Shown here piece by piece: positions 1 to 64,000 of a DNA stretch of 64,000 bases. The stretch is from Clostridium sp. BNL1100 (GTDB lineage: Bacteria > Bacillota > Clostridia > Acetivibrionales > DSM-1351): the NCBI RefSeq assembly GCF_000244875.1, contig NC_016791.1, positions 601,501 through 665,500 of the forward strand, in the 5' to 3' direction. The notes under the pieces were generated by a model. The model saw nothing but the letters and a program-made list of their open reading frames with translations, was not told the DNA's origin and did not search any database. The position numbers and the translations under genes were made by a program. Positions within the stretch are counted from its first letter, which is position 1, and each line of letters begins with the position of its first letter.

Positions 1-1
1 A

Positions 2-91
2 GATAAATGGATTTGCAAACAGAAGGTTGAAGCTGCTATTTTAAATTACTTGATACTAAACAACAGGTGCAAAAAAAGAGTAATAGGGTAA
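2..91 (+). CDS. 3' end of an unidentified gene (partial)
   Basis: A reading frame is already open at the window edge and stops with TAA at 89-91. The visible 29 residues are rich in Lys and Asn (ends ..NNRCKKRVIG) and carry no motif I recognise. It points toward the prophage genes and may be the last gene of the early phage region, but this is a guess from position only. Confidence 0.25.
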   Translation, partial: DKWICKQKVEAAILNYLILNNRCKKRVIG

Positions 92-201
92 GCGGGATTT
101 TTAGTTGGCTGGACTTTGAAAATTGAATAGGTGATATGAGGTATATAACTGTTGCTAGAATGGTAAAAATAAACGAATGATAAGCAGAAAATAATTAAAA
201 A

Positions 202-222
202 AATAGGCTCATAGAGCCTATT
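202..222. terminator. Hairpin terminator after the TIR-like gene
   Basis: A 9-bp perfect stem (AATAGGCTC / GAGCCTATT) with a 3-base loop. It is flanked by A-rich sequence on the left and a short AT-rich run on the right. It lies just past the stop of the reverse-strand gene at 251 and could end transcription from both sides. Confidence 0.6.
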
Positions 223-250
223 AAAAATTTATTAGAATAATACTTAGACA

Positions 251-934
251 TTAATCACTATACTTTTTCATCATTTCCATAAGACTTATGAATTTTTCTG
301 GGTCATTTAGCAATGTAGGTAAAAGAGTTTCAATTAAAGTAGCTTCACTAGTTTTGGAACCGTTATGTAGTAGTTTATCAGCCAACACAGAAACTGTATT
401 ATTATCTTTAGATGATATTTCATTTGTTAATTGCATAATTAAATCTTGAATTTTAAATATTTCTTGTAAAATTTGCTCATTAAAATTAGGTGTCTGAGTT
501 TGTATAACAGGTTTAACATTATCGAAGTTCATACTTTGAATGGTTTTAACTAGCCTGTTTTTGAGTTCATACACTGCATCCAAATCAGAAAGATCATAAA
601 AAAATGTTCTGATTGCAGCCAGATCAAACGGAAGGGGTGTTCCTTTTTCACATAATAGAATTACCGGTTTACTTAAAGAAAATCGGTACCCTAGTTCAAA
701 AAATGCATTAGGGTTATGGTCTGTTAAATCTGCTAACACCAGATCAGATTCATGGAGATTATTAATTATTGATTCAGTAATTGAACCAGTGTCGTTTATC
801 TGATCAACTCTAACAGGTTCAAACTCACAAGACGAACATACAGCAGTAATTATATGCTTAAATAGCGAGTCAGATCGCTTACGCGTTGGAGAGTTGTCGT
901 CTCCGATAGGGCACACAATAAAACATTTTTTCAT
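251..934 (-). CDS. TIR / nucleoside deoxyribosyltransferase-like protein
   Basis: About 227 residues. The start is the ATG at 934, which has an AAAGGAG ribosome site 9 bases upstream; a longer TTG start at 943 would overlap that spacing. The N-terminal half has the Rossmann-like pattern of the TIR/nucleoside 2-deoxyribosyltransferase group: a first strand CFIVCPIGDD, then ESDLVLADLTDHNPNAFFEL with a conserved Asp and Glu, and a last strand KPVILLCEKG. The C-terminal 80 residues look helical and have no recognisable domain. Relatives of this fold cleave N-glycosidic bonds (nucleosides or NAD) and several act in anti-phage defence. No partner sensor gene is visible here. It is divergent from the prophage late genes, so it could be a phage-carried defence or superinfection gene; that role is inference. 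Confidence 0.6.
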   Translation of the reverse strand: MKKCFIVCPIGDDNSPTRKRSDSLFKHIITAVCSSCEFEPVRVDQINDTGSITESIINNLHESDLVLADLTDHNPNAFFELGYRFSLSKPVILLCEKGTPLPFDLAAIRTFFYDLSDLDAVYELKNRLVKTIQSMNFDNVKPVIQTQTPNFNEQILQEIFKIQDLIMQLTNEISSKDNNTVSVLADKLLHNGSKTSEATLIETLLPTLLNDPEKFISLMEMMKKYSD

Positions 935-1137
935 ATGAATCAACTCCTTTATGAAATTTTATCATAAAAAAGTCGATAATACAAAAGTTTTACTAATATC
1001 CCATTAAATTCAAATATGTAAAAATTATTACACATTACGCAAAAAAAAAGGGCTCTCTCGCCCAAACACATGTTCATTTTTATTATAACACAGATGCAGA
1101 AGAAAACAAGATTAGAGAGAGAAAGGCGGGAGATGAA

Positions 1138-1674
1138 GTGGAATTTTCAATTGACAAGATTATTCAGATTGGAGTCCAAGCCGGAGTCAGGGAAGCTCTG
1201 GACAGGATCAACAAGGAGAAGGAGGAAAAAAGGAAATCAAGGTTTGACAGGAGGTTAAGGAACACTGATTTACTGCTTAAGAATTACAACAAATTTGTTG
1301 CACACTGCAACACAGCATTGTATACCAGCAAACAGCTAAAGCAGGCCAATGCAATTGATATTCTGGATGAGGTGGAGGACGATGAGGACGAAGTTTATGT
1401 CCGTTCAATTATGAGGACAAGGGAAAGAACATTTCTTATTGTTAACCACATCAAAAGGATTCTTGGGTACTACAAGTACATAACAAAATCCGAGCCGGAA
1501 AAGGAGAGAAAATACAAGGTGCTTGTGGGTCTGTATATTGACAAAAAGACTTACAACCAGATGGCCGAAGAGCTGTATTGCAGTACCAAGACTATTGAAA
1601 GGGACAGGAAAGATGCCATTGAAGAATTATCGGTTTTGATATTTGGTGTGGATGGGTTGAAGCTGGATGCATAA
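1138..1674 (+). CDS. ArpU-like phage late transcription regulator (sigma-70 region 4-like)
   Basis: 178 residues from a GTG start at 1138, chosen because GGCGGGAG lies 6-10 bases upstream and the frame then stays open; the overlapping frame from 1070 has no homology. The first 60 residues are charged and basic. The C-terminus (YKVLVGLYIDKKTYNQ, then AEELYCSTKTIERDRKDAIE) is a helix-turn-helix like sigma-70 region 4, the hallmark of ArpU-family phage proteins. These usually sit at the end of the early region, just before the packaging genes, and are thought to drive late transcription. That matches its place here, upstream of HNH and terminase. Confidence 0.75.
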   Translation: MEFSIDKIIQIGVQAGVREALDRINKEKEEKRKSRFDRRLRNTDLLLKNYNKFVAHCNTALYTSKQLKQANAIDILDEVEDDEDEVYVRSIMRTRERTFLIVNHIKRILGYYKYITKSEPEKERKYKVLVGLYIDKKTYNQMAEELYCSTKTIERDRKDAIEELSVLIFGVDGLKLDA

Positions 1675-1807
1675 ATGTCCAAAACATGTCGATGCAATGT
1701 CACAATGAATGATGTTATTATGTAATCTGAAAAGTACCGTTTCGGGGTGAAGGCCGGAGCGGTATTTTTGTTTTCCTAAAGATTTAAATAAAAGAAGGTG
1801 GTTTGAG

Positions 1808-2356
1808 ATGAACACTGTTGACCCTATAAGGGATCCTGAAAAAATCAAACAAATTTGTTCGTACCTAAAGATGAATAATAAAAGAGACTTTATTATGTTC
1901 TACACTGTTGCTTATTCAGGACTTAGAATTTCAGACATTCTTAAACTACGGATATGTGATGTTAAAAATAAAGACGTAATCGGGATTCGTGAAAAGAAAA
2001 CTAAGAAAGAGAAAAAGTTTGAAATAAATCCTGAGTTAAAAAAAGAATTAAAAAAATATTGTGAAGGGAAGAACCCTAACGAATATTTAATACCAAGTAG
2101 ACAAGGGAAAAATACTCCTTTAAGTCGGGTAAGAGCATATCAGATAATGAAAGAGGTTGGCAATTTATTTGACATACCTGACCTCGGTACTCACACATTA
2201 AGAAAAACATTTGGTTATCAACACTATAAACAGTTCAAAGATGCAGCATTGTTAATGACAATATTCAATCATTCAAGCCAAAACATCACTTTAAGGTACA
2301 TTGGGATTGAGCAGGAAGACATCAATAAGAGCATGAAGAAATTTCGTTTATTTTGA
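1808..2356 (+). CDS. Phage tyrosine recombinase/integrase (catalytic domain only)
   Basis: 182 residues with a strong GAAGGTGG-type ribosome site. It has the catalytic signature of tyrosine recombinases: Arg in SGLRISDIL (about residue 40), a Lys-rich beta hairpin, the HTLRKTFG box with His and Arg (about 140-147), a second His in IFNHSS, and the nucleophile Tyr in LRYIGIEQ. It is shorter than classic integrases (about 350 residues) and lacks the N-terminal arm-binding region, so it resembles the compact XerC/D-like recombinases often found next to ArpU in clostridial prophages. Whether it integrates this phage or acts on dimers or late switching cannot be told from sequence. Confidence 0.8.
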   Translation: MNTVDPIRDPEKIKQICSYLKMNNKRDFIMFYTVAYSGLRISDILKLRICDVKNKDVIGIREKKTKKEKKFEINPELKKELKKYCEGKNPNEYLIPSRQGKNTPLSRVRAYQIMKEVGNLFDIPDLGTHTLRKTFGYQHYKQFKDAALLMTIFNHSSQNITLRYIGIEQEDINKSMKKFRLF

Positions 2357-2529
2357 TTTGACATTAACATAACGAGAACGTGTTAAACTCATTTGCAATG
2401 TTATCCTAAGATGCATTAATACAAGGCTTTACAAGGAAAATGCCAGTTTAACAGAATAGTAGATATGTTAAAGTGAGAAAATTTTTCCTTCTATAATATA
2501 TGTAAATTTTAATTTGTTGAGGTGTTAAT

Positions 2530-2820
2530 ATGATTGATTATAATTCCAAGCGGTGGGAACGGAAAAGAAAACACATTTTAAAGCGTGACGGTTATATGTG
2601 TCAGGAAAGCAAAAGGTATGGAAAAAGAATCGATGCTGATATGGTTCATCACATTTGGCCTGCTGATGAATATCCAGAGTACGCATGGGAGGATTGGAAT
2701 CTCATATCCCTTGCAAATAGCGTACACAACAAGATGCATGACAGGCTTACAAAGAAATTGACAACACTGGGAGAAGCATTGAGGAAAAGAACCCCCCCAC
2801 CCAATAGCAAAAATAATTAA
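2530..2820 (+). CDS. Phage HNH endonuclease
   Basis: 96 residues. The HNH core is visible: RWERKRKHILKRDGYMC at the start, then MVHHIWP (the HH of the motif) and NLISLANSVHNKMH (Asn and His). It lacks the second CxxC zinc pair. HNH proteins directly upstream of terminase small and large subunits assist DNA packaging in cos-type HK97-like phages, so a cos mechanism is likely. The gene is preceded by TTGAGGTG and by an AT-rich stretch with no gene at 2357-2529. Confidence 0.85.
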   Translation: MIDYNSKRWERKRKHILKRDGYMCQESKRYGKRIDADMVHHIWPADEYPEYAWEDWNLISLANSVHNKMHDRLTKKLTTLGEALRKRTPPPNSKNN

Positions 2821-2891
2821 CTTTGGGACACCGGGGATAGGGAGGCTTTTCCAATAGACCGGAATTTTTTAAAAAAAGGGGGTTGTTAAAA

Positions 2892-3272
2892 ATGTCAATG
2901 TCACCGGAACAAAAAGAAGTTAACAAAATCATTAAAAACACAATTAAAGAAATGCAGGAAGTCAATACTTACAAACCACAATTTGATGCCACTGTTAAAA
3001 TTTATGCTGAGACTCAGCAGATTTACAATCGGGCATACAAAGATTTCATTATCAGCGGCGGCAAGATGATGGAGGAGTACACCAATAATTCAGGATTCAC
3101 AAACATAAGAAAAACAGCAACATATTTGGCTATTGAAAATTTGCGGAGTGACCTGGTCAACTATAGAAACATTTTGGGATTGACTCCATTAGGTTTGAAA
3201 AAAATAAATGACGAAATGAAAGCTAAGAAAAAAACAAGCAAGCTCACACAGGTGATGAGTAAGAATGGCTAA
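2892..3272 (+). CDS. Terminase small subunit (P27 family)
   Basis: 126 residues from the ATG at 2892, which follows an AGGGGG ribosome site by about 9 bases; a TTG nine bases earlier is less well placed. The helical sequence (KTATYLAIENLRSDLVNYR, then LGLTPLGLKKIND) and the C-terminal basic tail fit phage P27-type small terminases, which bind the packaging site on phage DNA and hand it to the large subunit. Its stop overlaps the start of the large-subunit gene by 8 bases, typical of translational coupling. Confidence 0.8.
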   Translation: MSMSPEQKEVNKIIKNTIKEMQEVNTYKPQFDATVKIYAETQQIYNRAYKDFIISGGKMMEEYTNNSGFTNIRKTATYLAIENLRSDLVNYRNILGLTPLGLKKINDEMKAKKKTSKLTQVMSKNG

Positions 3273-5073
3273 TTCTAAAGTTAACAATTTTGATATTGTA
3301 ATGGAGTATGCCAGAAGTATCACAGGCCATAGAAAAATTGCTTGTAAAGAACAGATTCAATGCTGTCAAAGGTTTTTAAAGGACATAGAAAATCCACTAT
3401 ACGACTTTAGGACTGATGATGCCGAATTCGTTATTGAGTTGATTGAAAACACTTTCGTACATATGCAAGGGGAAAAGTTGGACGGCACTCCACTTCGGGG
3501 TACGCCTTTTTTATTGGAACCGTTTCACAAATTCATTGTATATAACATTTTGGGGTTTTACCACAAAGGGACCAAAAGAAGACGCTTCAAAGAGGCGTTT
3601 ATTTTTATTCCACGAAAAAATATCAAGACAAGTTTTGCCGCTGCTCTTGCATGGGCCCTTGGTATTTTGGAAAGGCGAAGTGGCAGCAAGGTATATATTG
3701 TTGCAGCGGCCTTGAAACAGTCCCTTGAAAGCTTCAACTTTATCAATTTCAATCTGGAACAGATGGGAGAGAAGGAAAACTTCCGGGTTATCGACAATAA
3801 TCAGGAACACAGCATTAGCGGGGATTTGGATGACGGTTCTTTATTTATTCAGGCATTGGCGGCGAACCCTGACAGTCAGGATTCACTTAACTGTAATATC
3901 GGTATAGCTGATGAAATACTCGCGTATAAGACACCAAAGCAGTACAACATTATCAAGGAAGCAATGAAGGCATACACAAATAAATTGATGATAGGTATTA
4001 CTACTGCCGGAGACAGTATGACAAGCTTCTGTTATCAAAAGCTTCAGTACTGCAAAAAGATACTAGATAGGACAGTAACCGATGAGCAGTACTTTGTCTT
4101 TATTTGCAAGGCAGACGAAAAAGAGAACGGGGATGTTGACTATACAAACCCGGTAATTCATGAGATGGCAAACCCGGCATATGGAGTCTCAATCCGGCCC
4201 GATGATATTTTGAATGATTCCTTGCAGGCCATGAATGATCCTCAGTTGAGAAAAGACTTTTTTGCCAAATCATTAAATGTATTTACTGCTGCATTAAGAG
4301 CATATTTCAACATTGATGAGTTTAGAAAGTCTGACACAGCTTCCGAAGCAAAGCTGAACATCAAGCCTGAGTGGAGACTGGATAAAAAAATTGAGTTTTT
4401 GAAAAACCTGCCCATTGAATGGTATGGCGGTGCGGACTTGTCAAAGCTCCATGACTTGACTGCAGCTGCTTTATATGGAAGTTGTATGACCGGGCGGATG
4501 ATTAAAATTACAAATGAAAAGGGAGAGACAATAGAAGTCCCTGAGGAAATAGATATTATAATCTCCCATGCATGGTTTCCTATAGTTGCGGCAGCTCAAA
4601 AGGCAGATGAAGACAGCATCCCGCTTTTTGGTTGGAAGGATGACGGCTGGCTTGATATGAGTAATTCGGCAACAGTTAATCATGCTGAGATTGTCAACTG
4701 GTTTAAAAAAATGAGAAACATGGGCTTTAAAATAAAGCAGGTTGGGCATGATAGAAAATTCTGTAGAGAATATTTTATTGGAATGAAGAAAGCAAACTTC
4801 AATATTATTGACCAGCCTCAATATTTCTATAAAAAGTCTGAGGGTTTCAGAAGAATAGAGCAAAAGGCAAAAGACGGCAATTTATATTATCTCAGCTCCC
4901 AGGCATATGAATATTGTGTTCAGAATGTAAGAGCGATTGAGAAAACGGATGACATGGTACAGTATGAAAAGGTTGAGGACTCCCAGAGGATCGATATATT
5001 CGATGCCTCTGTTTTTGCATGTGTAAGGAAATTGGAAGCATTGGAAAAAGGTAAACTAAGCGGATGGTTTTAG
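3265..5073 (+). CDS. terL: Terminase large subunit
   Basis: 602 residues, normal length for HK97-type TerL. The N-terminal ATPase shows an atypical Walker A (FIPRKNIKTSFAAALA, about residues 112-127) and a Walker B followed by acidic residue (NIGIADEILAYK, about 210-221). The C-terminal nuclease has GGADLSKLHDLTA (first Asp near 390) and a late IDIFDASVFA. It drives ATP-dependent DNA translocation into the prohead and cuts the concatemer. It overlaps terS upstream and is followed within 10 bases by the portal gene. Confidence 0.92.
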   Translation: MANSKVNNFDIVMEYARSITGHRKIACKEQIQCCQRFLKDIENPLYDFRTDDAEFVIELIENTFVHMQGEKLDGTPLRGTPFLLEPFHKFIVYNILGFYHKGTKRRRFKEAFIFIPRKNIKTSFAAALAWALGILERRSGSKVYIVAAALKQSLESFNFINFNLEQMGEKENFRVIDNNQEHSISGDLDDGSLFIQALAANPDSQDSLNCNIGIADEILAYKTPKQYNIIKEAMKAYTNKLMIGITTAGDSMTSFCYQKLQYCKKILDRTVTDEQYFVFICKADEKENGDVDYTNPVIHEMANPAYGVSIRPDDILNDSLQAMNDPQLRKDFFAKSLNVFTAALRAYFNIDEFRKSDTASEAKLNIKPEWRLDKKIEFLKNLPIEWYGGADLSKLHDLTAAALYGSCMTGRMIKITNEKGETIEVPEEIDIIISHAWFPIVAAAQKADEDSIPLFGWKDDGWLDMSNSATVNHAEIVNWFKKMRNMGFKIKQVGHDRKFCREYFIGMKKANFNIIDQPQYFYKKSEGFRRIEQKAKDGNLYYLSSQAYEYCVQNVRAIEKTDDMVQYEKVEDSQRIDIFDASVFACVRKLEALEKGKLSGWF

Positions 5074-5083
5074 AAAGCTGGTG

Positions 5084-6274
5084 ATGAAATTGAAAAATCC
5101 ATTTAGAAGGCATAAGACACGGGCAGACCCGGTAACGTTATGGCTTAGCGGTACGGATGCCAGAGACATACTTTGCCCGGAAGGCTATACGCCATTATCC
5201 AAAAATGAAGAAATAAGAAGGTGTGTTTTTAAGATAGCTGATTTGGTGTCCAACATGACAATCATGTTAATGGAGAACGGAGAAAACGGTGATATACGGC
5301 TGAAAAATGAACTATCAAAGAAGATCGATATATATCCAAACAATAACATGACCCGAAAAAACTTCATTCACAAGCTTGTTACAGACATGATACTAACCGG
5401 TAATGCGGTTGCATACCCACAGATAAAAAACGGCTTGATTGATAACCTGAAAATACTTAATGCCGACAGTCTGCATTTTGATGAAGTCGGGGACAGTTAT
5501 CAAATAAGGTATAGAGGTACACTGTATTATCCTGACGAAGTACTGCATTTTGTTTTGAATCCCGATGATGATTACCCCTTTAAAGGACAAGGCTACACAC
5601 AGTTGATTAAAGAAACGGTGATGAACCTCCTGCAAGCAAATGCAACTAAAAAAGGGTTCCTGAAAAGCAAATGGAAACCGAGCATGATAATATCAATAAA
5701 TTCTGATGCAGAAGAATTGCAGGATCCTGAAAAGCGGGCAAAAATTCTCGGCAGCTACACTAAGACAACTGAAATAGGTGAGCCGTGGTTGATTCCGGCC
5801 GGGGAGATAGATGTTAAAACAATACAACCCCTTACCCTTAATGACCTTGCAATACAGGACAGTATAACCCTAGACCTGAAAGTTATAGCGGCGGCAATAG
5901 GAGTTCCCGGCTTTATGGTCGGAGTAGGTGCTTTTAATAAGGAAGAGTACAACAATTTTATTTCAACGAAGATAATGTCCATAGCCATGATCCTGCAGCA
6001 GGAGTTGTCCAAGAAACTTTTATTTTCACCGACAATGTACTTTAAATTTAACCCTAAATCTCTTATGCAGTACAACCTTACAGAGCAGGTTCAGTTTGTG
6101 AAGGAGCTTGTTGGCGGAGGTATGCTGAACAGGAATGAAGGAAGGGCAGAGTTTGATTATCCTCCTGTAGATAAACCCGGAATGAACGATTATATTGTGC
6201 TTGAAAATTATGTACCTGTGGAGAGGGTTGGAGACCAGAAAAAATTGAAAGGTGGTGATACTGGTGCTGAATAA
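5084..6274 (+). CDS. Phage portal protein (HK97 family)
   Basis: About 396 residues. Either the GTG at 5081 or the ATG at 5084 can start it; ATG is taken. Recognisable parts are the opening NPFRRHKTRADP, the SLHFDEVGDSYQIRYRG core and EEYNNFISTKIMSIAMILQQELSKKL-type helix (split here: EEYNNFISTKIM, then LQQELSKKL). Portals form the twelve-subunit ring through which DNA enters and leaves the head. The gene lies between terL and the protease as in all HK97-like heads, and its end overlaps the protease gene. Confidence 0.9.
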   Translation: MKLKNPFRRHKTRADPVTLWLSGTDARDILCPEGYTPLSKNEEIRRCVFKIADLVSNMTIMLMENGENGDIRLKNELSKKIDIYPNNNMTRKNFIHKLVTDMILTGNAVAYPQIKNGLIDNLKILNADSLHFDEVGDSYQIRYRGTLYYPDEVLHFVLNPDDDYPFKGQGYTQLIKETVMNLLQANATKKGFLKSKWKPSMIISINSDAEELQDPEKRAKILGSYTKTTEIGEPWLIPAGEIDVKTIQPLTLNDLAIQDSITLDLKVIAAAIGVPGFMVGVGAFNKEEYNNFISTKIMSIAMILQQELSKKLLFSPTMYFKFNPKSLMQYNLTEQVQFVKELVGGGMLNRNEGRAEFDYPPVDKPGMNDYIVLENYVPVERVGDQKKLKGGDTGAE

Positions 6275-6839
6275 AAGATACTCCTATTTCAAAAGTGAAC
6301 TTAAAACCCGGGCAGAAGGTGAAAATGAAAAATACATAGAAGGATATTTCGCAGTATTTGAGCAGGAAACCGAACTCTGGCCCCGGTGTTTTGAGAAGAT
6401 AGCAAGAGGGGCATTCGACAATTCAATAAAAAATAACGATATCCGCTGTTTGTTCAACCATGACAGCGGATTTGTTTTGGGCAGAACAGCAAGTAAGACT
6501 CTTGAACTGAGAGTGGATGCATATGGCTTGTGGGGCAGTGTAAAGATTAACCCCAATGATTCACAGGCAATGGACGTCTATGCACGGGTTGAAAGAGGGG
6601 ACATATCAGGATGCTCCTTCGGGTTTGAGCCTAAAGGAGAGGACTATGAGGAACGGGATGACGGATTGCACTGGACAGTGAATGAAGCAGACACAATGGA
6701 GGTTTCAATATGTACATTTCCGGCATACCCGCAGACAGAAATACAGGCAAGGCAGAAAGACTTTGAGGTGTCTCAAAAAAGAAGCCGGGAGCAAAGGAAG
6801 ATAGATTTAAAAAAGAAACTGGAGGGGATTAGATGCTAA
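6264..6839 (+). CDS. Prohead maturation protease (HK97 family)
   Basis: About 191 residues. The GTG at 6264 follows AAAGGTGG by 7 bases and is the best start; GTG at 6252 is an alternative. The S78-family core shows YIEGYFAVFE, the His in IRCLFNHDSG, and the Ser region DISGCSFGFEP followed by EVSICTFPAYP. It processes the capsid precursor and scaffold during head maturation. It overlaps the capsid gene by 7 bases. Confidence 0.88.
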   Translation: MLNKRYSYFKSELKTRAEGENEKYIEGYFAVFEQETELWPRCFEKIARGAFDNSIKNNDIRCLFNHDSGFVLGRTASKTLELRVDAYGLWGSVKINPNDSQAMDVYARVERGDISGCSFGFEPKGEDYEERDDGLHWTVNEADTMEVSICTFPAYPQTEIQARQKDFEVSQKRSREQRKIDLKKKLEGIRC

Positions 6840-8103
6840 AACAGCTAAAATTACAGGCCGAGTTAAAGCAAAGAAATGCTGAAATGCAGATTCTACAGGA
6901 GAAGAGAACCGATTTTAAGAAAAGGCAGGACGAACTTAAAACGGCTCTAGAGGAAGCCAAGACTGACGAAGATATCGCTCTTGTACAACAGGGTATTGAT
7001 GACCTTGAAAATGAAATTACTGAAGCTGGTACAGATGAAAAAATTACAAGTGTCTCAGCTGAAATCACACGTATTGAGGGTGAAATTGCTGAAATTGAAG
7101 CAAGAGGAAACAATCCAAAACCACCAAAAAAAGAAATTGAAGAAAGAGGAGGAAACAGTATGAACAGGTATCAGGTAAGGGAGCTTTTGAAGACAGGGGA
7201 GTACTACGAGAGGGCAGAGGTTAAAGAGTTCTATAACAAATTCAAAAACCTCAGAGCAATCGGTGGCGAAGGGTTGACAATACCAGAAGTAGTTATTAAC
7301 CGCATAATGGATATATTGGGAGATTACTCAACGTTATATCCATTGGTCGATAGAATAACCGTAAAAGGAACAGCCAGAATATTAATTGATACTGATACTA
7401 CCGCAGCAACATGGATTGAACAGACTGGCACAATACCAACTGGGGAAGTCGGAACAATTACTGATATTAGCTTTGACGGTTACAAGATTGGTAAAGTTAC
7501 TTTTGTTGATAACTCAATGTTACAGGATAGCATAATCAACCTTGATGATTACGTAGTCAAAAAAATTGCACGTGCAATATCAATTGGTCTTGACTTAGCA
7601 ATATTAAAAGGGACAGGAGCTACTGGTAAACAGCCCGAAGGGATTATCCCTCAGTTGCCAACATCAAACAAAGTAATAGTTACAGATCCAACTGGGTATG
7701 CCGATATTGTTAAACCGATCGCTGTAATAGACACAGGTAAAGACAGCATAGGTGAAATTGTTGCAGTCATGAAACGTTCTACATATTATAACAGACTGCT
7801 TGGATATAGCGTTCAGCCTACTTCTACAGGGGAAGTTGTTGCAAAATTGCCAAACCTAAAGAACCCTGATTTGCTAGGTTTAAGAGTTGTGTTCAATAAT
7901 AACATGACGACGATACAATCCTTTATGGAGATTTTAGCAAGTATACACTCGTTGAAAGAGAAAATGTATCAATCGACAAGTCAGAGCATGTTAAGTTTAC
8001 CGAAGACCAGATGGCTTTCAGAGGTAAGGGCAGGTTTGATGGCAAGCCAACCAAGAAGGAAGCTTTTGTGCTTGTAACACTGGAATATACATCTGAGGCA
8101 TAG
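6833..8103 (+). pseudogene. Major capsid protein (HK97 fold), frameshifted near its C-terminus
   Basis: Residues 1-105 are a Gln/Glu/Lys-rich coiled coil like the HK97 delta (scaffold) domain. The capsid fold follows (NLRAIGGEGLTIPEVVI, RISVGLDLAILKGTG-like segment, YYNRLLGYSVQPTS). In frame, translation leaves the family pattern after VVFNNNM at 7904 and ends at 8077 with unrelated residues. From 7906 the -1 frame continues as DDDTILYGDFSKYTLVER and KFTEDQMAFRGKGRFDG and ends with TSEA at 8103, exactly the expected HK97 C-terminus. One G missing at ATG(G)ACGAC explains it. There is no slippery heptamer at the site, so I read it as a deletion or base-calling error, not programmed shifting. 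Confidence 0.88.
7145..7162 (+). promoter_or_regulatory. Internal ribosome site and start inside the capsid gene
   Basis: AGAGGAGG at 7145-7152 stands 7 bases before an in-frame ATG at 7160, at the junction of the coiled-coil delta domain (residues 1-105) and the capsid fold. It is one of the strongest ribosome sites in the window. It would yield a capsid protein without the scaffold domain. Whether it is used is not known. Confidence 0.55.
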
Positions 8104-8106
8104 GAC

Positions 8107-8382
8107 ATGGAAATTATATTAACTCTTCTGAAAATTGACCTTGGTATAACTCATAACTTAAGAGATGCTTATTTCATTTCAACGATTCTGGCAGCACAAA
8201 AAGAAATTGAGTATAAGAGAATAACTCTGGATTTAAGTAATGTGGAAGACCAAATGCTATTATCCGACTATGCCGCATGGAAGTACCGGAAACGGCAGGA
8301 AGATGTAGGATTACCTCAAAACTTGACATACAGGTTGAGAAACCGGGTAGTGAAAGCGAGGTCACAATATGCTGAAACTTAA
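8107..8382 (+). CDS. Head-tail connector / DNA packaging protein (gp6-like)
   Basis: 91 residues, helical, opening ILTLLKIDLGITHNLRDAYF and ending with a basic segment. Short proteins starting with a hydrophobic helix and followed by a YAAWKYRKR-type helix directly after the capsid gene are gp6-like adaptors that sit under the portal. The assignment rests on this pattern and on gene order. It starts 3 bases after the true capsid stop at 8103 and overlaps the next gene. Confidence 0.72.
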   Translation: MEIILTLLKIDLGITHNLRDAYFISTILAAQKEIEYKRITLDLSNVEDQMLLSDYAAWKYRKRQEDVGLPQNLTYRLRNRVVKARSQYAET

Positions 8383-8710
8383 AAGTATATCTAATAAGGA
8401 AAGCATATCGTTAGACCTTGTTTGCTATCTGCTATCTACAACCGTTAGTGATGACAATATAGGGAATCAGTTGGAAACACCAATGGAGAGGCTTGTTTAC
8501 TGTGTTGAGTTACCTGTCAATTCATCTGAATTCTATAATGCAGGACAGTCTGGAATAAAACCTGAACATTTGCTTGTTATAGATTTAGAGGAATACGATG
8601 GGGAAACAGCCCTTAAATATGAGGACAAGACATATAGCATATACCGTACATATCCGCGGGGCGGCGGGTTGTTGGAATTGTACTGTAACAAGAAAGTGGG
8701 TGTTACATGA
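8369..8710 (+). CDS. Head-tail joining (head closure) protein
   Basis: 113 residues of mainly beta character, including KYEDKTYSIYRTYPRGGGLLELY near the C-terminus (KYEDKTYSIYRTYP then RGGGLLELYC). No cysteine motif or catalytic pattern. Its place between the gp6-like adaptor and the gp10-like protein, with overlaps on both sides, is that of the head-closure protein in HK97-like phages. The identification is by synteny more than sequence. Confidence 0.6.
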   Translation: MLKLKSISNKESISLDLVCYLLSTTVSDDNIGNQLETPMERLVYCVELPVNSSEFYNAGQSGIKPEHLLVIDLEEYDGETALKYEDKTYSIYRTYPRGGGLLELYCNKKVGVT

Positions 8711-9078
8711 GCGACCTGGAAGCACAATTGGCAGCAGTATTGTCTGAGTATTCTACAGAGGTAACTCAGGAGGTAAAAAAGACCTGCAAGGATGTAAGCA
8801 AGGAAATGACCGAGGCAATCAGACAGGATAGTAAAAACCTATTTGATGGTACGGGGAAATATGCTAAAGGTTGGCGGTCAAAGGTGGAATACGAAGACAG
8901 AGACAATATCCGGCTGACCACTTACAATGCAACAGAATATCAGCTGACACACCTACTGGAATTCGGCCACGCTAAAACAGGCGGCGGAAGGGTAGAAGGC
9001 AGGCTTCATATTTCTACTAATGAAGAAAAGGCGAAGAAAGAACTTGTTGAACGGCTTGAAAGGGCGGTGCAAAAATGA
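8707..9078 (+). CDS. HK97 gp10-type tail completion protein
   Basis: 123 residues. The pattern of the gp10 family is clear: an N-terminal helix, a TGKYAKGWRSKV segment, then TYNATEYQLTHLLEFGHAKT with the LLEFGHA signature followed by a Gly-rich turn and GRLHI. These proteins join the completed tail to the head. It overlaps both neighbours by 4 bases. Confidence 0.85.
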   Translation: MSDLEAQLAAVLSEYSTEVTQEVKKTCKDVSKEMTEAIRQDSKNLFDGTGKYAKGWRSKVEYEDRDNIRLTTYNATEYQLTHLLEFGHAKTGGGRVEGRLHISTNEEKAKKELVERLERAVQK

Positions 9079-9398
9079 CACAAATAGAGCTGTGCAATCA
9101 GCTGAAAACAATTGGATATCCCGTGGCATACCACCATTTTACAACATCGCCGGATCCGCCTTACATCGTTTACATTAGGACTACTGATGATAATATTTCA
9201 TCTGACTACAAAGTGCATGGAAAGTTTAAAAACTATCAGGTCGAACTTTACACTGTTAAAAAAGACTTGGAAGCAGAGCGGAAAATTGAAGAAATATTAA
9301 ACACAATAGACCCTGAATACAAAACCTTTGAGGAGTACATACAATCAGAGCAAATGTATCAAGTGGTTTATCAAATCAAAGTTATAGAAAGAAGGTAG
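9075..9398 (+). CDS. Tail terminator / minor tail protein
   Basis: 107 residues with alternating helix and strand: IELCNQLKTIGYPVAYHHF, DPPYIVYIRTTDDN, YQVELYTVKKDLEAERKIE. This is the layout of the small tail-terminator proteins (gpU-like) that precede the tail tube gene. Assignment is by pattern and order. It overlaps the gp10 gene and lies 4 bases from the tube gene. Confidence 0.62.
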   Translation: MTQIELCNQLKTIGYPVAYHHFTTSPDPPYIVYIRTTDDNISSDYKVHGKFKNYQVELYTVKKDLEAERKIEEILNTIDPEYKTFEEYIQSEQMYQVVYQIKVIERR

Positions 9399-9402
9399 AA
9401 AA

Positions 9403-9948
9403 ATGGTTACAGATGGTGAAAAGATAGTGTTGGGTAGTGGTACTTTATACTGTATGGAGTTCACAGGGACACTCCCGGAAAAAACAGCTTTAGAAACAGA
9501 AGAAAACCAATTAGGGGCTATTCTGGGTGGAGCAAGCTTGGAGTATAAGCCCAAATTTTATGAAGCTAAGGATGACATGGGAAAAGTAACAAAAGTGATA
9601 ATTACTGAAGAAGAAGCTTCACTAAAATCCGGAATAATGACCTGGAATGGGAAAACACTTACGAAACTTTGTAGTACAGCAAGAGTAACCGAATCTGCCG
9701 GGGTAAGAACCGTAAAAATCGGTGGAGTAGGAAATGAAAACGGCAAAAAATATGTCTTACATTTTGTACATGAAGATTCCACCGACGGTGATATTAGAGT
9801 TACTATTGTTGGGCAAAATCAGGCGGGATTTTCCTTGGCTTTCAAGAAGGATAAAGAAACAGTGATTGATGCAGAATTTAAGGCACAGCCACAGGACAAT
9901 GAAGGAACACTTATAAAATATGAAGAGGAAATTCCGGTAGCAGGTTAA
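9403..9948 (+). CDS. Major tail (tube) protein
   Basis: 181 residues, beta-rich, with the typical start ..KIVLGSGTLYCMEFTG and segments LGAILGGASLEYKPKFYEAK and a hydrophilic C-terminus. Siphophage tube proteins stack as hexameric rings around the tape measure. A strong terminator directly follows, as is common after the highly expressed tube gene. Confidence 0.78.
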   Translation: MVTDGEKIVLGSGTLYCMEFTGTLPEKTALETEENQLGAILGGASLEYKPKFYEAKDDMGKVTKVIITEEEASLKSGIMTWNGKTLTKLCSTARVTESAGVRTVKIGGVGNENGKKYVLHFVHEDSTDGDIRVTIVGQNQAGFSLAFKKDKETVIDAEFKAQPQDNEGTLIKYEEEIPVAG

Positions 9949-9952
9949 TTAA

Positions 9953-9980
9953 CAAGGGGCCTTCTGGCCCCTTGAATTTT
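9953..9980 (+). terminator. Rho-independent terminator after the tail tube gene
   Basis: A 9-bp perfect GC-rich stem (CAAGGGGCC / GGCCCCTTG) with a TTCT loop, followed by AATTTT. It probably reduces read-through so that tube protein is made in excess over the tail chaperones downstream. Confidence 0.85.
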
Positions 9981-9997
9981 AAAGAGGTGATAATAAT

Positions 9998-10294
9998 ATG
10001 TTTGATATAAGCACTATAAACAAAAGATTTTTTCATATAAAAATAGACGGGTTGGAGCTTGATGTGGAGCCGCCAAAAATAAAAGTATTAAAGAAAATCC
10101 TTTCCTTATCAAATCAACAGGGCGAGCAGTCAATAGACAAACTGTCCGAGGCGATAAGCTTGATTTTGAGTAAGAATAAATCAAACTATAAAGTGTCCGA
10201 AGACATAATTGACGAACTGGATATTGACCAGTATAAAGCAATACTGACTGAATATTTTAAATGGATAGCAGTGGTCAAAAACAGCCCAAACTGA
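9998..10294 (+). CDS. Tail assembly chaperone (G-type)
   Basis: 98 residues. Located between the tube gene and the tape measure gene, where siphophages encode the paired chaperones G and GT. Sequence is helical with ELDVEPPKIKVLKKIL near the start and EYFKWIAVVKNSPN at the end. It stops at 10294, inside the next frame, and shares a slippery site with it. G coats the tape measure protein during tail assembly in phage lambda-like systems. Confidence 0.75.
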   Translation: MFDISTINKRFFHIKIDGLELDVEPPKIKVLKKILSLSNQQGEQSIDKLSEAISLILSKNKSNYKVSEDIIDELDIDQYKAILTEYFKWIAVVKNSPN

Positions 10295-10563
10295 AAATCC
10301 CTCGCTGTCCTGATGATACAGACGAGGGACATTATAAACTTAGTTATATTGAAGAAAAGCTGGTATCTGAATATACCGGCTTTAATTTTGCTCAAATCTA
10401 TGAACTTAACATTTTTGAGTATCAGGCAATACTTCGGGATGCAGTGATATATAAATATATGCAATCGGAAGATGGACAAAAGTATTTAGAAAGGTGCTGG
10501 ATCCTTGAACAGACCAAACCAGATAGAGCCAAGTTGAGGAAGAATTTCGGAAAGGAGGAATGA
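10261..10563 (+). CDS. Tail assembly chaperone T part, probably made as a -1 frameshift GT fusion
   Basis: This frame lies in -1 relative to the G gene and opens only at 10261, directly after a TAA. It has no Shine-Dalgarno sequence before its ATG, so independent initiation is unlikely. Shifting at C AAA AAC (10276-10282) would join ..AVVKN to QPKLKIPRCPDD and give a fusion of about 190 residues. The T part contains SYIEEKLVSEYTGFNF and ends in KLRKNFGKEE. The gene order tube, G, GT, tape measure is strongly conserved in siphophages, and so is -1 shifting between G and T. Confidence 0.72.
   Translation: MDSSGQKQPKLKIPRCPDDTDEGHYKLSYIEEKLVSEYTGFNFAQIYELNIFEYQAILRDAVIYKYMQSEDGQKYLERCWILEQTKPDRAKLRKNFGKEE
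10276..10282 (+). promoter_or_regulatory. Candidate -1 ribosomal slippery site (C AAA AAC)
   Basis: The heptamer sits in the 33-base overlap of the G and T frames and is the only shift-prone run there. In frame 0 it reads GTC AAA AAC; slipping back one base continues as CAG CCC AAA CTG in the T frame. It deviates from the ideal A AAA AAC at the first base. I did not find an obvious strong stem directly after it. Confidence 0.6.
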
Positions 10564-10565
10564 CA

Positions 10566-12668
10566 TTGGCAGGAGGAACAATAAAGGGAATAACAGTTGA
10601 AATTGGCGGTAATACAGGGCCATTAAATAAAGCACTTGGTGATGTAAATAAGACAAGCCGGGATTTGCAGAACGAGCTTAAACAGGTTGAAAGGTTATTA
10701 AAGCTTGACCCCACCAACACTGAATTGCTGGCACAGAAGCAGAAACTTCTTGCAGATTCGGTTGATAACACCAAAAGCAAACTGAATACCCTCAAAGAAG
10801 CTGAAAAACAGGTTCAGGAGCAAGTTAAGCAAGGGAAAATATCCGAAGAGCAATACAGGGCCTTTCAAAGAGAAGTTGCAAAAACCGAAACCGAACTAAA
10901 GAAGGTAGAAGATCAGGCTAAAAAGACCAATAAAGAAATTGATTTTCTTGGAGAAAAATCTGAGAAAATGAATAACTTTATGAAGGGCGCAACAGTTGCG
11001 GCAGCTGGAATAGGTACTGGGTTAATAGGTATGGCTGTACAAGCAGGAGCTGCAGCTGACGATATCAATACACTGGCAAAACAGACGGGATTATCAACTG
11101 AACAGATACAGAAATTCCAGTATGCTAGTGATAGAATTGATGTATCCATGGAAACTTTAACAGGTTCTATGGCAAAACTCACAAGAAATATGGAAAGCGC
11201 ACGACAAGGCAGCAAAAACCAAGAAGAAGCATTCAAGGCTTTAGGAATAACCATAACAGACAATGAAGGGAAATTAAGAGATAATCAAGACGTGTTTAAT
11301 GAAGTAATAGATGCTCTTGGTAAAATGGAGAATGAAACCCAAAGAGATGCATTTGCTATGCAAATATTTGGTAAGTCTGCTCAAGATTTAAATCCATTGA
11401 TACTTGGGGGTGCCGAAGATTTAAAGAAATATGGCGAAGAAGCGGAAGCAGCTGGTTTGATTTTATCCCAAGAAGCTTTAGATGGTGCTAATACCTTTGC
11501 TGATGGGGTAGACAAATTGAAGGCAACTACTATGAGCAGTTTCGGAGTAATTGGAGGTCAAATCGCTGAAAAGTTAGTGCCAGCTATGGAAAACTTGTCT
11601 AAATTAATTGAAAATATTGTCAGATGGATAGTACATAATCAAGCTATTGTTTTAGCGACTATCACGGCAATTGGAGTTGGTTTGGCTACTTGGAATATAG
11701 TTACTATGGTGCAAGGAATTATTGGGTTTACAAAAGCGCTAGAAGGTGCTACACTAGCTCAAAAACTATTCAATCTTGCAATGACAGCAAATCCTATAGC
11801 TTTAATAGCAACATTGGTGGCTGGATTAGTTGCTGCAATAATAGTGTTGTGGAATACAAATGAAGGTTTTAGGGATGCAATAATCGGAATATGGGACAAG
11901 ATAAAAAGTGCCGTGTCTACAGCCGTTGAAAAAGTGAAAGGTATTTTTAATACCGTAATTGACTTTATAAAAGGTAACTGGCAAGCACTGTTATTAATGA
12001 TAGTCAATCCTTTTGCGGGAGCATTTAAACTACTCTATGACAACTGTGACGGTTTTAAAAACTTTGTGGATGGTTTTATCAATGATGTGGTTAAATTTTT
12101 CAAGGGACTGCCGGGCAAGGTGTGGAATGCAATAATCGGAATTAAGGATAAATTCAATAATCTCAAATCAGAACTTATCAATTGGGCGAATAATAACTTA
12201 CCTTCGTTTATAGCGAAATTTGTTGGGTTCATGTTGGAGCTGCCAAACAAAATGGTCAATATAGGCAAGAACATTGTTGAAGGGATATGGAATGGCATGT
12301 CGGGTGCAGTAGGATGGCTAAAAGATAAAATTACCGGATTTGCAAATGGCATAGTAAACAGTATTAAGTCGGTTCTTAATATACATTCCCCTTCTCGTGT
12401 GTTGGCTGATGAGGTTGGAAAATACATGGCCCAGGGAATCGGGGTTGGCTTTGAAGCAGAAATGGGTAGTGTATCGTCAAACATGGCAAAGGCAATACCT
12501 GTTAATAAACAGGATTATATACCGGGCAACAACAGTTTATCTAGTGGAAACGGACATTCGGGAGATTACAACCAAACTGTTAACATTTACAGTCCTACAC
12601 CGTTAACACCGTCCGAAGTTGCAAGGCAGACCAGAAATGCTTCAAGACGTTTAGTTCTGGGGGTGTAA
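10566..12668 (+). CDS. Tail tape measure protein
   Basis: About 700 residues; the TTG at 10566 is 7 bases after AAAGGAGG, whereas the ATG at 10560 touches the ribosome site. Domains in order: a coiled coil rich in Gln, Glu and Lys (residues 20-135), hydrophobic stretches (about 140-170 and 350-450) and a C-terminal part with KSVLNIHSPSRVLADEVGKY, a segment common to many tape measure proteins. It sets tail length and helps DNA ejection. The segment AIIGIWDKIKSAVSTAVEKV repeats related motifs further on. It is the longest phage gene here. Confidence 0.92.
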   Translation: MAGGTIKGITVEIGGNTGPLNKALGDVNKTSRDLQNELKQVERLLKLDPTNTELLAQKQKLLADSVDNTKSKLNTLKEAEKQVQEQVKQGKISEEQYRAFQREVAKTETELKKVEDQAKKTNKEIDFLGEKSEKMNNFMKGATVAAAGIGTGLIGMAVQAGAAADDINTLAKQTGLSTEQIQKFQYASDRIDVSMETLTGSMAKLTRNMESARQGSKNQEEAFKALGITITDNEGKLRDNQDVFNEVIDALGKMENETQRDAFAMQIFGKSAQDLNPLILGGAEDLKKYGEEAEAAGLILSQEALDGANTFADGVDKLKATTMSSFGVIGGQIAEKLVPAMENLSKLIENIVRWIVHNQAIVLATITAIGVGLATWNIVTMVQGIIGFTKALEGATLAQKLFNLAMTANPIALIATLVAGLVAAIIVLWNTNEGFRDAIIGIWDKIKSAVSTAVEKVKGIFNTVIDFIKGNWQALLLMIVNPFAGAFKLLYDNCDGFKNFVDGFINDVVKFFKGLPGKVWNAIIGIKDKFNNLKSELINWANNNLPSFIAKFVGFMLELPNKMVNIGKNIVEGIWNGMSGAVGWLKDKITGFANGIVNSIKSVLNIHSPSRVLADEVGKYMAQGIGVGFEAEMGSVSSNMAKAIPVNKQDYIPGNNSLSSGNGHSGDYNQTVNIYSPTPLTPSEVARQTRNASRRLVLGV

Positions 12669-12669
12669 A

Positions 12670-13524
12670 ATGCCAAAGATATTAACATATATAAATAATA
12701 AGGGTCGAAGTATTCAAATAGGGTACTTTGATCCTTTCTATTTAGTTAACTTTGATGGAGGTACAAATACCCCTAAGACAAAAATCAATACCTCCAAAGG
12801 CTCGGGTCAGGACGGTGAAAGCTATATAGGTAGCACAATAGAAGTGAGGAATATTGTTATTGATTTTCAGATTGAGAACAACTATTCAGCCAACAGGAAT
12901 CTTCTATACAGTGTTTTTATTCCTAAATCGGAAGGTACTTTGATATTTGAACAGGATAACATAAAGAGAAAAATTTCATGCAGAGTTGAAAGTCTTGACC
13001 TTAATGATAATAAAATTCCAAAGACCGCATCACTAAGTTTACTGTGTCCTAGCCCATTTTGGGAGGATATCAACAGTATCCGCAATAATATTGCTTCATG
13101 GCTTCCGGCATTTGAATTTCCACTTAAAATAATACCTGATGGTAGTGAAATGGGCCAAAGACAGTTGAGTCTTGTGGTCAATGTAATTAATAACGGAGAC
13201 ATACCACTTGGGATGGTAGTAGAATTTAAAGCTTTGGGAAGTGTGTTAAATCCGAGTATTTTTGATGTTTACAAGCAACAGGAGCTTAAAATTAATATTG
13301 AAATGGAGGCCGGAGATATCATAACGGTAAGTACCCTATATGGAAAGAAAAGAGCAGAATTAAACAGATCAGGAATTATAACAAACGTGATTAATGCTCT
13401 TGATCCTGACAGCGTATTTCTGCAATTTGAACCGGGAGATAATCTTATCAGGTACAACGCTGACCAAAACCTCAATAACCTGGAAGTATTAATTTACTAT
13501 ACTCCGGCCTATCTGGGGGTGTGA
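12670..13524 (+). CDS. Distal tail protein (Dit-like)
   Basis: 284 residues. It follows the tape measure gene directly and has the two-part build of siphophage distal tail proteins: an N-terminal ring-forming domain with DPFYLVNFDGGTN, SKGSGQDGESYIGS and RKISCRVESLDLN, and a C-terminal beta-sandwich. Dit forms the hub joining the tube to the baseplate. The product ends with VLIYYTPAYLGV, and the next gene starts 1 base after the stop. Confidence 0.8.
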   Translation: MPKILTYINNKGRSIQIGYFDPFYLVNFDGGTNTPKTKINTSKGSGQDGESYIGSTIEVRNIVIDFQIENNYSANRNLLYSVFIPKSEGTLIFEQDNIKRKISCRVESLDLNDNKIPKTASLSLLCPSPFWEDINSIRNNIASWLPAFEFPLKIIPDGSEMGQRQLSLVVNVINNGDIPLGMVVEFKALGSVLNPSIFDVYKQQELKINIEMEAGDIITVSTLYGKKRAELNRSGIITNVINALDPDSVFLQFEPGDNLIRYNADQNLNNLEVLIYYTPAYLGV

Positions 13525-13525
13525 T

Positions 13526-14560
13526 ATGGAACTTTACATATATAACAGAAGCCTTGATTTAATTGGACTTATTGATGTGTTTGACAGTTTGAGGTGGCGG
13601 AGAAGGTATTTTCAGCCCGGGGAATTTGAACTTCATTTAAAGTACACCGCTGATAGTATGAAACTACTTGAAGAGGACAATATAATTGCTCGAAGGGATG
13701 TAGATGAAGCCGGAATAATTGAAGGAATCAGTATAGATAAAGAGGACCTTATAGTCAAAGGACGCTTTTTATCATCCCTCACTGAACGGCGAATAGTAAT
13801 AAAGGAAACCGTGTTAAATACCACAGCAGAACTTGCCATGAGGACACTTGTCAGTAATATGAATGCAATACCGTTTCTGGAGTTGGGAGAATTAAAAAAT
13901 TATACAGAAACAGTTGATTTGCAGGTAACTTATAAAAACGTATGCACTACATTAACTAAAATCGCTCAGGTAAGCAATATCGGATACAGGGTTAGATTCG
14001 ACAGAAAAGATAAAAAGCTTTTGTTTGAATGTTATCGGGGGGTTAACAGAAGTGCAGCTCAGAACGTAAATCCAAGGGCCATTTTCTCCGAAGAATTTGA
14101 AAATGTAACCGACAGTAAATATTCTCTTGAAACTGAAAATTATAGGACTGTTGCAATAGTGGGCGGTGAAGGAGAAGGAGCATCAAGGGTAATTGTTACA
14201 GTGGGAGATATAACAGGCCTTGAAAGACGGGAACTATTCGTTGATGCCAAAGATATACAAAAAGGTGATTTAACGGACAATGGCTACAAGGCATTGTTAA
14301 TTCAGCGTGGTAATGAAGCTTTGGCCCAGGCAGTCAAAAATGAGACTTTCGAAAGCAATGTAAACCTTCAATCAAGTTTGGTATATAAAAAGGAGTTTGA
14401 CCTTGGAGATATTGTTACCTGTAGGAATCGAGCATGGAACAAAGCCATTGATTTTCGTATAACCGAAATCGAAGAAGTATATGAAAACGGTATCATAACA
14501 CTAACACCTACTTTCGGGAGTCCACTTCCGGAATTGAAGGATATTTTGAAGGGGGAATAA
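13526..14560 (+). CDS. Baseplate hub / tail-associated protein (Gp37-like)
   Basis: 344 residues. Opens with YIYNRSLDLIGLIDVFDSLRW-type sequence (YNRSLDLIGLIDVFDSL) and RRRYFQPGEFELHL, which marks the siphovirus ReqiPepy6 Gp37-like family found next to Dit. The middle is a phage hub fold (VAIVGGEGEGASR) and the end has FDLGDIVTCRNRAWN. These proteins form the tail tip below Dit. It is shorter than hubs that carry an extra lytic domain. Confidence 0.78.
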   Translation: MELYIYNRSLDLIGLIDVFDSLRWRRRYFQPGEFELHLKYTADSMKLLEEDNIIARRDVDEAGIIEGISIDKEDLIVKGRFLSSLTERRIVIKETVLNTTAELAMRTLVSNMNAIPFLELGELKNYTETVDLQVTYKNVCTTLTKIAQVSNIGYRVRFDRKDKKLLFECYRGVNRSAAQNVNPRAIFSEEFENVTDSKYSLETENYRTVAIVGGEGEGASRVIVTVGDITGLERRELFVDAKDIQKGDLTDNGYKALLIQRGNEALAQAVKNETFESNVNLQSSLVYKKEFDLGDIVTCRNRAWNKAIDFRITEIEEVYENGIITLTPTFGSPLPELKDILKGE

Positions 14561-14563
14561 ACA

Positions 14564-15967
14564 GTGCAAAAAAGCAGTTTTTTTAACAGTATAAACGGGG
14601 ACAGAAAATACAATGCCTCCGATTATGCTGCCTATTTCGGGAGCTTTATCGGAAACGGAGTTTATCCAAATCCGGGTAACAATTTAGCCGTGACAGCTTC
14701 AGGTGGAATGAATATATCAGTCGCTGCAGGGAAAGCATGGATAAACGGCTATTACTATGAAAATACTGGTGTATTCAATATTTCAATAGATGCGGCTGAC
14801 GGAGTATTAAAGAGAATTGACAGGATTGTATTGAGACTGGATCACCTTAACAGACAAATTGTTTTATCAGTTTTGAAAGGAACACCTTCCAGTACCCCTA
14901 CAGCATCGTTATTAACAAGGACCTCGGACATATATGAACTTGGTATAGCTGACATCCTAATTAATAATGGAGACATAGGAATTAATCAGGCACATATAAC
15001 AGATTTACGTTTCAATGCAGCCTTGTGTGGCATAGTGTCAGGAGTTGTGGAACAAATAGATACTACAGGCCTTTTCGCCCAGTATGATGCAGCCTTTAAT
15101 AGCTGGTTTGGCCAGGTGCAAAATATATTAAGCGGTGATGTGGCTGGAAATATACTAAATCAAATAAATATTCATAAGTCAGAAAATATCTACCAATTGG
15201 CAGGAGGTACAGCAACAGCTATAACACTTACAATAAGAGAAACATTAGAAAATGGGTTACCTATTAATTTTATTGCAAGTGCAAATAATAGTGGCGCTGA
15301 TACAACTATAAATGGTAAGCCATTGTACAAACCAAACACTACCACTGCTCCAACACTAACAGCAGGAAGGGCTTATACAGTTTGGTATAACTTAACTAGT
15401 AGCTGTTTTTTTATCAAGGCTAGTGCCACAGGTACAACAACCTCTGGTAAGGTACTGGCAGGAGAAACATATAGTACAGAGGTAGACACAGACCAAGTTG
15501 GTACAATGACAAATAATGGAGCAGTTACTATTACTCCAAGTCTAGTAGACCAAGTAATTGTAGAAGGATACCATAATGGAGGTGGAAAGGTTAGTGCAAT
15601 AAAATTAATTGCAGGAAATATTTTAATAGGAAACAGCGGTGACCCAGCACGTACTACCAATACATGGTATACAAAAGTGAGAGAAATTACTACATCATTG
15701 TTAGGCGGTACTATTAGAGTTAAATTCTATTTATCGGCAGGCTCATCAACAACTACAGCCTATGGTCGTATATATGTTAATGATGTCGCTATCGGTACAG
15801 AGCGTACTGTGAAAGGCATATCCTCAATAATATTTACTGAGGATATATCAATAAATGCAGGGGACAAGGTTCAAATATATATAAAAACATCAAATTCAGA
15901 CTATGCCTCAAATGTTAACGGTTTTACATTATATATAGCTACTGTAAGTTGTTCAAGTACTTTATAA
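14564..15967 (+). CDS. Tail fibre / receptor-binding baseplate protein
   Basis: 467 residues from a GTG start, 4 bases after the hub gene. The first 200 residues (FNSINGDRKYNASDYAAYFG, then NPGNNLAVTASGGMNISVAAG) are the conserved baseplate-attachment region of clostridial phage fibres. The remaining part is Thr/Ser/Gly-rich beta sequence (TTSGKVLAGETYSTEVDTDQ) typical of a variable receptor-binding end. The base composition of the C-terminal half is more AT-rich than the N-terminal half, which fits module exchange of the host-range domain. Confidence 0.82.
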   Translation: MQKSSFFNSINGDRKYNASDYAAYFGSFIGNGVYPNPGNNLAVTASGGMNISVAAGKAWINGYYYENTGVFNISIDAADGVLKRIDRIVLRLDHLNRQIVLSVLKGTPSSTPTASLLTRTSDIYELGIADILINNGDIGINQAHITDLRFNAALCGIVSGVVEQIDTTGLFAQYDAAFNSWFGQVQNILSGDVAGNILNQINIHKSENIYQLAGGTATAITLTIRETLENGLPINFIASANNSGADTTINGKPLYKPNTTTAPTLTAGRAYTVWYNLTSSCFFIKASATGTTTSGKVLAGETYSTEVDTDQVGTMTNNGAVTITPSLVDQVIVEGYHNGGGKVSAIKLIAGNILIGNSGDPARTTNTWYTKVREITTSLLGGTIRVKFYLSAGSSTTTAYGRIYVNDVAIGTERTVKGISSIIFTEDISINAGDKVQIYIKTSNSDYASNVNGFTLYIATVSCSSTL

Positions 15968-16011
15968 GAAGGATGATATTTTTTTATTTTTAGAATTAGC
16001 GGAGGTATTAT

Positions 16012-16275
16012 ATGATTATTATAAAATACACAACAGAGGAAGAAGGACAGCAAATAATTGCTGATAAAACAAGTCAAGGATATACATTAATTGAAGTTCA
16101 AAATATAACTGAAGGAAATTTTCTTGGATTTTTAGAACCTAATGAAACTTTACCAGAAAAAGATAAAACCGAATTACAAGTTTTACAGGAAACGGTGGAT
16201 ACATTGGTTGCAGATAATTTAAATTTACAAGCACAAATTGACACTTTAATCACATCAAATTTACAGGAGGTATAA
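16012..16275 (+). CDS. Small phage protein with C-terminal coiled coil
   Basis: 87 residues with a GCGGAGG ribosome site. The last 40 residues (ELQVLQETVDTLVADNLNLQ) show a heptad pattern, so a coiled coil is likely. Small proteins of this kind often lie between fibre and XkdX genes in clostridial prophages and may be fibre chaperones or accessory tail proteins. I cannot name a family. Confidence 0.55.
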   Translation: MIIIKYTTEEEGQQIIADKTSQGYTLIEVQNITEGNFLGFLEPNETLPEKDKTELQVLQETVDTLVADNLNLQAQIDTLITSNLQEV

Positions 16276-16277
16276 GC

Positions 16278-16394
16278 ATGTTTGAAAGGTTGAATTATTT
16301 ATACAGTATAGGAAGAGTAACAGCAGAACAACTGGATATTGCGGTATCAAAGGGATGGATAACCGCCGAGGAAAAAATGAAGATAATAGGATAA
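16278..16394 (+). CDS. XkdX family phage protein
   Basis: Only 38 residues, starting MFERLNYLYSIGRVTAEQLD and ending in KGWITAEEKMKIIG. This is the short XkdX motif: an aromatic N-terminus, then VTAEQL and GWIT. It begins 2 bases after the preceding stop, with AGGAGG inside the end of the upstream gene. XkdX proteins are found after fibre genes in PBSX-like and many other Firmicutes phages; their function is unknown. Confidence 0.85.
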   Translation: MFERLNYLYSIGRVTAEQLDIAVSKGWITAEEKMKIIG

Positions 16395-16405
16395 TATCAC
16401 GAACC

Positions 16406-16437
16406 AAAAGGATTACTTAAAAATGGGTAGTCCTTTT
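16406..16437 (+). terminator. Weak terminator after xkdX
   Basis: Stem AAAAGGA-t-TAC pairs with GTA-g-TCCTTTT around a 10-base loop, followed by TAATTTA. One internal mismatch. It separates the tail genes from the lysis genes. Confidence 0.55.
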
Positions 16438-16472
16438 AATTTACTCAAAATTAGCAACTAAGGGAGGACAGT

Positions 16473-16829
16473 ATGAAGGATTTCATTATTAAGTATTGGA
16501 TACAGTTCTTATTTGCAATTGTATCGGGAGGGTTGGGAGTGGCGTATAAAGCATTAGCAAAGCGAATACATAAACAGTCATGTGACCAAAAAGCATTAAA
16601 AGACGGTACACAATCTCTTTTAAGAAGTGAGATTATACGATGCTATGACATGTATATGGAAAGAGGATACATACACTGTTTTGAGAGCGTTTTAGCAATG
16701 TATGATGCATATCACAAGTTAGGCGGCAACGGAACAGTTACAAAACTTGTTGAAGAATTAAGGGAACTACCAGTTAAAACCCATAAAACAATAGAACAAA
16801 ATGGAGGGATTTTAAATGAAAGGTATTGA
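16473..16829 (+). CDS. Small membrane protein of the lysis cassette (holin-like)
   Basis: 118 residues with one N-terminal hydrophobic segment (IKYWIQFLFAIVSGGLGVAY) followed by a basic stretch and a helical soluble tail with two Cys. It lies directly before the endolysin gene and overlaps it by 14 bases. One-span proteins at this position in clostridial phages may act as holins or spanin-like helpers. The function is inferred from position. Confidence 0.6.
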   Translation: MKDFIIKYWIQFLFAIVSGGLGVAYKALAKRIHKQSCDQKALKDGTQSLLRSEIIRCYDMYMERGYIHCFESVLAMYDAYHKLGGNGTVTKLVEELRELPVKTHKTIEQNGGILNERY

Positions 16830-17555
16830 CTACACTACTCAAACAACAGTTTCACAGGCAAAGGCATTAAAGGCGGCAGGCTACAACTTTGTATGTAGAT
16901 ACTTGGTGCCGGAGAGCATGGCGTGGAAGAGGCTTACAAAAACAGAGGCCGAGATACTAACTAACGCAGGACTAAACATTGTATCAGTATACGAAGCATC
17001 AGCAAACGGAGCCTTAAAAGGAGCTATACAAGGTACAAAAGATGGCAAAGCAGCATATTCAGAAGCAAAAAAAGTTGGGCAGCCTGCCGGGAGTACAATA
17101 TATTTTGCAGTAGACTTTGATGCACAGTCAGTTGATTATCCGGCTATATATGCATACCTGAAAGCAGCACAAACACAAATAAAAGGTTATAACATTGGAG
17201 TATATGGCAGTTGTGCAGTATGTGAGGATATGCACAAAAGGGGAATTAAGTATTGTTGGCAGACCTATGCATGCCGAGGCAAAAAGTCACAACATGCTAA
17301 TATATATCAGTACAAAAATGATGTAAATGTAGTCGATATAAGTTGTGATATGAATGAATCATATGGAAATGAAGGGTTCTGGAATTTAAAACCTGTAAGA
17401 AAAGAAATGACATACAACGAAGCATTTAAAATAATATTGAAGAGGTTGGTTCGCCATACGATTATTGGTCTGGAAAATTGCCGGAAGATAAAGCAAAAAA
17501 GACCGTATCAAGTTTACCGGCATTATTTATAAAAATAGCCAAGGCACTTAAATAA
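16816..17555 (+). CDS. Endolysin-like glycoside hydrolase (DUF1906), frameshifted near its C-terminus
   Basis: Residues 1-195 form a DUF1906 (Rv2525c-like, GH25-related) TIM-barrel: GIDYTTQTTVSQAKALKAAG, NIVSVYEASANG, IYFAVDFDAQS, NIGVYGSC and QTYACRGKKS. The conserved acidic pair is in the FAVDFD strand. In frame the protein ends at 17532 with a basic tail. From 17442 the -1 frame continues as EVGSPYDYWSGKLPEDKAKK and ends with IAKALK at 17555, which reads as a natural C-terminal segment. One A missing in TTGAA(A)GAG explains the switch. It would cut cell-wall glycan at phage release; the catalytic domain itself is complete. Confidence 0.8.
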
Positions 17556-17570
17556 GGAGAATTAGGATTT

Positions 17571-17741
17571 ATGAAAGAAAAATTTGCAAAACTAATAGAC
17601 GTCAAAACAATTGTAACCTTTGCCCTTGTGGGCGCAATGATATTTTTTACCGCAACCGGTAAGATAGCCCCCGAAAAGCTTGCATCTATGGCAACCATGG
17701 CTGTGAGCTTTTTCTTTGCGGTGAAATTAAATAAACAATAA
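17571..17741 (+). CDS. Small membrane protein (possible holin)
   Basis: 56 residues, with an AGGAGA ribosome site. It has two hydrophobic stretches (TIVTFALVGAMIFFTA and MATMAVSFFFAVKL) separated by a short turn with Pro, and a charged start and end. The layout is that of a short class II holin, and it comes right after the endolysin gene. No family is recognised with certainty. Confidence 0.62.
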   Translation: MKEKFAKLIDVKTIVTFALVGAMIFFTATGKIAPEKLASMATMAVSFFFAVKLNKQ

Positions 17742-17795
17742 TAAATAGAGGTTATAGCCTGTCGTGATGATAGCCCCTCTAACCTCTCAATATTT

Positions 17796-17827
17796 AAAAG
17801 AGCTTCGGCATAATTGCCGGGGCTTTT
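17796..17827 (+). terminator. Terminator after the lysis cassette
   Basis: Stem AAAAGAGCTTCGGCA (17796-17810) and TGCCGGGGCTTTT (17815-17827) with a TAAT loop. Pairing is continuous with three G-T wobbles, followed by ATTTTT. Confidence 0.85.
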
Positions 17828-17852
17828 ATTTTTGAGGGGAGATAATAAAAAT

Positions 17853-18335
17853 ATGAATAATTTAGTAACCATAAAAAGAAAAAATGTACTTACAAATAGC
17901 TTAATAATTGCGGATGGGACAGGTGTAAAACACAAAAATGTAAAAGAATTGATTTATACATATGAAGATAAATTTAAACAGCTTGGGACTTTAGCGGTTT
18001 TAAACGGAAAAAGTACAGGCGGCCGGCCAGAACAATATTTTAAACTTAATGAACCACAGGCCACATTTATATTGACCTTAATGAGAAATTCCGAAATCGT
18101 AGTCGATTTTAAGCTTGCACTAACTAAAGAATTCTACCGCATGAGAAGCTTTATTTTGGAACGTCAATATGCAGAATGGCAGCAATTCAGAATAACAGGC
18201 AAACAAGTCCGCAGGGAAGAAACAGACATTATACTTGGAAAACTTATACCACATGCAGAATCACGGGGAAGTAAAAATGCAGGCAAGCTTTACATGACTT
18301 ATTCTAAGCTTGTAAACGCCACGCTAGGAATTTAA
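17853..18335 (+). CDS. Rha-family phage regulatory protein, probably truncated by a frameshift
   Basis: 160 residues from the ATG at 17853, which has GAGGGGAG upstream. The N-terminus has the Rha domain pattern (DGTGVKHKNVKELIYTYEDK, GGRPEQYFKLNEPQATFILT, LTKEFYRMRSFI), a DNA-binding-type fold of temperate phages. The protein stops at 18335 within a segment (KLYMTYSKLVNATLGI) that seems to continue in the +1 frame as RDKLPLAYIDAIRFLERAIE up to 18528. Rha genes can interfere with phage growth when host factors are missing. Here it has its own terminator before it and could be a lysogeny gene. Confidence 0.72.
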   Translation: MNNLVTIKRKNVLTNSLIIADGTGVKHKNVKELIYTYEDKFKQLGTLAVLNGKSTGGRPEQYFKLNEPQATFILTLMRNSEIVVDFKLALTKEFYRMRSFILERQYAEWQQFRITGKQVRREETDIILGKLIPHAESRGSKNAGKLYMTYSKLVNATLGI

Positions 18336-18345
18336 ACAGGACCAA

Positions 18346-18528
18346 AGAGACAAGTTACCACTTGCTTATATAGATGCCATTAGATTCCTAGAGAGAGCCA
18401 TAGAAAACATTATATCTTTAGAAGTAGACAAAGGTACTTATTATAAAGAAATATACCAAGTATGTAAAGCTAAGTGTGGAATAATAAAAGAGTTAGCATT
18501 TCTGCCGACTTTACAACTCGGAGCATAA
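18346..18528 (+). pseudogene. Displaced C-terminal part of the Rha-like gene
   Basis: An open stretch of 60 codons in the +1 frame relative to the gene before it (RDKLPLAYIDAIRFLERAIE, then KGTYYKEIYQVCKAKCG and FLPTLQLGA). It has no start codon with a ribosome site. Its helical, protein-like sequence and its position make it the separated end of the same gene. A one-base insertion between 18328 and 18346 is enough. Confidence 0.6.
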
Positions 18529-18533
18529 AAAAA

Positions 18534-18563
18534 TTGCCCTCAGAGATTTCCCTCTGAGGGCAA
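18534..18563. terminator. Strong bidirectional terminator at the prophage end
   Basis: A 12-bp perfect stem (TTGCCCTCAGAG / CTCTGAGGGCAA) with an ATTTCC loop. It has an A-run on the left and AAAAT on the right, so it can serve the plus-strand phage genes and the reverse-strand gene at 18609. Confidence 0.88.
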
Positions 18564-18608
18564 AATAATATCAAAAGCGTCAGCTTCTCGTTTTATTTAT
18601 TATACTAA

Positions 18609-19073
18609 CTAGGTCCTACGATAAGTAAGCGAATAATTGTATGTAGAAGAATAGGATGAGTCATGGGAGTGTACTCTTATATATGCCTTTTCACCCGGAT
18701 TAAGTATGAAATATGTTGAATCCCTTTGACTTATCCCGTTGTCTTCAATGTTTTTATTAAGATACGAGATTTGTTTAGTCTCGTTATAAATTACAACCTG
18801 CATATCAACATTTGCACTAACGGGGGATTGCAAAGAAAAAGTATAAATGTAAGGTTCGATAGAGCTTGAGGGATTGTATACCATATAAAAATCAGAATCA
18901 TTTGGACCATCTAGCGGGGTGGAATTTGTAAAAAAATTATTATTAACATCTGTTAGGTTGCAAGCAGTAGCTTCTGTATTAAACTGAAGGGCATCTGCAT
19001 TTACTAGATTTACACCTGACAATAAAATTGAGACAACTGTCGCTAAAAGTAAAAGTTTTTTTGGCTTTTTCAT
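18609..19073 (-). CDS. Small secreted protein
   Basis: 154 residues. The ATG at 19073 is chosen because AAGGAGAA lies 7-8 bases upstream; a longer frame to 19112 adds only basic residues. It has a signal peptide (KKPKKLLLLATVVSILLSG, cleavage near NADA) and a mature part of about 125 residues with beta pattern, including GPNDSDFYMVYNPSSSI and AYIRVHSHDSSY. This resembles the small pre-peptidase-type beta domains of secreted bacterial proteins, but the match is loose. Its role is unknown. Confidence 0.6.
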   Translation of the reverse strand: MKKPKKLLLLATVVSILLSGVNLVNADALQFNTEATACNLTDVNNNFFTNSTPLDGPNDSDFYMVYNPSSSIEPYIYTFSLQSPVSANVDMQVVIYNETKQISYLNKNIEDNGISQRDSTYFILNPGEKAYIRVHSHDSSYSSTYNYSLTYRRT

Positions 19074-19191
19074 TAGAATTCTCCTTTTTGAAATTACATT
19101 TTGGTTCTTCATAAACTACCTCCATTTTTGTATTTTATACTACCATTTATTTGAAATTATAGTACAAACATACAAATATTGTCAACATAAA

Positions 19192-19491
19192 ATGCAAATT
19201 AAAGTTATTGCACATAAAAAAACGAGCCGAGCTTTCTTCTATCTGGATCCACCTTATTACGGGACAGAAAAGTATTATCAGGCTGAATTCAAACCGGAGG
19301 ATCATGAGACACTTGCTAAAACGTTGAAAAGGTTAAAAGGTAAATTCCTGCTGTCATACAATGACTGTGAGTATGTAAGGGAACTGTACAAGGACTTTAC
19401 TATTGAGGAAATTCAGAGGAATCATAATTTACTGAACAGATATGAGGGAAAGGAAAAGACGTATTGTGAGGTGTTGGTGAGGAATTATTGA
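19192..19491 (+). pseudogene. DNA adenine methylase (Dam/D12 class), C-terminal remnant
   Basis: 99 residues containing the catalytic motif DPPYYG (FFYLDPPYYGTEKYY) and the D12-class end (LLSYNDCEYVRELYKDF, ending in YCEVLVRNY). Complete enzymes of this class have about 270 residues; the SAM-binding FxGxG region and the DNA-recognition part are absent. There is no ribosome site before its ATG. A second, shorter and more damaged copy lies at 24985-25085, so a methylase gene was once duplicated here or carried on a mobile element. Confidence 0.75.
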
Positions 19492-19657
19492 GTTAATTAT
19501 TAATAAAATTATATGTAATTGGTAAAATTATACCAAAATTATAGAAAATGCTGAAAAAATTAAATTTGGTGTTACAAAATTTTACAAATTTTACACATAA
19601 TATAATGTAAACTTGGAAAAGTACGCGTACACTATTCAAATTATAGGAGATGATTTA

Positions 19658-20728
19658 TTGAAATTTAAAAATTTAAAAAGGATTTTAGCATTAACATTAA
19701 TGGTTACGATGATTAGCAGTAGCATGGTATTTGCGGAGGAAGGCAATATTGAATCTACCAAAACCGATGTAAGTTCAAGCTCTAGTCTAAGCGATAAGGA
19801 AATAGCAATTAATAATTTGCTTAATGGTGGTTGGACGATGTCTGAAATTAAAGATCTGATTTCAGATTCTGAATTGACTAAATATACAAACTTAAAACCA
19901 GTTAAAAGTGTTACAAAGTATTTAAAATTGGTTCAAAAAAAGAAAGATGTTAAGGAGTCTAAAATAAAAAGTAAACAAAGTATACAAAACACTGAGATTG
20001 ATGAAGATACAGAATTTGTTGAGATAAGTGAGGATCAATGTAAATTTGAACTAGAACAAGCAAAGGCTAAGGAAAATAGTAGTGATGGCAGTGTTAATTT
20101 ATCCGATACATTGAGTAACACAGGAATATTAAATTTAACGCAATTGGCAAGTACGCCGCCACCTGAAGGTAGTAGTGACTTTTACTCAAACGATGGATAT
20201 CTTAAGTACACAATTTCAGCATGGTATGCGGGTGGTACTAAATATTCAATAAATTACCGATGGCAGTGGCTGAAAGATCCCAAATATACAAGCGTCGATG
20301 TATTCGGTTTGGGACATGATGGAGGGATAGTACGTTCTGTAAGCGACCCAACTACATATGTATATAAATATGATTATTATGTTAATGGTTTTGCTACAGA
20401 AAATCAAGAAAATACACCTGAATATATAAAGGCGGATACAGGAGGAGTAGTATTTGCAACTAACCTAAAAGATAGGTCTGAGGCAATAAATGGAACATAT
20501 GTTTCGTGGTATGGGAATCACAGGGGATACGTGAGCTACTATGTTAATAAGCAGTCTCCAGATATTTCTGTAGCATATGTTTATGGGTGTTATAAGCATC
20601 TTCAAAAAACAGTTGAACCAGAAGTAAGTATTTCATGGCCACTGAGTGCAAGTCTTACGGTAAGTCCTAGTGATGACTACGTAGAAGAGTTACCAAATGC
20701 AGAATTTGACTTCAGTCCTTATAAGTAA
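19658..20728 (+). CDS. Secreted protein of unknown function
   Basis: 356 residues from the TTG at 19658 (ribosome site AGGAGATG upstream). A clear signal peptide (FKNLKRILALTLMVTMISSS) ends near VFAEE. Residues 40-140 are highly charged and possibly coiled (KYLKLVQKKKDVKESKI). The C-terminal part (residues 170-330) is aromatic and beta-rich (YTISAWYAGGTKYSINYRW, then VSWYGNHRGYVSYYVN). No family is recognised. A TATAAT at 19601 could be the -10 of its promoter, and a terminator follows. An ECF sigma/anti-sigma pair lies downstream. Confidence 0.65.
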   Translation: MKFKNLKRILALTLMVTMISSSMVFAEEGNIESTKTDVSSSSSLSDKEIAINNLLNGGWTMSEIKDLISDSELTKYTNLKPVKSVTKYLKLVQKKKDVKESKIKSKQSIQNTEIDEDTEFVEISEDQCKFELEQAKAKENSSDGSVNLSDTLSNTGILNLTQLASTPPPEGSSDFYSNDGYLKYTISAWYAGGTKYSINYRWQWLKDPKYTSVDVFGLGHDGGIVRSVSDPTTYVYKYDYYVNGFATENQENTPEYIKADTGGVVFATNLKDRSEAINGTYVSWYGNHRGYVSYYVNKQSPDISVAYVYGCYKHLQKTVEPEVSISWPLSASLTVSPSDDYVEELPNAEFDFSPYK

Positions 20729-20751
20729 AATCTTTAAGTAAATATTTAAAA

Positions 20752-20787
20752 AAATATGTAGAGCTCTAATTTGAGCTCTACATATTT
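20752..20787. terminator. Strong terminator after the secreted protein gene
   Basis: A perfect 15-bp stem (AAATATGTAGAGCTC / GAGCTCTACATATTT) with a TAATTT loop and A/T flanks. Confidence 0.85.
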
Positions 20788-20839
20788 ATTTTGAATAATT
20801 TAAAAGCGCTATTTACTAGATTAACTTATTTAACTTTGG

Positions 20840-21371
20840 TTAACATTGTTGTTGGTCTTAATAAGGACATAGGACTAAGGTCAGGCAATATAAATGTGGC
20901 TAATATAATTAGTGCTAATTTGATTGCGGCGATGTAAAGACTGATATAGCGATTGTAAAAGTGGACGATAAAAATAAATTAGCATCACTTAAATTTGTAC
21001 ATTCCACAAAACGTAACGGGGTGGATAATGTAATTGCAATTAGAATTCCGCTATCAGTATATATAAAAAGTACGATAGTTTAGCGGGATAATCAGTACAA
21101 CCGATAGAATGGGATTAGGAAACTATAAGTTAATACAAGTAATGTTACCAAATTATGGTTCAAACGGGGGGACAACTTTTTAATTCGAACTAAGAGGTAA
21201 TAGGAATTAATTCTTTTAAAGCAATCGAATTTGGTATGAGGGACTTTCTTTTTTTATTCCTTCAGAAAATGTACTTTCCGCAGTTTCCAAACTGGAGAGG
21301 ATGGTAATCTAAAAATACCATATGTAGACATAAGTTTTGCCGAAGATAATTTTAGTAAGTATGGTATATGA
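20840..21371 (+). pseudogene. Decayed gene remnants
   Basis: No intact gene lies between 20788 and 21452. Protein-like stretches appear in shifting plus-strand frames: GLRSGNINVANIISANLIAA, then TDIAIVKVDDKNKLASLKFV, then DRMGLGNYKLIQVMLPNYG, and a last piece (TGEDGNLKIPYVDISFAEDN) that stops at 21371. Each is broken by stops or frame changes. They probably belong to one secreted or surface protein that has decayed; I cannot name it. Confidence 0.45.
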
Positions 21372-21452
21372 TATAAAAATAGCAAAACAAGGTATAAAAT
21401 TAGAATTTTAAAAAAGGTTTGAAATAAAAAATAATAAAAATCGATAATAGGT

Positions 21453-21482
21453 AAAACCTTTTAATCCTTTAGATTGTCTAAT
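21453..21482 (+). promoter_or_regulatory. Predicted autoregulated ECF sigma promoter
   Basis: AAAACCTTTT (21453-21462) and TGTCTAAT (21475-21482) have the look of an ECF promoter: an AAC-containing -35 and a CGTCTAA-like -10. Both motifs, their 22-base start-to-start distance and the following ATTATAATGAGAGG are preserved in front of the truncated sigma copy at 28761. A sigma-A reading using TATAAT at 21483-21488 is possible but lacks a good -35. Confidence 0.6.
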
Positions 21483-21525
21483 TATAATGAGAGGTTAATT
21501 CTCTATAACTAAATGGGAGATATAT

Positions 21526-22092
21526 ATGAGGGCTGTTGAATTAGAAAAAGTAAGAAATGCTATTAGAGGTAATAAAAATGCGTTTGCCGAATTAATAGAC
21601 GAAAGAAAAAAAGACATATACAGGATAGCTTATATTTATGTGAAGAATAATTCAGATACAATGGATTTGTTCCACGAAACAGTATACAATGCCTTTGCAA
21701 CAATAAAAAAACTTAAAAATCCTGAATTTTTTAATTCATGGATTACAAGGATAACAATAAATTGTTGTATTAATTTTCTGAAGAAAAGAAAGAGAATCAC
21801 TGAAAATGAGGTACAATGTCTGGATTCAGATGATATATACCAATATTCAGATGGTACACCTGATTTGTCGGAAGTTCTTTCTTCAAATATTGACCTGATA
21901 GGAGCAGTAGAAAAATTAGATATTAAGTTGAAAACAGTAATACTTCTAAAGTATTATCAAGATTTTACTATTAATCAAATAGCTGAAATTTTAGAATGTC
22001 CCACAGGTACTGTTAAAACCAGACTTAATAGAGCGTTAAACCTTTTGAGACTTGAGCTAGAGGATGTTAAAGGAGGTAATTTTAATGAATAA
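21526..22092 (+). CDS. ECF-type RNA polymerase sigma factor
   Basis: 188 residues. Region 2 is at residues 15-85 (FAELIDERKKDIYRIAYIYV, DTMDLFHETVYNAFATI) and region 4 at 125-180 (KLDIKLKTVILLKYYQDFTI, QIAEILECPTGTVKTRLNRA), the usual ECF layout without region 3. The gene overlaps the anti-sigma gene by 8 bases, so the two are co-translated. It likely controls its own promoter and some envelope or secreted-protein genes; no target is proven. A nearly identical but truncated copy lies at 28761. Confidence 0.88.
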   Translation: MRAVELEKVRNAIRGNKNAFAELIDERKKDIYRIAYIYVKNNSDTMDLFHETVYNAFATIKKLKNPEFFNSWITRITINCCINFLKKRKRITENEVQCLDSDDIYQYSDGTPDLSEVLSSNIDLIGAVEKLDIKLKTVILLKYYQDFTINQIAEILECPTGTVKTRLNRALNLLRLELEDVKGGNFNE

Positions 22093-23071
22093 CTTTAAAA
22101 AACAATGCGAAGAGATTTCCGTGCCGGATAATATTGATATAGTTTTGAAAAAAGCAATAAGAAAAGGTAGAAATGGTTTAATAACTAAAAGACTAATAAC
22201 ATTAACTATTGTTTTCTGTTTATTAGTGACAAGTTTGATAGGAACAGGCTACGCATACCCTCCGGCGGCTGAAGCATTTAAAACTATACCATTTATTGGT
22301 TCTATATTTCAAAAATTTACTGATAATGATTTGAAAATTGCCAGCCTAAATGGATTGACCCACTTTCCAGAACAGCAACAAACTAGAGATGGTGTGACAG
22401 TAACTCTTAAGGAATATTATTATGATAGAAGCAATTTTAATTTCGGCATAGTAGTAAAAGGAAGAAATCCATATAACTTTGAAACCCATTTTACATTGTA
22501 TTATAATAACAAACCCTTAAATAAGGGTAGCGCTGGAGGAAGTACAGAAATCACAAAAGACAGTTTTTATAGATTAGCTGAAATGTCTCTAACTGAGACG
22601 CCTCCTGACAAATCTACTTTAAAATTGATTGGGACTGATAATACTGGAAAAATTAAAAAATTTGAGTTTGATATACCTATTGACTACAGTAAAGTGGATC
22701 CTTTAACTACAGAGATTAAATTAATGAAAAATATTAAACAGGGAAACAGAACAATTACAGTTAAAAATATAATTTTTACTCCGATTGCAACAACTATCAA
22801 CTACGAGTATACCTGTCCAAAAGACGAGCACTATGGTATGCAGCTATATAATGAAAATGGAAGATTAGTTGAATCGAAAGGTAACATTGGGTCGCATGTA
22901 GTTAATGGAGATTTTACAACGTACTCATTTACTGACACTTTTGAGTCGATTAAAACAGTACCCAAATATTTGACACTAAATATAATTGATACCACAGGGA
23001 TTAAAATATTGAATAATATACCTATTGTTTTGTTAAGTACAAAATTAGATTTGAGGGAGAATGGCAAGTAG
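22085..23071 (+). CDS. Membrane anti-sigma factor (DUF4179-like)
   Basis: 328 residues from the ATG at 22085 with AAAGGAGG upstream. Residues 1-35 form a short cytoplasmic region with helical, basic end (NIDIVLKKAIRKGRNGL) that would bind the sigma factor. One membrane span follows (LITLTIVFCLLVTSLIGTGY). The large outer domain begins with YAYPPAAEAFKTIPFIGSIF, the start typical of DUF4179 proteins, and continues as beta-sheet. It would hold the sigma factor at the membrane until an external signal releases it. Coupled to the sigma gene. Confidence 0.85.
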   Translation: MNNFKKQCEEISVPDNIDIVLKKAIRKGRNGLITKRLITLTIVFCLLVTSLIGTGYAYPPAAEAFKTIPFIGSIFQKFTDNDLKIASLNGLTHFPEQQQTRDGVTVTLKEYYYDRSNFNFGIVVKGRNPYNFETHFTLYYNNKPLNKGSAGGSTEITKDSFYRLAEMSLTETPPDKSTLKLIGTDNTGKIKKFEFDIPIDYSKVDPLTTEIKLMKNIKQGNRTITVKNIIFTPIATTINYEYTCPKDEHYGMQLYNENGRLVESKGNIGSHVVNGDFTTYSFTDTFESIKTVPKYLTLNIIDTTGIKILNNIPIVLLSTKLDLRENGK

Positions 23072-23096
23072 TAACTGTACTCTAAGTAATTTGTAT

Positions 23097-23358
23097 TTAT
23101 TGGCTATGCCTATACCCACTTATATCCGTTGTTATCTTTGACTGGTACGGTTCGCCTCCACCATCAAAGTCCACAATTGTATAGGTGTCAATCCTATCAT
23201 TGTAGACAATAACTTTAACGACATAAGTCTGGATGATCCGTTTCTGATCTTCCAGGCTTTTGTTTTTTATGTCGGAATCCTGGCTGAGGTAGTAGTAAAT
23301 CTGATCTCTGGATGGGGAATTGATTTCAGCCTGACGCTTTGCTTCCTCGATTCTGAAA
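23097..23358 (-). pseudogene. Large serine recombinase, C-terminal remnant
   Basis: The reverse strand reads RIEEAKRQAEINSPSRDQIY, then LSQDSDIKNKSLEDQKRIIQ and TYVVKVIVYNDRIDTYTIVD, ending DFDGGGEPYQ...SG before a TAA at 23097-23099. A helix, a DxxxQKRIIxTYVxKVxVYNDRI strand and a last acidic-aromatic strand are the usual end of large serine recombinases. The catalytic and zinc-ribbon parts are absent. It marks the site of a former integrated element. Confidence 0.7.
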
Positions 23359-23413
23359 AGCCAACATCAATGACAACAATGGCAGTTTGGATCAAAAATA
23401 AAATAATAAAATA

Positions 23414-23444
23414 AAAGTAGGAGCATATATTCTGCTCCTACTTT
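23414..23444 (-). terminator. Terminator after the esterase gene
   Basis: A perfect 12-bp stem (AAAGTAGGAGCA / TGCTCCTACTTT) with a 7-base loop. On the reverse strand it is followed by a T-rich run. Confidence 0.82.
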
Positions 23445-23542
23445 AAGTTGAACCTGTTTGACCAGAGAACCATTTACTGTTTAACACATGTGCCCACTGT
23501 TAATCCCCTGTGATACAAGGAAGATCCTTTAGCTGCTGTATT

Positions 23543-24718
23543 CTATAAAGAGAAAGATGATATATTGCCAAGTAGATACATTTTAATCATTGCAAAGTCA
23601 ATGGAGTCAACTTGTCCGTTTCTGTCCACATCAGCATTTTTAAGAGCATCTCCCGTAAGCGGTGTTATATTGAGCATATGCATTTTTAAGAGAGCATAAT
23701 CTGTCGAGTCAACTGAACCATCGTTATTCAGATCACCCAAGGTTTGAACCGGTGCTATATCTTTAAACAAATCCGGCAATACGTTATAAATGTACTGATT
23801 AATCCAATTCCATGCATGTGTACCACCATTTGCAACCATAAAATAGAAGTTTCCGTTTTTTATGTCAGATGAATATATGAAAGTATCTGTTAGTTTTTTC
23901 ATTGCATCTATCTGGGGTTTCATATTAGGATATGCAATATCATCACTGCCTGTAGCACAGAACAGCTTGAAGTCATGCGGTGCTTTATAACCGGCTTTCT
24001 TTGCAACATCTGCCAGATACTGTGCTGTTTCCGTTGGTTTACTGCTTCCAGCTGTTGAACCTAATGCCCAACAGTCACCACTATAAGGCATAAAATATTT
24101 AATATAGTCAAGGCAGTTAATATATGTATACCAGGTACATACCGAACCCATTGAGAATCCGCCAAATGCCCTGTGATCTCTGGAAGCCTTCATATCAGCA
24201 GTGCTTTTTGATTTTAAATAGGTATTATATTTGGTTTCAACCAACGGAATAAGTGTAGTGCTCAATTCCTGAGGAAAACCCGCAACATCATTATTACCTT
24301 TGTAAAATGAAGGTGTAACAACTATAACCGGTTCAGTATCTCCTTTTGCAATCATATTATCAATTATTACCTTTAATTCCTTGTTCTGACCTGGTCCGCC
24401 GAATAATAAATTCTCATCTTCGCCGCCACCGTGCATCAGATATACAACGTTATACTTTTTAGAAGTATCAGACTGGTTATATCCGTTAGGAAGATAGACG
24501 TTAAAATATTTAGTACCATTACCAAAATTGTAGCTTAACCTTTCAATAGTACCTTGCTTTGAACTAGTCATTTTGTACTCATAAGGAAGCGGTTTGAAAA
24601 CTTTCTCACTAGCATCAGCTGCAGATACCGACATATTAGCAGTAGCCACCATGCTGAGGGTCATGATACTCGACAGAATAAAACACAAGCTCTTTTTAAA
24701 ACCTTTTTTCAAAATCAC
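23543..24718 (-). CDS. Cellulosomal feruloyl/acetyl xylan esterase (CE1) with dockerin
   Basis: 391 residues. A signal peptide (FKKSLCFILSSIMTLSMVAT) is followed by an alpha/beta hydrolase of the CE1 type: oxyanion region YLMHGGGEDE, nucleophile Ser189 in GGFSMGS, Asp near 259 in CATGSDD, and His301 in NGGTHAWNW. Residues 328-391 are a type I dockerin with two calcium-binding repeats (LGDLNNDGSVDSTDYALLKM and ADVDRNGQVDSIDFAMIKMY). It removes ferulate or acetyl groups from xylan and docks on a scaffoldin cohesin outside the cell. It stands alone and is convergent with nothing nearby, with its own terminator. The exact acyl specificity cannot be read from sequence. Confidence 0.92.
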   Translation of the reverse strand: MILKKGFKKSLCFILSSIMTLSMVATANMSVSAADASEKVFKPLPYEYKMTSSKQGTIERLSYNFGNGTKYFNVYLPNGYNQSDTSKKYNVVYLMHGGGEDENLLFGGPGQNKELKVIIDNMIAKGDTEPVIVVTPSFYKGNNDVAGFPQELSTTLIPLVETKYNTYLKSKSTADMKASRDHRAFGGFSMGSVCTWYTYINCLDYIKYFMPYSGDCWALGSTAGSSKPTETAQYLADVAKKAGYKAPHDFKLFCATGSDDIAYPNMKPQIDAMKKLTDTFIYSSDIKNGNFYFMVANGGTHAWNWINQYIYNVLPDLFKDIAPVQTLGDLNNDGSVDSTDYALLKMHMLNITPLTGDALKNADVDRNGQVDSIDFAMIKMYLLGNISSFSL

Positions 24719-24778
24719 GATACATCCTCCTTTAAAATTAAAAAATTATTTTACTTTCATCATCTATTTATTTTGAAA

Positions 24779-24984
24779 AAACATTTTACAAACCAAACGA
24801 ATTTTCAAAATATAGGTGTAGCGTATATAATTATTTTACAATATTTTGTAAAAATGCACACCAAGAATTTACATTATATCAATCTAAAGGAAATAGGGAA
24901 GTACACATAGTCACTGTTTTGTCTTTATTTAGGAGGGCATTTATGAATAGATTTATCGGATGGATCGGCAGAAGGAATTAAAAG
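24779..24984. other. AT-rich upstream region of the esterase gene
   Basis: About 200 bases without a gene, very rich in A and T. It must hold the reverse-strand esterase promoter, but no clear -35/-10 pair stands out. A short plus-strand start (MNRFIGWIGRRN after AGGAGGG at 24931) stops at once and is likely a remnant. Confidence 0.3.
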
Positions 24985-25085
24985 GTATGTAAGGGAACTG
25001 TACAAGGACTTTCATATTGAGCAAATTCAGAGAATTTAAAGGAAAAGAGAAGACATATTGTGAAATGTTGGTGAGGAATTATTGA
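24985..25085 (+). pseudogene. Second remnant of the DNA adenine methylase gene
   Basis: Closely matches 19373-19491 at nucleotide level: VRELYKDF is readable, then about 15-20 bases are missing and the end (KTYCEMLVRNY after frame change) follows to TGA at 25083. It has no start and no catalytic motif. See the longer copy at 19192. Confidence 0.7.
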
Positions 25086-25355
25086 ACTCATTAATAAAAG
25101 TTTAGAAAGTTTGATTGTATATGAACCGAAATTGCAGAGTTTAATATGTAATAATGTTGTTAAGGATAAGCAAAAAGATGTTGTAAATTATTAAAGGTAA
25201 TAGTATAGTAAATTTTCGTATTTTACAAAATTATACTAATAAGGTGTAAAGATGGTGTTGTTCAAAACAATCATCCGAGGTTGGGAACTAGTGGATTGCA
25301 TCATTATGATTTTACATTGTTGGTATTAATTAAATAACAAAAGGACTCATTATAA

Positions 25356-25410
25356 AAACACAAAAGGAATTATTAATTTGAAATAAATATAATTAATTTC
25401 TTTTGTGTTT
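25356..25410. repeat. Long inverted repeat in the gene-free stretch 25086-25422
   Basis: AAACACAAAAG (25356-25366) and CTTTTGTGTTT (25400-25410) are perfect 11-base arms around a 33-base AT-rich centre. The rest of 25086-25422 shows no gene. The repeat may be a terminator for something now lost or the end of a small mobile element. Confidence 0.5.
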
Positions 25411-25422
25411 GTAATTTATAAC

Positions 25423-25789
25423 ATGCCTAAAACATTTTTGGAGTATGAAATGGCAATGAACTACTATAAATGGGATGATGAGACAATTAACGAAAAGGAA
25501 TGGATCGATATTCTAGAAAACCATTCTGCTAATTACATGAATTGTTTTTAAAAAAGAATCTCAGAGAATTAACAGTTTAGATGAAACGGACCAAGATTTG
25601 CAACTTCGCCAATTGGGTAGGATAATGGGGGAAATGACCAAGCTTCAGGAAATGGAGAAAGAGCGAAACAGGAGAGAAGTGGAAAAAAGGTTAATAAGAG
25701 AAGGGGTTGTTTTTAAAGAGGCCCCGTATACCTCTGAGGAACTGAAAAAGAAATGGGAGCAGGCATTTTTGTCACATATGACACAATAA
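25423..25789 (+). pseudogene. Small phage-like protein gene with a +1 frameshift
   Basis: The first part (25423-25551) encodes MPKTFLEYEMAMNYYKWDDE and KEWIDILENHSANYMN, then stops at a T5/A6 run. From 25544 the +1 frame runs on without a start as VFKKESQRINSLDETDQDL and through a charged coil (MTKLQEMEKERNRREVEKRL) to the stop at 25789. Joined, it would be about 121 residues. A one-base homopolymer change would restore it. The protein resembles small accessory proteins of mobile elements; no family is named. Confidence 0.45.
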
Positions 25790-26042
25790 TTTCAACCTAA
25801 GATAATCATGGTCCTGACGATGGGACTTTATTTCTTACACCAAATTCAATTTCTGGACATCCGTAAATAGATTTAACAAAGAAATTACTCTACCTTAATA
25901 TTTCCATAATAATACAATTATAAGTTGTAGGTGAGTGTAGATATATGGTATTATATTCCAATAAAATATAAAAAATCTTTATTAAATTTTCTGTAAAATA
26001 CAAATTTTATCTGCACTAATCTTAACAAAGGAGAATAGGTAT

Positions 26043-27482
26043 ATGAAAAAAAAAATTTCTTTATTAATGTGTTCGTGTTTTGTGTTTTTCAGCCTTACAG
26101 GTATTTTTCTTAGCTCAACTGTGGATGCTGCTTCGGCATCTCATGTTGTTATCAGTGAAGTTTACGGTGGTGGGGGAAACAGTGGTTCGTCCTACAACAA
26201 TGATTTTATCGAACTTTACAACCCGACAGATTCCAGTATAAACTTATCCGGATGGTCTGTTCAGTACGCTTCTGCCGCCGGTTCATTCAATAACATCACA
26301 AATTTATCAGGAAGCATAGGTGCACATAAATACTTCTTGGTTAAGGAAGCAAGCGGAGGAAGTAGCACTGTTAACCTACCCACTCCCGATGTAACAGGTA
26401 CTATAAACTTAAGTGCAAGCAGCGGAAAGGTTGTATTGGCAAAGGTTACTACAGCGGTATCCGGTTCAACAGGCTCAAATGTTGTTGATTTTGTAGGCTT
26501 TGGTTCTACAAACGATTCGGAAACTTCTCCGGTAGGTACACTTTCCAATACTACAAGTGCAGAACGTAAAGACAACAATGGTGGAACAACCCAGGGTCAA
26601 GGTAATGGCTGGGACACTAATAATAACGCAAGCGACCTGTATATTACAAGCAGCATAAATCCTCAGAATTCCTTTTCTCAAGAGGAACCGTATCTTGGTA
26701 CTGAAACACCCACGCCTACCGCTACCGATAATGATAATATAGCATTAGGTAATCCAAGCGGTGCTACCAGCAGTACATCCAATTCCAATAACTATCTGAT
26801 GGTTAAGCTCCAATACGATCTTTCCTATAATAACAGCAAACACGAGCCTAACTGGGTCAGTTGGCATCTAGGTTCAACTGATTTAGGCAGTGCTTCCCGA
26901 CAGGATGATTTTCGTGCAGACACAACACTGCCGTCAGGGTGGTACGAGGTTACTGCAAGCGAATTTTCTGGTAGCGGGTTTGATAGAGGGCATATGTGTC
27001 CCTCCGCAGACCGTACATCTTCTGTTGTTAACAATTCTGCAACATTCCTGATGACCAATATGATACCACAAGCCCCAAATAACAACCAGATTACCTGGAA
27101 CAACCTGGAGACATATGGACGCACACTTGTTTCAGCCGGTAACGAGCTATATATTATATCGGGAGGTTACGGAACTGGCGGAACAGGATCCAATGGATAC
27201 ATGACTACTGTGGGGAACGGTGTTGTGGTACCGGCTAAGACCTGGAAGATCATTGTAGTACTGCCTAACGGAAATAATGATATTAGCCGTATAACAACGC
27301 AAACCAGAGTAATAGCTGTTTTGATGCCAAATGATCAGACATGTAGTAGTAAACCATGGGGCAACTACCGGGTAAGTGTAGATAGCATCGAGGCCCTGAC
27401 TGGCTATGATTTCCTTTCCTCAGTGTCCGCTAGTATCCAAAATATTATTGAAGCTAGCACTGATAATGGTCCTACAAATTAA
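26043..27482 (+). CDS. Secreted DNA/RNA non-specific endonuclease with lamin-tail domain
   Basis: 479 residues with AAAGGAG upstream. Signal peptide (KKKISLLMCSCFVFFSLTG). Residues 33-160 are a lamin-tail domain (HVVISEVYGGGGNSGSSYNN, DFIELYNPTDSSINLSGWSV). After a Thr/Pro linker, residues 235-460 are a NUC1-type nuclease: the DRGHMCPSADR motif with Asp314 and catalytic His317, and the metal-site Asn in MTNMIPQAPNNNQITWNNLE (one part). It degrades extracellular nucleic acid, likely for nutrient use. Bacterial LTD-NUC fusions are known in secreted proteins. It has its own terminator and is not in an operon. Confidence 0.88.
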   Translation: MKKKISLLMCSCFVFFSLTGIFLSSTVDAASASHVVISEVYGGGGNSGSSYNNDFIELYNPTDSSINLSGWSVQYASAAGSFNNITNLSGSIGAHKYFLVKEASGGSSTVNLPTPDVTGTINLSASSGKVVLAKVTTAVSGSTGSNVVDFVGFGSTNDSETSPVGTLSNTTSAERKDNNGGTTQGQGNGWDTNNNASDLYITSSINPQNSFSQEEPYLGTETPTPTATDNDNIALGNPSGATSSTSNSNNYLMVKLQYDLSYNNSKHEPNWVSWHLGSTDLGSASRQDDFRADTTLPSGWYEVTASEFSGSGFDRGHMCPSADRTSSVVNNSATFLMTNMIPQAPNNNQITWNNLETYGRTLVSAGNELYIISGGYGTGGTGSNGYMTTVGNGVVVPAKTWKIIVVLPNGNNDISRITTQTRVIAVLMPNDQTCSSKPWGNYRVSVDSIEALTGYDFLSSVSASIQNIIEASTDNGPTN

Positions 27483-27537
27483 TATAATAATATCTAAAAT
27501 GTGCATCAAAACATAAAAAGTTTTTTTGTATGTTTAA

Positions 27538-27569
27538 AGGGATCGGTAGAAATTATTCTGCCGATCCCT
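27538..27569. terminator. Bidirectional terminator between nuclease and metF
   Basis: A 14-bp stem (AGGGATCGGTAGAA / TTCTGCCGATCCCT, one G-T pair) with an ATTA loop. It lies between two converging genes and serves both. Confidence 0.85.
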
Positions 27570-27590
27570 CATTATGATAGGTACTTTTTC

Positions 27591-28451
27591 TTAAATAATA
27601 TTCTTGATGCCTTCGCAGATCCTCTTTGCAACTATAGGGTTATTCATGGTATACAGGTGTATTCCATCCACATCATTTACCAACAAATCAATAACCTGAC
27701 TGAGAGCATATGACATCCCTGCATCAAAAAGTGCTGTTGGTTCATTCTCATATCTATTGAGTATTTTTCTGAATCTGTTTGGCAGTGATGCTCCGCATAA
27801 ATTTACTATTCTTTCTATTTGAGCTTTATTGATAACAGGCATTATTCCGGCAGTTACAGGTACATTTATTCCTGCTATCCTGCAGCTTTCAATAAATGAA
27901 TAGAAAAACTCATTTTCAAAAAATAATTGTGAAATAAGAAAATTAGAGCCTGCATCAACTTTTTCTTTTAAATGGCTTATTTCTGAAATTCTGTTTTTTG
28001 ATTCCGGGTGGCATTCAGGGTAACAAGCACCTGCGAGACAAAAATTAGCCGCCTTATTCAAATATCCGGTTAATTCAGAAGCATAATGAAAATCACTCTT
28101 TTCTAACACATTGGGATTTTTATCCCCTCGGAGTGCTAAAATATTCTCGATACCATTTTCACTAAGTATAGATATAAAGCTGTCAATTTCTTGTTTTGTA
28201 TAGCTTGAACATGTAAGATGAACCAATGTTTCGATACCATACTGATGCTTGATTTTCTTGGCTATTTCAATTGTTTTATTATTATTAGAGCTTCCGCCTG
28301 CACCAAAGGTAACGCTTATAAAGTCAGGGCTAAGTTCACTCAAAATAGCAAGGGTCTCATCTATATCTTTTAGTTCAGAATCCCTTTTAGGTGGAAATAT
28401 TTCAAATGATAACACAGGCATTTTCTTTGCAAAAATTTCTTGTATTCTCAT
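27591..28451 (-). CDS. metF: Methylenetetrahydrofolate reductase
   Basis: 286 residues, normal for bacterial MetF; AGGAGAT precedes the start. The TIM-barrel pattern is clear: LSFEIFPPKRDSE at the start, SVTFGAGGSSNN, HLTCSSYTKQEI, ILALRGDKN, and FFLISQLFF-like strand (FLISQLFFENEFFY). The conserved Glu of SFEIFPPK and the Asp of RGD are present. It makes 5-methyltetrahydrofolate from 5,10-methylenetetrahydrofolate, for methionine synthesis. No metH-like neighbour is seen. I checked the 230-base leader for a known riboswitch and recognised none. Confidence 0.9.
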   Translation of the reverse strand: MRIQEIFAKKMPVLSFEIFPPKRDSELKDIDETLAILSELSPDFISVTFGAGGSSNNNKTIEIAKKIKHQYGIETLVHLTCSSYTKQEIDSFISILSENGIENILALRGDKNPNVLEKSDFHYASELTGYLNKAANFCLAGACYPECHPESKNRISEISHLKEKVDAGSNFLISQLFFENEFFYSFIESCRIAGINVPVTAGIMPVINKAQIERIVNLCGASLPNRFRKILNRYENEPTALFDAGMSYALSQVIDLLVNDVDGIHLYTMNNPIVAKRICEGIKNII

Positions 28452-28687
28452 ATATTAATCTCCTATCTGTACTTATAAATTTACTGCCATACAAAGATTA
28501 TCGAGGATTATTATCACTTCTCCAACAAAGGTGCGTTGTTCTGCTTAATTCATAAAGTTATGAATTGTGTAAGACTAATTTAAATGATTAGTGCATTTTA
28601 TTTGATTATAACATAAATATACAACACAATATAGAAATTAACAGAAGTTAATGTTATATAAATAATTAAAGAAAATTGATAAAAGAC

Positions 28688-28717
28688 AAAACCTTTTTAT
28701 CCTATCAATTGTCTAAT
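28688..28717 (+). promoter_or_regulatory. Duplicated ECF-type promoter
   Basis: AAAACCTTTT (28688-28697) and TGTCTAAT (28710-28717) at the same spacing as upstream of the intact sigma gene. Outside these boxes the two copies differ in several places, so conservation of the boxes is notable. Confidence 0.55.
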
Positions 28718-28760
28718 TATAATGAGAGGCTAGGTCTCTATCAAAAAGTGGGAGATAAAT

Positions 28761-28911
28761 ATGACAGCTGTTGAATTAGAAAAGGTAAGAAGTGCTATAA
28801 AGGGTAATAAAAATGCTTTTGCTGAATTAATTGATGAAAGGAAAAAAGACATATACAGAATAGCTATTATTTATGTTAAGAATAATTAGATGCAATGGAC
28901 TAGTTCCACTT
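28761..28911 (+). pseudogene. Truncated second copy of the ECF sigma gene
   Basis: Begins MTAVELEKVRSAIKGNKNAF with GGGAGAT upstream and matches the first 50 residues of the sigma factor at 21526 almost exactly. It stops at 28889 after RIAIIYVKNN because one C is missing. A few further codons (up to FH) still match in another frame before similarity ends at 28911. Region 4 is absent, so it cannot act as a sigma factor. Confidence 0.8.
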
Positions 28912-29110
28912 TGCCTCTTTCATTGCTACTTTTATTTTTAATTTTATCATAGAAGCTGTCTGTTGCCGGATAACATCCCGGACAGGCTTTTCTAAACTTC
29001 TCTAATACGTAATCACCATTGGCCGGATTATATAAATATTGAAACTGTTGCCTGATTATCTCATTATCAGGTATACCATGATGACTTGCACTTAGAACCG
29101 ATTCCAGCAT
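28886..29110 (-). pseudogene. Possible gene remnant of unknown origin
   Basis: 74 codons that read like protein (SASHHGIPDNEIIRQQFQYL, then VLEKFRKACPGCYPATDSFY). There is no ribosome site and it overlaps the sigma remnant. I recognise no family. It begins where the sigma copy ends, so it may be the end of the element that truncated it. Confidence 0.25.
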
Positions 29111-29449
29111 GTTTAAATAGCGAATATTATTGGTAATTATGGCAATTATTTATAATATAACGTATAATTAAAACAAAGGCTAGATTGTTGCTTTATATCA
29201 AGAATGGGAGGTGATACTTCAAAAAGCAACAGCCTGTTATATGATTCTTCTCTTGAGTTTAGCAGCATTTTTCTTTGCGTAGCTCTGTCAGATACTCATT
29301 TTTACAATCCATATAAACATTTTCATTTTCTTTATACTAACCGGTTTCATATAGGGAAAGCTGTTGATTTGGTTATGCAAAAGCAGCATGGCCGGCTTTT
29401 TAATCGACCGATTTAATGGTTGAAATATTATTTATAGGAGATGAAAAGA
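29111..29449. other. Gene-free stretch before the GH30 gene
   Basis: AT-rich, with a 70-codon plus-strand frame at 29204 that has no homology and an unlikely composition. It should hold the promoter and leader of the xylanase gene; no box is convincing. Confidence 0.3.
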
Positions 29450-30934
29450 ATGACTTTGAGCTTTAAAAAGACGATTAGTGTTTTAATGGTTTGCTTGATT
29501 GTATTTTCAATGGTATTTGTTGCCCCTGCATCTGAGGTCTTTGCAGCCAGCGATGTAACAGTAAATTTATCTGCCGATAAGCAAGTGATTCGTGGTTTTG
29601 GAGGAATGAACTACCCTGCTTGGCAAGGTTCGGATTTGACAGCTGACCAAAGAGAGACTGCTTTTGGTAATGGTAATGGTCAGTTAGGTTTTTCTATTTT
29701 AAGAATACATGTAGACCCGGATAAAACTACTTGGTCTAAAGAAGTGGATACTGCAAAAGCAGCAATTAAAAACGGTGCAATAGTTTTTGCCTCACCATGG
29801 AATCCCCCTGCTGACATGGTTCAGACTGTTAATGGTCAAAAGCATGTTATCCCTGCAAAATATGGCGCATATGCACAGCATCTGAACGATTTTGTTGCGT
29901 ATATGAAGCAAAATGGCGTTGATTTATATGCTATTTCAATCCAGAATGAGCCGGATTACGCAAATGAATGGACCTGGTGGACTGCACAAGAAATGCTTAC
30001 TTTTATGAAGGATTATGCCGGAACTATCAATTGCAGAGTAATAGCACCTGAATCTTTTCAATATATTAAAACTATGTCAGATCCCATTTTAAATGATCCT
30101 CAGGCTCTTGCCAACCTGGATATTCTCGGTGCCCACCTTTATGGTACTCAAGTGAGCAATTTCCCATATCCTCTTTTCAAACAAAAGGGAGCAGGAAAAG
30201 ATTTGTGGATGACGGAAGTTTACTATCCTAACAGTGAAGCTAATTCCGCCGATCGCTGGCCGGAAGCATTGGAAGTTGCAAACCATATGCACAATGCAAT
30301 GGTTGAAGCAGAGTTCCAGACATATGTATGGTGGTTTATCCGCAGACAATACGGCCCTATGAAAGAGGATGGTACCATGAGTAAGCGTGGTGCTATGATG
30401 TCTCAGTTCTCAAAGTTTGTTCGTCCCGGATATACTAGAGTTGACGCTACAAAGAATCCTAATACCAACGTTTTCGTTTCTGCTTATAAAGGGGATAATA
30501 AAGTTGTTATTGTTGCAATCAACAAAGGCACTTCTGCAATAGGTCAAAAATTTATTATGCAAAATGGTGCTTCAGCATCAGCAACAAAGGTAGCTACATG
30601 GATAACTGACAGCAGCAAGAATGTTGCAGCAGGTTCAGATATTAATGTTTCAGCAGGTACATTTACAGCTCAACTTCCTGCTCAAAGCGTTACAACCTTT
30701 GTTGCAGACCTTGGAACTCCAACACCGGTTATTAAATTAGGTGATATTAATTCAGACGGTGCCATAGATGCACTGGATTTAATGGCTATGAAAAAGCATC
30801 TTTTAGGAATGGAAACCTTGGCCGATATAAAGCCAGCTGATTTAGATGCTAGCGGAACAGTAGACGCATTGGATTTCTCACTGCTTAAACAATACTTACT
30901 GGGTAAAATAACTACTTTCCCAGGTAAAATTTAA
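29450..30934 (+). CDS. Cellulosomal GH30 (subfamily 8-like) xylanase with dockerin
   Basis: About 494 residues. The ATG at 29450 is 9 bases after TAGGAG; an ATG at 29441 touches that site. Signal peptide (SFKKTISVLMVCLIVFSMVF). The GH30 barrel and side beta-domain are complete: RGFGGMNYPAW, acid/base Glu167 in ISIQNEPDYA, nucleophile Glu256 in WMTEVYYP, and VWWFIRRQYGPMKEDG. The last 65 residues are a type I dockerin (GDINSDGAIDALDLMAMKKH and LDASGTVDALDFSLLKQYLL). It cuts glucuronoxylan main chains on the cell surface complex. Enzymes of this type from this bacterial group may lack strict glucuronate dependence; loop residues would need alignment to judge. Confidence 0.92.
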   Translation: MTLSFKKTISVLMVCLIVFSMVFVAPASEVFAASDVTVNLSADKQVIRGFGGMNYPAWQGSDLTADQRETAFGNGNGQLGFSILRIHVDPDKTTWSKEVDTAKAAIKNGAIVFASPWNPPADMVQTVNGQKHVIPAKYGAYAQHLNDFVAYMKQNGVDLYAISIQNEPDYANEWTWWTAQEMLTFMKDYAGTINCRVIAPESFQYIKTMSDPILNDPQALANLDILGAHLYGTQVSNFPYPLFKQKGAGKDLWMTEVYYPNSEANSADRWPEALEVANHMHNAMVEAEFQTYVWWFIRRQYGPMKEDGTMSKRGAMMSQFSKFVRPGYTRVDATKNPNTNVFVSAYKGDNKVVIVAINKGTSAIGQKFIMQNGASASATKVATWITDSSKNVAAGSDINVSAGTFTAQLPAQSVTTFVADLGTPTPVIKLGDINSDGAIDALDLMAMKKHLLGMETLADIKPADLDASGTVDALDFSLLKQYLLGKITTFPGKI

Positions 30935-30965
30935 GTATAATCAAATACTATCTGATTGATAATAA

Positions 30966-31002
30966 AAGCCCCCAAGAAAGCGAATTAACTTTCTTGGGGC
31001 TT
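30966..31002. terminator. Bidirectional terminator between converging genes
   Basis: AAGCCCCCAAGAAAG and CTTTCTTGGGGCTT pair over 14 positions with one bulged C around an 8-base loop. It ends the GH30 gene and the reverse-strand gene at 31028. Confidence 0.88.
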
Positions 31003-31027
31003 AGATTTTGTTCAAAGGAACCCATCC

Positions 31028-31945
31028 TTATATCCCAAAGTTCGAAATATTATAGGCAGCGAAATATCTTACAGGGTATGTACAATAATTACCATTATCA
31101 TCAGGTTGATTATAATACACTGGTGATACGGATTCATAGACAATATATGCATAGGTAGTACCCATTACTACACCCTCTGACAAGGGAGGAAGTGTTGTTG
31201 TGCTTTTCAATGTGGGTATCTTTGTGCTTTGATTCCATGTGTATGAATACAATTTTGAATCATTTGTTCTTCCATAAGATGAGGATATCATCATTCTGTC
31301 CCCTCTGACTGAAATACCCTGGGTTTTAAGAGGAACTGAAATCTGGAATTGATATGGAAGTGTTGGACTGGTTGATGTCTTACCCTCTACAGCATAGCAG
31401 CGTGCAAATGAATTGTCTTGATTTGTATTATCGAATTGTGCAATCCAAAGATAATTGTTCACTGCGTCATAACACATAGTTGAAGCTTGATAGCTCAAAT
31501 TAGCTACCCTGTTATATGAGATACTTAAGACTGTATTTTTACACTCGGCTAATTTGGAGTATTTAAAACATCCAACGGCATTTCCATTTGAAACCCATAT
31601 GTTGCCGCTTCTGTCGCAGTCATAAGCTACTCCTCCTACATGCGCAGTGCCGGGTAATTTGATTGTTCCAAAATAAGATTTGTCACTCTCATTAAAAACA
31701 TATATGACTGAATTATGTTTAGTGGTTTCTTCACAACACGCAGAAATTAACAGATAATCCCCTGCAAAGGTAATTCCTTGCGGAACCATTTTTGAGCATC
31801 CGGCTGACAAAGACGAATTTCTCACAAGATTGTAAATATCATATGTGGCTGCTGGCGAGGGGTATGATGCCGCAGAGGTAACAAAGCTGCACATTACTGC
31901 GAAAATAACTGTAAGAGTCAATAAATTTCTAATTGCATTTTTCAT
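31028..31945 (-). CDS. Secreted beta-propeller-like protein
   Basis: 305 residues with a signal peptide (NAIRNLLTLTVIFAVMCSFV, cleaved near SAASYP). The mature part shows repeated strand patterns (MVPQGITFAGDYLLISACC, GGVAYDCDRSGNIWVSNGNA, YDAVNNYLWIAQFDN, GISVRGDRMMISSSYGR) like six-bladed propellers that bind or read surface ligands. No catalytic motif and no dockerin. It lies 30 bases downstream of the beta-helix gene on the same strand, so the two may be co-transcribed. Function unknown. Confidence 0.65.
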   Translation of the reverse strand: MKNAIRNLLTLTVIFAVMCSFVTSAASYPSPAATYDIYNLVRNSSLSAGCSKMVPQGITFAGDYLLISACCEETTKHNSVIYVFNESDKSYFGTIKLPGTAHVGGVAYDCDRSGNIWVSNGNAVGCFKYSKLAECKNTVLSISYNRVANLSYQASTMCYDAVNNYLWIAQFDNTNQDNSFARCYAVEGKTSTSPTLPYQFQISVPLKTQGISVRGDRMMISSSYGRTNDSKLYSYTWNQSTKIPTLKSTTTLPPLSEGVVMGTTYAYIVYESVSPVYYNQPDDNGNYCTYPVRYFAAYNISNFGI

Positions 31946-31975
31946 TTCAATAGTCTCCTTTACGTTTATATTATG

Positions 31976-33031
31976 TTATTCAAAAGTAGTTCCTGTAAAA
32001 TCAACATTCGGAAAAAGATTGGGATCAAATGATTTATTATTTTTGAATTTACAATTAGTAAATTTAACACCATTAGATAAATGAACTGTCAAAACATCAC
32101 TTGAAGTATTATCAGATATCTCACATTTGTCGTATACAATATTTGTTGAAGAATCAATTTCAATCAGATTAAAGTTTTCACACTTTCTGATTACACTATT
32201 TGCAAACACAAAATCTTTGCAATCATATAATGTCATTGCTCCATATGTACACTCTTCAACTATGGAATTATTAAATTTCAAATTCTCAGTATCTTTTGCT
32301 ATAATCCCGTAAGTTCCACATCCATATAAAATGCTGTTTGATATATCTATATCCTTTGATAAATCAAAGTTAAATACACCTCCTACACACTCACCCTTCT
32401 CTATGGTATGCCCGGCTTTAACATTCTTTATAGATATTTTTCTGGAGTTTATAAACGTCAGAACATTTGCATATCTTGGCTCAACAACTATTTCAACGGG
32501 TTTATCCCCCAAACCTTCCAACGTCAGATTATTAATTCCATCCAGTATTAATTCATTACCGTCGTACACACTTTCCCAATAAATATTTCTACTTTTACTG
32601 TAATCCTGATTCAAATCTGAAATATTATAAGTTCCCGGTTTCAGCTTAATATGTTTATTAGAACCAAGTGCGTCAAACAGTTCATTAACATTAGAAACCG
32701 TTACTTCTTTAGCTTTTGAATCAGGTTGTCTTCCTATATAAATACTCTTTGCCTTTCCATCCCAACTAACGTCTTTTCCAAGAGCCTTACTTAATGCTGC
32801 AACAGGTAAATATGTAATTCCCTTTGAAATAAAAGGCTTAATATCTTTACCGTTAGCGTCCTTAGGTTGGAAAATGACTCCATCCACATAGATTTTAATG
32901 TTATCATACATAACTGATATCTTGCTTTCTATAGGTGCTGCAAAAACTGTTACTCCCAATGCAAATGCCCCCATTATTACTGAAAATATTATTCCTGAAA
33001 AGAAGCCCTTAAGTCTATCCTTGTTTTTCAT
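31976..33031 (-). CDS. Secreted right-handed beta-helix protein with copper-amine-oxidase-type N-domain
   Basis: 351 residues. An N-terminal hydrophobic segment (FFSGIIFSVIMGAFALGVTV) is a signal or anchor. Residues 35-100 form the short CuAO N-terminal domain often found on clostridial surface proteins (GITYLPVAALSKALGKDVSW). Residues 110-350 are a parallel beta-helix with many short turns (IKLKPGTYNISDLN, ISNSILYGCGTYGIIAKDTE, NSVIRKCENF), as in pectate lyase-like and nosD-like proteins. No lyase active-site triad is evident. It may bind or degrade a polysaccharide near the cell wall. Confidence 0.72.
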   Translation of the reverse strand: MKNKDRLKGFFSGIIFSVIMGAFALGVTVFAAPIESKISVMYDNIKIYVDGVIFQPKDANGKDIKPFISKGITYLPVAALSKALGKDVSWDGKAKSIYIGRQPDSKAKEVTVSNVNELFDALGSNKHIKLKPGTYNISDLNQDYSKSRNIYWESVYDGNELILDGINNLTLEGLGDKPVEIVVEPRYANVLTFINSRKISIKNVKAGHTIEKGECVGGVFNFDLSKDIDISNSILYGCGTYGIIAKDTENLKFNNSIVEECTYGAMTLYDCKDFVFANSVIRKCENFNLIEIDSSTNIVYDKCEISDNTSSDVLTVHLSNGVKFTNCKFKNNKSFDPNLFPNVDFTGTTFE

Positions 33032-33130
33032 GTATACACCTCCGTAATTTAATGTTTTATGTATATTTTACCATATAATAACATATTTAGGTAATAACGA
33101 AACCAAGCATTAAACTTTAATTGTAATAGA

Positions 33131-33173
33131 ATGGGATAATAGGAAAGTATAAAATATATTCCTATTATCCCAT
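33131..33173 (-). terminator. Long hairpin after the GH9 gene
   Basis: A perfect 15-bp stem (ATGGGATAATAGGAA / TTCCTATTATCCCAT) around a 13-base AT loop, on the downstream side of the reverse-strand cellulase gene. Confidence 0.7.
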
Positions 33174-33196
33174 ATAAAAGTTCTAAATCACCTTTG

Positions 33197-35830
33197 TTAG
33201 AAATTTGCTTTTCCTAACAAGAATGACTTATATAATGCCAAATCCATAGCATCAACACTGCCGTCATTGTTTACGTCAGCATTCTGAATTGAAGTATCTC
33301 CATTCAAAAGAGCCTTCTTAATTAATGCAAAGTCTATAGCATCCTTTTCTCCGTCACCGTTAACATCACCTAAGTTAATAATAGGTGGTAGTTCTGTTCG
33401 GCCTTCTTCATCAAGGAAAGCTGACATCCATGCCAGTGGAGCGTTCCAGTTTATGGCTAATTCGTTTGTTGACCAAGATTCGATATTATCCACAAAGCAT
33501 TTTTCTGCAGCCATTTGACCTGGCTTCCAACCTAAGCTCTTAACCCAAGGATCCTGTAATCCTGAGTTAGGCCCACCTGACATACATCCGGCAGGTGGCT
33601 GCGGGAATGAATTGTCTGCCTGATATGCCCAAAAACGGTGATGTGGATTTTCAAGGGGGTTATCACCATAACCTGTTACATAACTCTGAACGTTCGGGTT
33701 ACGTCCGAGGATATAGTCCATTGCGGTTATAGCACCGTTTAAGTATTTGTTGCGACCATTGAAATTATATCCGCTGAATAAATAAGCATATGACATTACG
33801 ATTGCATTATTAACAACAAATGAATTTGAGCCCCAAGGGAATCCGGTTAATGTATCAGATAATTTCTTTTCTTCTATAGGTACTCCATAACCCTGCACCT
33901 GTTCAATTGATATGAACTTGTCAGCAGCTGCCATGATGTTATCTTTGGCTTTGGCTATATCGGCTGCAGGCAGACCATTAGGAACCAGAGCAAGAGTTAT
34001 TGTTCCCATCCCGGCTGTATTATCCAAGTCAAAACATCCTGTAGGTCCTATATCTTCACCACCGGCTAATTCAGTAGGTTCCTGGAGATAATGAGGTGAG
34101 CTCTTTATGTAGTCGAGATACTTTTGAGAACCTGTAGTAACATAAAGTTCGCAAGCTGCCCAGTAGAAATCATCCCTAAAATAGGTTTCAGCGTAAGTTC
34201 CACCAAGAGCACTACTGAGCGGAGGATATATATTAGGATGTGCAACAGCTGCATCCCATGCAGCTTCGGCTGCAGTTAAACACTTAGTTGCGAAAGCAGC
34301 ATCATACTGTTTCCAGAGACGTGAACCCTGTGCAGCTATTGCAGCAAGATTCAAGGTAGCAACTGTTGTCGGGGGCTGCAAGTAACGCTTCATAGTATCC
34401 TGGTCAGGACGTGTGGCAAGTTCTAGCCAACGCTCGTCACCGGCTTTGTGATGAACCATACCGGCCAATGTATTTCCTGCCGGTACCTGCATATTCAATA
34501 AAGTCTTCAAATTATAACGAGCTTCATCAAGAATATCAGGGAAGCCATTGCCGCTTTCAGGAATGTTCAATGAACCGTCTATAAATGGAGTAACTGATGT
34601 GTCTCCCAAGTAAAGTGCGCGTTCATATGAATTCATAAGAGTCCAAGTAGAAATACCGCCGTTAACCACGTATTTACCATAGTCTCCTGCATCGTACCAA
34701 CCACCTGTTACATCCAGTGTGTAGTTTGCACTGTAATCTTTTGTTGGGTCGGGAGCCAGTATATCAGTGGTGTGTCCAGCAGGACGAGCCCATTGTGATT
34801 GATCACAGTATGGCATTTCTATTGTAATACCACTTCTGTGATGATAAAAATATTTAATTGAGTCATATTTCATTTTGGAATAAATATCATTACCAATATT
34901 AAATGGCATACTTTCATTGTCAGTCGGGTGGTCTGAAGTATTGGCCTCAGGAACATCTGTTACTATCTTGTAGCCTGTACCCACTGTTCTGTAATTTGAG
35001 AAATCAATAATATGAACATTGTTACCTGATGCATGGTCATACCCCTTAATAGTTGATTTGCCTGCAAAAACTACTGTGCCTGTACTATTAACTAACTGCC
35101 AGTTGATAGGAATTGTTGAGCTTGTAGCTACTGTTGCAATCTTATCAGAATTCGGATAAAATCCTTCCTGATTTAAACGTACAACATTTGTAGGCTCTGG
35201 TGCAGTCTTTGGATATCCTATAAACTGTGGGTCCTTAAGGTACATATCATCAAAAGTAAATGTTATTGGTCGGAAAGTACCGGTATATTCTGAGGGTGCC
35301 ATACTTCTATCCGGAGCAAGGTGAAAAGCAAATTCAACGTTGCTCTTGTCTCCCTTTTCTTGCTTAAATGTCTGAGTTACAGTTGTTGGTTGATTAGCCT
35401 TCAATTGCAGAAATTCCCACTGACCTATATGCCAGTATTCATAATAAGGATCACCCTGGTCACCGATTCTGGGATAGATTAGACAATCTCTATCAGCGGT
35501 AACAGTGAACTGTACAGTGTAAGTATGTCCCTGCAGCAAAGTAAGTCCTCTGTGACTTAGCTGAACATCCCATCTCTGTCCGGTTGCAGCACTACCAATC
35601 TTTGAAACTGTTATTTTGAACTTACCGTCAGCTGTAATATCGAAATTAGCTGTTGCGGGGTATGTTTCAACCACGCGCCATGGAAGACCAATTCCATTGT
35701 CAAAGGTGTGGTTTCTAATCAAGTCGCCAGCACCTTCATACTCGCCTGCAGATGCTTGTACTACACATGTGGATAGAATAAGCACTATTGCCATAAGCAT
35801 AGCAATTTTTTTTACTAACCTTTTTTTCAT
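33197..35830 (-). CDS. Cellulosomal GH9 cellulase (Cel9E-like: CBM4, Ig, GH9, dockerin)
   Basis: 877 residues. Domains: signal peptide (1-28), CBM4-type carbohydrate-binding module (about 30-195), Ig-like CelD-N module (about 210-305), GH9 catalytic domain (about 310-795) and type I dockerin (about 812-877). The GH9 catalytic acids are visible as DVTGGWYDAGDYGKYV (two Asp) and STNELAINWNAPLAW (Glu). The dockerin has GDVNGDGEKDAIDFALIKKA and ADVNNDGSVDAMDLALYKSF. This order is that of Cel9E of Ruminiclostridium cellulolyticum, a main processive cellulase of the cellulosome, and length matches too. The start is preceded by a T-rich leader and has GGAGGT upstream. Confidence 0.93.
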   Translation of the reverse strand: MKKRLVKKIAMLMAIVLILSTCVVQASAGEYEGAGDLIRNHTFDNGIGLPWRVVETYPATANFDITADGKFKITVSKIGSAATGQRWDVQLSHRGLTLLQGHTYTVQFTVTADRDCLIYPRIGDQGDPYYEYWHIGQWEFLQLKANQPTTVTQTFKQEKGDKSNVEFAFHLAPDRSMAPSEYTGTFRPITFTFDDMYLKDPQFIGYPKTAPEPTNVVRLNQEGFYPNSDKIATVATSSTIPINWQLVNSTGTVVFAGKSTIKGYDHASGNNVHIIDFSNYRTVGTGYKIVTDVPEANTSDHPTDNESMPFNIGNDIYSKMKYDSIKYFYHHRSGITIEMPYCDQSQWARPAGHTTDILAPDPTKDYSANYTLDVTGGWYDAGDYGKYVVNGGISTWTLMNSYERALYLGDTSVTPFIDGSLNIPESGNGFPDILDEARYNLKTLLNMQVPAGNTLAGMVHHKAGDERWLELATRPDQDTMKRYLQPPTTVATLNLAAIAAQGSRLWKQYDAAFATKCLTAAEAAWDAAVAHPNIYPPLSSALGGTYAETYFRDDFYWAACELYVTTGSQKYLDYIKSSPHYLQEPTELAGGEDIGPTGCFDLDNTAGMGTITLALVPNGLPAADIAKAKDNIMAAADKFISIEQVQGYGVPIEEKKLSDTLTGFPWGSNSFVVNNAIVMSYAYLFSGYNFNGRNKYLNGAITAMDYILGRNPNVQSYVTGYGDNPLENPHHRFWAYQADNSFPQPPAGCMSGGPNSGLQDPWVKSLGWKPGQMAAEKCFVDNIESWSTNELAINWNAPLAWMSAFLDEEGRTELPPIINLGDVNGDGEKDAIDFALIKKALLNGDTSIQNADVNNDGSVDAMDLALYKSFLLGKANF

Positions 35831-36382
35831 ATTTACCTCCTAATTAAAATTTTATTTTTTAAGCCCATTCAACAAATACGTGTTTCATGTAGGCATTAAA
35901 AACAATATCTCATTGGAAAAATTGCTTATCGATAGAGTTAGAGGCATTAGTGCGTAAATATGTTTTTGAAGAATGAAGTAAGAAAGTTTTAACTTTGCTT
36001 AGTAAAAATGGTAAGAATATTCCTTAACTCAGGAATTTTTTATGTATCAACTATTGATTATCGTTTGGTTATGATGGTTCTTATTTATATACAATATTTT
36101 ACCATATTACGTTGAATTAGTAAATTTTGTAAATTTTCTTTAACCTCTTTATCAATATATACCTTGTTATATTATCAGGTGTAACAACCGTTTCAGCTCT
36201 TAATAGAAAACACCACTTAATAGATGTACCAGTGATATGAAGTTGTTAATCATCAGTTTTTTACACTTAATATAGTGAGAGAATAATTGAATTTAGTCGC
36301 AGAGGATTAGGGATAAATTCTTTGTATACTGATATCCCATTCATTTATTTTTTTCATTATTAATCGTTTATGGAGGGTTACT
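35831..36382. other. Divergent AT-rich intergenic region
   Basis: About 550 bases between the reverse-strand GH9 gene and the plus-strand amidase gene. It holds both promoters. No intact gene. A short inverted pair (GGGATA at 36310, TATCCC at 36336) lies 45-70 bases before the amidase start and might be an operator. No consensus promoter stands out. Confidence 0.35.
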
Positions 36383-37258
36383 ATGGGAAAAATTGAAGTT
36401 GCAACACAATGGATGATTGACTTGGCAAATGATAACACCCATGGCTATGATCAGGGATATAGGTGGGGTGAGTATGGTGACTATGATTGTTCTTCTGCCG
36501 TCATTACTGCCTGGCAGACTGCAGGTGTACCGGTAAAAAGCAATGGTGCGACTTATACCGGTAATATGAAAAATGTTTTTCTTAACACCGGTTTTTCTGA
36601 TGTAATATCATCAGTAGTGCTATCAAGCGGTTCTGGCCTGGTACGTGGAGATGTGTTATTAAATTCAACTTCACATACTGCAATGTATATCGGAAACGGA
36701 CAAATCGTTCATGCAAGTATAAATGAAAACGGTACTGTAACCGGAGGACAAGCAGGAGATCAAACAGGAAAAGAAATCTGTATCAGAAGCTATTACAATA
36801 AACCATGGGATTGTATTCTCAGATATAATGAAGGAAGTACTCCCCCAACAAATGGTAATACAATTGTACAGAAGGGACAGGTTCAAGCTAACAACTTTAC
36901 CGGTTCCAGCATTGCTACTGATGGCATAAGAGGGGCTGAAACAAAAAAGGCAGGTATTAAAGTTTTACAAACTGCCATGAATTTAGATTATAATGCAGGT
37001 CTTGTAGTTGATGGTATTTGGAGTACTACATCAAGTAATGCTCTTGGAAATCATTATGTAACTGTCGGAGAAACTCAATACATGGTCACCGCAGCTGAAA
37101 TTCTGGTAATGTTACGTGGATATGATCCAAATGGTGTAGAATATCCGGGAATATTTGGCTCTGGACTAACATCAGCAATAAATTCATTTAAAAGTGCCAA
37201 TGGCTTACCCGCAAATGGGGTATGTGACAGCTCTACTTTTCTTTCACTTATTAGTTAA
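36383..37258 (+). CDS. Peptidoglycan amidohydrolase (NlpC/P60-like) with peptidoglycan-binding domain
   Basis: 291 residues with GGAGGG upstream. Residues 1-150 are a cysteine-peptidase domain: Cys in GDYDCSSAVITAW and His in LNSTSHTAMYIGNGQIVHAS, as in phage lysins of this type. Residues 165-291 resemble a peptidoglycan-binding domain (SGLTSAINSFKSANGLPANG). There is no signal peptide, so it acts like a phage endolysin or is released by lysis. It stands alone, with a terminator after it, next to the biosynthetic operon. It may be a stray phage gene. Confidence 0.8.
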   Translation: MGKIEVATQWMIDLANDNTHGYDQGYRWGEYGDYDCSSAVITAWQTAGVPVKSNGATYTGNMKNVFLNTGFSDVISSVVLSSGSGLVRGDVLLNSTSHTAMYIGNGQIVHASINENGTVTGGQAGDQTGKEICIRSYYNKPWDCILRYNEGSTPPTNGNTIVQKGQVQANNFTGSSIATDGIRGAETKKAGIKVLQTAMNLDYNAGLVVDGIWSTTSSNALGNHYVTVGETQYMVTAAEILVMLRGYDPNGVEYPGIFGSGLTSAINSFKSANGLPANGVCDSSTFLSLIS

Positions 37259-37295
37259 TAAGTAAAAATACAATGGTTAATTTCAAATTTTGTGT

Positions 37296-37341
37296 AAACT
37301 TCCATGATTGATATTAGAATTAATATCAATCATGGAAGTTT
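37296..37341. terminator. Strong terminator between amidase and biosynthetic operon
   Basis: A perfect 21-bp stem (left arm AAACTTCCATGATTGATATT, right arm its complement) with a 4-base GAAT loop, followed by TTTT. It separates the operon from upstream transcription. Confidence 0.9.
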
Positions 37342-37505
37342 TTTATGGGAAGAAATTTGTCAGTAATACTGCTTTTAATACCACTTTACTTTCTATAATT
37401 AATATATTCTTACACTTTTTTCTATTGTTCACTATTAAATTGCTTTGAATGAATACTATCCCCAAAATATAACAATAAATTAACTGTAAATAAATAAAAA
37501 AATAG

Positions 37506-37534
37506 TTGATAACTGGTAAAATCAGTAATATAAT
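37506..37534 (+). promoter_or_regulatory. Near-consensus sigma-A promoter of the biosynthetic operon
   Basis: TTGATA at 37506-37511, a 17-base spacer and TATAAT at 37529-37534: five of six and six of six consensus positions. It lies about 107 bases before the first gene. The leader between them is almost free of C on the coding strand and purine-rich. It is the best promoter match in the whole window. Confidence 0.78.
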
Positions 37535-37640
37535 CAATAATATAATTAAAATTGGAAGAAATGTTATTTAATAGGCGAATCTAGGGATAGAAAAAGGGGA
37601 TAAAAAATAAGGGATAAAAAGAGGAATAGGAGTAGAGAAT

Positions 37641-39200
37641 ATGCTGAAAAGAAGACCGATAATGGAAATAATGGAATCTACGAAACAGAATGATGTGATA
37701 TTTATACAACCGCATCTATTAACAGATGAGCTAAAACACGAACAAAACAAGATTGTTGTAGAATTCTGGGAAGCAATGCATAAACATGCCGTTTTATTAG
37801 GTGATATTCCATCGGAACCTAATCATGGCATTTTTTTTATAGCCGGAACTTTACTGAAGGCAGGGTATGCTGTTGATGCTCTTGATTTTTACGCTTATGA
37901 CCGTTACCTGAGATACAAGGAAGGAAGAAAGATTGAGTATAGTGATATTGAAAATGCAATAAAGACTAAGAATGCAAGGGTTTATGCCATATCTTCTAAA
38001 ACTGTTGCAATTAACAGAGCTATTGAGATAGCAAGAATAATTAAAAAGTTCCACCCGGAAGCAATCACAGTTTTTGGAGGGCTCCATCCCACACTTTACG
38101 GTGAAGAATTGTTGAAAGAACATTCTGATGTGGTTGACTATGTTTCCAGAGGAGAAGGAGAGGATAGTACTCTTGAATTTTTGGAATACCTCGATGGAAA
38201 GAGAGGTATTGAGGAAGTCAAGAACCTGATGTATATGGGGAAAGATGGCAAGGTTGTACATAATCCGAGAAGACTTGTTACAGATGTAGACATAGACAAT
38301 CTTCCATTTCCGGCATATGAATTGATTTGTCAGGAGTCTAGTCCGATCGTACCTAGAGTTCTTGCTGCAAGAGGCTGCCCGCATGGTTGTGCCTTCTGTA
38401 CTATTACTCACTATTATGATAGAAAATTTAAGCTAAGAAGTCCTGAATCGGTTATAAGTGAAATACAATATATGAAAGATAATTTTGATATTGAATTTTA
38501 TTGCATGGGTGATTTGACCTATTCAATTAATCGTGAATATGCACACCAGATTTGTAATTTGTTGATTGAGAGAAAATTAAACAATATCAAATGGTGGTGT
38601 CAGACAACCGTTGGAAGATTGAATGCTGAGGACCTTGCTTTAATGAAGGAGGCTGGATGCATTCAGGTGGCCTTTGGAGTAGAGGCTGAAGACCAAAGTA
38701 TATTAAATAACGTTGATAAACCTCATGCAGCAAGTAAAACGGAGGTTCAATGTCAACTCGTTAAAGATGCAGGGATGACAGTTCAAACATACTGGTTAAT
38801 CGGTTTGGGCGGAGATACCAAGAAATCGGTTGAGCATAGAATACAAAAGATCAAGACCTTTATTGAGACAGGGTTGACAGATTCAATACATATTTCGGTT
38901 CCTGTTCCATTCCCCGGAACTCCTATATGGTATGAGCCTGAAAAGTACGGATATACAATAAATCATACTGATTTCAGCAAATACTGGATGAACTGTGATG
39001 AGTTAGGGTATGGAAAGCCAGTGTTAAATACTGAAAAATTATCGGCAGACCATCTTTATATGTATTGGCAGTTAGCATTATCTACTGCAACGGCAAGCTT
39101 TGAAAAAGTTGCAAAAGAGCAGGCCAACAATTTTGCGCACTTCCAGCCTAAAGGATTATTTACACCTAAAAGCGAAAGTGAAATGCCTGCATTTGTATAA
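37641..39200 (+). CDS. B12-binding-domain radical SAM protein (first paralogue)
   Basis: 519 residues. Residues 20-190 are a B12-binding-type Rossmann domain (NDVIFIQPHLLTDE, ALDFYAYDRYLRYKEGRK, AITVFGGLHPTLYGEELLKE, DVVDYVSRGEGED). Residues 235-460 are the radical SAM core with the Cys246-x3-Cys250-x2-Cys253 cluster motif (ARGCPHGCAFCTI) and NIKWWCQTTVGRLN. The end has VPFPGTPIWYEPE and the segment KYWMNCDELGYGKPV. Members of this class use cobalamin for methylation or other radical changes at unactivated carbons. It heads the operon and shares motifs with the protein at 51469. Substrate unknown. Confidence 0.85.
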   Translation: MLKRRPIMEIMESTKQNDVIFIQPHLLTDELKHEQNKIVVEFWEAMHKHAVLLGDIPSEPNHGIFFIAGTLLKAGYAVDALDFYAYDRYLRYKEGRKIEYSDIENAIKTKNARVYAISSKTVAINRAIEIARIIKKFHPEAITVFGGLHPTLYGEELLKEHSDVVDYVSRGEGEDSTLEFLEYLDGKRGIEEVKNLMYMGKDGKVVHNPRRLVTDVDIDNLPFPAYELICQESSPIVPRVLAARGCPHGCAFCTITHYYDRKFKLRSPESVISEIQYMKDNFDIEFYCMGDLTYSINREYAHQICNLLIERKLNNIKWWCQTTVGRLNAEDLALMKEAGCIQVAFGVEAEDQSILNNVDKPHAASKTEVQCQLVKDAGMTVQTYWLIGLGGDTKKSVEHRIQKIKTFIETGLTDSIHISVPVPFPGTPIWYEPEKYGYTINHTDFSKYWMNCDELGYGKPVLNTEKLSADHLYMYWQLALSTATASFEKVAKEQANNFAHFQPKGLFTPKSESEMPAFV

Positions 39201-39231
39201 AGACTTTTATAGATTGGTGAATTAACAGAGT

Positions 39232-39855
39232 ATGGTGCATATATTTTCAATAGCCAGTTATGGATTTTGGCTTTCGATAAGTCTGATATTGCCAATAGGT
39301 CCACAGAATATGTTTATTTTATTACATAGCCTTACACAGAAAAACATAAAGCATGATTTTATTATTGCAAGTGCAGCAGCCTTATCCGATACAATTTTGA
39401 TTTTTTTAGGTGTTAGTGGATTCGCAAATATAATATCAGAGAACCAGATTGTAATATATGCACTGTATATTTTCTCCGTAGGATTCCTTACGTACATAGG
39501 AATTAGCCTTTGGCGAAGAAAGTTGCAGGTTGAGCAAATAAAAGGTGAAGCCTTTAACAAGAATCTGTTACGGAAAAGTATGCATATATTTGCTATATCA
39601 ATGTTTAACCCACAGGCTATTTTAGATACTGTTGTAGTAATAGGCATTGCATCCGTTGACTACAACAATACCGCCGATAAGTTTATATTTGGTTTAGCAT
39701 GTGTACTTACATCTTTTATATTTTTTTACACTATTGTAATCATAGGAAAACTGGTTAATTCCAACATAAGTCAAAGAAATTATAAGTTGTTGGATCGCTT
39801 ATCTGCAATCCTTATGTGGATTTTTGCTTGCAGATCGTTAATTAAGCTTTTTTAA
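39232..39855 (+). CDS. LysE-family exporter
   Basis: 207 residues, six hydrophobic segments. The N-terminus SISLILPIGPQNMFILLHSL has the PxGPQ motif of LysE/ArgO amino-acid exporters, and the later FSVGFLTYIGISLWRRK and FAISMFNPQAILDTVVVIGI follow the family. These proteins export basic or modified amino acids. In this operon it may export the product, a precursor or an over-accumulating amino acid. It starts 31 bases after the radical SAM gene. Confidence 0.82.
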   Translation: MVHIFSIASYGFWLSISLILPIGPQNMFILLHSLTQKNIKHDFIIASAAALSDTILIFLGVSGFANIISENQIVIYALYIFSVGFLTYIGISLWRRKLQVEQIKGEAFNKNLLRKSMHIFAISMFNPQAILDTVVVIGIASVDYNNTADKFIFGLACVLTSFIFFYTIVIIGKLVNSNISQRNYKLLDRLSAILMWIFACRSLIKLF

Positions 39856-39892
39856 AGCTAGGTCTTTATAGTTGATTTGAAGGAGGCTAGCT

Positions 39893-41653
39893 GTGAGTAA
39901 TGCTAATTTAATAACTCTATTTGATAAAGCTGTAGAAATATATAGAAATGAGCCTGCGATTATTTTCGAAGGAAAGACCATAACATATACCGAGTTAGAG
40001 AATAATATAAACAAGCTGGCTGAATTATTAATACATAAAAATATAAAAAAAGGTAATTATGTAGGCGTTTGCATAAGAAAATCACCTGAACTGATATATG
40101 CCGCAATGGCAGTTCTGAAATTAGGTGCGGTTTATGTGCCGTTAGCTCCTGAGTATCCTGTGGCCAGAACAGATTATATAATTAAGGATGCTGGTATTGA
40201 TTCACTTATTGCCGATTCTGATATGCGTAACAAGTTTAATGTGAAAAATGTGGTTTGTCCCACAGAGGACCTCTCTGAAACAAATGTCCCTAAAATAGCA
40301 ACAGAAATAATGCAGCAAGATGATTTGGCTTATGCTATATATACCTCCGGTACAACGGGAAAACCCAAGGGAGTTATGATACATTGCGGAGGGTTTTTAA
40401 ACAGGATTCAGTGGCAGAGAAAATATTTTAATGTTGATTCAAAGGATAGAGTTTTACATAAAGCACCTATCGGCTTCGATATTTCTTTGTGGGAAATGTT
40501 TTTACCCTTAGTATCCGGTGCAGCTTTGGTTATATCCAAAGAAAACGGATATATGGATGTTGAATATATTATAAATCTTATAGAAAGTACCCGGGTCACA
40601 ATCTCTCAGTTTGTTCCTTCAATTTTACGTATACTTGTAGAATATACAAATACCAATGGCAACAGTAAGCTGGCCTGCTTAAGAAAAATCGTAAGCAGTG
40701 GAGAAGAACTTACTTTTGGTCTGCTAAAGGCATTTACACAGCACTATCCCAACATAAAGCTATACAACTTTTATGGACCTACAGAGGCTTCTATCTGTGT
40801 TACAGCATGTTGCTTAAACGAATGTGAACGCAAAAGCTATGTTCCGTTAGGTGATGCTATAGATAACATGGAAGTGTTTCTACTGGATGATGACAACAGG
40901 CTGATTACTGATAGTCATATTAAAGGTGAAATATGTATAGGTGGAATAGGAGTAGGAAAGGGCTACATTAACAAGCCTCAGGAAACAGAGTATGCATTTT
41001 GCAAACACTACAGCAGAGAGGGCGAGGTAATGTACCGAACCGGTGATATCGGCTACTACTGTGATAATGACCTTGTATATGTGGGACGTAAGGACCAGAC
41101 AGTTAAGATAAGAGGAAATAGAGTAGATTTAGGTGAAATCGAAGTAAAAATATGTGAAATACATCAGATAGAGGCTGCGGTTGTAAAATGCTTTAAGACA
41201 GAACAGGAATCACAGATATTGGCGGCTTTTTATAAGCCGGTTAATAAGGATTCAGATAGTTTGAAAATTCAGGAACTTTTAGCAGGGTATTTAAAAAATG
41301 AATTACCTGCATATATGCTTCCTCAGCAATATATTAAAGTTGATGAGTTTGAGCTTACGTCAAACGGCAAAATTGACAGGGAAAAGCTTAAACTTGAAGA
41401 AAAAACATCCCGGATAAATGAAAATAATGGCTTCTACGGAGATAAGGATAAAAAAGCAATAATAATTGAACTTTTCACTAAATACCTGAATTGTGAAATT
41501 TCTGAGGATGATGACTTCTTTATTTTAGGAGGGTCCTCTCTGGAAGCAATTCGGATGATTATGGAAATTAATAATGAACTGAATATTTCGTTAAAATACA
41601 CAGACGTAATGCTGGACCTTACCGTTAACGGTATAGTTAATGCATGTGATTGA
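39893..41653 (+). CDS. NRPS adenylation-carrier protein didomain
   Basis: 586 residues from a GTG with AAGGAGG upstream. Adenylation motifs in order: YAIYTSGTTGKPKGVM (A3), FYGPTEASICVT (A5), YRTGDIGYY (A7), GRKDQTVKIRGNRVDLGEIE (A8) and SNGKIDREKL (A10). The carrier domain at the end has DFFILGGSSLEAIRM with the phosphopantetheine Ser549. Read by eye, the binding pocket begins D-I-W-Q; the Asp at the first position implies an alpha-amino acid. There is no condensation domain, so it loads an amino acid for stand-alone partners. The ending overlaps nothing; the next gene starts 30 bases on. Confidence 0.88.
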   Translation: MSNANLITLFDKAVEIYRNEPAIIFEGKTITYTELENNINKLAELLIHKNIKKGNYVGVCIRKSPELIYAAMAVLKLGAVYVPLAPEYPVARTDYIIKDAGIDSLIADSDMRNKFNVKNVVCPTEDLSETNVPKIATEIMQQDDLAYAIYTSGTTGKPKGVMIHCGGFLNRIQWQRKYFNVDSKDRVLHKAPIGFDISLWEMFLPLVSGAALVISKENGYMDVEYIINLIESTRVTISQFVPSILRILVEYTNTNGNSKLACLRKIVSSGEELTFGLLKAFTQHYPNIKLYNFYGPTEASICVTACCLNECERKSYVPLGDAIDNMEVFLLDDDNRLITDSHIKGEICIGGIGVGKGYINKPQETEYAFCKHYSREGEVMYRTGDIGYYCDNDLVYVGRKDQTVKIRGNRVDLGEIEVKICEIHQIEAAVVKCFKTEQESQILAAFYKPVNKDSDSLKIQELLAGYLKNELPAYMLPQQYIKVDEFELTSNGKIDREKLKLEEKTSRINENNGFYGDKDKKAIIIELFTKYLNCEISEDDDFFILGGSSLEAIRMIMEINNELNISLKYTDVMLDLTVNGIVNACD

Positions 41654-41682
41654 GTGTGAATATAATGCACGGGAGGTTAAAC

Positions 41683-43080
41683 ATGTTTGAGCTAGATGTT
41701 AAAGTTATTACTCGGGAGCTTAGTTTTGAAAACTTCAAATCCCACTTTACCAAACCTCTAATATACTACATGGTTAATAAAAATGATGATATGTCATTTT
41801 TTATAACGTATGTGCTTGTTGATTTTAATAATAATAAAATGACATATATTTATTCATATAGTGACAGTAACAAACAAATATTGGATATGCAGGACGAAAT
41901 AGAACGGTATCATATGTCAAAGTGTCCGCATAATTCAATACAAGTAAAGGAAAATGAGAGTTTTTTGACCTTCAATGAGGATGAAAAATTCTTTACTTTT
42001 ATTAACTACGTTGAAAAAAAGATGTATGTCTGTACAATGAAGGATTTAATACCTGAGTCGGAAATTAAGTTCGAAAAAATCAGCCATACATTTTATAAAG
42101 ACGATACTGATGCATCGTATTTTTATCTGTCTGCGGTAGATACTGAGCAAATACTACATATCTATAGAATATCTCTTGATCTGAAGGATATTACCGAAGT
42201 CAATTCTTTCGAAGGAAAGCCAATCCCTCCTCATGTATTACGGAACCATAAGGACTATTTTTTCTTAAGTGATGAGTTCCGTTACTCACAATTTGAGCTA
42301 ACAAATAAGAATAAGATTGTTACCCAGGACGAGCTAAGTCGTATGTATTTTAAGCTATCCGTTAAACTTAATGTCGGACGTGAGGTTCCAATGAGTTTTC
42401 GTGAGGAAAGAGCGGCATTATATCAGGAGATGCGCAGAAAATATGGAATAAAGTGCATGCAAGGCAGGATTATGATGATCAACCGCAAAACCAACGAACA
42501 GACTTACTATAATACAACAGGTGGAAGTCCTGCTCACTTTGAAATCGACAGCAAACAAAACTGCGTCTATACCTCTGCTCATAACTTTTTTGGAGTAAAA
42601 GACGGAGTAATCTATTTCGAGCCTGCAATAATAGACAAGTTTGAAATTGTTGATGACAAATTGGTACATAAGGGAGCATTCAGTTATGAAAAGGGATATC
42701 GTTATACGTCCCACAAGATATTCAGTGTAGGCGGAAAAACGTATATCTGTACATTCGGTCAGCCCAACAGATTGATTTTTGCCGATGCAGATACAATGGA
42801 GCTTTTGTTCTATGAGGATATAGGAGAAGACGAGCTGAGCAGTCAGGATGATGTCAGTTTGTATATAAACTCCTGCGGAAACAACACGGAGATTATTGCT
42901 ATTGAGGTTTCACCTGACAATAAGCTCATAGTTTTTGTAGACGGCACATATCTATATTTGTATGATTTTGAAAAACGTCAGATTTGTAAAAAAGTCAGTC
43001 ATGGATTTGATACCGGAAATGATGGTATCAACATGGAGGACTTTAAGATTAGAACAGTGCATTTTAACTACTTGAGCTAA
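41683..43080 (+). CDS. Unidentified protein of the biosynthetic operon
   Basis: 465 residues; the ATG at 41683 follows GGGAGG by 7 bases. No signal peptide and no membrane segment. The sequence is strand-rich with aromatic repeats (TYIYSYSDSNKQILDM, KFFTFINYVEKKMYVCT, YFYLSAVDTEQILHIYRISL, LIVFVDGTYLYLYDFEKRQI), suggesting a beta-propeller. A helical insert around residues 240-275 (FREERAALYQEMRRKYGI) interrupts it. I recognise no family. Its place between the carrier-protein gene and the chorismatase-like gene suggests a scaffold or an enzyme acting on the loaded intermediate. Confidence 0.7.
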   Translation: MFELDVKVITRELSFENFKSHFTKPLIYYMVNKNDDMSFFITYVLVDFNNNKMTYIYSYSDSNKQILDMQDEIERYHMSKCPHNSIQVKENESFLTFNEDEKFFTFINYVEKKMYVCTMKDLIPESEIKFEKISHTFYKDDTDASYFYLSAVDTEQILHIYRISLDLKDITEVNSFEGKPIPPHVLRNHKDYFFLSDEFRYSQFELTNKNKIVTQDELSRMYFKLSVKLNVGREVPMSFREERAALYQEMRRKYGIKCMQGRIMMINRKTNEQTYYNTTGGSPAHFEIDSKQNCVYTSAHNFFGVKDGVIYFEPAIIDKFEIVDDKLVHKGAFSYEKGYRYTSHKIFSVGGKTYICTFGQPNRLIFADADTMELLFYEDIGEDELSSQDDVSLYINSCGNNTEIIAIEVSPDNKLIVFVDGTYLYLYDFEKRQICKKVSHGFDTGNDGINMEDFKIRTVHFNYLS

Positions 43081-43101
43081 TATTACGATTAGGAGAAAAA
43101 T

Positions 43102-44271
43102 ATGAAAATAGAGATTAAAGAATCAAATGAAAACTATAATTTGTATGTAAAATCAGTTGACGGAAAACAAGTTTTTATCACGATTGCAAATCAAAATAAA
43201 GACCAGGATATATTGAAGACCGCTTCACTGTTATACAAAAAAGCCTATGAGATATTAACCAAGTATAACATAACAGTATTTCATGAAAGGTTTTTCGGAA
43301 CCAGCAAGTTTTATCATGATGTACAGAAGATAAGGGCTGAGGAACTAAAACTGAATACACAAGACAAATGTTTCAGTTATATTGAAGGTTCTCCTTATTG
43401 GGGTGAAGGAATATCAGGTATTAACGTACACGGTATCATTTTGTGTGATGAAGAGATTAAAGATGTGGAGTTCAACGGAATAGTCTGCGGGAAGTTGTAT
43501 AAGACCGATGCGGTGGACTATATGTTGGTACATACCGTTCATGGCAATAAGGAAAGTGACTACTATGGGCAGACATATGAGATGTTTCAATCAATGATTC
43601 AAGTCCTTAACAAATACGACTTTCAGCTTAAAAATGTTATAAGAACATGGATTTATTTGGATAAAATTTTATTACTGTATGATGAGTTCAATAAAGCACG
43701 TACAAAAGTATTTTTAGAAAATGGGTTATGGTCTGATTCCGTTGCTGTTGATAAAACTGAAGAAATATACATGCCTGCAAGCACCGGTATCAGCTGCGGT
43801 AATCCCCACGGATTGACTGTAATCTCAGATGTTTTGGCTATAAGAACTAAAAATTATGAAAAATTTAAGTTCACAAGTGAATCGGGTAAAGCTCAGAAGT
43901 CTGCAATGCGTTATGGTTCCGCTTTTTCAAGGGCTATTCTGCTGGATGACAAGACAAGCAAAAGCAAATATGTTTATTTATCCGGTACGGCATCAATAGA
44001 TGATTTGGGGAATACAGTATATCTTGACGATATCGGATTGCAGATAGATAAGACATATTCCGTAATTGATGCCCTTTTGGATATAAGCTCAATGAAATTA
44101 AACAACATGACTGAAGGAACGGTATTCTTAAAAAAAGCAGAGTACATAGATGCATTTATTGAATACTGCAAAAGGCGAAATATTGAGTTGCCCGCACTGA
44201 TTACAGTTGCAGACGTGTGTAGGGATAATTTGCTGTTTGAAATGGATGGAACATTTGCAGGTGGGTGTTAG
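43102..44271 (+). CDS. Chorismatase-family protein (FkbO/Hyg5/XanB2-like)
   Basis: 389 residues in two halves related to the RidA/YjgF fold. The C-terminal half carries RYGSAFSRAILLDDK, YLSGTASIDDLGNT and QIDKTYSVIDALLDISSM, as in chorismatases, and ends with ADVCRDNLLFEMDG, whose Glu matches the catalytic acid. The middle has a helix with NVIRTWIYLDKILLLYDEFN. Chorismatases split chorismate into pyruvate and a 3- or 4-hydroxybenzoate or a dihydroxy-cyclohexadiene acid. The product type cannot be told without aligning the pocket. In this operon it would give an aromatic or cyclohexadiene unit. Confidence 0.8.
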   Translation: MKIEIKESNENYNLYVKSVDGKQVFITIANQNKDQDILKTASLLYKKAYEILTKYNITVFHERFFGTSKFYHDVQKIRAEELKLNTQDKCFSYIEGSPYWGEGISGINVHGIILCDEEIKDVEFNGIVCGKLYKTDAVDYMLVHTVHGNKESDYYGQTYEMFQSMIQVLNKYDFQLKNVIRTWIYLDKILLLYDEFNKARTKVFLENGLWSDSVAVDKTEEIYMPASTGISCGNPHGLTVISDVLAIRTKNYEKFKFTSESGKAQKSAMRYGSAFSRAILLDDKTSKSKYVYLSGTASIDDLGNTVYLDDIGLQIDKTYSVIDALLDISSMKLNNMTEGTVFLKKAEYIDAFIEYCKRRNIELPALITVADVCRDNLLFEMDGTFAGGC

Positions 44272-44299
44272 GTATTTATGATAAAAGGTGGAACAAGAA

Positions 44300-45088
44300 A
44301 TGTTAAGATATTTTAATATTATAGTTAAATTTTTAAAATATGCATTTATTCAGGCTTTGGAATATAAGGCTAACTTTATTCTGGGAGGCTTGTTTGAGTT
44401 CTTGTGGGTAATTCTAAATGTAATTTTTTTCAAAGCATTATATCAAAATACCACTTCCATTGCAGGATGGTCAGTAGATGAAGTACTGTTACTGGTATTT
44501 ATATGCGGACTTGTAGATAGTGTACACTCATTTTTCTTTGCATCAGGATTTATTGACATACCAAACCTGATACGGCAAGGAAATCTGGATTTACTTTTAT
44601 TAAAACCCATTAACAAAAGATTCTTTCTGTCTTTTCGGTTAATCAATGTCGGTCAGATTTTAAATGTAATCTTCAATGTAGTAATGATTATAATTTATAC
44701 AAATAAGATTACCACTAATTTAAGCCTGCCCGATGTATTGTTGTTTATACTGCTGATAATAGGTGCACTGGTAATAGTAAACGCCTTCTACTTCTCATTA
44801 TCCATGCTGGCTTTCTGGGTTATCAAGGTTAATGCGATTATAGGCTATTCACAGGAATTATTTACAGTTGGTAATAAACCTATTAATGTATACCCGAAAA
44901 TAATACAGAAAATATTTACTTATTTGATACCTTTGGGTGTAGCATTCAGTTATCCGATTTTATATCTATCCCATAAGTTATCGACTTCCAGCTTAATTGC
45001 CGGATTTGTAATTGCAGTTATCTTTTTTGCATTATCCCATGTTTTATACAGACAAGGTATAAAAAAGTATACAAGTGCTACCAGCTGA
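44300..45088 (+). CDS. ABC-2 type transporter permease (first)
   Basis: 262 residues from the ATG at 44300 (AAAAGG upstream). Six hydrophobic segments. The family signs of PF06182-type permeases are visible: ALEYKANFILGGLFEFLWVI, GWSVDEVLLLVFICGLVDSV and LIRQGNLDLLLLKPINKRFF. It pairs with the ATPase at 45113 and the second permease at 46115 to form one exporter. Confidence 0.85.
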   Translation: MLRYFNIIVKFLKYAFIQALEYKANFILGGLFEFLWVILNVIFFKALYQNTTSIAGWSVDEVLLLVFICGLVDSVHSFFFASGFIDIPNLIRQGNLDLLLLKPINKRFFLSFRLINVGQILNVIFNVVMIIIYTNKITTNLSLPDVLLFILLIIGALVIVNAFYFSLSMLAFWVIKVNAIIGYSQELFTVGNKPINVYPKIIQKIFTYLIPLGVAFSYPILYLSHKLSTSSLIAGFVIAVIFFALSHVLYRQGIKKYTSATS

Positions 45089-45112
45089 TGATTTATATAA
45101 GGAGAGGTAACA

Positions 45113-46096
45113 ATGAAGGTCATAAATGTAAGAGATATTTCAAAAACATATCAATATTATAAAAAACAAGAGGGAATAAGGGGCAGCTTAAAAAACCTGA
45201 TACATAAGGAAATCCCGAGTAAGGAAGCTGTCAGGAATCTCAGTTTTTCTATTGAAAAAGGGGATATGGTAGGGTTTATTGGGATGAATGGTGCAGGTAA
45301 AACTACAACTTTGAAAATGTTATCCGGAATTTTGAAGCCTACATCCGGTGAAGTTGATGTTTTAGGATACAATCCCTTTGATAAAAAGAACGACTTTTTA
45401 AAGAGAATATCAATGGTAATGGGAAGCAGAAGTCAACTGTGGCTTGATATACCTGCAATAGAGGCATTTGCCCTGAATAAAGAAATCTACGGGATTGAAG
45501 AAAAACAGTATAAAGATACACTGGACGAGTTGGTTGAGCTGTTAAATGTGGGTCAATTAATCAACACTCAGGTAAGGAGATTGTCTCTGGGTGAAAGAAT
45601 GAAAATGGAGTTGATTCTTTCACTACTGCATTCACCGGAGATTATTTTTCTGGATGAACCTACTATAGGTTTGGACATTGTATCACAGAATGTTATCCGT
45701 AAGATGCTTAAAGCCTACAACCAAAAACATAATATTACAATAATACTAACCAGTCATAATCTGGATGATATTGAGACAGTATGCAGCAAGCTTATGATAA
45801 TAGACTCGGGGCAATTGATGTTTAATGGACAACTGGAGGATTTTATTCAAAAGCAGACATCAACAAAAATTCTCAGGATTAAATGTTCCAGGGATCCTGC
45901 CAGAATTAAGGCGGTAATGGGAGAACACAAGGTTGAAATTCTCAGTGAAGATAATGAGAGAATGAATGTAAAGGTAAGCAAAGAAAGTGTTATGCAGCTG
46001 ACAAATATATTGATGAGCGAATGTATGAATGACATAAAAGACATCAGTATAGAGGAGGCAGACATGCAGGAGATTATCTGTAATTTATATATATAG
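45113..46096 (+). CDS. ABC transporter ATP-binding protein
   Basis: 327 residues. Walker A GMNGAGKTTT (about residue 59), Q-loop MVMGSRSQLWLDIP, signature LSLGERMKMEL, Walker B IIFLDEPTIGLD and H-loop LTSHNLDD are all intact. The C-terminal 90 residues are the extra domain seen in drug-export ATPases of the DrrA/NatA kind. It energises the two-permease exporter encoded on each side. It is likely to carry the finished product out and may give self-protection. Confidence 0.92.
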   Translation: MKVINVRDISKTYQYYKKQEGIRGSLKNLIHKEIPSKEAVRNLSFSIEKGDMVGFIGMNGAGKTTTLKMLSGILKPTSGEVDVLGYNPFDKKNDFLKRISMVMGSRSQLWLDIPAIEAFALNKEIYGIEEKQYKDTLDELVELLNVGQLINTQVRRLSLGERMKMELILSLLHSPEIIFLDEPTIGLDIVSQNVIRKMLKAYNQKHNITIILTSHNLDDIETVCSKLMIIDSGQLMFNGQLEDFIQKQTSTKILRIKCSRDPARIKAVMGEHKVEILSEDNERMNVKVSKESVMQLTNILMSECMNDIKDISIEEADMQEIICNLYI

Positions 46097-46114
46097 TATT
46101 GGAGAAATTTATTT

Positions 46115-46912
46115 ATGAATAAGTATTTAAAAATCATGAATACTAGTTTACAGAATAACATGGAATACAGATTTCAGTTTATGACTACAATTATCTGCTC
46201 CTTCATTCCGTTTGCTGTAAACTCATTAATCTGGTTGTCTATCAATAATTATTCATCTGATCTTTATGGGTATTCATTAAATGAAATATTTACCTATTAT
46301 TTTATTATGATGATTGTTAACAACCTTTTGCAATGTGATATTGCTTACACGGTTTGTGACGATATAAGGTCCGGGACCATTATACCTTATTTGTTAAAGC
46401 CTTTGGACTATATGGGCTATCACTTGTTTAACGAACTGCCCAGAAAAGTAGTGTTTATTATATGGGGAGCTGCTCCGACAGCAGTTTTATTCCTATTTAT
46501 CAGAAAATCACTTACCCTGAGCTGGGATCCTATTTTGATTGCACAGTTCATGGTCAGTCTTATTATCGGAATACTCATCAGCTTTCTACTGTACTATTTA
46601 TTGGGATTGCTGGCTTTTACATTTTCTCAGGTTGGAAACTTTATTATGGGGTATGGAGTTTTACTAACAATAATATCAGGAAAGATATTTCCGCTAACGC
46701 TTATGCCCGGGCTTGTTAGAAGAATTTTAGATTTTACGCCTTTTCAATATACAGCATACGTACCGGTAACAATTTTGCAGAACAAGTATGGTGGCTATAC
46801 CGAAGTATTTGGTGTAATAATGCTTGGAATTGTATGGATTGCCGTATTATACGGAATTTGCAGATTACTCTGGAAAAACGGATTAAATAAATACTCTGCA
46901 TTCGGTGGTTAA
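46115..46912 (+). CDS. ABC-2 type transporter permease (second)
   Basis: 265 residues, six hydrophobic segments, with SLQNNMEYRFQFMTTIICSF at the start and YSLNEIFTYYFIMMIVNNLL, DDIRSGTIIPYLLKPLDYMG in the middle. It belongs to the same permease family as the protein at 44300 but is clearly different, so the exporter is a heterodimer. Confidence 0.85.
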   Translation: MNKYLKIMNTSLQNNMEYRFQFMTTIICSFIPFAVNSLIWLSINNYSSDLYGYSLNEIFTYYFIMMIVNNLLQCDIAYTVCDDIRSGTIIPYLLKPLDYMGYHLFNELPRKVVFIIWGAAPTAVLFLFIRKSLTLSWDPILIAQFMVSLIIGILISFLLYYLLGLLAFTFSQVGNFIMGYGVLLTIISGKIFPLTLMPGLVRRILDFTPFQYTAYVPVTILQNKYGGYTEVFGVIMLGIVWIAVLYGICRLLWKNGLNKYSAFGG

Positions 46913-46942
46913 TAACAGAGGTTAATGGATTTAGGGGGATAG

Positions 46943-47860
46943 ATGGATACATACATATCTAATATAAGCTATGCTACAGGTGAACAAAGGGAGATTGTAT
47001 CATTGTCCGGTAATGGAGTAGATGAGCGTACTATTGCAATGTTCTCAAAGTTCGGACTTAAGTATTACCGGGAATTCAACGGGTCAATTTATGATCTGGC
47101 AGTAAAGGCGGCTGAACAAACTCTTAAGGAGAACCACAATCAAATAGAGGAAATGATTTTTACCACAGGAAGCTTCCATTCCCAACCCGAACCGTATAAC
47201 AGGATTTCAAACATCAGAGAGTTGAACACGGTAATTAACAAACTGGGGATAGCTGCTTATCCATATGGAATATTTCTATCTGATTGTGCAAATGTAATCT
47301 CCGCCATACATATTGGAAAGAGTTTACTGTGTGAGAACCCGGATAAGGATATACTGATTGTTTCATCGGATGTTACAGGTCAAACGGAATCGAGAATTGT
47401 ACCACCCGGTTCCTCAATAAAAAGCGACGGAGCAGGGAGTTGTATAATATCCGGTAAACCCAATGGAGCCAGCTTTATGATTCTGGCAGTTAAACAGTAT
47501 CATAATAGCAGAATGCTGAATAATTCAGGGTTTGCAAATTATTCTATTGAACTTATGAAATGTATGGACTTCATTAAAGATGAGTTCTTTAAGGAGGGCA
47601 GCGGCAACTACAAATTAGTTCTGGTGAATAACTATAGCACCGGGTTTGCCAGAAGTCTGGCAAAACAAATCGGTATTCCCGTAGAAATAATATATACGGA
47701 GCAAATTGCCGGTTATGCTCATTGCTTTGCATCAGACATATTCATAAACTTATCAAAATTGATTGCAGACGGGTGTATATCCGATGGAGACAATATTCTT
47801 GCCATTGCATCAGGGCCCAGTTCTATCAGTGGAATAAGCCTTAAATATGTTAATAAATAA
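46943..47860 (+). CDS. KASIII-like protein with an altered active site
   Basis: 305 residues of the thiolase/KASIII fold. The nucleophile Cys115 is kept in LSDCANVISAIHIGKSLL, and EEMIFTTGSFHSQPEP and IVSSDVTGQTESRIV fit the fold. The usual catalytic His (in a PHxAN box) is replaced by VNNYSTGFARSL, and the GNTSAA-type Asn box is replaced by YAHCFASDIFINLSKL. Such changes occur in KASIII relatives that transfer acyl groups to amines or alcohols rather than condensing. It is shorter than typical KASIII (about 330). It may join a carrier-bound acyl group to another unit. Confidence 0.8.
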   Translation: MDTYISNISYATGEQREIVSLSGNGVDERTIAMFSKFGLKYYREFNGSIYDLAVKAAEQTLKENHNQIEEMIFTTGSFHSQPEPYNRISNIRELNTVINKLGIAAYPYGIFLSDCANVISAIHIGKSLLCENPDKDILIVSSDVTGQTESRIVPPGSSIKSDGAGSCIISGKPNGASFMILAVKQYHNSRMLNNSGFANYSIELMKCMDFIKDEFFKEGSGNYKLVLVNNYSTGFARSLAKQIGIPVEIIYTEQIAGYAHCFASDIFINLSKLIADGCISDGDNILAIASGPSSISGISLKYVNK

Positions 47861-47910
47861 AGGGTATTAAAATAAATCTATTAAAATATATCAGAAAAGA
47901 GGAGACGGCA

Positions 47911-49242
47911 ATGGATAGTGTTAAGGAAATTTTTCAAAATGACTTAAAGGTTCTTCATCCGCTTCAACATATTTCATCACACAAAGAACCTTTAATTGTT
48001 GAACGGGGAGAAGGTGTATATTTATATACTTGTACAGGAGAGAAGATACTTGACGCTTTTTCAGGTATGTGGAATGTTGATATTGGCTATGGAAACAAGG
48101 AAATTGCTCAAACAGCTTACGACCAGATTTGTAAGATAGCATATGGCTCCAACTTTTCAGGTTCATCCACTATACCTCAAATTTATCTGGCCCAAAAACT
48201 AGAAGGATACGCATACAGTAGTCTGAAGACTACCTTTTTTACCTGCGGAGGTTCTGAATCAAATGATTCGGCATTCAAAACAGCACAATACTACTGGAAA
48301 AGAAAAGGTAAGCCTACAAAAACAAAGATTATATGCCTGAACAATGCTTATCACGGCATGACTATGGCGGCTGCAAGTGCTACAGGCATACCGAAGTTCT
48401 GGAATATGTTCAACAAGGTACCTGGCTTTATACATATAGCAAATCCATATGCTTATAGATTCTCTGAGGAATTAAAGGCAAATGAAACAGTGGGACAGGC
48501 AGCAGCCAGGATTTTTGAAGAAACTATCTTAAAAGAGGGTGCTGACACAATTGCTGCATTTATTGCTGAACCTGTTCAGGGTTCAGGAGGAGGAATTGTA
48601 CCACCTGAAGATTATTTCCCTCTTATCAGAAAACTTTGTGACAAATACGATATTCTGATGATTGCTGATGAAATCATTACAGGTTTCGGTCGTACAGGTA
48701 AAATGTTTGCATTGAATCACTGGGGTGTTGAACCTGACATACTATGCTTTGCAAAAGGTATTACAAGTGGTTATATGCCCTTAGGCGGAATGCAGGTCAA
48801 CGACAAAATAAATGAAGTTATTCAGAATGCACCCGGTGATGAAGCTTGGCTTCACGGATTTACATATTCGGGGCATGCGGCTTCCTGCGCAGTTGCACTA
48901 AAGAATCTTGAAATAATTGAGAGAGACCATTTGCTTGAGAATGCAAATGCAATGGGGGACAAGCTTACAAGAGATTTGGCAAGTATCATGAATTATGACT
49001 GTGTAGGAGAAATTCGCAGAATCGGACTTTTGTACACTGTTGAATTTGTTACAGATAAAGCCTCCAGAGAAAAGAATTTTGATCTGGCAGCAAAGATGTA
49101 TACAAAATGTCTTGAAAAGGGTGTACGAGTAAGAACACTTGGTAATAACATCTCTCTGGCACCTCCGTTTATTATAAAGCCGGAGGAAGTTGACTATGTT
49201 GTAAAGGTCATTAAGGAAGCACTTAACGAGAGTTTAAGATAA
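47911..49242 (+). CDS. Class III (PLP) aminotransferase
   Basis: 443 residues of normal length. It has VYLYTCTGEKILDAFSGMWN at the start, TTFFTCGGSESNDSAFKTAQ with the PLP-phosphate region, CDKYDILMIADEIITGFGRT with the PLP-ring Asp, and the Schiff-base Lys in FAKGITSGYMPLGG. These enzymes move amino groups at omega or beta positions, as in beta-alanine or putrescine conversion. Together with the aldehyde dehydrogenase at 53778 it could make or use an omega-amino acid. Confidence 0.88.
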   Translation: MDSVKEIFQNDLKVLHPLQHISSHKEPLIVERGEGVYLYTCTGEKILDAFSGMWNVDIGYGNKEIAQTAYDQICKIAYGSNFSGSSTIPQIYLAQKLEGYAYSSLKTTFFTCGGSESNDSAFKTAQYYWKRKGKPTKTKIICLNNAYHGMTMAAASATGIPKFWNMFNKVPGFIHIANPYAYRFSEELKANETVGQAAARIFEETILKEGADTIAAFIAEPVQGSGGGIVPPEDYFPLIRKLCDKYDILMIADEIITGFGRTGKMFALNHWGVEPDILCFAKGITSGYMPLGGMQVNDKINEVIQNAPGDEAWLHGFTYSGHAASCAVALKNLEIIERDHLLENANAMGDKLTRDLASIMNYDCVGEIRRIGLLYTVEFVTDKASREKNFDLAAKMYTKCLEKGVRVRTLGNNISLAPPFIIKPEEVDYVVKVIKEALNESLR

Positions 49243-49266
49243 TAGAAATAATACGGGGTAACATTT

Positions 49267-51132
49267 ATGTGCGGTATCAGCGGTATATTTAAGACAACAG
49301 GACATGAACAAATAAACAGACAAGAAATATTTGACATGATGGACGTACTTGAGCATCGAGGGCCTGACGATTCCGGCCACAGGCTTAGAGAATATTACGG
49401 ACTTGGTTTCCGAAGATTGAGTATAATTGATCTGCAGTCGGGTAACCAGCCCATTGAAAACGAAGACGGCACCATCTGTGTTATTTGCAATGGGGAAATA
49501 TTCAATCATATAGAGTTGAGAGAAGAACTTCGTAAAAAAGGACATGTGTTCAGAAGCAAATCAGATGTTGAAGTTTTAGTGCATCTGTATGAGGATTTGG
49601 GTGAAAGGTTTCTGGACAGAATAAACGGCCAGTTTGCGTTGGCTATTATTGATGAAAAACGACGAAGTATTATGCTGGCTAGAGACCAGTTTGGAGTAAT
49701 GCCTTTATTCTACACTCTTGTGGACGGCACTTTGTTGTTTGCATCAGAGATAAAGGCATTACTTACTAATCCGCTGGTAAGAAGGGAAGTAGACCTGGTC
49801 GGAATGGACCAGTTCTTTTCTCTGCCGCACACGGTTAGTCCCAGAACAATGTTCAAAAACATCAAAAACCTTGCTCCCGGTCACTTGATGTATGCAGAAG
49901 CCGGGAAACCCGATTTGATTTTAAACCAATACTGGGATTTGGATTATCCGCTGTTAAATGAGGAAATTGAGCGGCATAGTGAGTCATACTATATGGAACG
50001 GATTGAAGAACTGCTTTTGCAATCAATTAAGTTCCGTACCAGAGCCGATGTAGATGTAGGTGCATTCTTAAGTGGGGGACTTGATTCTTCGCTAATTGTA
50101 TGCATGATGAAGGCATTGTCTCAGAACAGAAGAAAGATATTTTCAGTAGATTTTGAGAACGAAGAATTTTCAGAGCGAAAATATCAGAAAATTGTGGCTG
50201 ACCAGTTGGAGTATGAACACTATTCTGTACCGTTCAAAGTGGATGACATCGCAGAGAGATTGGAAAAGGTAATATACCATACCGAAGCACCTGTAAAAGA
50301 ATCCTATAATTCTGCAACAATGGCTCTGGCAGCGAAGGCCAGACAGCAGGGAATTAAAGTTATTTTGACAGGTGAGGGGTCGGACGAGCTGTTTGCAGGG
50401 TATCCCAGTTACCGCTTCGACCAGTTCAGAAAGCTGAGAAACCAAAACGATTTATCTTCTGCTGAGGAGAAAATGCTGCGTAATAAGGTATGGGGTGACC
50501 CGTTATTCAAATATGAAGCAGATTTCTTAAAGCTGAAGGAAGATAAAAAAGCAGTTTATAGTCAGCAGTTAAATGGTTGCTTTGATGATTTTGATTTTAC
50601 AAACCATCAGTTAGTAAATCAATCAAAAATAGCAGGAAGGCATCTTATTCATCAGAGGTCATACATAGATTTAAAGGTTCGACTCATGGATCATCTGGTA
50701 TCCGATCACAGTGACAGAATGCTGATGGCAAGTTCTGTTGAAGGTAGATTTCCATTTCTGGATATTGATTTGGTTAACTTTATAAGAACGGTTCCTCCCG
50801 ATTTAAAACTAAATAATTTTAAGGAAAAATACATATTGAAGCAGACCGCAAAAAAATTTGTACCTGAAGCAATTATTAACAGGGAAAAGTATATTTTCAT
50901 TGCCCCCGGAAGCCCGTTCCTGTTAAGAAAAAACTACGATTGGATAAATGATTTGCTTTCATATGAAACCATTAAACGGCAAGGCTATTTCAATGCCGAC
51001 GAAGTAGAGAGATTAAAGAAAAAGTACTTAGATCCCGACTTTTCTCTGAAGACATCAATTGATACAGATTATATGCTAATGATTATTATGTTTTGCTTGT
51101 TTATTAAAAAATTTGATATGCCATCTTTATAA
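49267..51132 (+). CDS. Asparagine synthetase-type (glutamine-hydrolysing) amidotransferase
   Basis: 621 residues. It begins MCGISGIF with the N-terminal nucleophile Cys of class II glutamine amidotransferases, followed by LEHRGPDDSG and CNGEIFNHIELREEL. The ATP-pyrophosphatase half has FLSGGLDSSLIVCMMK and ILTGEGSDELFAGYPSYRFD. True asparagine synthetases are often 520-650 long and cannot be told from amide-forming relatives by these motifs. Inside a biosynthetic operon it more likely turns a carboxylate of the product or an intermediate into an amide, as in many antibiotic pathways. The domains and catalytic residues are complete. Confidence 0.85.
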   Translation: MCGISGIFKTTGHEQINRQEIFDMMDVLEHRGPDDSGHRLREYYGLGFRRLSIIDLQSGNQPIENEDGTICVICNGEIFNHIELREELRKKGHVFRSKSDVEVLVHLYEDLGERFLDRINGQFALAIIDEKRRSIMLARDQFGVMPLFYTLVDGTLLFASEIKALLTNPLVRREVDLVGMDQFFSLPHTVSPRTMFKNIKNLAPGHLMYAEAGKPDLILNQYWDLDYPLLNEEIERHSESYYMERIEELLLQSIKFRTRADVDVGAFLSGGLDSSLIVCMMKALSQNRRKIFSVDFENEEFSERKYQKIVADQLEYEHYSVPFKVDDIAERLEKVIYHTEAPVKESYNSATMALAAKARQQGIKVILTGEGSDELFAGYPSYRFDQFRKLRNQNDLSSAEEKMLRNKVWGDPLFKYEADFLKLKEDKKAVYSQQLNGCFDDFDFTNHQLVNQSKIAGRHLIHQRSYIDLKVRLMDHLVSDHSDRMLMASSVEGRFPFLDIDLVNFIRTVPPDLKLNNFKEKYILKQTAKKFVPEAIINREKYIFIAPGSPFLLRKNYDWINDLLSYETIKRQGYFNADEVERLKKKYLDPDFSLKTSIDTDYMLMIIMFCLFIKKFDMPSL

Positions 51133-51206
51133 CTATGATTTTAGCTCAAGGCAAATAAATGGTTAAACTTTGACAGTGATATATAAGACAAAAAGGGGGA
51201 TTTATT

Positions 51207-51446
51207 TTGAAAGAGACAGAAGAAGTTTTATTTAATATTTGGAAAGAGATATTGGAGCGTGATGATTTTACCAGTGAAGATGATTTCTATTCCTTAGGGG
51301 GGACATCTTTACAGGCATTTACACTGATAATGGAAATTAAGAAAAAGTTTGATTTGGAATTACCGCTTATGTATGTATTGACAGAGGCAAGTATCAGCTC
51401 TTTAGCAGAAGTAATTAACAGTCAGTTGGGATCAAATGAATCATGA
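51207..51446 (+). CDS. Free-standing carrier protein (PCP/ACP)
   Basis: 79 residues from a TTG with AGGGGG upstream. The pantetheine site is in DDFYSLGGTSLQAFTLIM (Ser34), the peptidyl-carrier-like form LGGxS. The last helices (LPLMYVLTEASISSLAEVIN) fit the four-helix fold. It is one of three carrier domains in the operon and may accept the amino acid from either adenylation protein. Its 3' end overlaps the longest possible frame of the next gene. Confidence 0.85.
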   Translation: MKETEEVLFNIWKEILERDDFTSEDDFYSLGGTSLQAFTLIMEIKKKFDLELPLMYVLTEASISSLAEVINSQLGSNES

Positions 51447-51468
51447 GATCTGGAAAGGAAGAAACAAC

Positions 51469-52989
51469 ATGAATTTTAGCGAAATGTTTAACACAAACGT
51501 TAAGAGCGACGTATTACTAATTCAGCCTCACATACTAAAGCATGTATCTGTTGAAGATATTGATATTGTTCAGCAGCATTATTGGGAGGCAAGTGATAAA
51601 GTAGGTTCCTTGATAGGGGACTTGCCCATTGAGCCAAACTGGGGATTGTTGTATTTGTCCTCAGCGCTTAAGCATAATGACTTTTCAGTACATATGTTGG
51701 ATTTCCATTTGTATGATTATGTTAAATACACCAAAACCGGAAATTTCATTGATTATGATGATATTGAAAAAATACTGTCCACCAAGAAAAGCAAAATGGT
51801 GGCAATATCCTCTCTGACCCGTTCCCACCACAGGGCGTTGAAGATTGCAGAGATATGCAAAAAAATCAACCCGGAATGCAAGGTAGTACTGGGTGGAATT
51901 CATTTTACTTTTATAGCTGAAGAAGCAATAAAGAGCAGTCCCTATGTAGATGTCATTATTAGAGGTGAAGGAGAAAAGGCCATAGTTGACCTTATGAAGA
52001 ATTTAAATGACATAGACAAATGGAGCGATCTCGAAGGTATAGTTTATATAGACAGGAACGGAAAAATCGTAAACGACAATAAAATTAATCATATTGAAGA
52101 CATAAATAAGCTTGCATATCCGGATTATTCCTTATGGCCAAGGGATGTACCCTTGATTCCGCGTATTTATTTATCCAGAGGCTGCATAGGAAATTGTGAT
52201 TATTGCGTCGCCAATCTGCTGTTTAAAAGCAAACAAAGAAAGAGAAATATGGATGACGTAATTAACGAAATAAAGATGTTGTACTATGAATACAAAATCG
52301 AGGAAATGCTTATTGGAGATTTGTGCTTCCCATCTTCAAAAAAGGACACAATTGATTTTTGCAAGAGGATTATTGATAGCGGAATGAGGATAAGATGGTG
52401 GTGTCAGACACGACCTGAAATTCTGGATGATGAGATTCTGGGATATATGGAGAAGTCAGGGTGTGTTCAAGTTGCGTTGGGTATTGAAAGCTCCGACCCC
52501 GAGGTCTTGGAAAAAACAAATTCAAAGAAATACGGGGCTAAGGCGACACAGTCTATTTTTGATATCTGCAGTAATGTCAAAAAGTATAAAATAGCAATTC
52601 AGGGTTATTTCATCATAGGGTTACCGGGAGATACTATTGACACCAGCATCCAGACAATTAAGATGATGGACTATCTTACAGCTGAGGGCCTTGTTGACAT
52701 TATGCACATCTCGGTTATGGTTCCTTACCCCGGTACAAATCTTATAAGTAATCATGATCTATATGGTCTTGAAATTATAGATAATGATTATTCCCATTAT
52801 TTAATGAACTGCGATCTGATGAATGCCGGTGTTCCCGTATATAAGACGAATACTCTGGATAACTATCAAATATTCAGCTTATGGCAGCTTGCACTTAGTA
52901 CGGTTGCTAAGAACTTTGAAAAAAGGGATATCAAAGATCATATCATGTTCAACGCACTTAATAATTTTGTTAATGAAATAGAAGTTTAG
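51469..52989 (+). CDS. B12-binding-domain radical SAM protein (second paralogue)
   Basis: 506 residues; the ATG at 51469 follows AAAGGAAG. It repeats the architecture of the protein at 37641: SDVLLIQPHILKHVSV, VVLGGIHFTFIAEEAIK and DVIIRGEGEKAIVD in the B12-type domain, the Cys239-x3-Cys243-x2-Cys246 motif in SRGCIGNCDYCVA, MRIRWWCQTRPEIL, and late VPYPGTNLISNHD and YLMNCDLMNAGVPVY. The two proteins share the WWCQT and MNCD signatures but are diverged throughout, so they probably act on different sites or steps. Confidence 0.85.
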   Translation: MNFSEMFNTNVKSDVLLIQPHILKHVSVEDIDIVQQHYWEASDKVGSLIGDLPIEPNWGLLYLSSALKHNDFSVHMLDFHLYDYVKYTKTGNFIDYDDIEKILSTKKSKMVAISSLTRSHHRALKIAEICKKINPECKVVLGGIHFTFIAEEAIKSSPYVDVIIRGEGEKAIVDLMKNLNDIDKWSDLEGIVYIDRNGKIVNDNKINHIEDINKLAYPDYSLWPRDVPLIPRIYLSRGCIGNCDYCVANLLFKSKQRKRNMDDVINEIKMLYYEYKIEEMLIGDLCFPSSKKDTIDFCKRIIDSGMRIRWWCQTRPEILDDEILGYMEKSGCVQVALGIESSDPEVLEKTNSKKYGAKATQSIFDICSNVKKYKIAIQGYFIIGLPGDTIDTSIQTIKMMDYLTAEGLVDIMHISVMVPYPGTNLISNHDLYGLEIIDNDYSHYLMNCDLMNAGVPVYKTNTLDNYQIFSLWQLALSTVAKNFEKRDIKDHIMFNALNNFVNEIEV

Positions 52990-53022
52990 TTTTTTGATAA
53001 ACATTAATTTAGGAGGATAACA

Positions 53023-53739
53023 ATGGAAATAAAGATTGATCAAAGAATTGTGGACCAATTTGATAATGTACAAATTGGAGTATTAGTCGTTAAAGGACTG
53101 ACAAATGACTATAAAAATAATTATGACGAAATAGACGGATTGTTAAAAGCTGCAAAGAAGTCTGTAAATGACCATTTCAAGGATAAAGAGATAACACAGG
53201 ATGAAACTATAATAAGATGGAGAGGAATATACTCCCAATTTGGTGCTAAACCCAGTAAATTCAGATGTTCTATTGAAAGCTTATGCCGTATGGTAACATC
53301 TGAAAAGAATGATTACCAAATAAGAAGAATTAATCCGCTGGTAGACATTTATAATTATATATCTTTAAAGCATCGAATACCTGTCGGGGGAGATGATACT
53401 GATAAGGTTGAAGGGTACATATGGTTGACGGTAGCCGACGGTACGGAGGAGTTCAGTGTTCTTAATTCAGGAGAAAAAGAATTTGCCTGCGAAAAAGAAG
53501 TTATATACAGAGACGAAAAGGAAGTCCTTTGCAGACGGTGGAATTGGCGTGAAAGCAATAAGACAAAGCTGGATGAGACAACCAGAAATGTTTGTCTGTT
53601 TGTAGAGGGTGTTTCAGTATATTCTGAGGAGGATATGAGAGGAATCCTTGGTGAAATGGCTGAGTTGGTAAGGAAGTACTGTGGTGGAGAGGCAAGTATT
53701 TCTGTATTGAACAGTAATAACCTTAAACTGGAAATCTAA
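53023..53739 (+). CDS. B3/B4 domain protein (PheRS beta-like tRNA editing fold)
   Basis: 238 residues. The B3/B4 pattern is present: IIRWRGIYSQFGAKPSKFRC, SIESLCRMVTSEKN, INPLVDIYNYISLKHRIPVG, GDDTDKVEG and a C-terminal NVCLFVEGVSVYSEEDM. In phenylalanyl-tRNA synthetase this fold removes wrongly attached amino acids such as tyrosine. Free forms are widespread but their exact substrates are unclear. In this operon it may clear tRNAs mischarged with a pathway intermediate, or use aminoacyl-tRNA as a substrate. The gap to its neighbours is about 35 bases each. Confidence 0.8.
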   Translation: MEIKIDQRIVDQFDNVQIGVLVVKGLTNDYKNNYDEIDGLLKAAKKSVNDHFKDKEITQDETIIRWRGIYSQFGAKPSKFRCSIESLCRMVTSEKNDYQIRRINPLVDIYNYISLKHRIPVGGDDTDKVEGYIWLTVADGTEEFSVLNSGEKEFACEKEVIYRDEKEVLCRRWNWRESNKTKLDETTRNVCLFVEGVSVYSEEDMRGILGEMAELVRKYCGGEASISVLNSNNLKLEI

Positions 53740-53777
53740 TACCACTTATATTATTAATAGAAAGGATAGTACATAGC

Positions 53778-55265
53778 ATGAGTTTATCATTTGGAGAAGT
53801 TACAAAATTAAAAGAGAATGCTGAGATCAAAACAAAGGCATTTATTAATGGAAAGTATGTAGACAGTCTTGACGGGGAAACATTTGATAAGGTAAGTCCC
53901 ATTGATGGCAAGGTTATAGCAAAAATTGCATCATGTAAACAGGCTGATGTGGATTTGGCTGTAAGTGCAGCAAGACAGGCTTATGAAAAAGGTGTATGGT
54001 CTGATATTACACCGGAACAAAGAAAGAATATCCTCTATGCATTTGCCAATCTGGTCGAGGCTCACCACATGGAATTAGCAACATTGGAAACTATGGATAT
54101 GGGAAAACCAATTTCCAACTCAATAGGAGAGATTCGCAGATGTTTTAACGGAATACGCTGGTTTGCAGAAGCAATTGACAAATTATATGGAGCAGTGGCG
54201 ACAACACGGCCGAATATCAATGCTCAGATTGTGCGTGAGCCTTATGGCGTTGTTGCAGCAATTATACCTTGGAACTATCCTCTTATGATGGCAGTTTGGA
54301 AGTTCGCACCGGCACTGGCGGCTGGTAACAGTGTTGTATTGAAGCCTGCGGAGCAATCACCTCTTACCTTGCTGTGTATAGCGGAATTTGCAAAACAGGC
54401 AGGCATACCGGACGGAGTATTCAATGTTGTACCGGGTTACGGTGAGACTGCCGGACAAGCCCTTGCGTTACATATGGATGTTGATAAGATTACCTTTACA
54501 GGTTCATCAGAGGTTGGAAAATTAATTATGCAGTATTCAGGACTTTCAAATATGAAGAGGGTTTCCTTGGAATGCGGAGGAAAATGCCCTAATATTGTTT
54601 TCCCTGATGCATATGATTTGGACGACGTAGCCAAGCAGACTGCCGGAGCCATGTTTTATAACAGCGGACAAGTATGTGATTCACCTACACGTTTATTGAT
54701 ACATAAGTCAATTAAGGAAGCTTTCCTGAAAAAATTAATTGAATACAGCAAAGAATACATGCCCCAAAATCCTTTAGGCCCCGCTTGTTCAATGGGAAGT
54801 GTGGTAACAGGTGAACAGATGGAAAGGATTCTGAATTATATCGAAATCGGAAAGTTAGAGGGTGCAAAGCTAATAATGGGCGGTAAACAGGTTCTTTCAG
54901 AATCAGGGGGATATTATGTAGAACCTACAATCTTTAGCGACGTTAATAACAAAATGCGTATTGCACAAGAGGAAATATTTGGGCCTGTCTTGTCTGTGAT
55001 AGAGTTTGAAACCGAAGAAGAGGCAATTGAGATTGCAAATGATTCAATATATGGGTTATGTGCTTTTGTGTGGACATCCGATTTAAAGAAAGCAGTATCT
55101 CTGTCTAAAAAGCTTAAATGCGGAAAGATACTCATAAACAGTACAGGTGACGGGGATTGGAGTGTTCCTCACGGGGGATTCAAGCAGTCAGGTTTTGGCA
55201 GAGATAAATCAATTGAATCCATAGAACAGTATACTCAGACAAAGCTTACTTGGATTGAACTGTAA
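53778..55265 (+). CDS. NAD(P)-dependent aldehyde dehydrogenase
   Basis: 495 residues. Typical ALDH motifs: VAAIIPWNYPLMMAVWKFAP, KITFTGSSEVGKLI, catalytic Glu in SLECGGKCPNIVF and nucleophile Cys in YNSGQVCDSPTRLL, then EEIFGPVLSVIEFETEEEAI. It oxidises an aldehyde to a carboxylic acid. Its overall sequence is near the gamma-aminobutyraldehyde/betaine-aldehyde group. With the class III aminotransferase it could turn a diamine into an omega-amino acid. Confidence 0.9.
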   Translation: MSLSFGEVTKLKENAEIKTKAFINGKYVDSLDGETFDKVSPIDGKVIAKIASCKQADVDLAVSAARQAYEKGVWSDITPEQRKNILYAFANLVEAHHMELATLETMDMGKPISNSIGEIRRCFNGIRWFAEAIDKLYGAVATTRPNINAQIVREPYGVVAAIIPWNYPLMMAVWKFAPALAAGNSVVLKPAEQSPLTLLCIAEFAKQAGIPDGVFNVVPGYGETAGQALALHMDVDKITFTGSSEVGKLIMQYSGLSNMKRVSLECGGKCPNIVFPDAYDLDDVAKQTAGAMFYNSGQVCDSPTRLLIHKSIKEAFLKKLIEYSKEYMPQNPLGPACSMGSVVTGEQMERILNYIEIGKLEGAKLIMGGKQVLSESGGYYVEPTIFSDVNNKMRIAQEEIFGPVLSVIEFETEEEAIEIANDSIYGLCAFVWTSDLKKAVSLSKKLKCGKILINSTGDGDWSVPHGGFKQSGFGRDKSIESIEQYTQTKLTWIEL

Positions 55266-55305
55266 TATTGGGATATTTCATTTAAATAAGAACGGATGAT
55301 TTGAT

Positions 55306-56376
55306 ATGTCTGGAAAAAATGTGAGAATTGAAGATCTTATACAGAGCGAGCGTATCTTCTTAAAAGAGTATGATAACTTTTGTATACATAACAATGTAAA
55401 ACAAGTATTGGACTATTACGGAATTGAAAATTCATGGGCATTTATCGATACAGTAATTGGCGTGAATATGTCAATTACTGATAACGATATTAATAAACTT
55501 GACATCAAATATAATATAGATACCGCCTCTGTACTTGATCCTTTTTTGAGTAAAGTGAAATCTATTATTCCAATTACATATAAAGATGAGTTTTCTGACT
55601 GGGATACCTTAAAAGAAAAAGTTGAAAAAGGAATACCCGTTATAACAATGGTTGATGTTTATTATCTGAAATATCTGCCTTACTACCTGCAGGCAAATGC
55701 AATACACTCTGTTATTTTATGCGGGTATTCCGATGAGCTTCAGGAGGTATACGTTGTTGATTGGTATGAGCCTTACTTTTATAAGGGTACTTTGAAGTAT
55801 GGGGATTTTATGAAGGCCAGAGCTTCTGAAAACCCAAAGGGAATGCTTGTAAATAGTGATTTTCCTATCTTGAATAAGTGGATAGAGATTGAAAAAGATG
55901 GTTGGGAAGCAGATTGCAAGACCTTGTTGAACATTACAATTGACAAGATGCAAAAGGAGTATTATTCAAAAACCTCTATATCTGAGAGCAGTTGTGACGG
56001 AATTGGTGTCTTGTATAAATTGAAGGAAATCATAAATGAGATGGGGCAGTTTTCGGAGGCTGAGAGGAAGAAGCTGAGTGCAAGGTTGCACGGTATGCTA
56101 TTCCTGATGCCAAAGTACCGAATGTTTTTTGCAGGGTACATAGAGAGAGCTTTGCAGAGTATTACAGTAGAGAACTGTGATTATGAGATTGAAGTAATCG
56201 GAAAAAGTGTAAGTTTGTGGAATAAATTGCTTAAGCTTATTGTTAAGTTTTCCTTGCTAAGTACAGATGCTCTGCTCGAGAAGATAAAAGTGCAATTTGA
56301 TGAAATTCTGGAAAATGAAAAGGAATGTATGGATGTTTTAGACAAAATCGAACACAAATTAACGGATAATTGGTAA
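55306..56376 (+). CDS. BtrH-like cysteine acyltransferase/peptidase
   Basis: 356 residues. The N-terminal half has the BtrH-type papain-like triad: Cys26 in DNFCIHNNVKQVLDYYG, His134 in NAIHSVILCGYSDE and Asp152 in YVVDWYEP. The C-terminal part is helical (SEAERKKLSARLHGMLFL). BtrH of butirosin biosynthesis moves an amino-acyl group from a carrier protein to an amine. The carrier-protein and adenylation genes directly downstream support a similar task here, making an amide bond without a condensation domain. Start is an ATG after a weak site GGATGATTTGAT. Confidence 0.78.
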   Translation: MSGKNVRIEDLIQSERIFLKEYDNFCIHNNVKQVLDYYGIENSWAFIDTVIGVNMSITDNDINKLDIKYNIDTASVLDPFLSKVKSIIPITYKDEFSDWDTLKEKVEKGIPVITMVDVYYLKYLPYYLQANAIHSVILCGYSDELQEVYVVDWYEPYFYKGTLKYGDFMKARASENPKGMLVNSDFPILNKWIEIEKDGWEADCKTLLNITIDKMQKEYYSKTSISESSCDGIGVLYKLKEIINEMGQFSEAERKKLSARLHGMLFLMPKYRMFFAGYIERALQSITVENCDYEIEVIGKSVSLWNKLLKLIVKFSLLSTDALLEKIKVQFDEILENEKECMDVLDKIEHKLTDNW

Positions 56377-56395
56377 ATAGAAAGAGGTGGTATGT

Positions 56396-57874
56396 TTGAG
56401 TTTTCAAAGCATAACAAATATAATCTCACAAAAGGCAGCCGATATACCTCATACAGTGGCAATCGTCTGTAACAAGGAAGGTATATCCTATAAAGATTTG
56501 GACAGAAAATCAAATGCATTTGCCGGTATGCTAATTCAAAGAGGGATAAAAAAAGAATCCGTTGTTGGTATTATGATGACCAGGTCTATTGAAATGATTA
56601 TTGCCATGATCGGCATACTTAAGGCAGGGGCGGCGTATATGCCTATTGATCCCGGTTGTCCTGCTCCACGCATAGAATATATGATTGATGACAGTAACAT
56701 GGAATTGCTTTTAATCAATGACGGGACTAAGGACGGATTTATCTTTGATGAAAAAACAATTAATATCACCACTGCACTTGCTGAATATCCAAGATTATTG
56801 GAGGATTTTACCGGGCCCGCAATAAGTCCGGAAGATCTGGCTTATATCCTTTATACTTCAGGCTCTACCGGTAAGCCAAAGGGTGTTATGATTGAACATA
56901 AATCCGTTACAAATGTAGTCAAAGCCATACCTGAGTTTATGGGGCTGGAGGACGGAGGGAAGCTATTAAGTATTACAAAAATAGTATTTGATATATTTGT
57001 TATTGAGTCATTACTTGCATTGGCACATGGTATGGAAATTTACCTTGCAAATGAAAGAGAACTATATAATCCAAGACTCCTCGGTAAAATTTTACTTAAA
57101 AACAATATCAATATTATCCAGATGACACCATCAACAGTACAGTATTTTCTGAGCTGTGATAAAGAGCTGAATTATTTGAAAAATATTGAGAAAATGATTA
57201 TCGGAGGAGAAGTATTCCCAAAGTCCCTGAGGGATGAGATAAAAAAACAATCAAGTGCCACAATCTATAATGCTTATGGCCCTACGGAAGCAACAGTGTA
57301 TTGTTCCCTTTCAGACGTTACTGACAAAGATATTGTTGATATTGGTAAGCCAATGTTAAACTATTCGACATTTATAATTAATGAAAATGGAGAGTTGGAT
57401 AACAAGGGTGAACTATATATCGGAGGATTGGGAGTAGCCAGAGGGTATATAAATAAGCCTGAGTTGACAGAAGAACACTTTGTTTTTCTGCCGGGAATAT
57501 CTTCCGATAGATTATACAAAACTGGAGATTTAGTTGAAAGGTTGCCAGACGGTAGTATCAATTATTTATACAGGCTGGATTATCAGATTAAAATTAGCGG
57601 ATATAGAATTGAACTTGGTGAAATTGAGTGTGTTATTATGGAATATAACAATATAAAGCAGGCTGCCGTTGTTGTTAAATCTGATAATGATAATAATCAG
57701 TACTTATGTGCTGTTTATTCAACATACAAAGATATATCTGAAAGTGATCTGAAAAAATATTTAAAGTCCAAATTACCTCAGTATATGATTCCGTCAATTT
57801 TTGTTCACACCGAAAAAATGCCTGTTAATAATAACGGGAAAATTGACAGAAATGCCCTTAAGGTTTCAATTTAA
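56396..57874 (+). CDS. Free-standing NRPS adenylation protein
   Basis: About 492 residues. AGAGGTGG lies 5 bases before the TTG at 56396; a GTG at 56387 is an alternative start. The motifs are complete: AYILYTSGSTGKPKGVMIEH (A3), AYGPTEATVYCS (A5), YKTGDLVERL (A7), QIKISGYRIELGEIECVI (A8) and NNNGKIDRNALK (A10). It has no carrier domain, so it must load the carrier at 57901 or 51207. By eye the pocket starts D-I-I-Q; the Asp again points to an amino acid, not an aryl acid. Confidence 0.88.
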   Translation: MSFQSITNIISQKAADIPHTVAIVCNKEGISYKDLDRKSNAFAGMLIQRGIKKESVVGIMMTRSIEMIIAMIGILKAGAAYMPIDPGCPAPRIEYMIDDSNMELLLINDGTKDGFIFDEKTINITTALAEYPRLLEDFTGPAISPEDLAYILYTSGSTGKPKGVMIEHKSVTNVVKAIPEFMGLEDGGKLLSITKIVFDIFVIESLLALAHGMEIYLANERELYNPRLLGKILLKNNINIIQMTPSTVQYFLSCDKELNYLKNIEKMIIGGEVFPKSLRDEIKKQSSATIYNAYGPTEATVYCSLSDVTDKDIVDIGKPMLNYSTFIINENGELDNKGELYIGGLGVARGYINKPELTEEHFVFLPGISSDRLYKTGDLVERLPDGSINYLYRLDYQIKISGYRIELGEIECVIMEYNNIKQAAVVVKSDNDNNQYLCAVYSTYKDISESDLKKYLKSKLPQYMIPSIFVHTEKMPVNNNGKIDRNALKVSI

Positions 57875-57900
57875 AGACTACATATATAAGGAGAATAAGT

Positions 57901-58140
57901 ATGGATATACGGGATAAAGTTATTGATATAATAGTAAAAGTAATGAACATACCGGATTTAAAAGAGAAAGCTGCAACCGAGGATAATTTGTCGGAGGTAG
58001 GTATTAATTCTATTAAATTTATAGAAATTGTAGTTGAGCTTGAAAAGGAATTTGATGTTGAATTCGATGATGATGAATTGGATTTCAGGAGCTTTACCAC
58101 AATCACAAGTATTTGTGACTATCTGGAAAGTCTGGATTAA
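57901..58140 (+). CDS. Acyl carrier protein
   Basis: 79 residues. The site SEVGINSIKFIEIVVELEKE has the pantetheine Ser37 in the acyl-carrier form GxNSI. The acidic later helix (EFDVEFDDDELDFRSFTTI) fits ACPs. It is 26 bases after the adenylation gene, its likely loading partner, as BtrI-BtrJ pairs are in butirosin clusters. Confidence 0.87.
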   Translation: MDIRDKVIDIIVKVMNIPDLKEKAATEDNLSEVGINSIKFIEIVVELEKEFDVEFDDDELDFRSFTTITSICDYLESLD

Positions 58141-58199
58141 CTAAGATATAATTTATACTATATTCGGCTGCTTTAAAATGAAAAAGGGGTAGGGCTGCG

Positions 58200-58883
58200 A
58201 TGAAGGAAATTATAAAGAATATTTTCACATCTTTAGGTTCGGATGTATGTGGAATAGCCGGTATTGAAAGGTTTGAAACCGCTCCGAAAGGATTTCGTCC
58301 AACAGATTTGTATAGCAAATGCAAATCGGTTATTGTTTTTGGTATTACTTTACCAAAGGGGTTATGGGAAGTAGAACCCCGACTCATGTATGAACATTTC
58401 AATACGATTAGTTGTTCCATGGTTGATTACATAGCTTTGTCCGCTTCAAGCAGAATGGAAAAAGAATTTAAATGTACTTGTGTTCCACTTCCATGTGATG
58501 CTCCATATAACTCATGGGATGAAGAATCCATGACAGGACAGGGGCTGCTTTCCATGAAGCATACGGCTGTGGCTGCCGGTATTGGTACTCTGGGAAAAAA
58601 TACATTGCTATTGAATGAAGTATATGGCAACCGCTTAACTGTCGGGGCGATTTTAACCGATATTGAGCTTGAATCCGACCCTTACGCAAAAAGCATCTGT
58701 ATTGAAGCATGTACACTTTGTCTGGATATATGTGCCGTTAATGCTATTAATGAAGACAAGGTAGAACAAAAAAAGTGCAGACTGAATTCATACGGAAAAA
58801 CTAAAAAAGGTTTTGATACAGTTGAATGCAATAAATGCAGGACAGTCTGTCCTGTTGGAAAAGGTTTGAAACGCACTGTATAG
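58200..58883 (+). CDS. QueG-like 4Fe-4S protein
   Basis: 227 residues. It resembles the iron-sulfur half of epoxyqueuosine reductase: EGAS-type N-terminal fold (SVIVFGITLPKGLWEVEPR), AGIGTLGKNTLLLNEVYGNR, and a ferredoxin-like end with CIEACTLCLDICAVNAI and ECNKCRTVCPVGKGL, giving two CxxCxxC-type clusters. Full QueG is about 310-380 long, but short clostridial relatives of this length are common. It may be a redox partner for the radical SAM enzymes or a reductase of an intermediate. Last gene of the operon; no terminator directly follows. Confidence 0.75.
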   Translation: MKEIIKNIFTSLGSDVCGIAGIERFETAPKGFRPTDLYSKCKSVIVFGITLPKGLWEVEPRLMYEHFNTISCSMVDYIALSASSRMEKEFKCTCVPLPCDAPYNSWDEESMTGQGLLSMKHTAVAAGIGTLGKNTLLLNEVYGNRLTVGAILTDIELESDPYAKSICIEACTLCLDICAVNAINEDKVEQKKCRLNSYGKTKKGFDTVECNKCRTVCPVGKGLKRTV

Positions 58884-58914
58884 AATACAGGTAGAGCCGT
58901 TATTACTACCTATG

Positions 58915-59078
58915 TTAAAATTATTAATCATTGGAAGTCCAGTTCCCTGACTAGTTCTGGACCTATCCGCTCGGTAGAATTTTCCAAAAATATTTGACAA
59001 ATCATTATCGGGTATCAGATTCCCATAGTTCGCTATTGTAATAACAGCTTCAACTGCAGGATAAGGTATTATATTTGG
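58915..59078 (-). pseudogene. Sensor histidine kinase, ATPase-domain remnant
   Basis: The reverse strand reads VITIANYGNLIPDNDLSNIF, then GKFYRADRSRTSQGTGL and PMINNF. This is the G1 and F-box part of a VanS-like kinase (NxG, IFxxFYRxDxSR, GTGL). Everything before and after is missing, and the frame enters from sequence without homology. It shows that a two-component gene once lay here, on the opposite strand to the operon. Confidence 0.72.
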
Positions 59079-59119
59079 AAACTAACAATAAATCGAGTTG
59101 GAAGTATCTGAGATTAGAA

Positions 59120-59221
59120 ATGGGCCATAATGTATATGTCGTGGATAGTAATTTTACTTGGACATATTTTATCAAGCATTGTGATAGAAAGCCAATTTGG
59201 TATAAAAAAAGTATTGATTAA
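59120..59221 (+). pseudogene. Short unidentified remnant
   Basis: A 33-codon frame (MGHNVYVVDSNFTWTYFIKH, then KPIWYKKSID) ends at a TAA at 59219. The frame can be extended upstream a few codons (WKYLRLE). There is no ribosome site and no intact gene. It reads like the end of a small hypothetical protein. Confidence 0.3.
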
Positions 59222-59238
59222 AATGTTTATGGCATATG

Positions 59239-59263
59239 AAAAGCCCGATTTTGTCGGGCTTTT
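59239..59263. terminator. Terminator downstream of the operon region
   Basis: A perfect 10-bp GC-rich stem (AAAAGCCCGA / TCGGGCTTTT) with a 5-base loop TTTTG, followed by CTTC. The first strong terminator after the operon, about 360 bases past its last gene. Confidence 0.88.
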
Positions 59264-59500
59264 CTTCATTTTAGAACCCCTTCTCAGTTTCCACCCAATT
59301 TAAATTCAGCCCAATATTGTAAACCTCCAGAAAATATACCAAAGTACTAAATCTGAAAATAAAGAGTTATTTATGCCATACATGGAAAGAATACTGCGTA
59401 TATTTTAAGACTTAAAGTTTAATTTTATTGGTTAATTAGTATAATAATGATGTAGAATTCTTTGGCGAATATTCAAAATAAGAAATGTGAGGTAATTATA

Positions 59501-60955
59501 ATGACAGAAATACTTAGAAACTTACAACCTATTGAGGTATTTAAATACTTTGAAAAGCTTACGCAGATTCCAAGGGGATCAGGAAATGAAAAAGAGGTTA
59601 GCGATTATTTGGTATCCTTCGCAAAAGAGCATCAGTTGGAATATGTTCAGGACTCTGCATTAAATGTTGTTCTAAGAAAGAAAGCAACACCAGGATTCGA
59701 GAACAGCCCTGCTGTCGTTTTGCAAGGTCATATGGATATGGTATGTGAAAAGAATAAAGATATAGAGCATGATTTTGCAAAGGAACCACTAAAGTTAAGA
59801 ATAATTGATGACATGATATATGCAACGGACACAACTTTAGGGGGGGATAATGGAATTGCGGTTGCCATGGGATTAGCAATTTTGGCTTCTAATGAATATC
59901 AACATCCACCTATAGAATTACTTGTTACCACTTCCGAAGAAACAGGAATGGATGGAGCCATGGCATTGGAACCTGAAAATATAAAAGGAAGAATACTTAT
60001 TAACATAGATTCAGAAGAAGAGGGTACTCTATTAGTGAGCTGTGCCGGTGGACGTACAGCCAAAACATCAATTCCCGCAGTTTGGGAAGCAGCAGATGCA
60101 AACCTTGTTCCGTATATGATAAAAATTAGGGGCCTAAAGGGTGGACACTCCGGAATGGAGATAGATAAAGAAAGAGGAAACTCCAATAAACTAATGGGTC
60201 GTATACTTATGTCTATTTTATCTAAAGTAGATTTTAGACTTAGTTCATTAAATGGAGGTTCAAAACATAATGCAATTCCACGTGAGACAGATGCTGTTAT
60301 TTTAGTAAGAGCTGATGATAAAGCCTTAGTTGAGAAAAAAATATCTGAATGTGGGAAAATGTTTAAAACTGAATTGAGAACACCAGACCCTGATATAAGA
60401 GTGGAATTTGAAGTTTTATCTCAACCCAAAGAAATGCTTTCAAAAGAATCAACTATTAATGCAGTTAATTATTTATACCTGCTGATAAATGGAGTTACTT
60501 CCATGAGCATGGATATTAAGGGCTTAGTTGAAAGCTCCTTGAACCTTGGAGTAATTACGACTTCAAAAGATTGTATAGAATTCGTAAGCTCAATCAGAAG
60601 TTCAGTTCGAAGTTTAAAGAATGAATTAACTAATAGACTTATTGTAACCGCAGAACTAAACGGTGGAAGTGTTGTTACGGAATCAGATTACCCTGAATGG
60701 GCATATAATCCTGATTCCAAAATAAGAACAGTTTTCGAAGAAGTATATGAAAAAATGTACAAAAAGGAGCCTCAAATAACTGCAATACATGCTGGCCTTG
60801 AGTGCGGACTGTTTGCTGAAAAATTTGAGAAACTTGATGTGATTTCATTTGGGCCAAATCTGTATGACGTTCACACTCCCGATGAGCACATGAGTATTTC
60901 TTCGGTTCAGAGGACGTGGGAATTCTTATTGGAAGTACTAAAGAATATAAAATAA
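59501..60955 (+). CDS. pepD: Aminoacyl-histidine dipeptidase (M20C, PepD-like)
   Basis: 484 residues from the ATG at 59501 (GTGAGGTAA upstream). Metal and catalytic signatures: VVLQGHMDMVCEKN (His and Asp), DTTLGGDNGIAVAMGLA, LLVTTSEETGMDGA (Glu-Glu) and GLKGGHSGMEID (His of the lid). It hydrolyses Xaa-His and other dipeptides with two metal ions in the cytoplasm. A TATAAT at 59440 could be its -10, but its -35 is weak. The oligopeptide transporter gene follows 14 bases later, so the two form a peptide-use operon. Confidence 0.92.
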   Translation: MTEILRNLQPIEVFKYFEKLTQIPRGSGNEKEVSDYLVSFAKEHQLEYVQDSALNVVLRKKATPGFENSPAVVLQGHMDMVCEKNKDIEHDFAKEPLKLRIIDDMIYATDTTLGGDNGIAVAMGLAILASNEYQHPPIELLVTTSEETGMDGAMALEPENIKGRILINIDSEEEGTLLVSCAGGRTAKTSIPAVWEAADANLVPYMIKIRGLKGGHSGMEIDKERGNSNKLMGRILMSILSKVDFRLSSLNGGSKHNAIPRETDAVILVRADDKALVEKKISECGKMFKTELRTPDPDIRVEFEVLSQPKEMLSKESTINAVNYLYLLINGVTSMSMDIKGLVESSLNLGVITTSKDCIEFVSSIRSSVRSLKNELTNRLIVTAELNGGSVVTESDYPEWAYNPDSKIRTVFEEVYEKMYKKEPQITAIHAGLECGLFAEKFEKLDVISFGPNLYDVHTPDEHMSISSVQRTWEFLLEVLKNIK

Positions 60956-60969
60956 TAGAGGTATATACT

Positions 60970-62892
60970 ATGGATAAAAAGTTATCAAAAGATGCTTATG
61001 GTGGCGTAAATGGTAAAGACTATGTGCCGTATGTTTCAGATGGTTCTAAATCAGGTGGGAATATTTCTGTATTAATAATCGGTATTATTTTAGCTGTTTT
61101 ATTCACGGCATCTACTGCCTATTCAGGGATGAAATCCGGACTTACAGTTGCTGCCGGTATACCCGGTTCTATAATAGGTTCAGCGTTTATAGCAGTCTTC
61201 GCCAAGCATAAAGGTATTCTTGGAAAAAACTTAGTTCAAGGAATGTCAAGTGGTGGGGAATCTGTCGCTAGTGGTGTTATATTTGTTTTACCCGCAGTTC
61301 TTTTAATAGGCTTTAAAATTACATTCCTGGAGGGGTTTATTGTTAGTGCGGGAGGAGTGTTATTTGGTGTAGGAATAGCTGCTCTTGTTCATAATTACTT
61401 AATTGTTGAAGAACACGGTAAATTAATGTATCCGGAGTCAACGGCTATATCTGAAACTCTTGTAGCCTCAGAAGGTGCCGGGGAATCAATGAAGTTTATG
61501 GGCATTGGATTCGGTATTGGCGGAATAATAATTGTTATAACCAGTTCATTTTTGAATGTAGCCAACAACGTTATTAGCTATGTAAATGAAGCCTTCTACA
61601 AGTGGAAATTTGAAATAGAAGTAAACCCTCTATTATTAGGAATAGGATTTATTGTTGGGATGGAAGTTTCGGTAGCTATGTTTGCAGGCTCAATATTATC
61701 TAATTTCGGTATTACACCTTTAATCGGTTATTTCGCTGAGCTTGGAAAACAAGGTGCAAATGTATGGAATAACCCTGACGTTGCTATTAACAGCATGCAA
61801 GTTAAGCATATCGCAGGTAGTTATGTAAAATACATGGGTGCAGGTATGATGCTTTCAGGTGGTTTAATAGGGGCTTTAAAACTTATACCTACCATAATAT
61901 CATCTATAAAAGAAACTCTTAATGCCAAGAATTCTAAAAGCGGTGAGTCTTCATCTATTGAAAGTTTGATATTAATAGGTGGTATTATAGTTGGATTTAT
62001 AGGTGGTTTTGTAATTTCAAGAGGTAATATATTAATGGCAATAACGGCATCTATTTTGTCATTATTCTTATCATTACTATTTGTCATAGTTGCGGGTCGT
62101 TTAACAGGTACCATAGGAACTTCTAACCTACCTGTATCCGGTATGACCATAGCTTCTATAGTTATTGTAACATTACTATTCGTTATATTGGGATGGAAAA
62201 ATACTGAGAATAACAAGTCCTTACTTTTATTTGGTACATTCATAGTTACCGCTATAGCCATGGCTGGAGGTTATACCCAATCACAAAAAGTTACTTTTTT
62301 AATTGGCGGCAGTAAAAATGAAATGCAGAAATACTTTACTATAGCTGGTGTAGTTGGTACTGCTGTAGTTATTGGAACTATATTATTACTTTCCAACCAA
62401 TTAGTAATGACCGGTGATAACGTTGCTTTTGCACTACCTCAAGCTAATTTAATGGCAACCTTGACAGCTGGTATAATGTCAGGTAAATTACCATGGGTTA
62501 TGGTTATAGCTGGTGCTGTTATGGGAGTTGTTTTATTCTTGTTGAGGCTTTCTGTAATGACAGTAGCAATTGGTTTCTATTTGCCAATATCTACAACCTC
62601 TATAATTTTAATAGGTGCATTAGTTAGATTTTTTGTTGAAAAAGCTAGTAAATCTGAACAAGAAAAAGATGCAAGGGTTTCAAATGGTATAAGCTTGTCT
62701 TCCGGACTTGTTGCCGGAGGGTCTATAATAGGACTGATAGGCATAATACTGCAAGTTACAGGAGTTATAAAGGGAGCTGGTCCAAGTGGATTTGTTGCTT
62801 CTAACGGAATGGCATTTATAATATTGATAGTACTGGTATTAGCTACAATACTACCTATTCTAAAAGCTAAGGTGGAAAATGCTGAGAAATAG
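60970..62892 (+). CDS. OPT-family oligopeptide transporter
   Basis: 640 residues from the ATG at 60970. About 14-16 hydrophobic spans. Near the N-terminus AYGGVNGKDYVPYVSDGSKS and LFTASTAYSGMKSGLTVAAG fit bacterial OPT proteins, and later IVEEHGKLMYPESTAISETL is a conserved loop. It brings in short peptides, coupled to the dipeptidase gene before it. No terminator is evident after it. Confidence 0.9.
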   Translation: MDKKLSKDAYGGVNGKDYVPYVSDGSKSGGNISVLIIGIILAVLFTASTAYSGMKSGLTVAAGIPGSIIGSAFIAVFAKHKGILGKNLVQGMSSGGESVASGVIFVLPAVLLIGFKITFLEGFIVSAGGVLFGVGIAALVHNYLIVEEHGKLMYPESTAISETLVASEGAGESMKFMGIGFGIGGIIIVITSSFLNVANNVISYVNEAFYKWKFEIEVNPLLLGIGFIVGMEVSVAMFAGSILSNFGITPLIGYFAELGKQGANVWNNPDVAINSMQVKHIAGSYVKYMGAGMMLSGGLIGALKLIPTIISSIKETLNAKNSKSGESSSIESLILIGGIIVGFIGGFVISRGNILMAITASILSLFLSLLFVIVAGRLTGTIGTSNLPVSGMTIASIVIVTLLFVILGWKNTENNKSLLLFGTFIVTAIAMAGGYTQSQKVTFLIGGSKNEMQKYFTIAGVVGTAVVIGTILLLSNQLVMTGDNVAFALPQANLMATLTAGIMSGKLPWVMVIAGAVMGVVLFLLRLSVMTVAIGFYLPISTTSIILIGALVRFFVEKASKSEQEKDARVSNGISLSSGLVAGGSIIGLIGIILQVTGVIKGAGPSGFVASNGMAFIILIVLVLATILPILKAKVENAEK

Positions 62893-63180
62893 CGGCATCA
62901 GATTTTTGTGCAATTGTCCACAAAGATAAATCAGGTATGAGGGAAAGAAGAATGGATAGAAGCTTCCAATGGCCCATAAGTGCAGACGCTGTCCGGTTAA
63001 TTCGCACAAGAATTCCCGATGGCTTTTAGAAAGGTTGCAATAGATTAACCCAAGGCATTAAGAAGATAATATTAGAGGCTGCGTCTGAAGATAAAAGGTC
63101 TAAAGCTCTTACAATTACTGGATTATGTGGCATTTTCATGGTATAATATTTACTAAAATACTATTAGGAACAGTGATTAA
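62893..63180. other. Gene-free stretch with decayed fragments
   Basis: No intact gene. Short plus-strand fragments (ASDFCAIVHKDKSGMRERRM and SFQWPISADAVRLI) are broken by stops. A TATAAT at 63144 lies 36 bases before the next ATG and could be a -10 for the downstream genes. Confidence 0.3.
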
Positions 63181-63423
63181 ATGAGCGAGGCAGAGCAGAT
63201 AGAAACAATTGAAAATCAAATATTAGAACTTAAGCAGGAGAATAAACGTCTTCATGAAACCATTGATTATCTCACCAGGAAGTTCCTCGACAGAAGGTTA
63301 GAAAAAATATGGGTTCTTACCTTGAATCAAATGTCTTTGTTCGATGAACCGGAGAAACTTTATAGACACCCTTCCAAAAGGCAAATTTTATTTGGCTTGG
63401 TTAGAAGGGAGGGATGCGCATGA
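63181..63423 (+). pseudogene. IS66 transposase (TnpC) N-terminal remnant
   Basis: 80 codons. The first part (ENQILELKQENKRLHETIDY, then LTRKFLDRRLEKIWVLTLNQ and MSLFDEPE) has the coiled coil and the LxxKxFxRxSEK...QxSLFxE pattern of the IS66 TnpC N-terminus. After about residue 57 the match ends and the sequence runs into the ribosome site and start of the next gene. It shares an ATGA overlap with that gene, so the remnant now acts as its translational leader or is simply untranslated. Confidence 0.6.
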
Positions 63424-64000
63424 AAGTCATAACTTTTATAGATACAGAGATTGAGCCTAACAGTGGTAAAATTCTTGATATCGGAAGTATTAAGGTCGAC
63501 GGCAGCTCATTCCACTCAAATTCGGTATCAGAATTCAAAAAATTCATACAAGGGTCTCAATATGTTTGCGGTCATAATATTCTATATCATGACTTGAAGT
63601 ATATAAAAAATACTATTATTGAAGAAGACCTAGAGGACCTGAATTTTATAGATACTTTATATTTATCCCCTCTGCTGTTTCCGACAAAGCCTTACCACGC
63701 TTTGCTTAAGGACGATAAGCTACAGACAGAAGATACCAATAATCCATTGAATGATTCAATAAAAGCCAGAGATCTTTTTTTTGATGAGGTTACAGCCTTT
63801 CACCAAATGGACAAGCTGCTGAAGAAAATATATTACAGCTTATTGAAAGACAAGAAGGAGTTCGGGTCTTTCTTTCATTTTCTTGAATACAACGAAAATA
63901 CTATAGATATAGAAAATATGATTCGTGAAAAGTTTAATTCTCAAATATGTGAAGAGGCTAATCTTTTAGAGATTATTACAGAATACCCCATAGAACTTGC
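63420..64000 (+). CDS. Exonuclease-RecQ-type helicase, 5' part (cut by window edge)
   Basis: 193 codons are visible, starting with ATG at 63420 after AAGGGAGGG. The N-terminus KVITFIDTEIEPNSGKILDI has the DxE motif of DEDD 3'-5' exonucleases, followed by KFIQGSQYVCGHNILYHDLK with the second conserved Asp region. Such exonuclease domains stand at the start of a group of clostridial RecQ-family DNA helicases. The helicase part lies beyond the window, so that half is inference. Confidence 0.68.
   Translation, partial: MKVITFIDTEIEPNSGKILDIGSIKVDGSSFHSNSVSEFKKFIQGSQYVCGHNILYHDLKYIKNTIIEEDLEDLNFIDTLYLSPLLFPTKPYHALLKDDKLQTEDTNNPLNDSIKARDLFFDEVTAFHQMDKLLKKIYYSLLKDKKEFGSFFHFLEYNENTIDIENMIREKFNSQICEEANLLEIITEYPIEL

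Follow-up and report, generated by a model that had tools for sequence, protein, structure and literature searches.

The 19 genes at positions 37641–58883 on the + strand of the window (the whole 64,000-nucleotide stretch of DNA that was analyzed) appear, on balance, to form one operon for a non-canonical thiotemplated pathway whose small-molecule product is exported. This product is probably built on free-standing carriers, with unusual transfer enzymes replacing the peptide-joining domains. The host is a cellulose-degrading anaerobe with a Ruminiclostridium genome.

Gene Content of the Operon

The 19 open reading frames are packed on one strand with intergenic gaps of −11 to 74 bp, in agreement with the first-pass annotation of this DNA. 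They encode an adenylation domain fused to a carrier domain (g03, 39893–41653; PF00501, PF13193, and PF00550, with the carrier serine in LGGSS), a free adenylation enzyme (g17, 56387–57874; PF00501 and PF13193), a free peptidyl carrier protein with a TTG start (g12, 51207–51446; PF00550), and a free acyl carrier protein (g18, 57901–58140; PF00550). Two cobalamin-binding radical SAM enzymes (g01, 37641–39200; g13, 51436–52989) each combine a B12-binding domain with a radical SAM domain (PF02310 and PF04055) and carry CxxxCxxC, located at residue 246 in g01; g13 is a paralogue of g01 with approximately 36% identity, and its plasmid matches were two BchE-like sequences at 27–28%. The AsnB-type glutamine amidotransferase/synthetase (g11, 49267–51132) scored 487.5 against a cut-off of 267.1 for TIGR01536 and contains Cys2 and SGGLDSS. 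PDB relatives of the class III omega-aminotransferase (g10, 47911–49242; PF00202) include putrescine and polyamine transaminases, while the PuuC/KauB-like aldehyde dehydrogenase (g15, 53778–55265; PF00171) has KauB as its best PDB match and PuuC, below cut-off, as its best NCBIfam model. Export functions are represented by a LysE-type exporter (g02, 39232–39855; PF01810) and three ABC-2-type transporter genes, namely two ABC-2 family permeases (g06, 44288–45088; g08, 46115–46912; both PF06182) and a DrrA-like ATPase (g07, 45113–46096; PF00005, with TIGR01188 below cut-off). All of these families, together with the B3/4 and BtrH_N domains described below, had been named in the first-pass annotation and were recovered here.

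Pfam identified no Condensation, Thioesterase, or ketoacyl-synt domain in any of the 19 proteins (E ≤ 0.01), which bears out the earlier statement that C, PKS, and thioesterase domains are absent. The set thus has the adenylation enzymes and carriers of a thiotemplated pathway free of C domains, and lacks the C or KS and TE domains of a classical modular NRPS/PKS. Read by eye from GrsA numbering, the adenylation pockets are tentatively D-I-W-Q-V-S-F-I-C in g03 and D-I-I-Q-I-G-A-V-Y in g17; by these positions both enzymes are presumably of the amino-acid type, which leaves no evident enzyme for hydroxybenzoate activation and counts against the pathway proposed below.

Three genes have no role assigned to them in the pathway proposed below. 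The 476-residue product of g04 (41650–43080) has no Pfam or NCBIfam family and nothing in PHROGs, its matches among 391 class genomes were confined to its own genome and that of R. papyrosolvens C7, and its predicted structure (mean pLDDT 33) was too low in confidence for use. The stand-alone B3/4 (PheRS beta-type) domain protein (g14, 53023–53739; PF03483) and the QueG-like [4Fe-4S] protein (g19, 58200–58883; weak PF13484, with TIGR00276 below cut-off) gave weak PHROGs matches to unknown families only.

Promoter and Conservation of the Gene Set

A near-consensus promoter, which the first-pass annotation had placed ahead of the gene set, lies on the + strand at 37506–37534 (TTGATA-17-TATAAT, 11/12 matches) and is the only 11/12 match within 37200–57100. 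R. papyrosolvens C7 and a relic of the locus in a third species carry both of its boxes without a change, so that three genomes share them. This identity in two relatives is better evidence for a promoter than the motif scan: promoter-like sites within 37200–57100 number 66 versus 78.6 in shuffled sequence, fewer than expected by chance, and terminator-like sites are at chance level (8 versus 10.7). The corresponding counts for 57000–59600 were 19 versus 12.5 and 3 versus 1.6. Terminator-like hairpins on the + strand occur both upstream of the operon (37297–37340; a long stem of 20 pairs, 5 of them G-C, then a T run) and downstream (59238–59264; 12 pairs with a T-rich tail). Similar + strand sites also lie within genes, at 46466, 48218, 49627, 49795, and 57698, and count against one operon. 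Rfam returned no family at gathering score across 36000–60000, and Pfam gave no support to a minus-strand histidine-kinase fragment suspected by eye at 58788–59000.

All 19 genes are found in the same order in R. papyrosolvens C7, within a single DNA block of 95.0% identity (window 37357–58904) that stops 21 bp past gene 19; the upstream neighbor gene at 36383–37258 is likewise common to that genome (95.8%). Such shared order is in part expected from the kinship of close relatives. Between these two genomes dN/dS ranges from 0.016 to 0.174 across all 19 genes, indicating purifying selection throughout, and the operon genes of neither contain internal stops, which rules out a dead or decaying operon. 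In the third species, all that remains is the promoter region, remnants of two genes, and the chorismatase gene g05, which is intact there. Because gene order is retained in a relative, every gene is under purifying selection, and the promoter boxes are conserved, the earlier view of a single gene set that makes its product through free-standing enzymes gains a measure of support.

The same data bear on whether two functional units share one transcript, with, for example, an amine-catabolism pair (g10/g15) or a redox gene (g19) carried along beside a smaller group of biosynthetic genes. The families of g10, g14, g15, and g19 have common metabolic roles, and the survival of g05 as the only intact gene in the third species implies that parts of the set are separable in evolution. 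Set against this are the ordered, selectively constrained complement in R. papyrosolvens C7 and the four genes, three of them from the assembly set, that separate g10 from g15; we consider a composite of this kind unlikely and favor one operon serving one pathway.

A Putative Divergent Chorismatase

For the product of g05 (43102–44271), the first-pass designation of chorismatase-type enzyme holds at the level of catalytic residues and falls short of curated cut-offs, with 39.4 bits for TIGR04444 (cut-off 325) and 19.5 for PF21168 (cut-off 27). The motif VCRxxxLxE is present in 8/8 aligned rows, three of which represent one orthologue. Using an Acidiphilium row and the available text of PMC7170507 to tie the numbering, we found that Cys373 and Glu380 of g05 correspond to Cys327 and Glu334 of Hyg5. 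Judged by that text, g05 shares the catalytic Glu and Cys and the SGTAS motif with the FkbO, Hyg5, and XanB2 chorismatases, but differs from them in its low score and in matching no PDB chain at E ≤ 0.1. Since the catalytic residues are retained, we assign g05 as a divergent chorismatase.

Two Candidate Acyl Transfer Enzymes

The g09 protein (46943–47860) had been called KAS III-like, and a family match does exist, although it is weak, covers only the C-terminal half in Pfam (PF08541), and comes with the catalytic triad of acyltransferases. Cys115, His260, and Asp265 align with Cys113, His296, and Asp301 of ChlB3 in a weak match (E = 0.008 for the whole sequence; 1.8 and 71 for pieces), the triad is present in 5/5 aligned rows, and Asn occupies the position of the FabH catalytic His. 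Relatives on plasmids are 23–29% identical. As far as the available part of PMC9573744 describes ChlB3 and CerJ, g09 resembles these KAS III-like acyltransferases in its Cys-His-Asp residues and identical His-Asp spacing, while differing through its weak sequence match. A possible functional parallel comes from the AFC-BC11 pathway, which lacks C domains: its KAS III-like Cys/His/Asp enzyme, AfcL, joins a peptidyl thioester and an amine (PMC12186527, in excerpt).

The second candidate, g16 (55306–56376; PF14399 and PF13529), is a BtrH-type papain-fold acyltransferase whose putative catalytic residues in the family alignment are Cys26, His134, and Asp152. It scored 44.3 bits for BtrH_N against a Pfam gathering score of 29.7, had no match in the plasmid search, and yielded a structure prediction too low in confidence for use (mean pLDDT 41). 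The genes g16, g17, and g18 adjoin one another. Of 26 listed BtrH places, neighbors were read at six loci other than the operon, and adenylation or carrier genes accompany the BtrH-type gene at five of these (L056, L057, L091, L093, and L094), the sixth (L095, in genome G731) having no such neighbor. At L056 the gene beside a 29% relative of g16 encodes a single protein with fused counterparts of g17 (39%) and g18 (47% over 51 residues), and the locus also holds a homologue of the thioamide synthetase CtaC (29%, E = 1e-28). L093 holds homologues of CtaF (42%) and CtaD (32%), and the BtrH domain of the 4256-aa L091 megasynthase sits after its last carrier. The first-pass account of free-standing assembly had overlooked this recurrence of BtrH-type genes at thiotemplated loci of the genus. 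Taken together, the sequence features of g16 and g09 suggest that these two enzymes probably make the bonds otherwise made by C domains.

A BtrH-type enzyme could instead belong to a butirosin-like acyl side-chain module, transferring a carrier-bound gamma-amino acid to a scaffold made elsewhere. The BtrH_N domain of g16 and a free carrier nearby (g18) are features that the operon presumably shares with butirosin BtrH, and GABA-type acids are plausible products of g10 and g15. None of the 19 genes, however, was recognized as an aminoglycoside gene that could provide such a scaffold. The presence of g09 as a second acyltransferase, alongside two adenylation enzymes and three carriers, also points to more than a single acyl unit, and we consider this module quite unlikely.

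Comparison with Described Pathways

Thiotemplated pathways without C domains have been worked out for closthioamide in Ruminiclostridium (PMC6772006) and AFC-BC11 in Burkholderia (PMC12186527), both sources being available in part. The closthioamide pathway of R. cellulolyticum, whose locus we located in genome G002, belongs to the genus of the operon's host and shares with the operon a pair of free carriers, activation enzymes that are free-standing, independence from NRPSs, a class III aminotransferase, and, by prediction for the operon, a free peptidyl transferase and hydroxybenzoate derived from chorismate; CtaB is 30% identical to g10, and CtaE is 39% identical to g18 over 44 residues. 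These likenesses would suit a congener of closthioamide in which a poly-amino-acid chain carries a hydroxybenzoyl group, thioamides, and a coupled diamine. Yet BLAST found no homologue among the window proteins of the CtaA-type lyase, the AANH thioamide synthetase CtaC, the ATP-grasp CtaD, the decarboxylase CtaF, CtaG, or the transglutaminase CtaJ; the BtrH family aligned with CtaG at an hhalign probability of 7.2 (E = 0.0049), which does not establish homology of g16 to CtaG. CtaA is a different, Rv2949c-like chorismate enzyme, and the described pathway lacks counterparts of the two B12 radical SAM enzymes, KAS III-like protein, AsnB, B3/4 protein, aldehyde dehydrogenase, and g05-type chorismate enzyme. 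Gene content rules out closthioamide itself and largely refutes a congener, which we regard as very improbable.

AFC-BC11 shares with the operon the absence of C domains, an adenylation enzyme with a carrier, and a KAS III-like Cys/His/Asp acyltransferase, which in AFC-BC11 acts on a peptidyl thioester and an amine. Unlike the operon, it has fatty acyl-AMP ligase and desaturase-type genes, and the available portion of its description mentions no BtrH, radical SAM, chorismatase, or AsnB protein (PMC12186527). Flavoaffinin, the yellow pigment of cellulose degraders, was set aside because the available account describes polyketide pigments with indole and aryl polyene, and the operon has no classical ketosynthase. 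Among the matches listed from the open-licence literature, we found no pathway with this enzyme set. The earlier claim that no described pathway has this set is uncontradicted there, while pathways free of C domains are a kind already described; the logic has precedents, and the combination of enzymes differs from the described systems.

Proposed Pathway and Implications

Our best reading, by analogy, is that the operon follows the logic of closthioamide and AFC-BC11. In this scheme amino acids would be activated by g17 and g03, which would then charge three carriers with them: g18, the carrier domain of g03, and g12. The acyl groups may then be taken up as enzyme thioesters by g16 and g09 and passed to amine, hydroxyl, or thiol acceptors, so that these enzymes would stand in for C and TE domains. 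Amide bonds may also be formed by an adenylation enzyme itself, in the manner of AfcQ of the AFC-BC11 pathway (PMC12186527, in excerpt). Building blocks could come from g10 with g15, which would convert a di- or polyamine to an omega-amino acid, and from g05, which would convert chorismate to hydroxybenzoate. Further predicted steps are the methylation or rearrangement of unactivated carbons by g01 and g13, conversion of a carboxylate to an amide by g11, and export of the product by g02 and g06–g08.

More tentatively, and with rather more doubt than confidence, the operon may represent a new type of assembly line in which unrelated papain-like (BtrH) and KAS III-like cysteine acyltransferases replace C and TE domains, while a pair of cobalamin radical SAM enzymes alters intermediates still bound to carriers; the resulting scaffold class would be new and found so far in two Ruminiclostridium species and one relic. 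The operon is free of internal stops in R. papyrosolvens C7, which makes the proposed pathway testable in a named strain. If our reading is true, BtrH-type enzymes would be a recurring transfer tool in C-domain-free pathways of anaerobes, and more such pathways could be found by searching for BtrH beside adenylation and carrier genes.

Organization and conservation of the operon

The first-pass annotation described a packed, same-strand set of 19 genes (g01–g19) lacking condensation, PKS and thioesterase domains, and both claims held. All 19 lie on the + strand at 37641–58883, in a genome that forms one contig of 4.61 Mb, with intergenic gaps of −11 to 74 bp, and Pfam lists no C, TE or classical KS domain in their proteins. 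A + strand promoter (from 37506) opens the run, with a long terminator-like hairpin upstream (37297–37340, +) and another (59238–59264, +) 354 bp past the end of g19; promoter- and terminator-like sites in 37200–57100 are no more numerous than in shuffles, and five + strand terminator-like sites fall inside genes. In order, the genes encode a B12 radical SAM protein (g01), LysE (g02), an A-PCP protein (g03), a protein of unknown family (g04), a chorismatase-like enzyme (g05), an ABC-2 permease, ATPase and permease (g06–g08), a KAS III-like protein (g09), a class III aminotransferase (g10), an AsnB-type protein (g11), a PCP (g12), a second B12 radical SAM protein (g13), a B3/4 protein (g14), an aldehyde dehydrogenase (g15), a BtrH_N protein (g16), an adenylation protein (g17), an ACP (g18) and a QueG-like Fe-S protein (g19). 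Per-gene G+C is 0.32–0.41; at third positions it is 0.29–0.41, higher than in the two right-hand neighbours (0.24 and 0.27). Elsewhere in the window, 3265–14560 holds a siphovirus-type prophage part with terminase, portal, capsid and tail genes.

The gene set is real, intact and rare. Separate conservation of the genes in relatives had been named as evidence against a single unit, and two relatives bear on this differently. Ruminiclostridium papyrosolvens C7 keeps 19/19 genes in order, within a single DNA alignment block (window 37357–58904, 95.0% identity) that stops 21 bp past g19. A second, upstream block (36232–37268, 95.8%) takes in the endolysin-like neighbour gene, and only the hairpin zone between the blocks differs; the downstream neighbour pepD lies about 13 kb off in C7. 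None of these 19 copies has an internal stop, and dN/dS against the window is 0.016–0.174 in every gene. A third Ruminiclostridium species (G006), by contrast, retains only g05 whole, so that parts of the set are separable. Because DNA alignment still finds there the promoter region (151 bp, 78% identity), two g01 fragments of 59 and 54 bp, 351 bp of g04 and complete g05 with flanks (1233 bp, 87%), the operon was formerly present in this species. All three genomes share identical promoter boxes, and in the relic (L015, 10427–12257) the intact chorismatase gene is now close behind the promoter. Its frame encodes 387 aa with a dN/dS of 0.084 against the window, a value that covers the time before operon loss and is therefore no proof of use afterwards.

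Among 11 genus genomes, g05 occurs at ≥90% in three, own included, and as 30–31% partial-length matches in two more. g09 is full length in 2/58 order genomes, with weak partial matches in two others and no match in G006. In a class sample of 391 genomes, G006 not among them, g04 matched in 2, g05 in 8 (6 weakly) and g16 in 12, closely only in own and C7; g13 reached E ≤ 1e-50 in three (own, C7 and, as a 34% relative, G003), no more than three candidates being scored in any genome. A species-genome scan with g05 returned a single locus, in C7, using short exact peptide patterns that pick up close relatives only.

Proposed supply and tailoring enzymes

Supply and tailoring would fall to g05, g10, g15, g11, g01 and g13. 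Hyg5-type enzymes produce 3-hydroxybenzoate, and g05 retains SGTAS, Cys373 and Glu380, the latter two equivalent to Hyg5 Cys327 and Glu334. It stands far outside this family, however, and matches no PDB chain at E ≤ 0.1, so that 3-hydroxybenzoate is no more than a possible product. A 27% plasmid relative lies beside U32 peptidase and SCP2 genes, one annotated to ubiquinone synthesis, a setting that fits hydroxybenzoate supply; two other plasmid relatives have different settings. A 25%-identical chorismatase-type domain also occurs in another Ruminiclostridium genome (L020, 554–13318), in a 1254-aa frame adjoining a 2982-aa frame.

g10 resembles polyamine transaminases and g15 the KauB/PuuC aldehyde dehydrogenases, while g11, having Cys2 and SGGLDSS, can probably use glutamine. 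The two B12 radical SAM proteins, g01 and g13, share about 36% identity, and both carry CxxxCxxC. By their pocket positions, read by eye, g03 and g17 appear to be amino-acid specific; this does not account for hydroxybenzoate activation, the main gap of the proposed pathway.

Candidate bond-forming enzymes

We aligned g09 with 2ebd (FabH) and ChlB3, and with its C7 and three plasmid relatives. It has Cys115, Asn-Asn in place of the FabH catalytic His, and His260/Asp265; Cys115, His260 and Asp265 pair with ChlB3 Cys113, His296 and Asp301, in a weak match (E 0.008; pieces 1.8 and 71). The plasmid relatives sit among adenylation genes, with an ACP near 2/3 and a decarboxylase near 2/3. ChlB3 moves an aryl group from carrier to carrier (PMC9573744), and the KAS III-like, Cys/His/Asp enzyme AfcL of AFC-BC11 biosynthesis acylates the amine of lysyl-CoA with a tri-beta-alanyl chain (PMC12186527). 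The latter paper also describes AfcQ, an adenylation enzyme of that pathway, as forming amide bonds; by analogy, g17 or g03 could do so themselves.

g16 has BtrH_N and C39-like matches, with Cys26 and His134 in 5/5 aligned members and Asp152 in 4/5. In PMC2922099, BtrH-family and other papain-like proteins were already named likely transacylases in aminoacyl-synthetase-based gene clusters. From 26 BtrH places listed, we read the neighbours at six other loci. At L056 in C7 (G007:C63), a 29% g16 relative adjoins a single protein fusing g17 and g18 counterparts. Taken with L066 1–333 (together G007:C63:1-20333), this second BtrH locus encodes two BtrH and three adenylation proteins, free carriers, a DUF362 Fe-S protein and a homologue of the thioamide synthetase CtaC; two L056 proteins match both the radical SAM and the B12-binding families, one of the B12 scores falling just under its cut-off. 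C domains were absent from the 10/16 L056 ORFs scanned with Pfam. The locus is a candidate thioamide pathway.

L057 (G150:C31), with two BtrH proteins, A-PCP and a class II tRNA-synthetase-like core, is another unusual activation set; an 82-aa protein without a Pfam family and PPDK_N proteins are also encoded there. In the own genome, L091 1891–14661 (G000:C1:1043891-1056661) encodes a 4256-aa PKS-NRPS with Condensation domains and a BtrH domain past the last carrier (Pfam 29.2 against a cut-off of 29.7; E 1.4e-23 with a custom alignment), perhaps for release or transfer. BtrH lies amid large adenylation proteins and an ACP at L094 (G566), and has no adenylation or carrier neighbour at L095 (G731). 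L093 (G000:C1:761120-777727), also in the own genome, carries two BtrH proteins, an ACP, an AMP ligase, a thioesterase, an ABC transporter and homologues of CtaF (42%) and CtaD (32%) of the closthioamide (CTA) pathway, with no match to CtaC; as judged from these homologies, it is a closthioamide-like locus.

Comparison with closthioamide and AFC-BC11

By gene content, we recognised the CTA locus in G002 (C1:3804344-3815207): Rv2949c-like chorismate lyase, class III aminotransferase, SGGxDS protein, ATP-grasp-type protein, carrier, decarboxylase, C39-like protein, carrier, AMP ligase and transglutaminase-like protein, the ATP-grasp and decarboxylase labels being taken through L093 homologues. 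This content agrees with the published list in PMC6772006. g10 matches CtaB (30%, E 2e-58), g03 and g17 match CtaI (23–24%), and g18 matches CtaE (39% over 44 residues); hhalign of the BtrH family against CtaG gave a probability of 7.2 (E 0.0049), short of establishing homology. A CtaH–g14 match (34 residues, E 0.005) was taken as chance. Judged on sequence, the operon is not a CTA cluster, and it is rather likely that its logic is like that of CTA and AFC-BC11.

The first-pass annotation knew of no described pathway with this set. That stands for the enzyme combination, which we did not find in the open-licence literature among the matches listed; it does not stand for the logic. What appears to be new is this combination of enzymes, while thiotemplated biosynthesis without C domains is already known as a kind from CTA and AFC-BC11.
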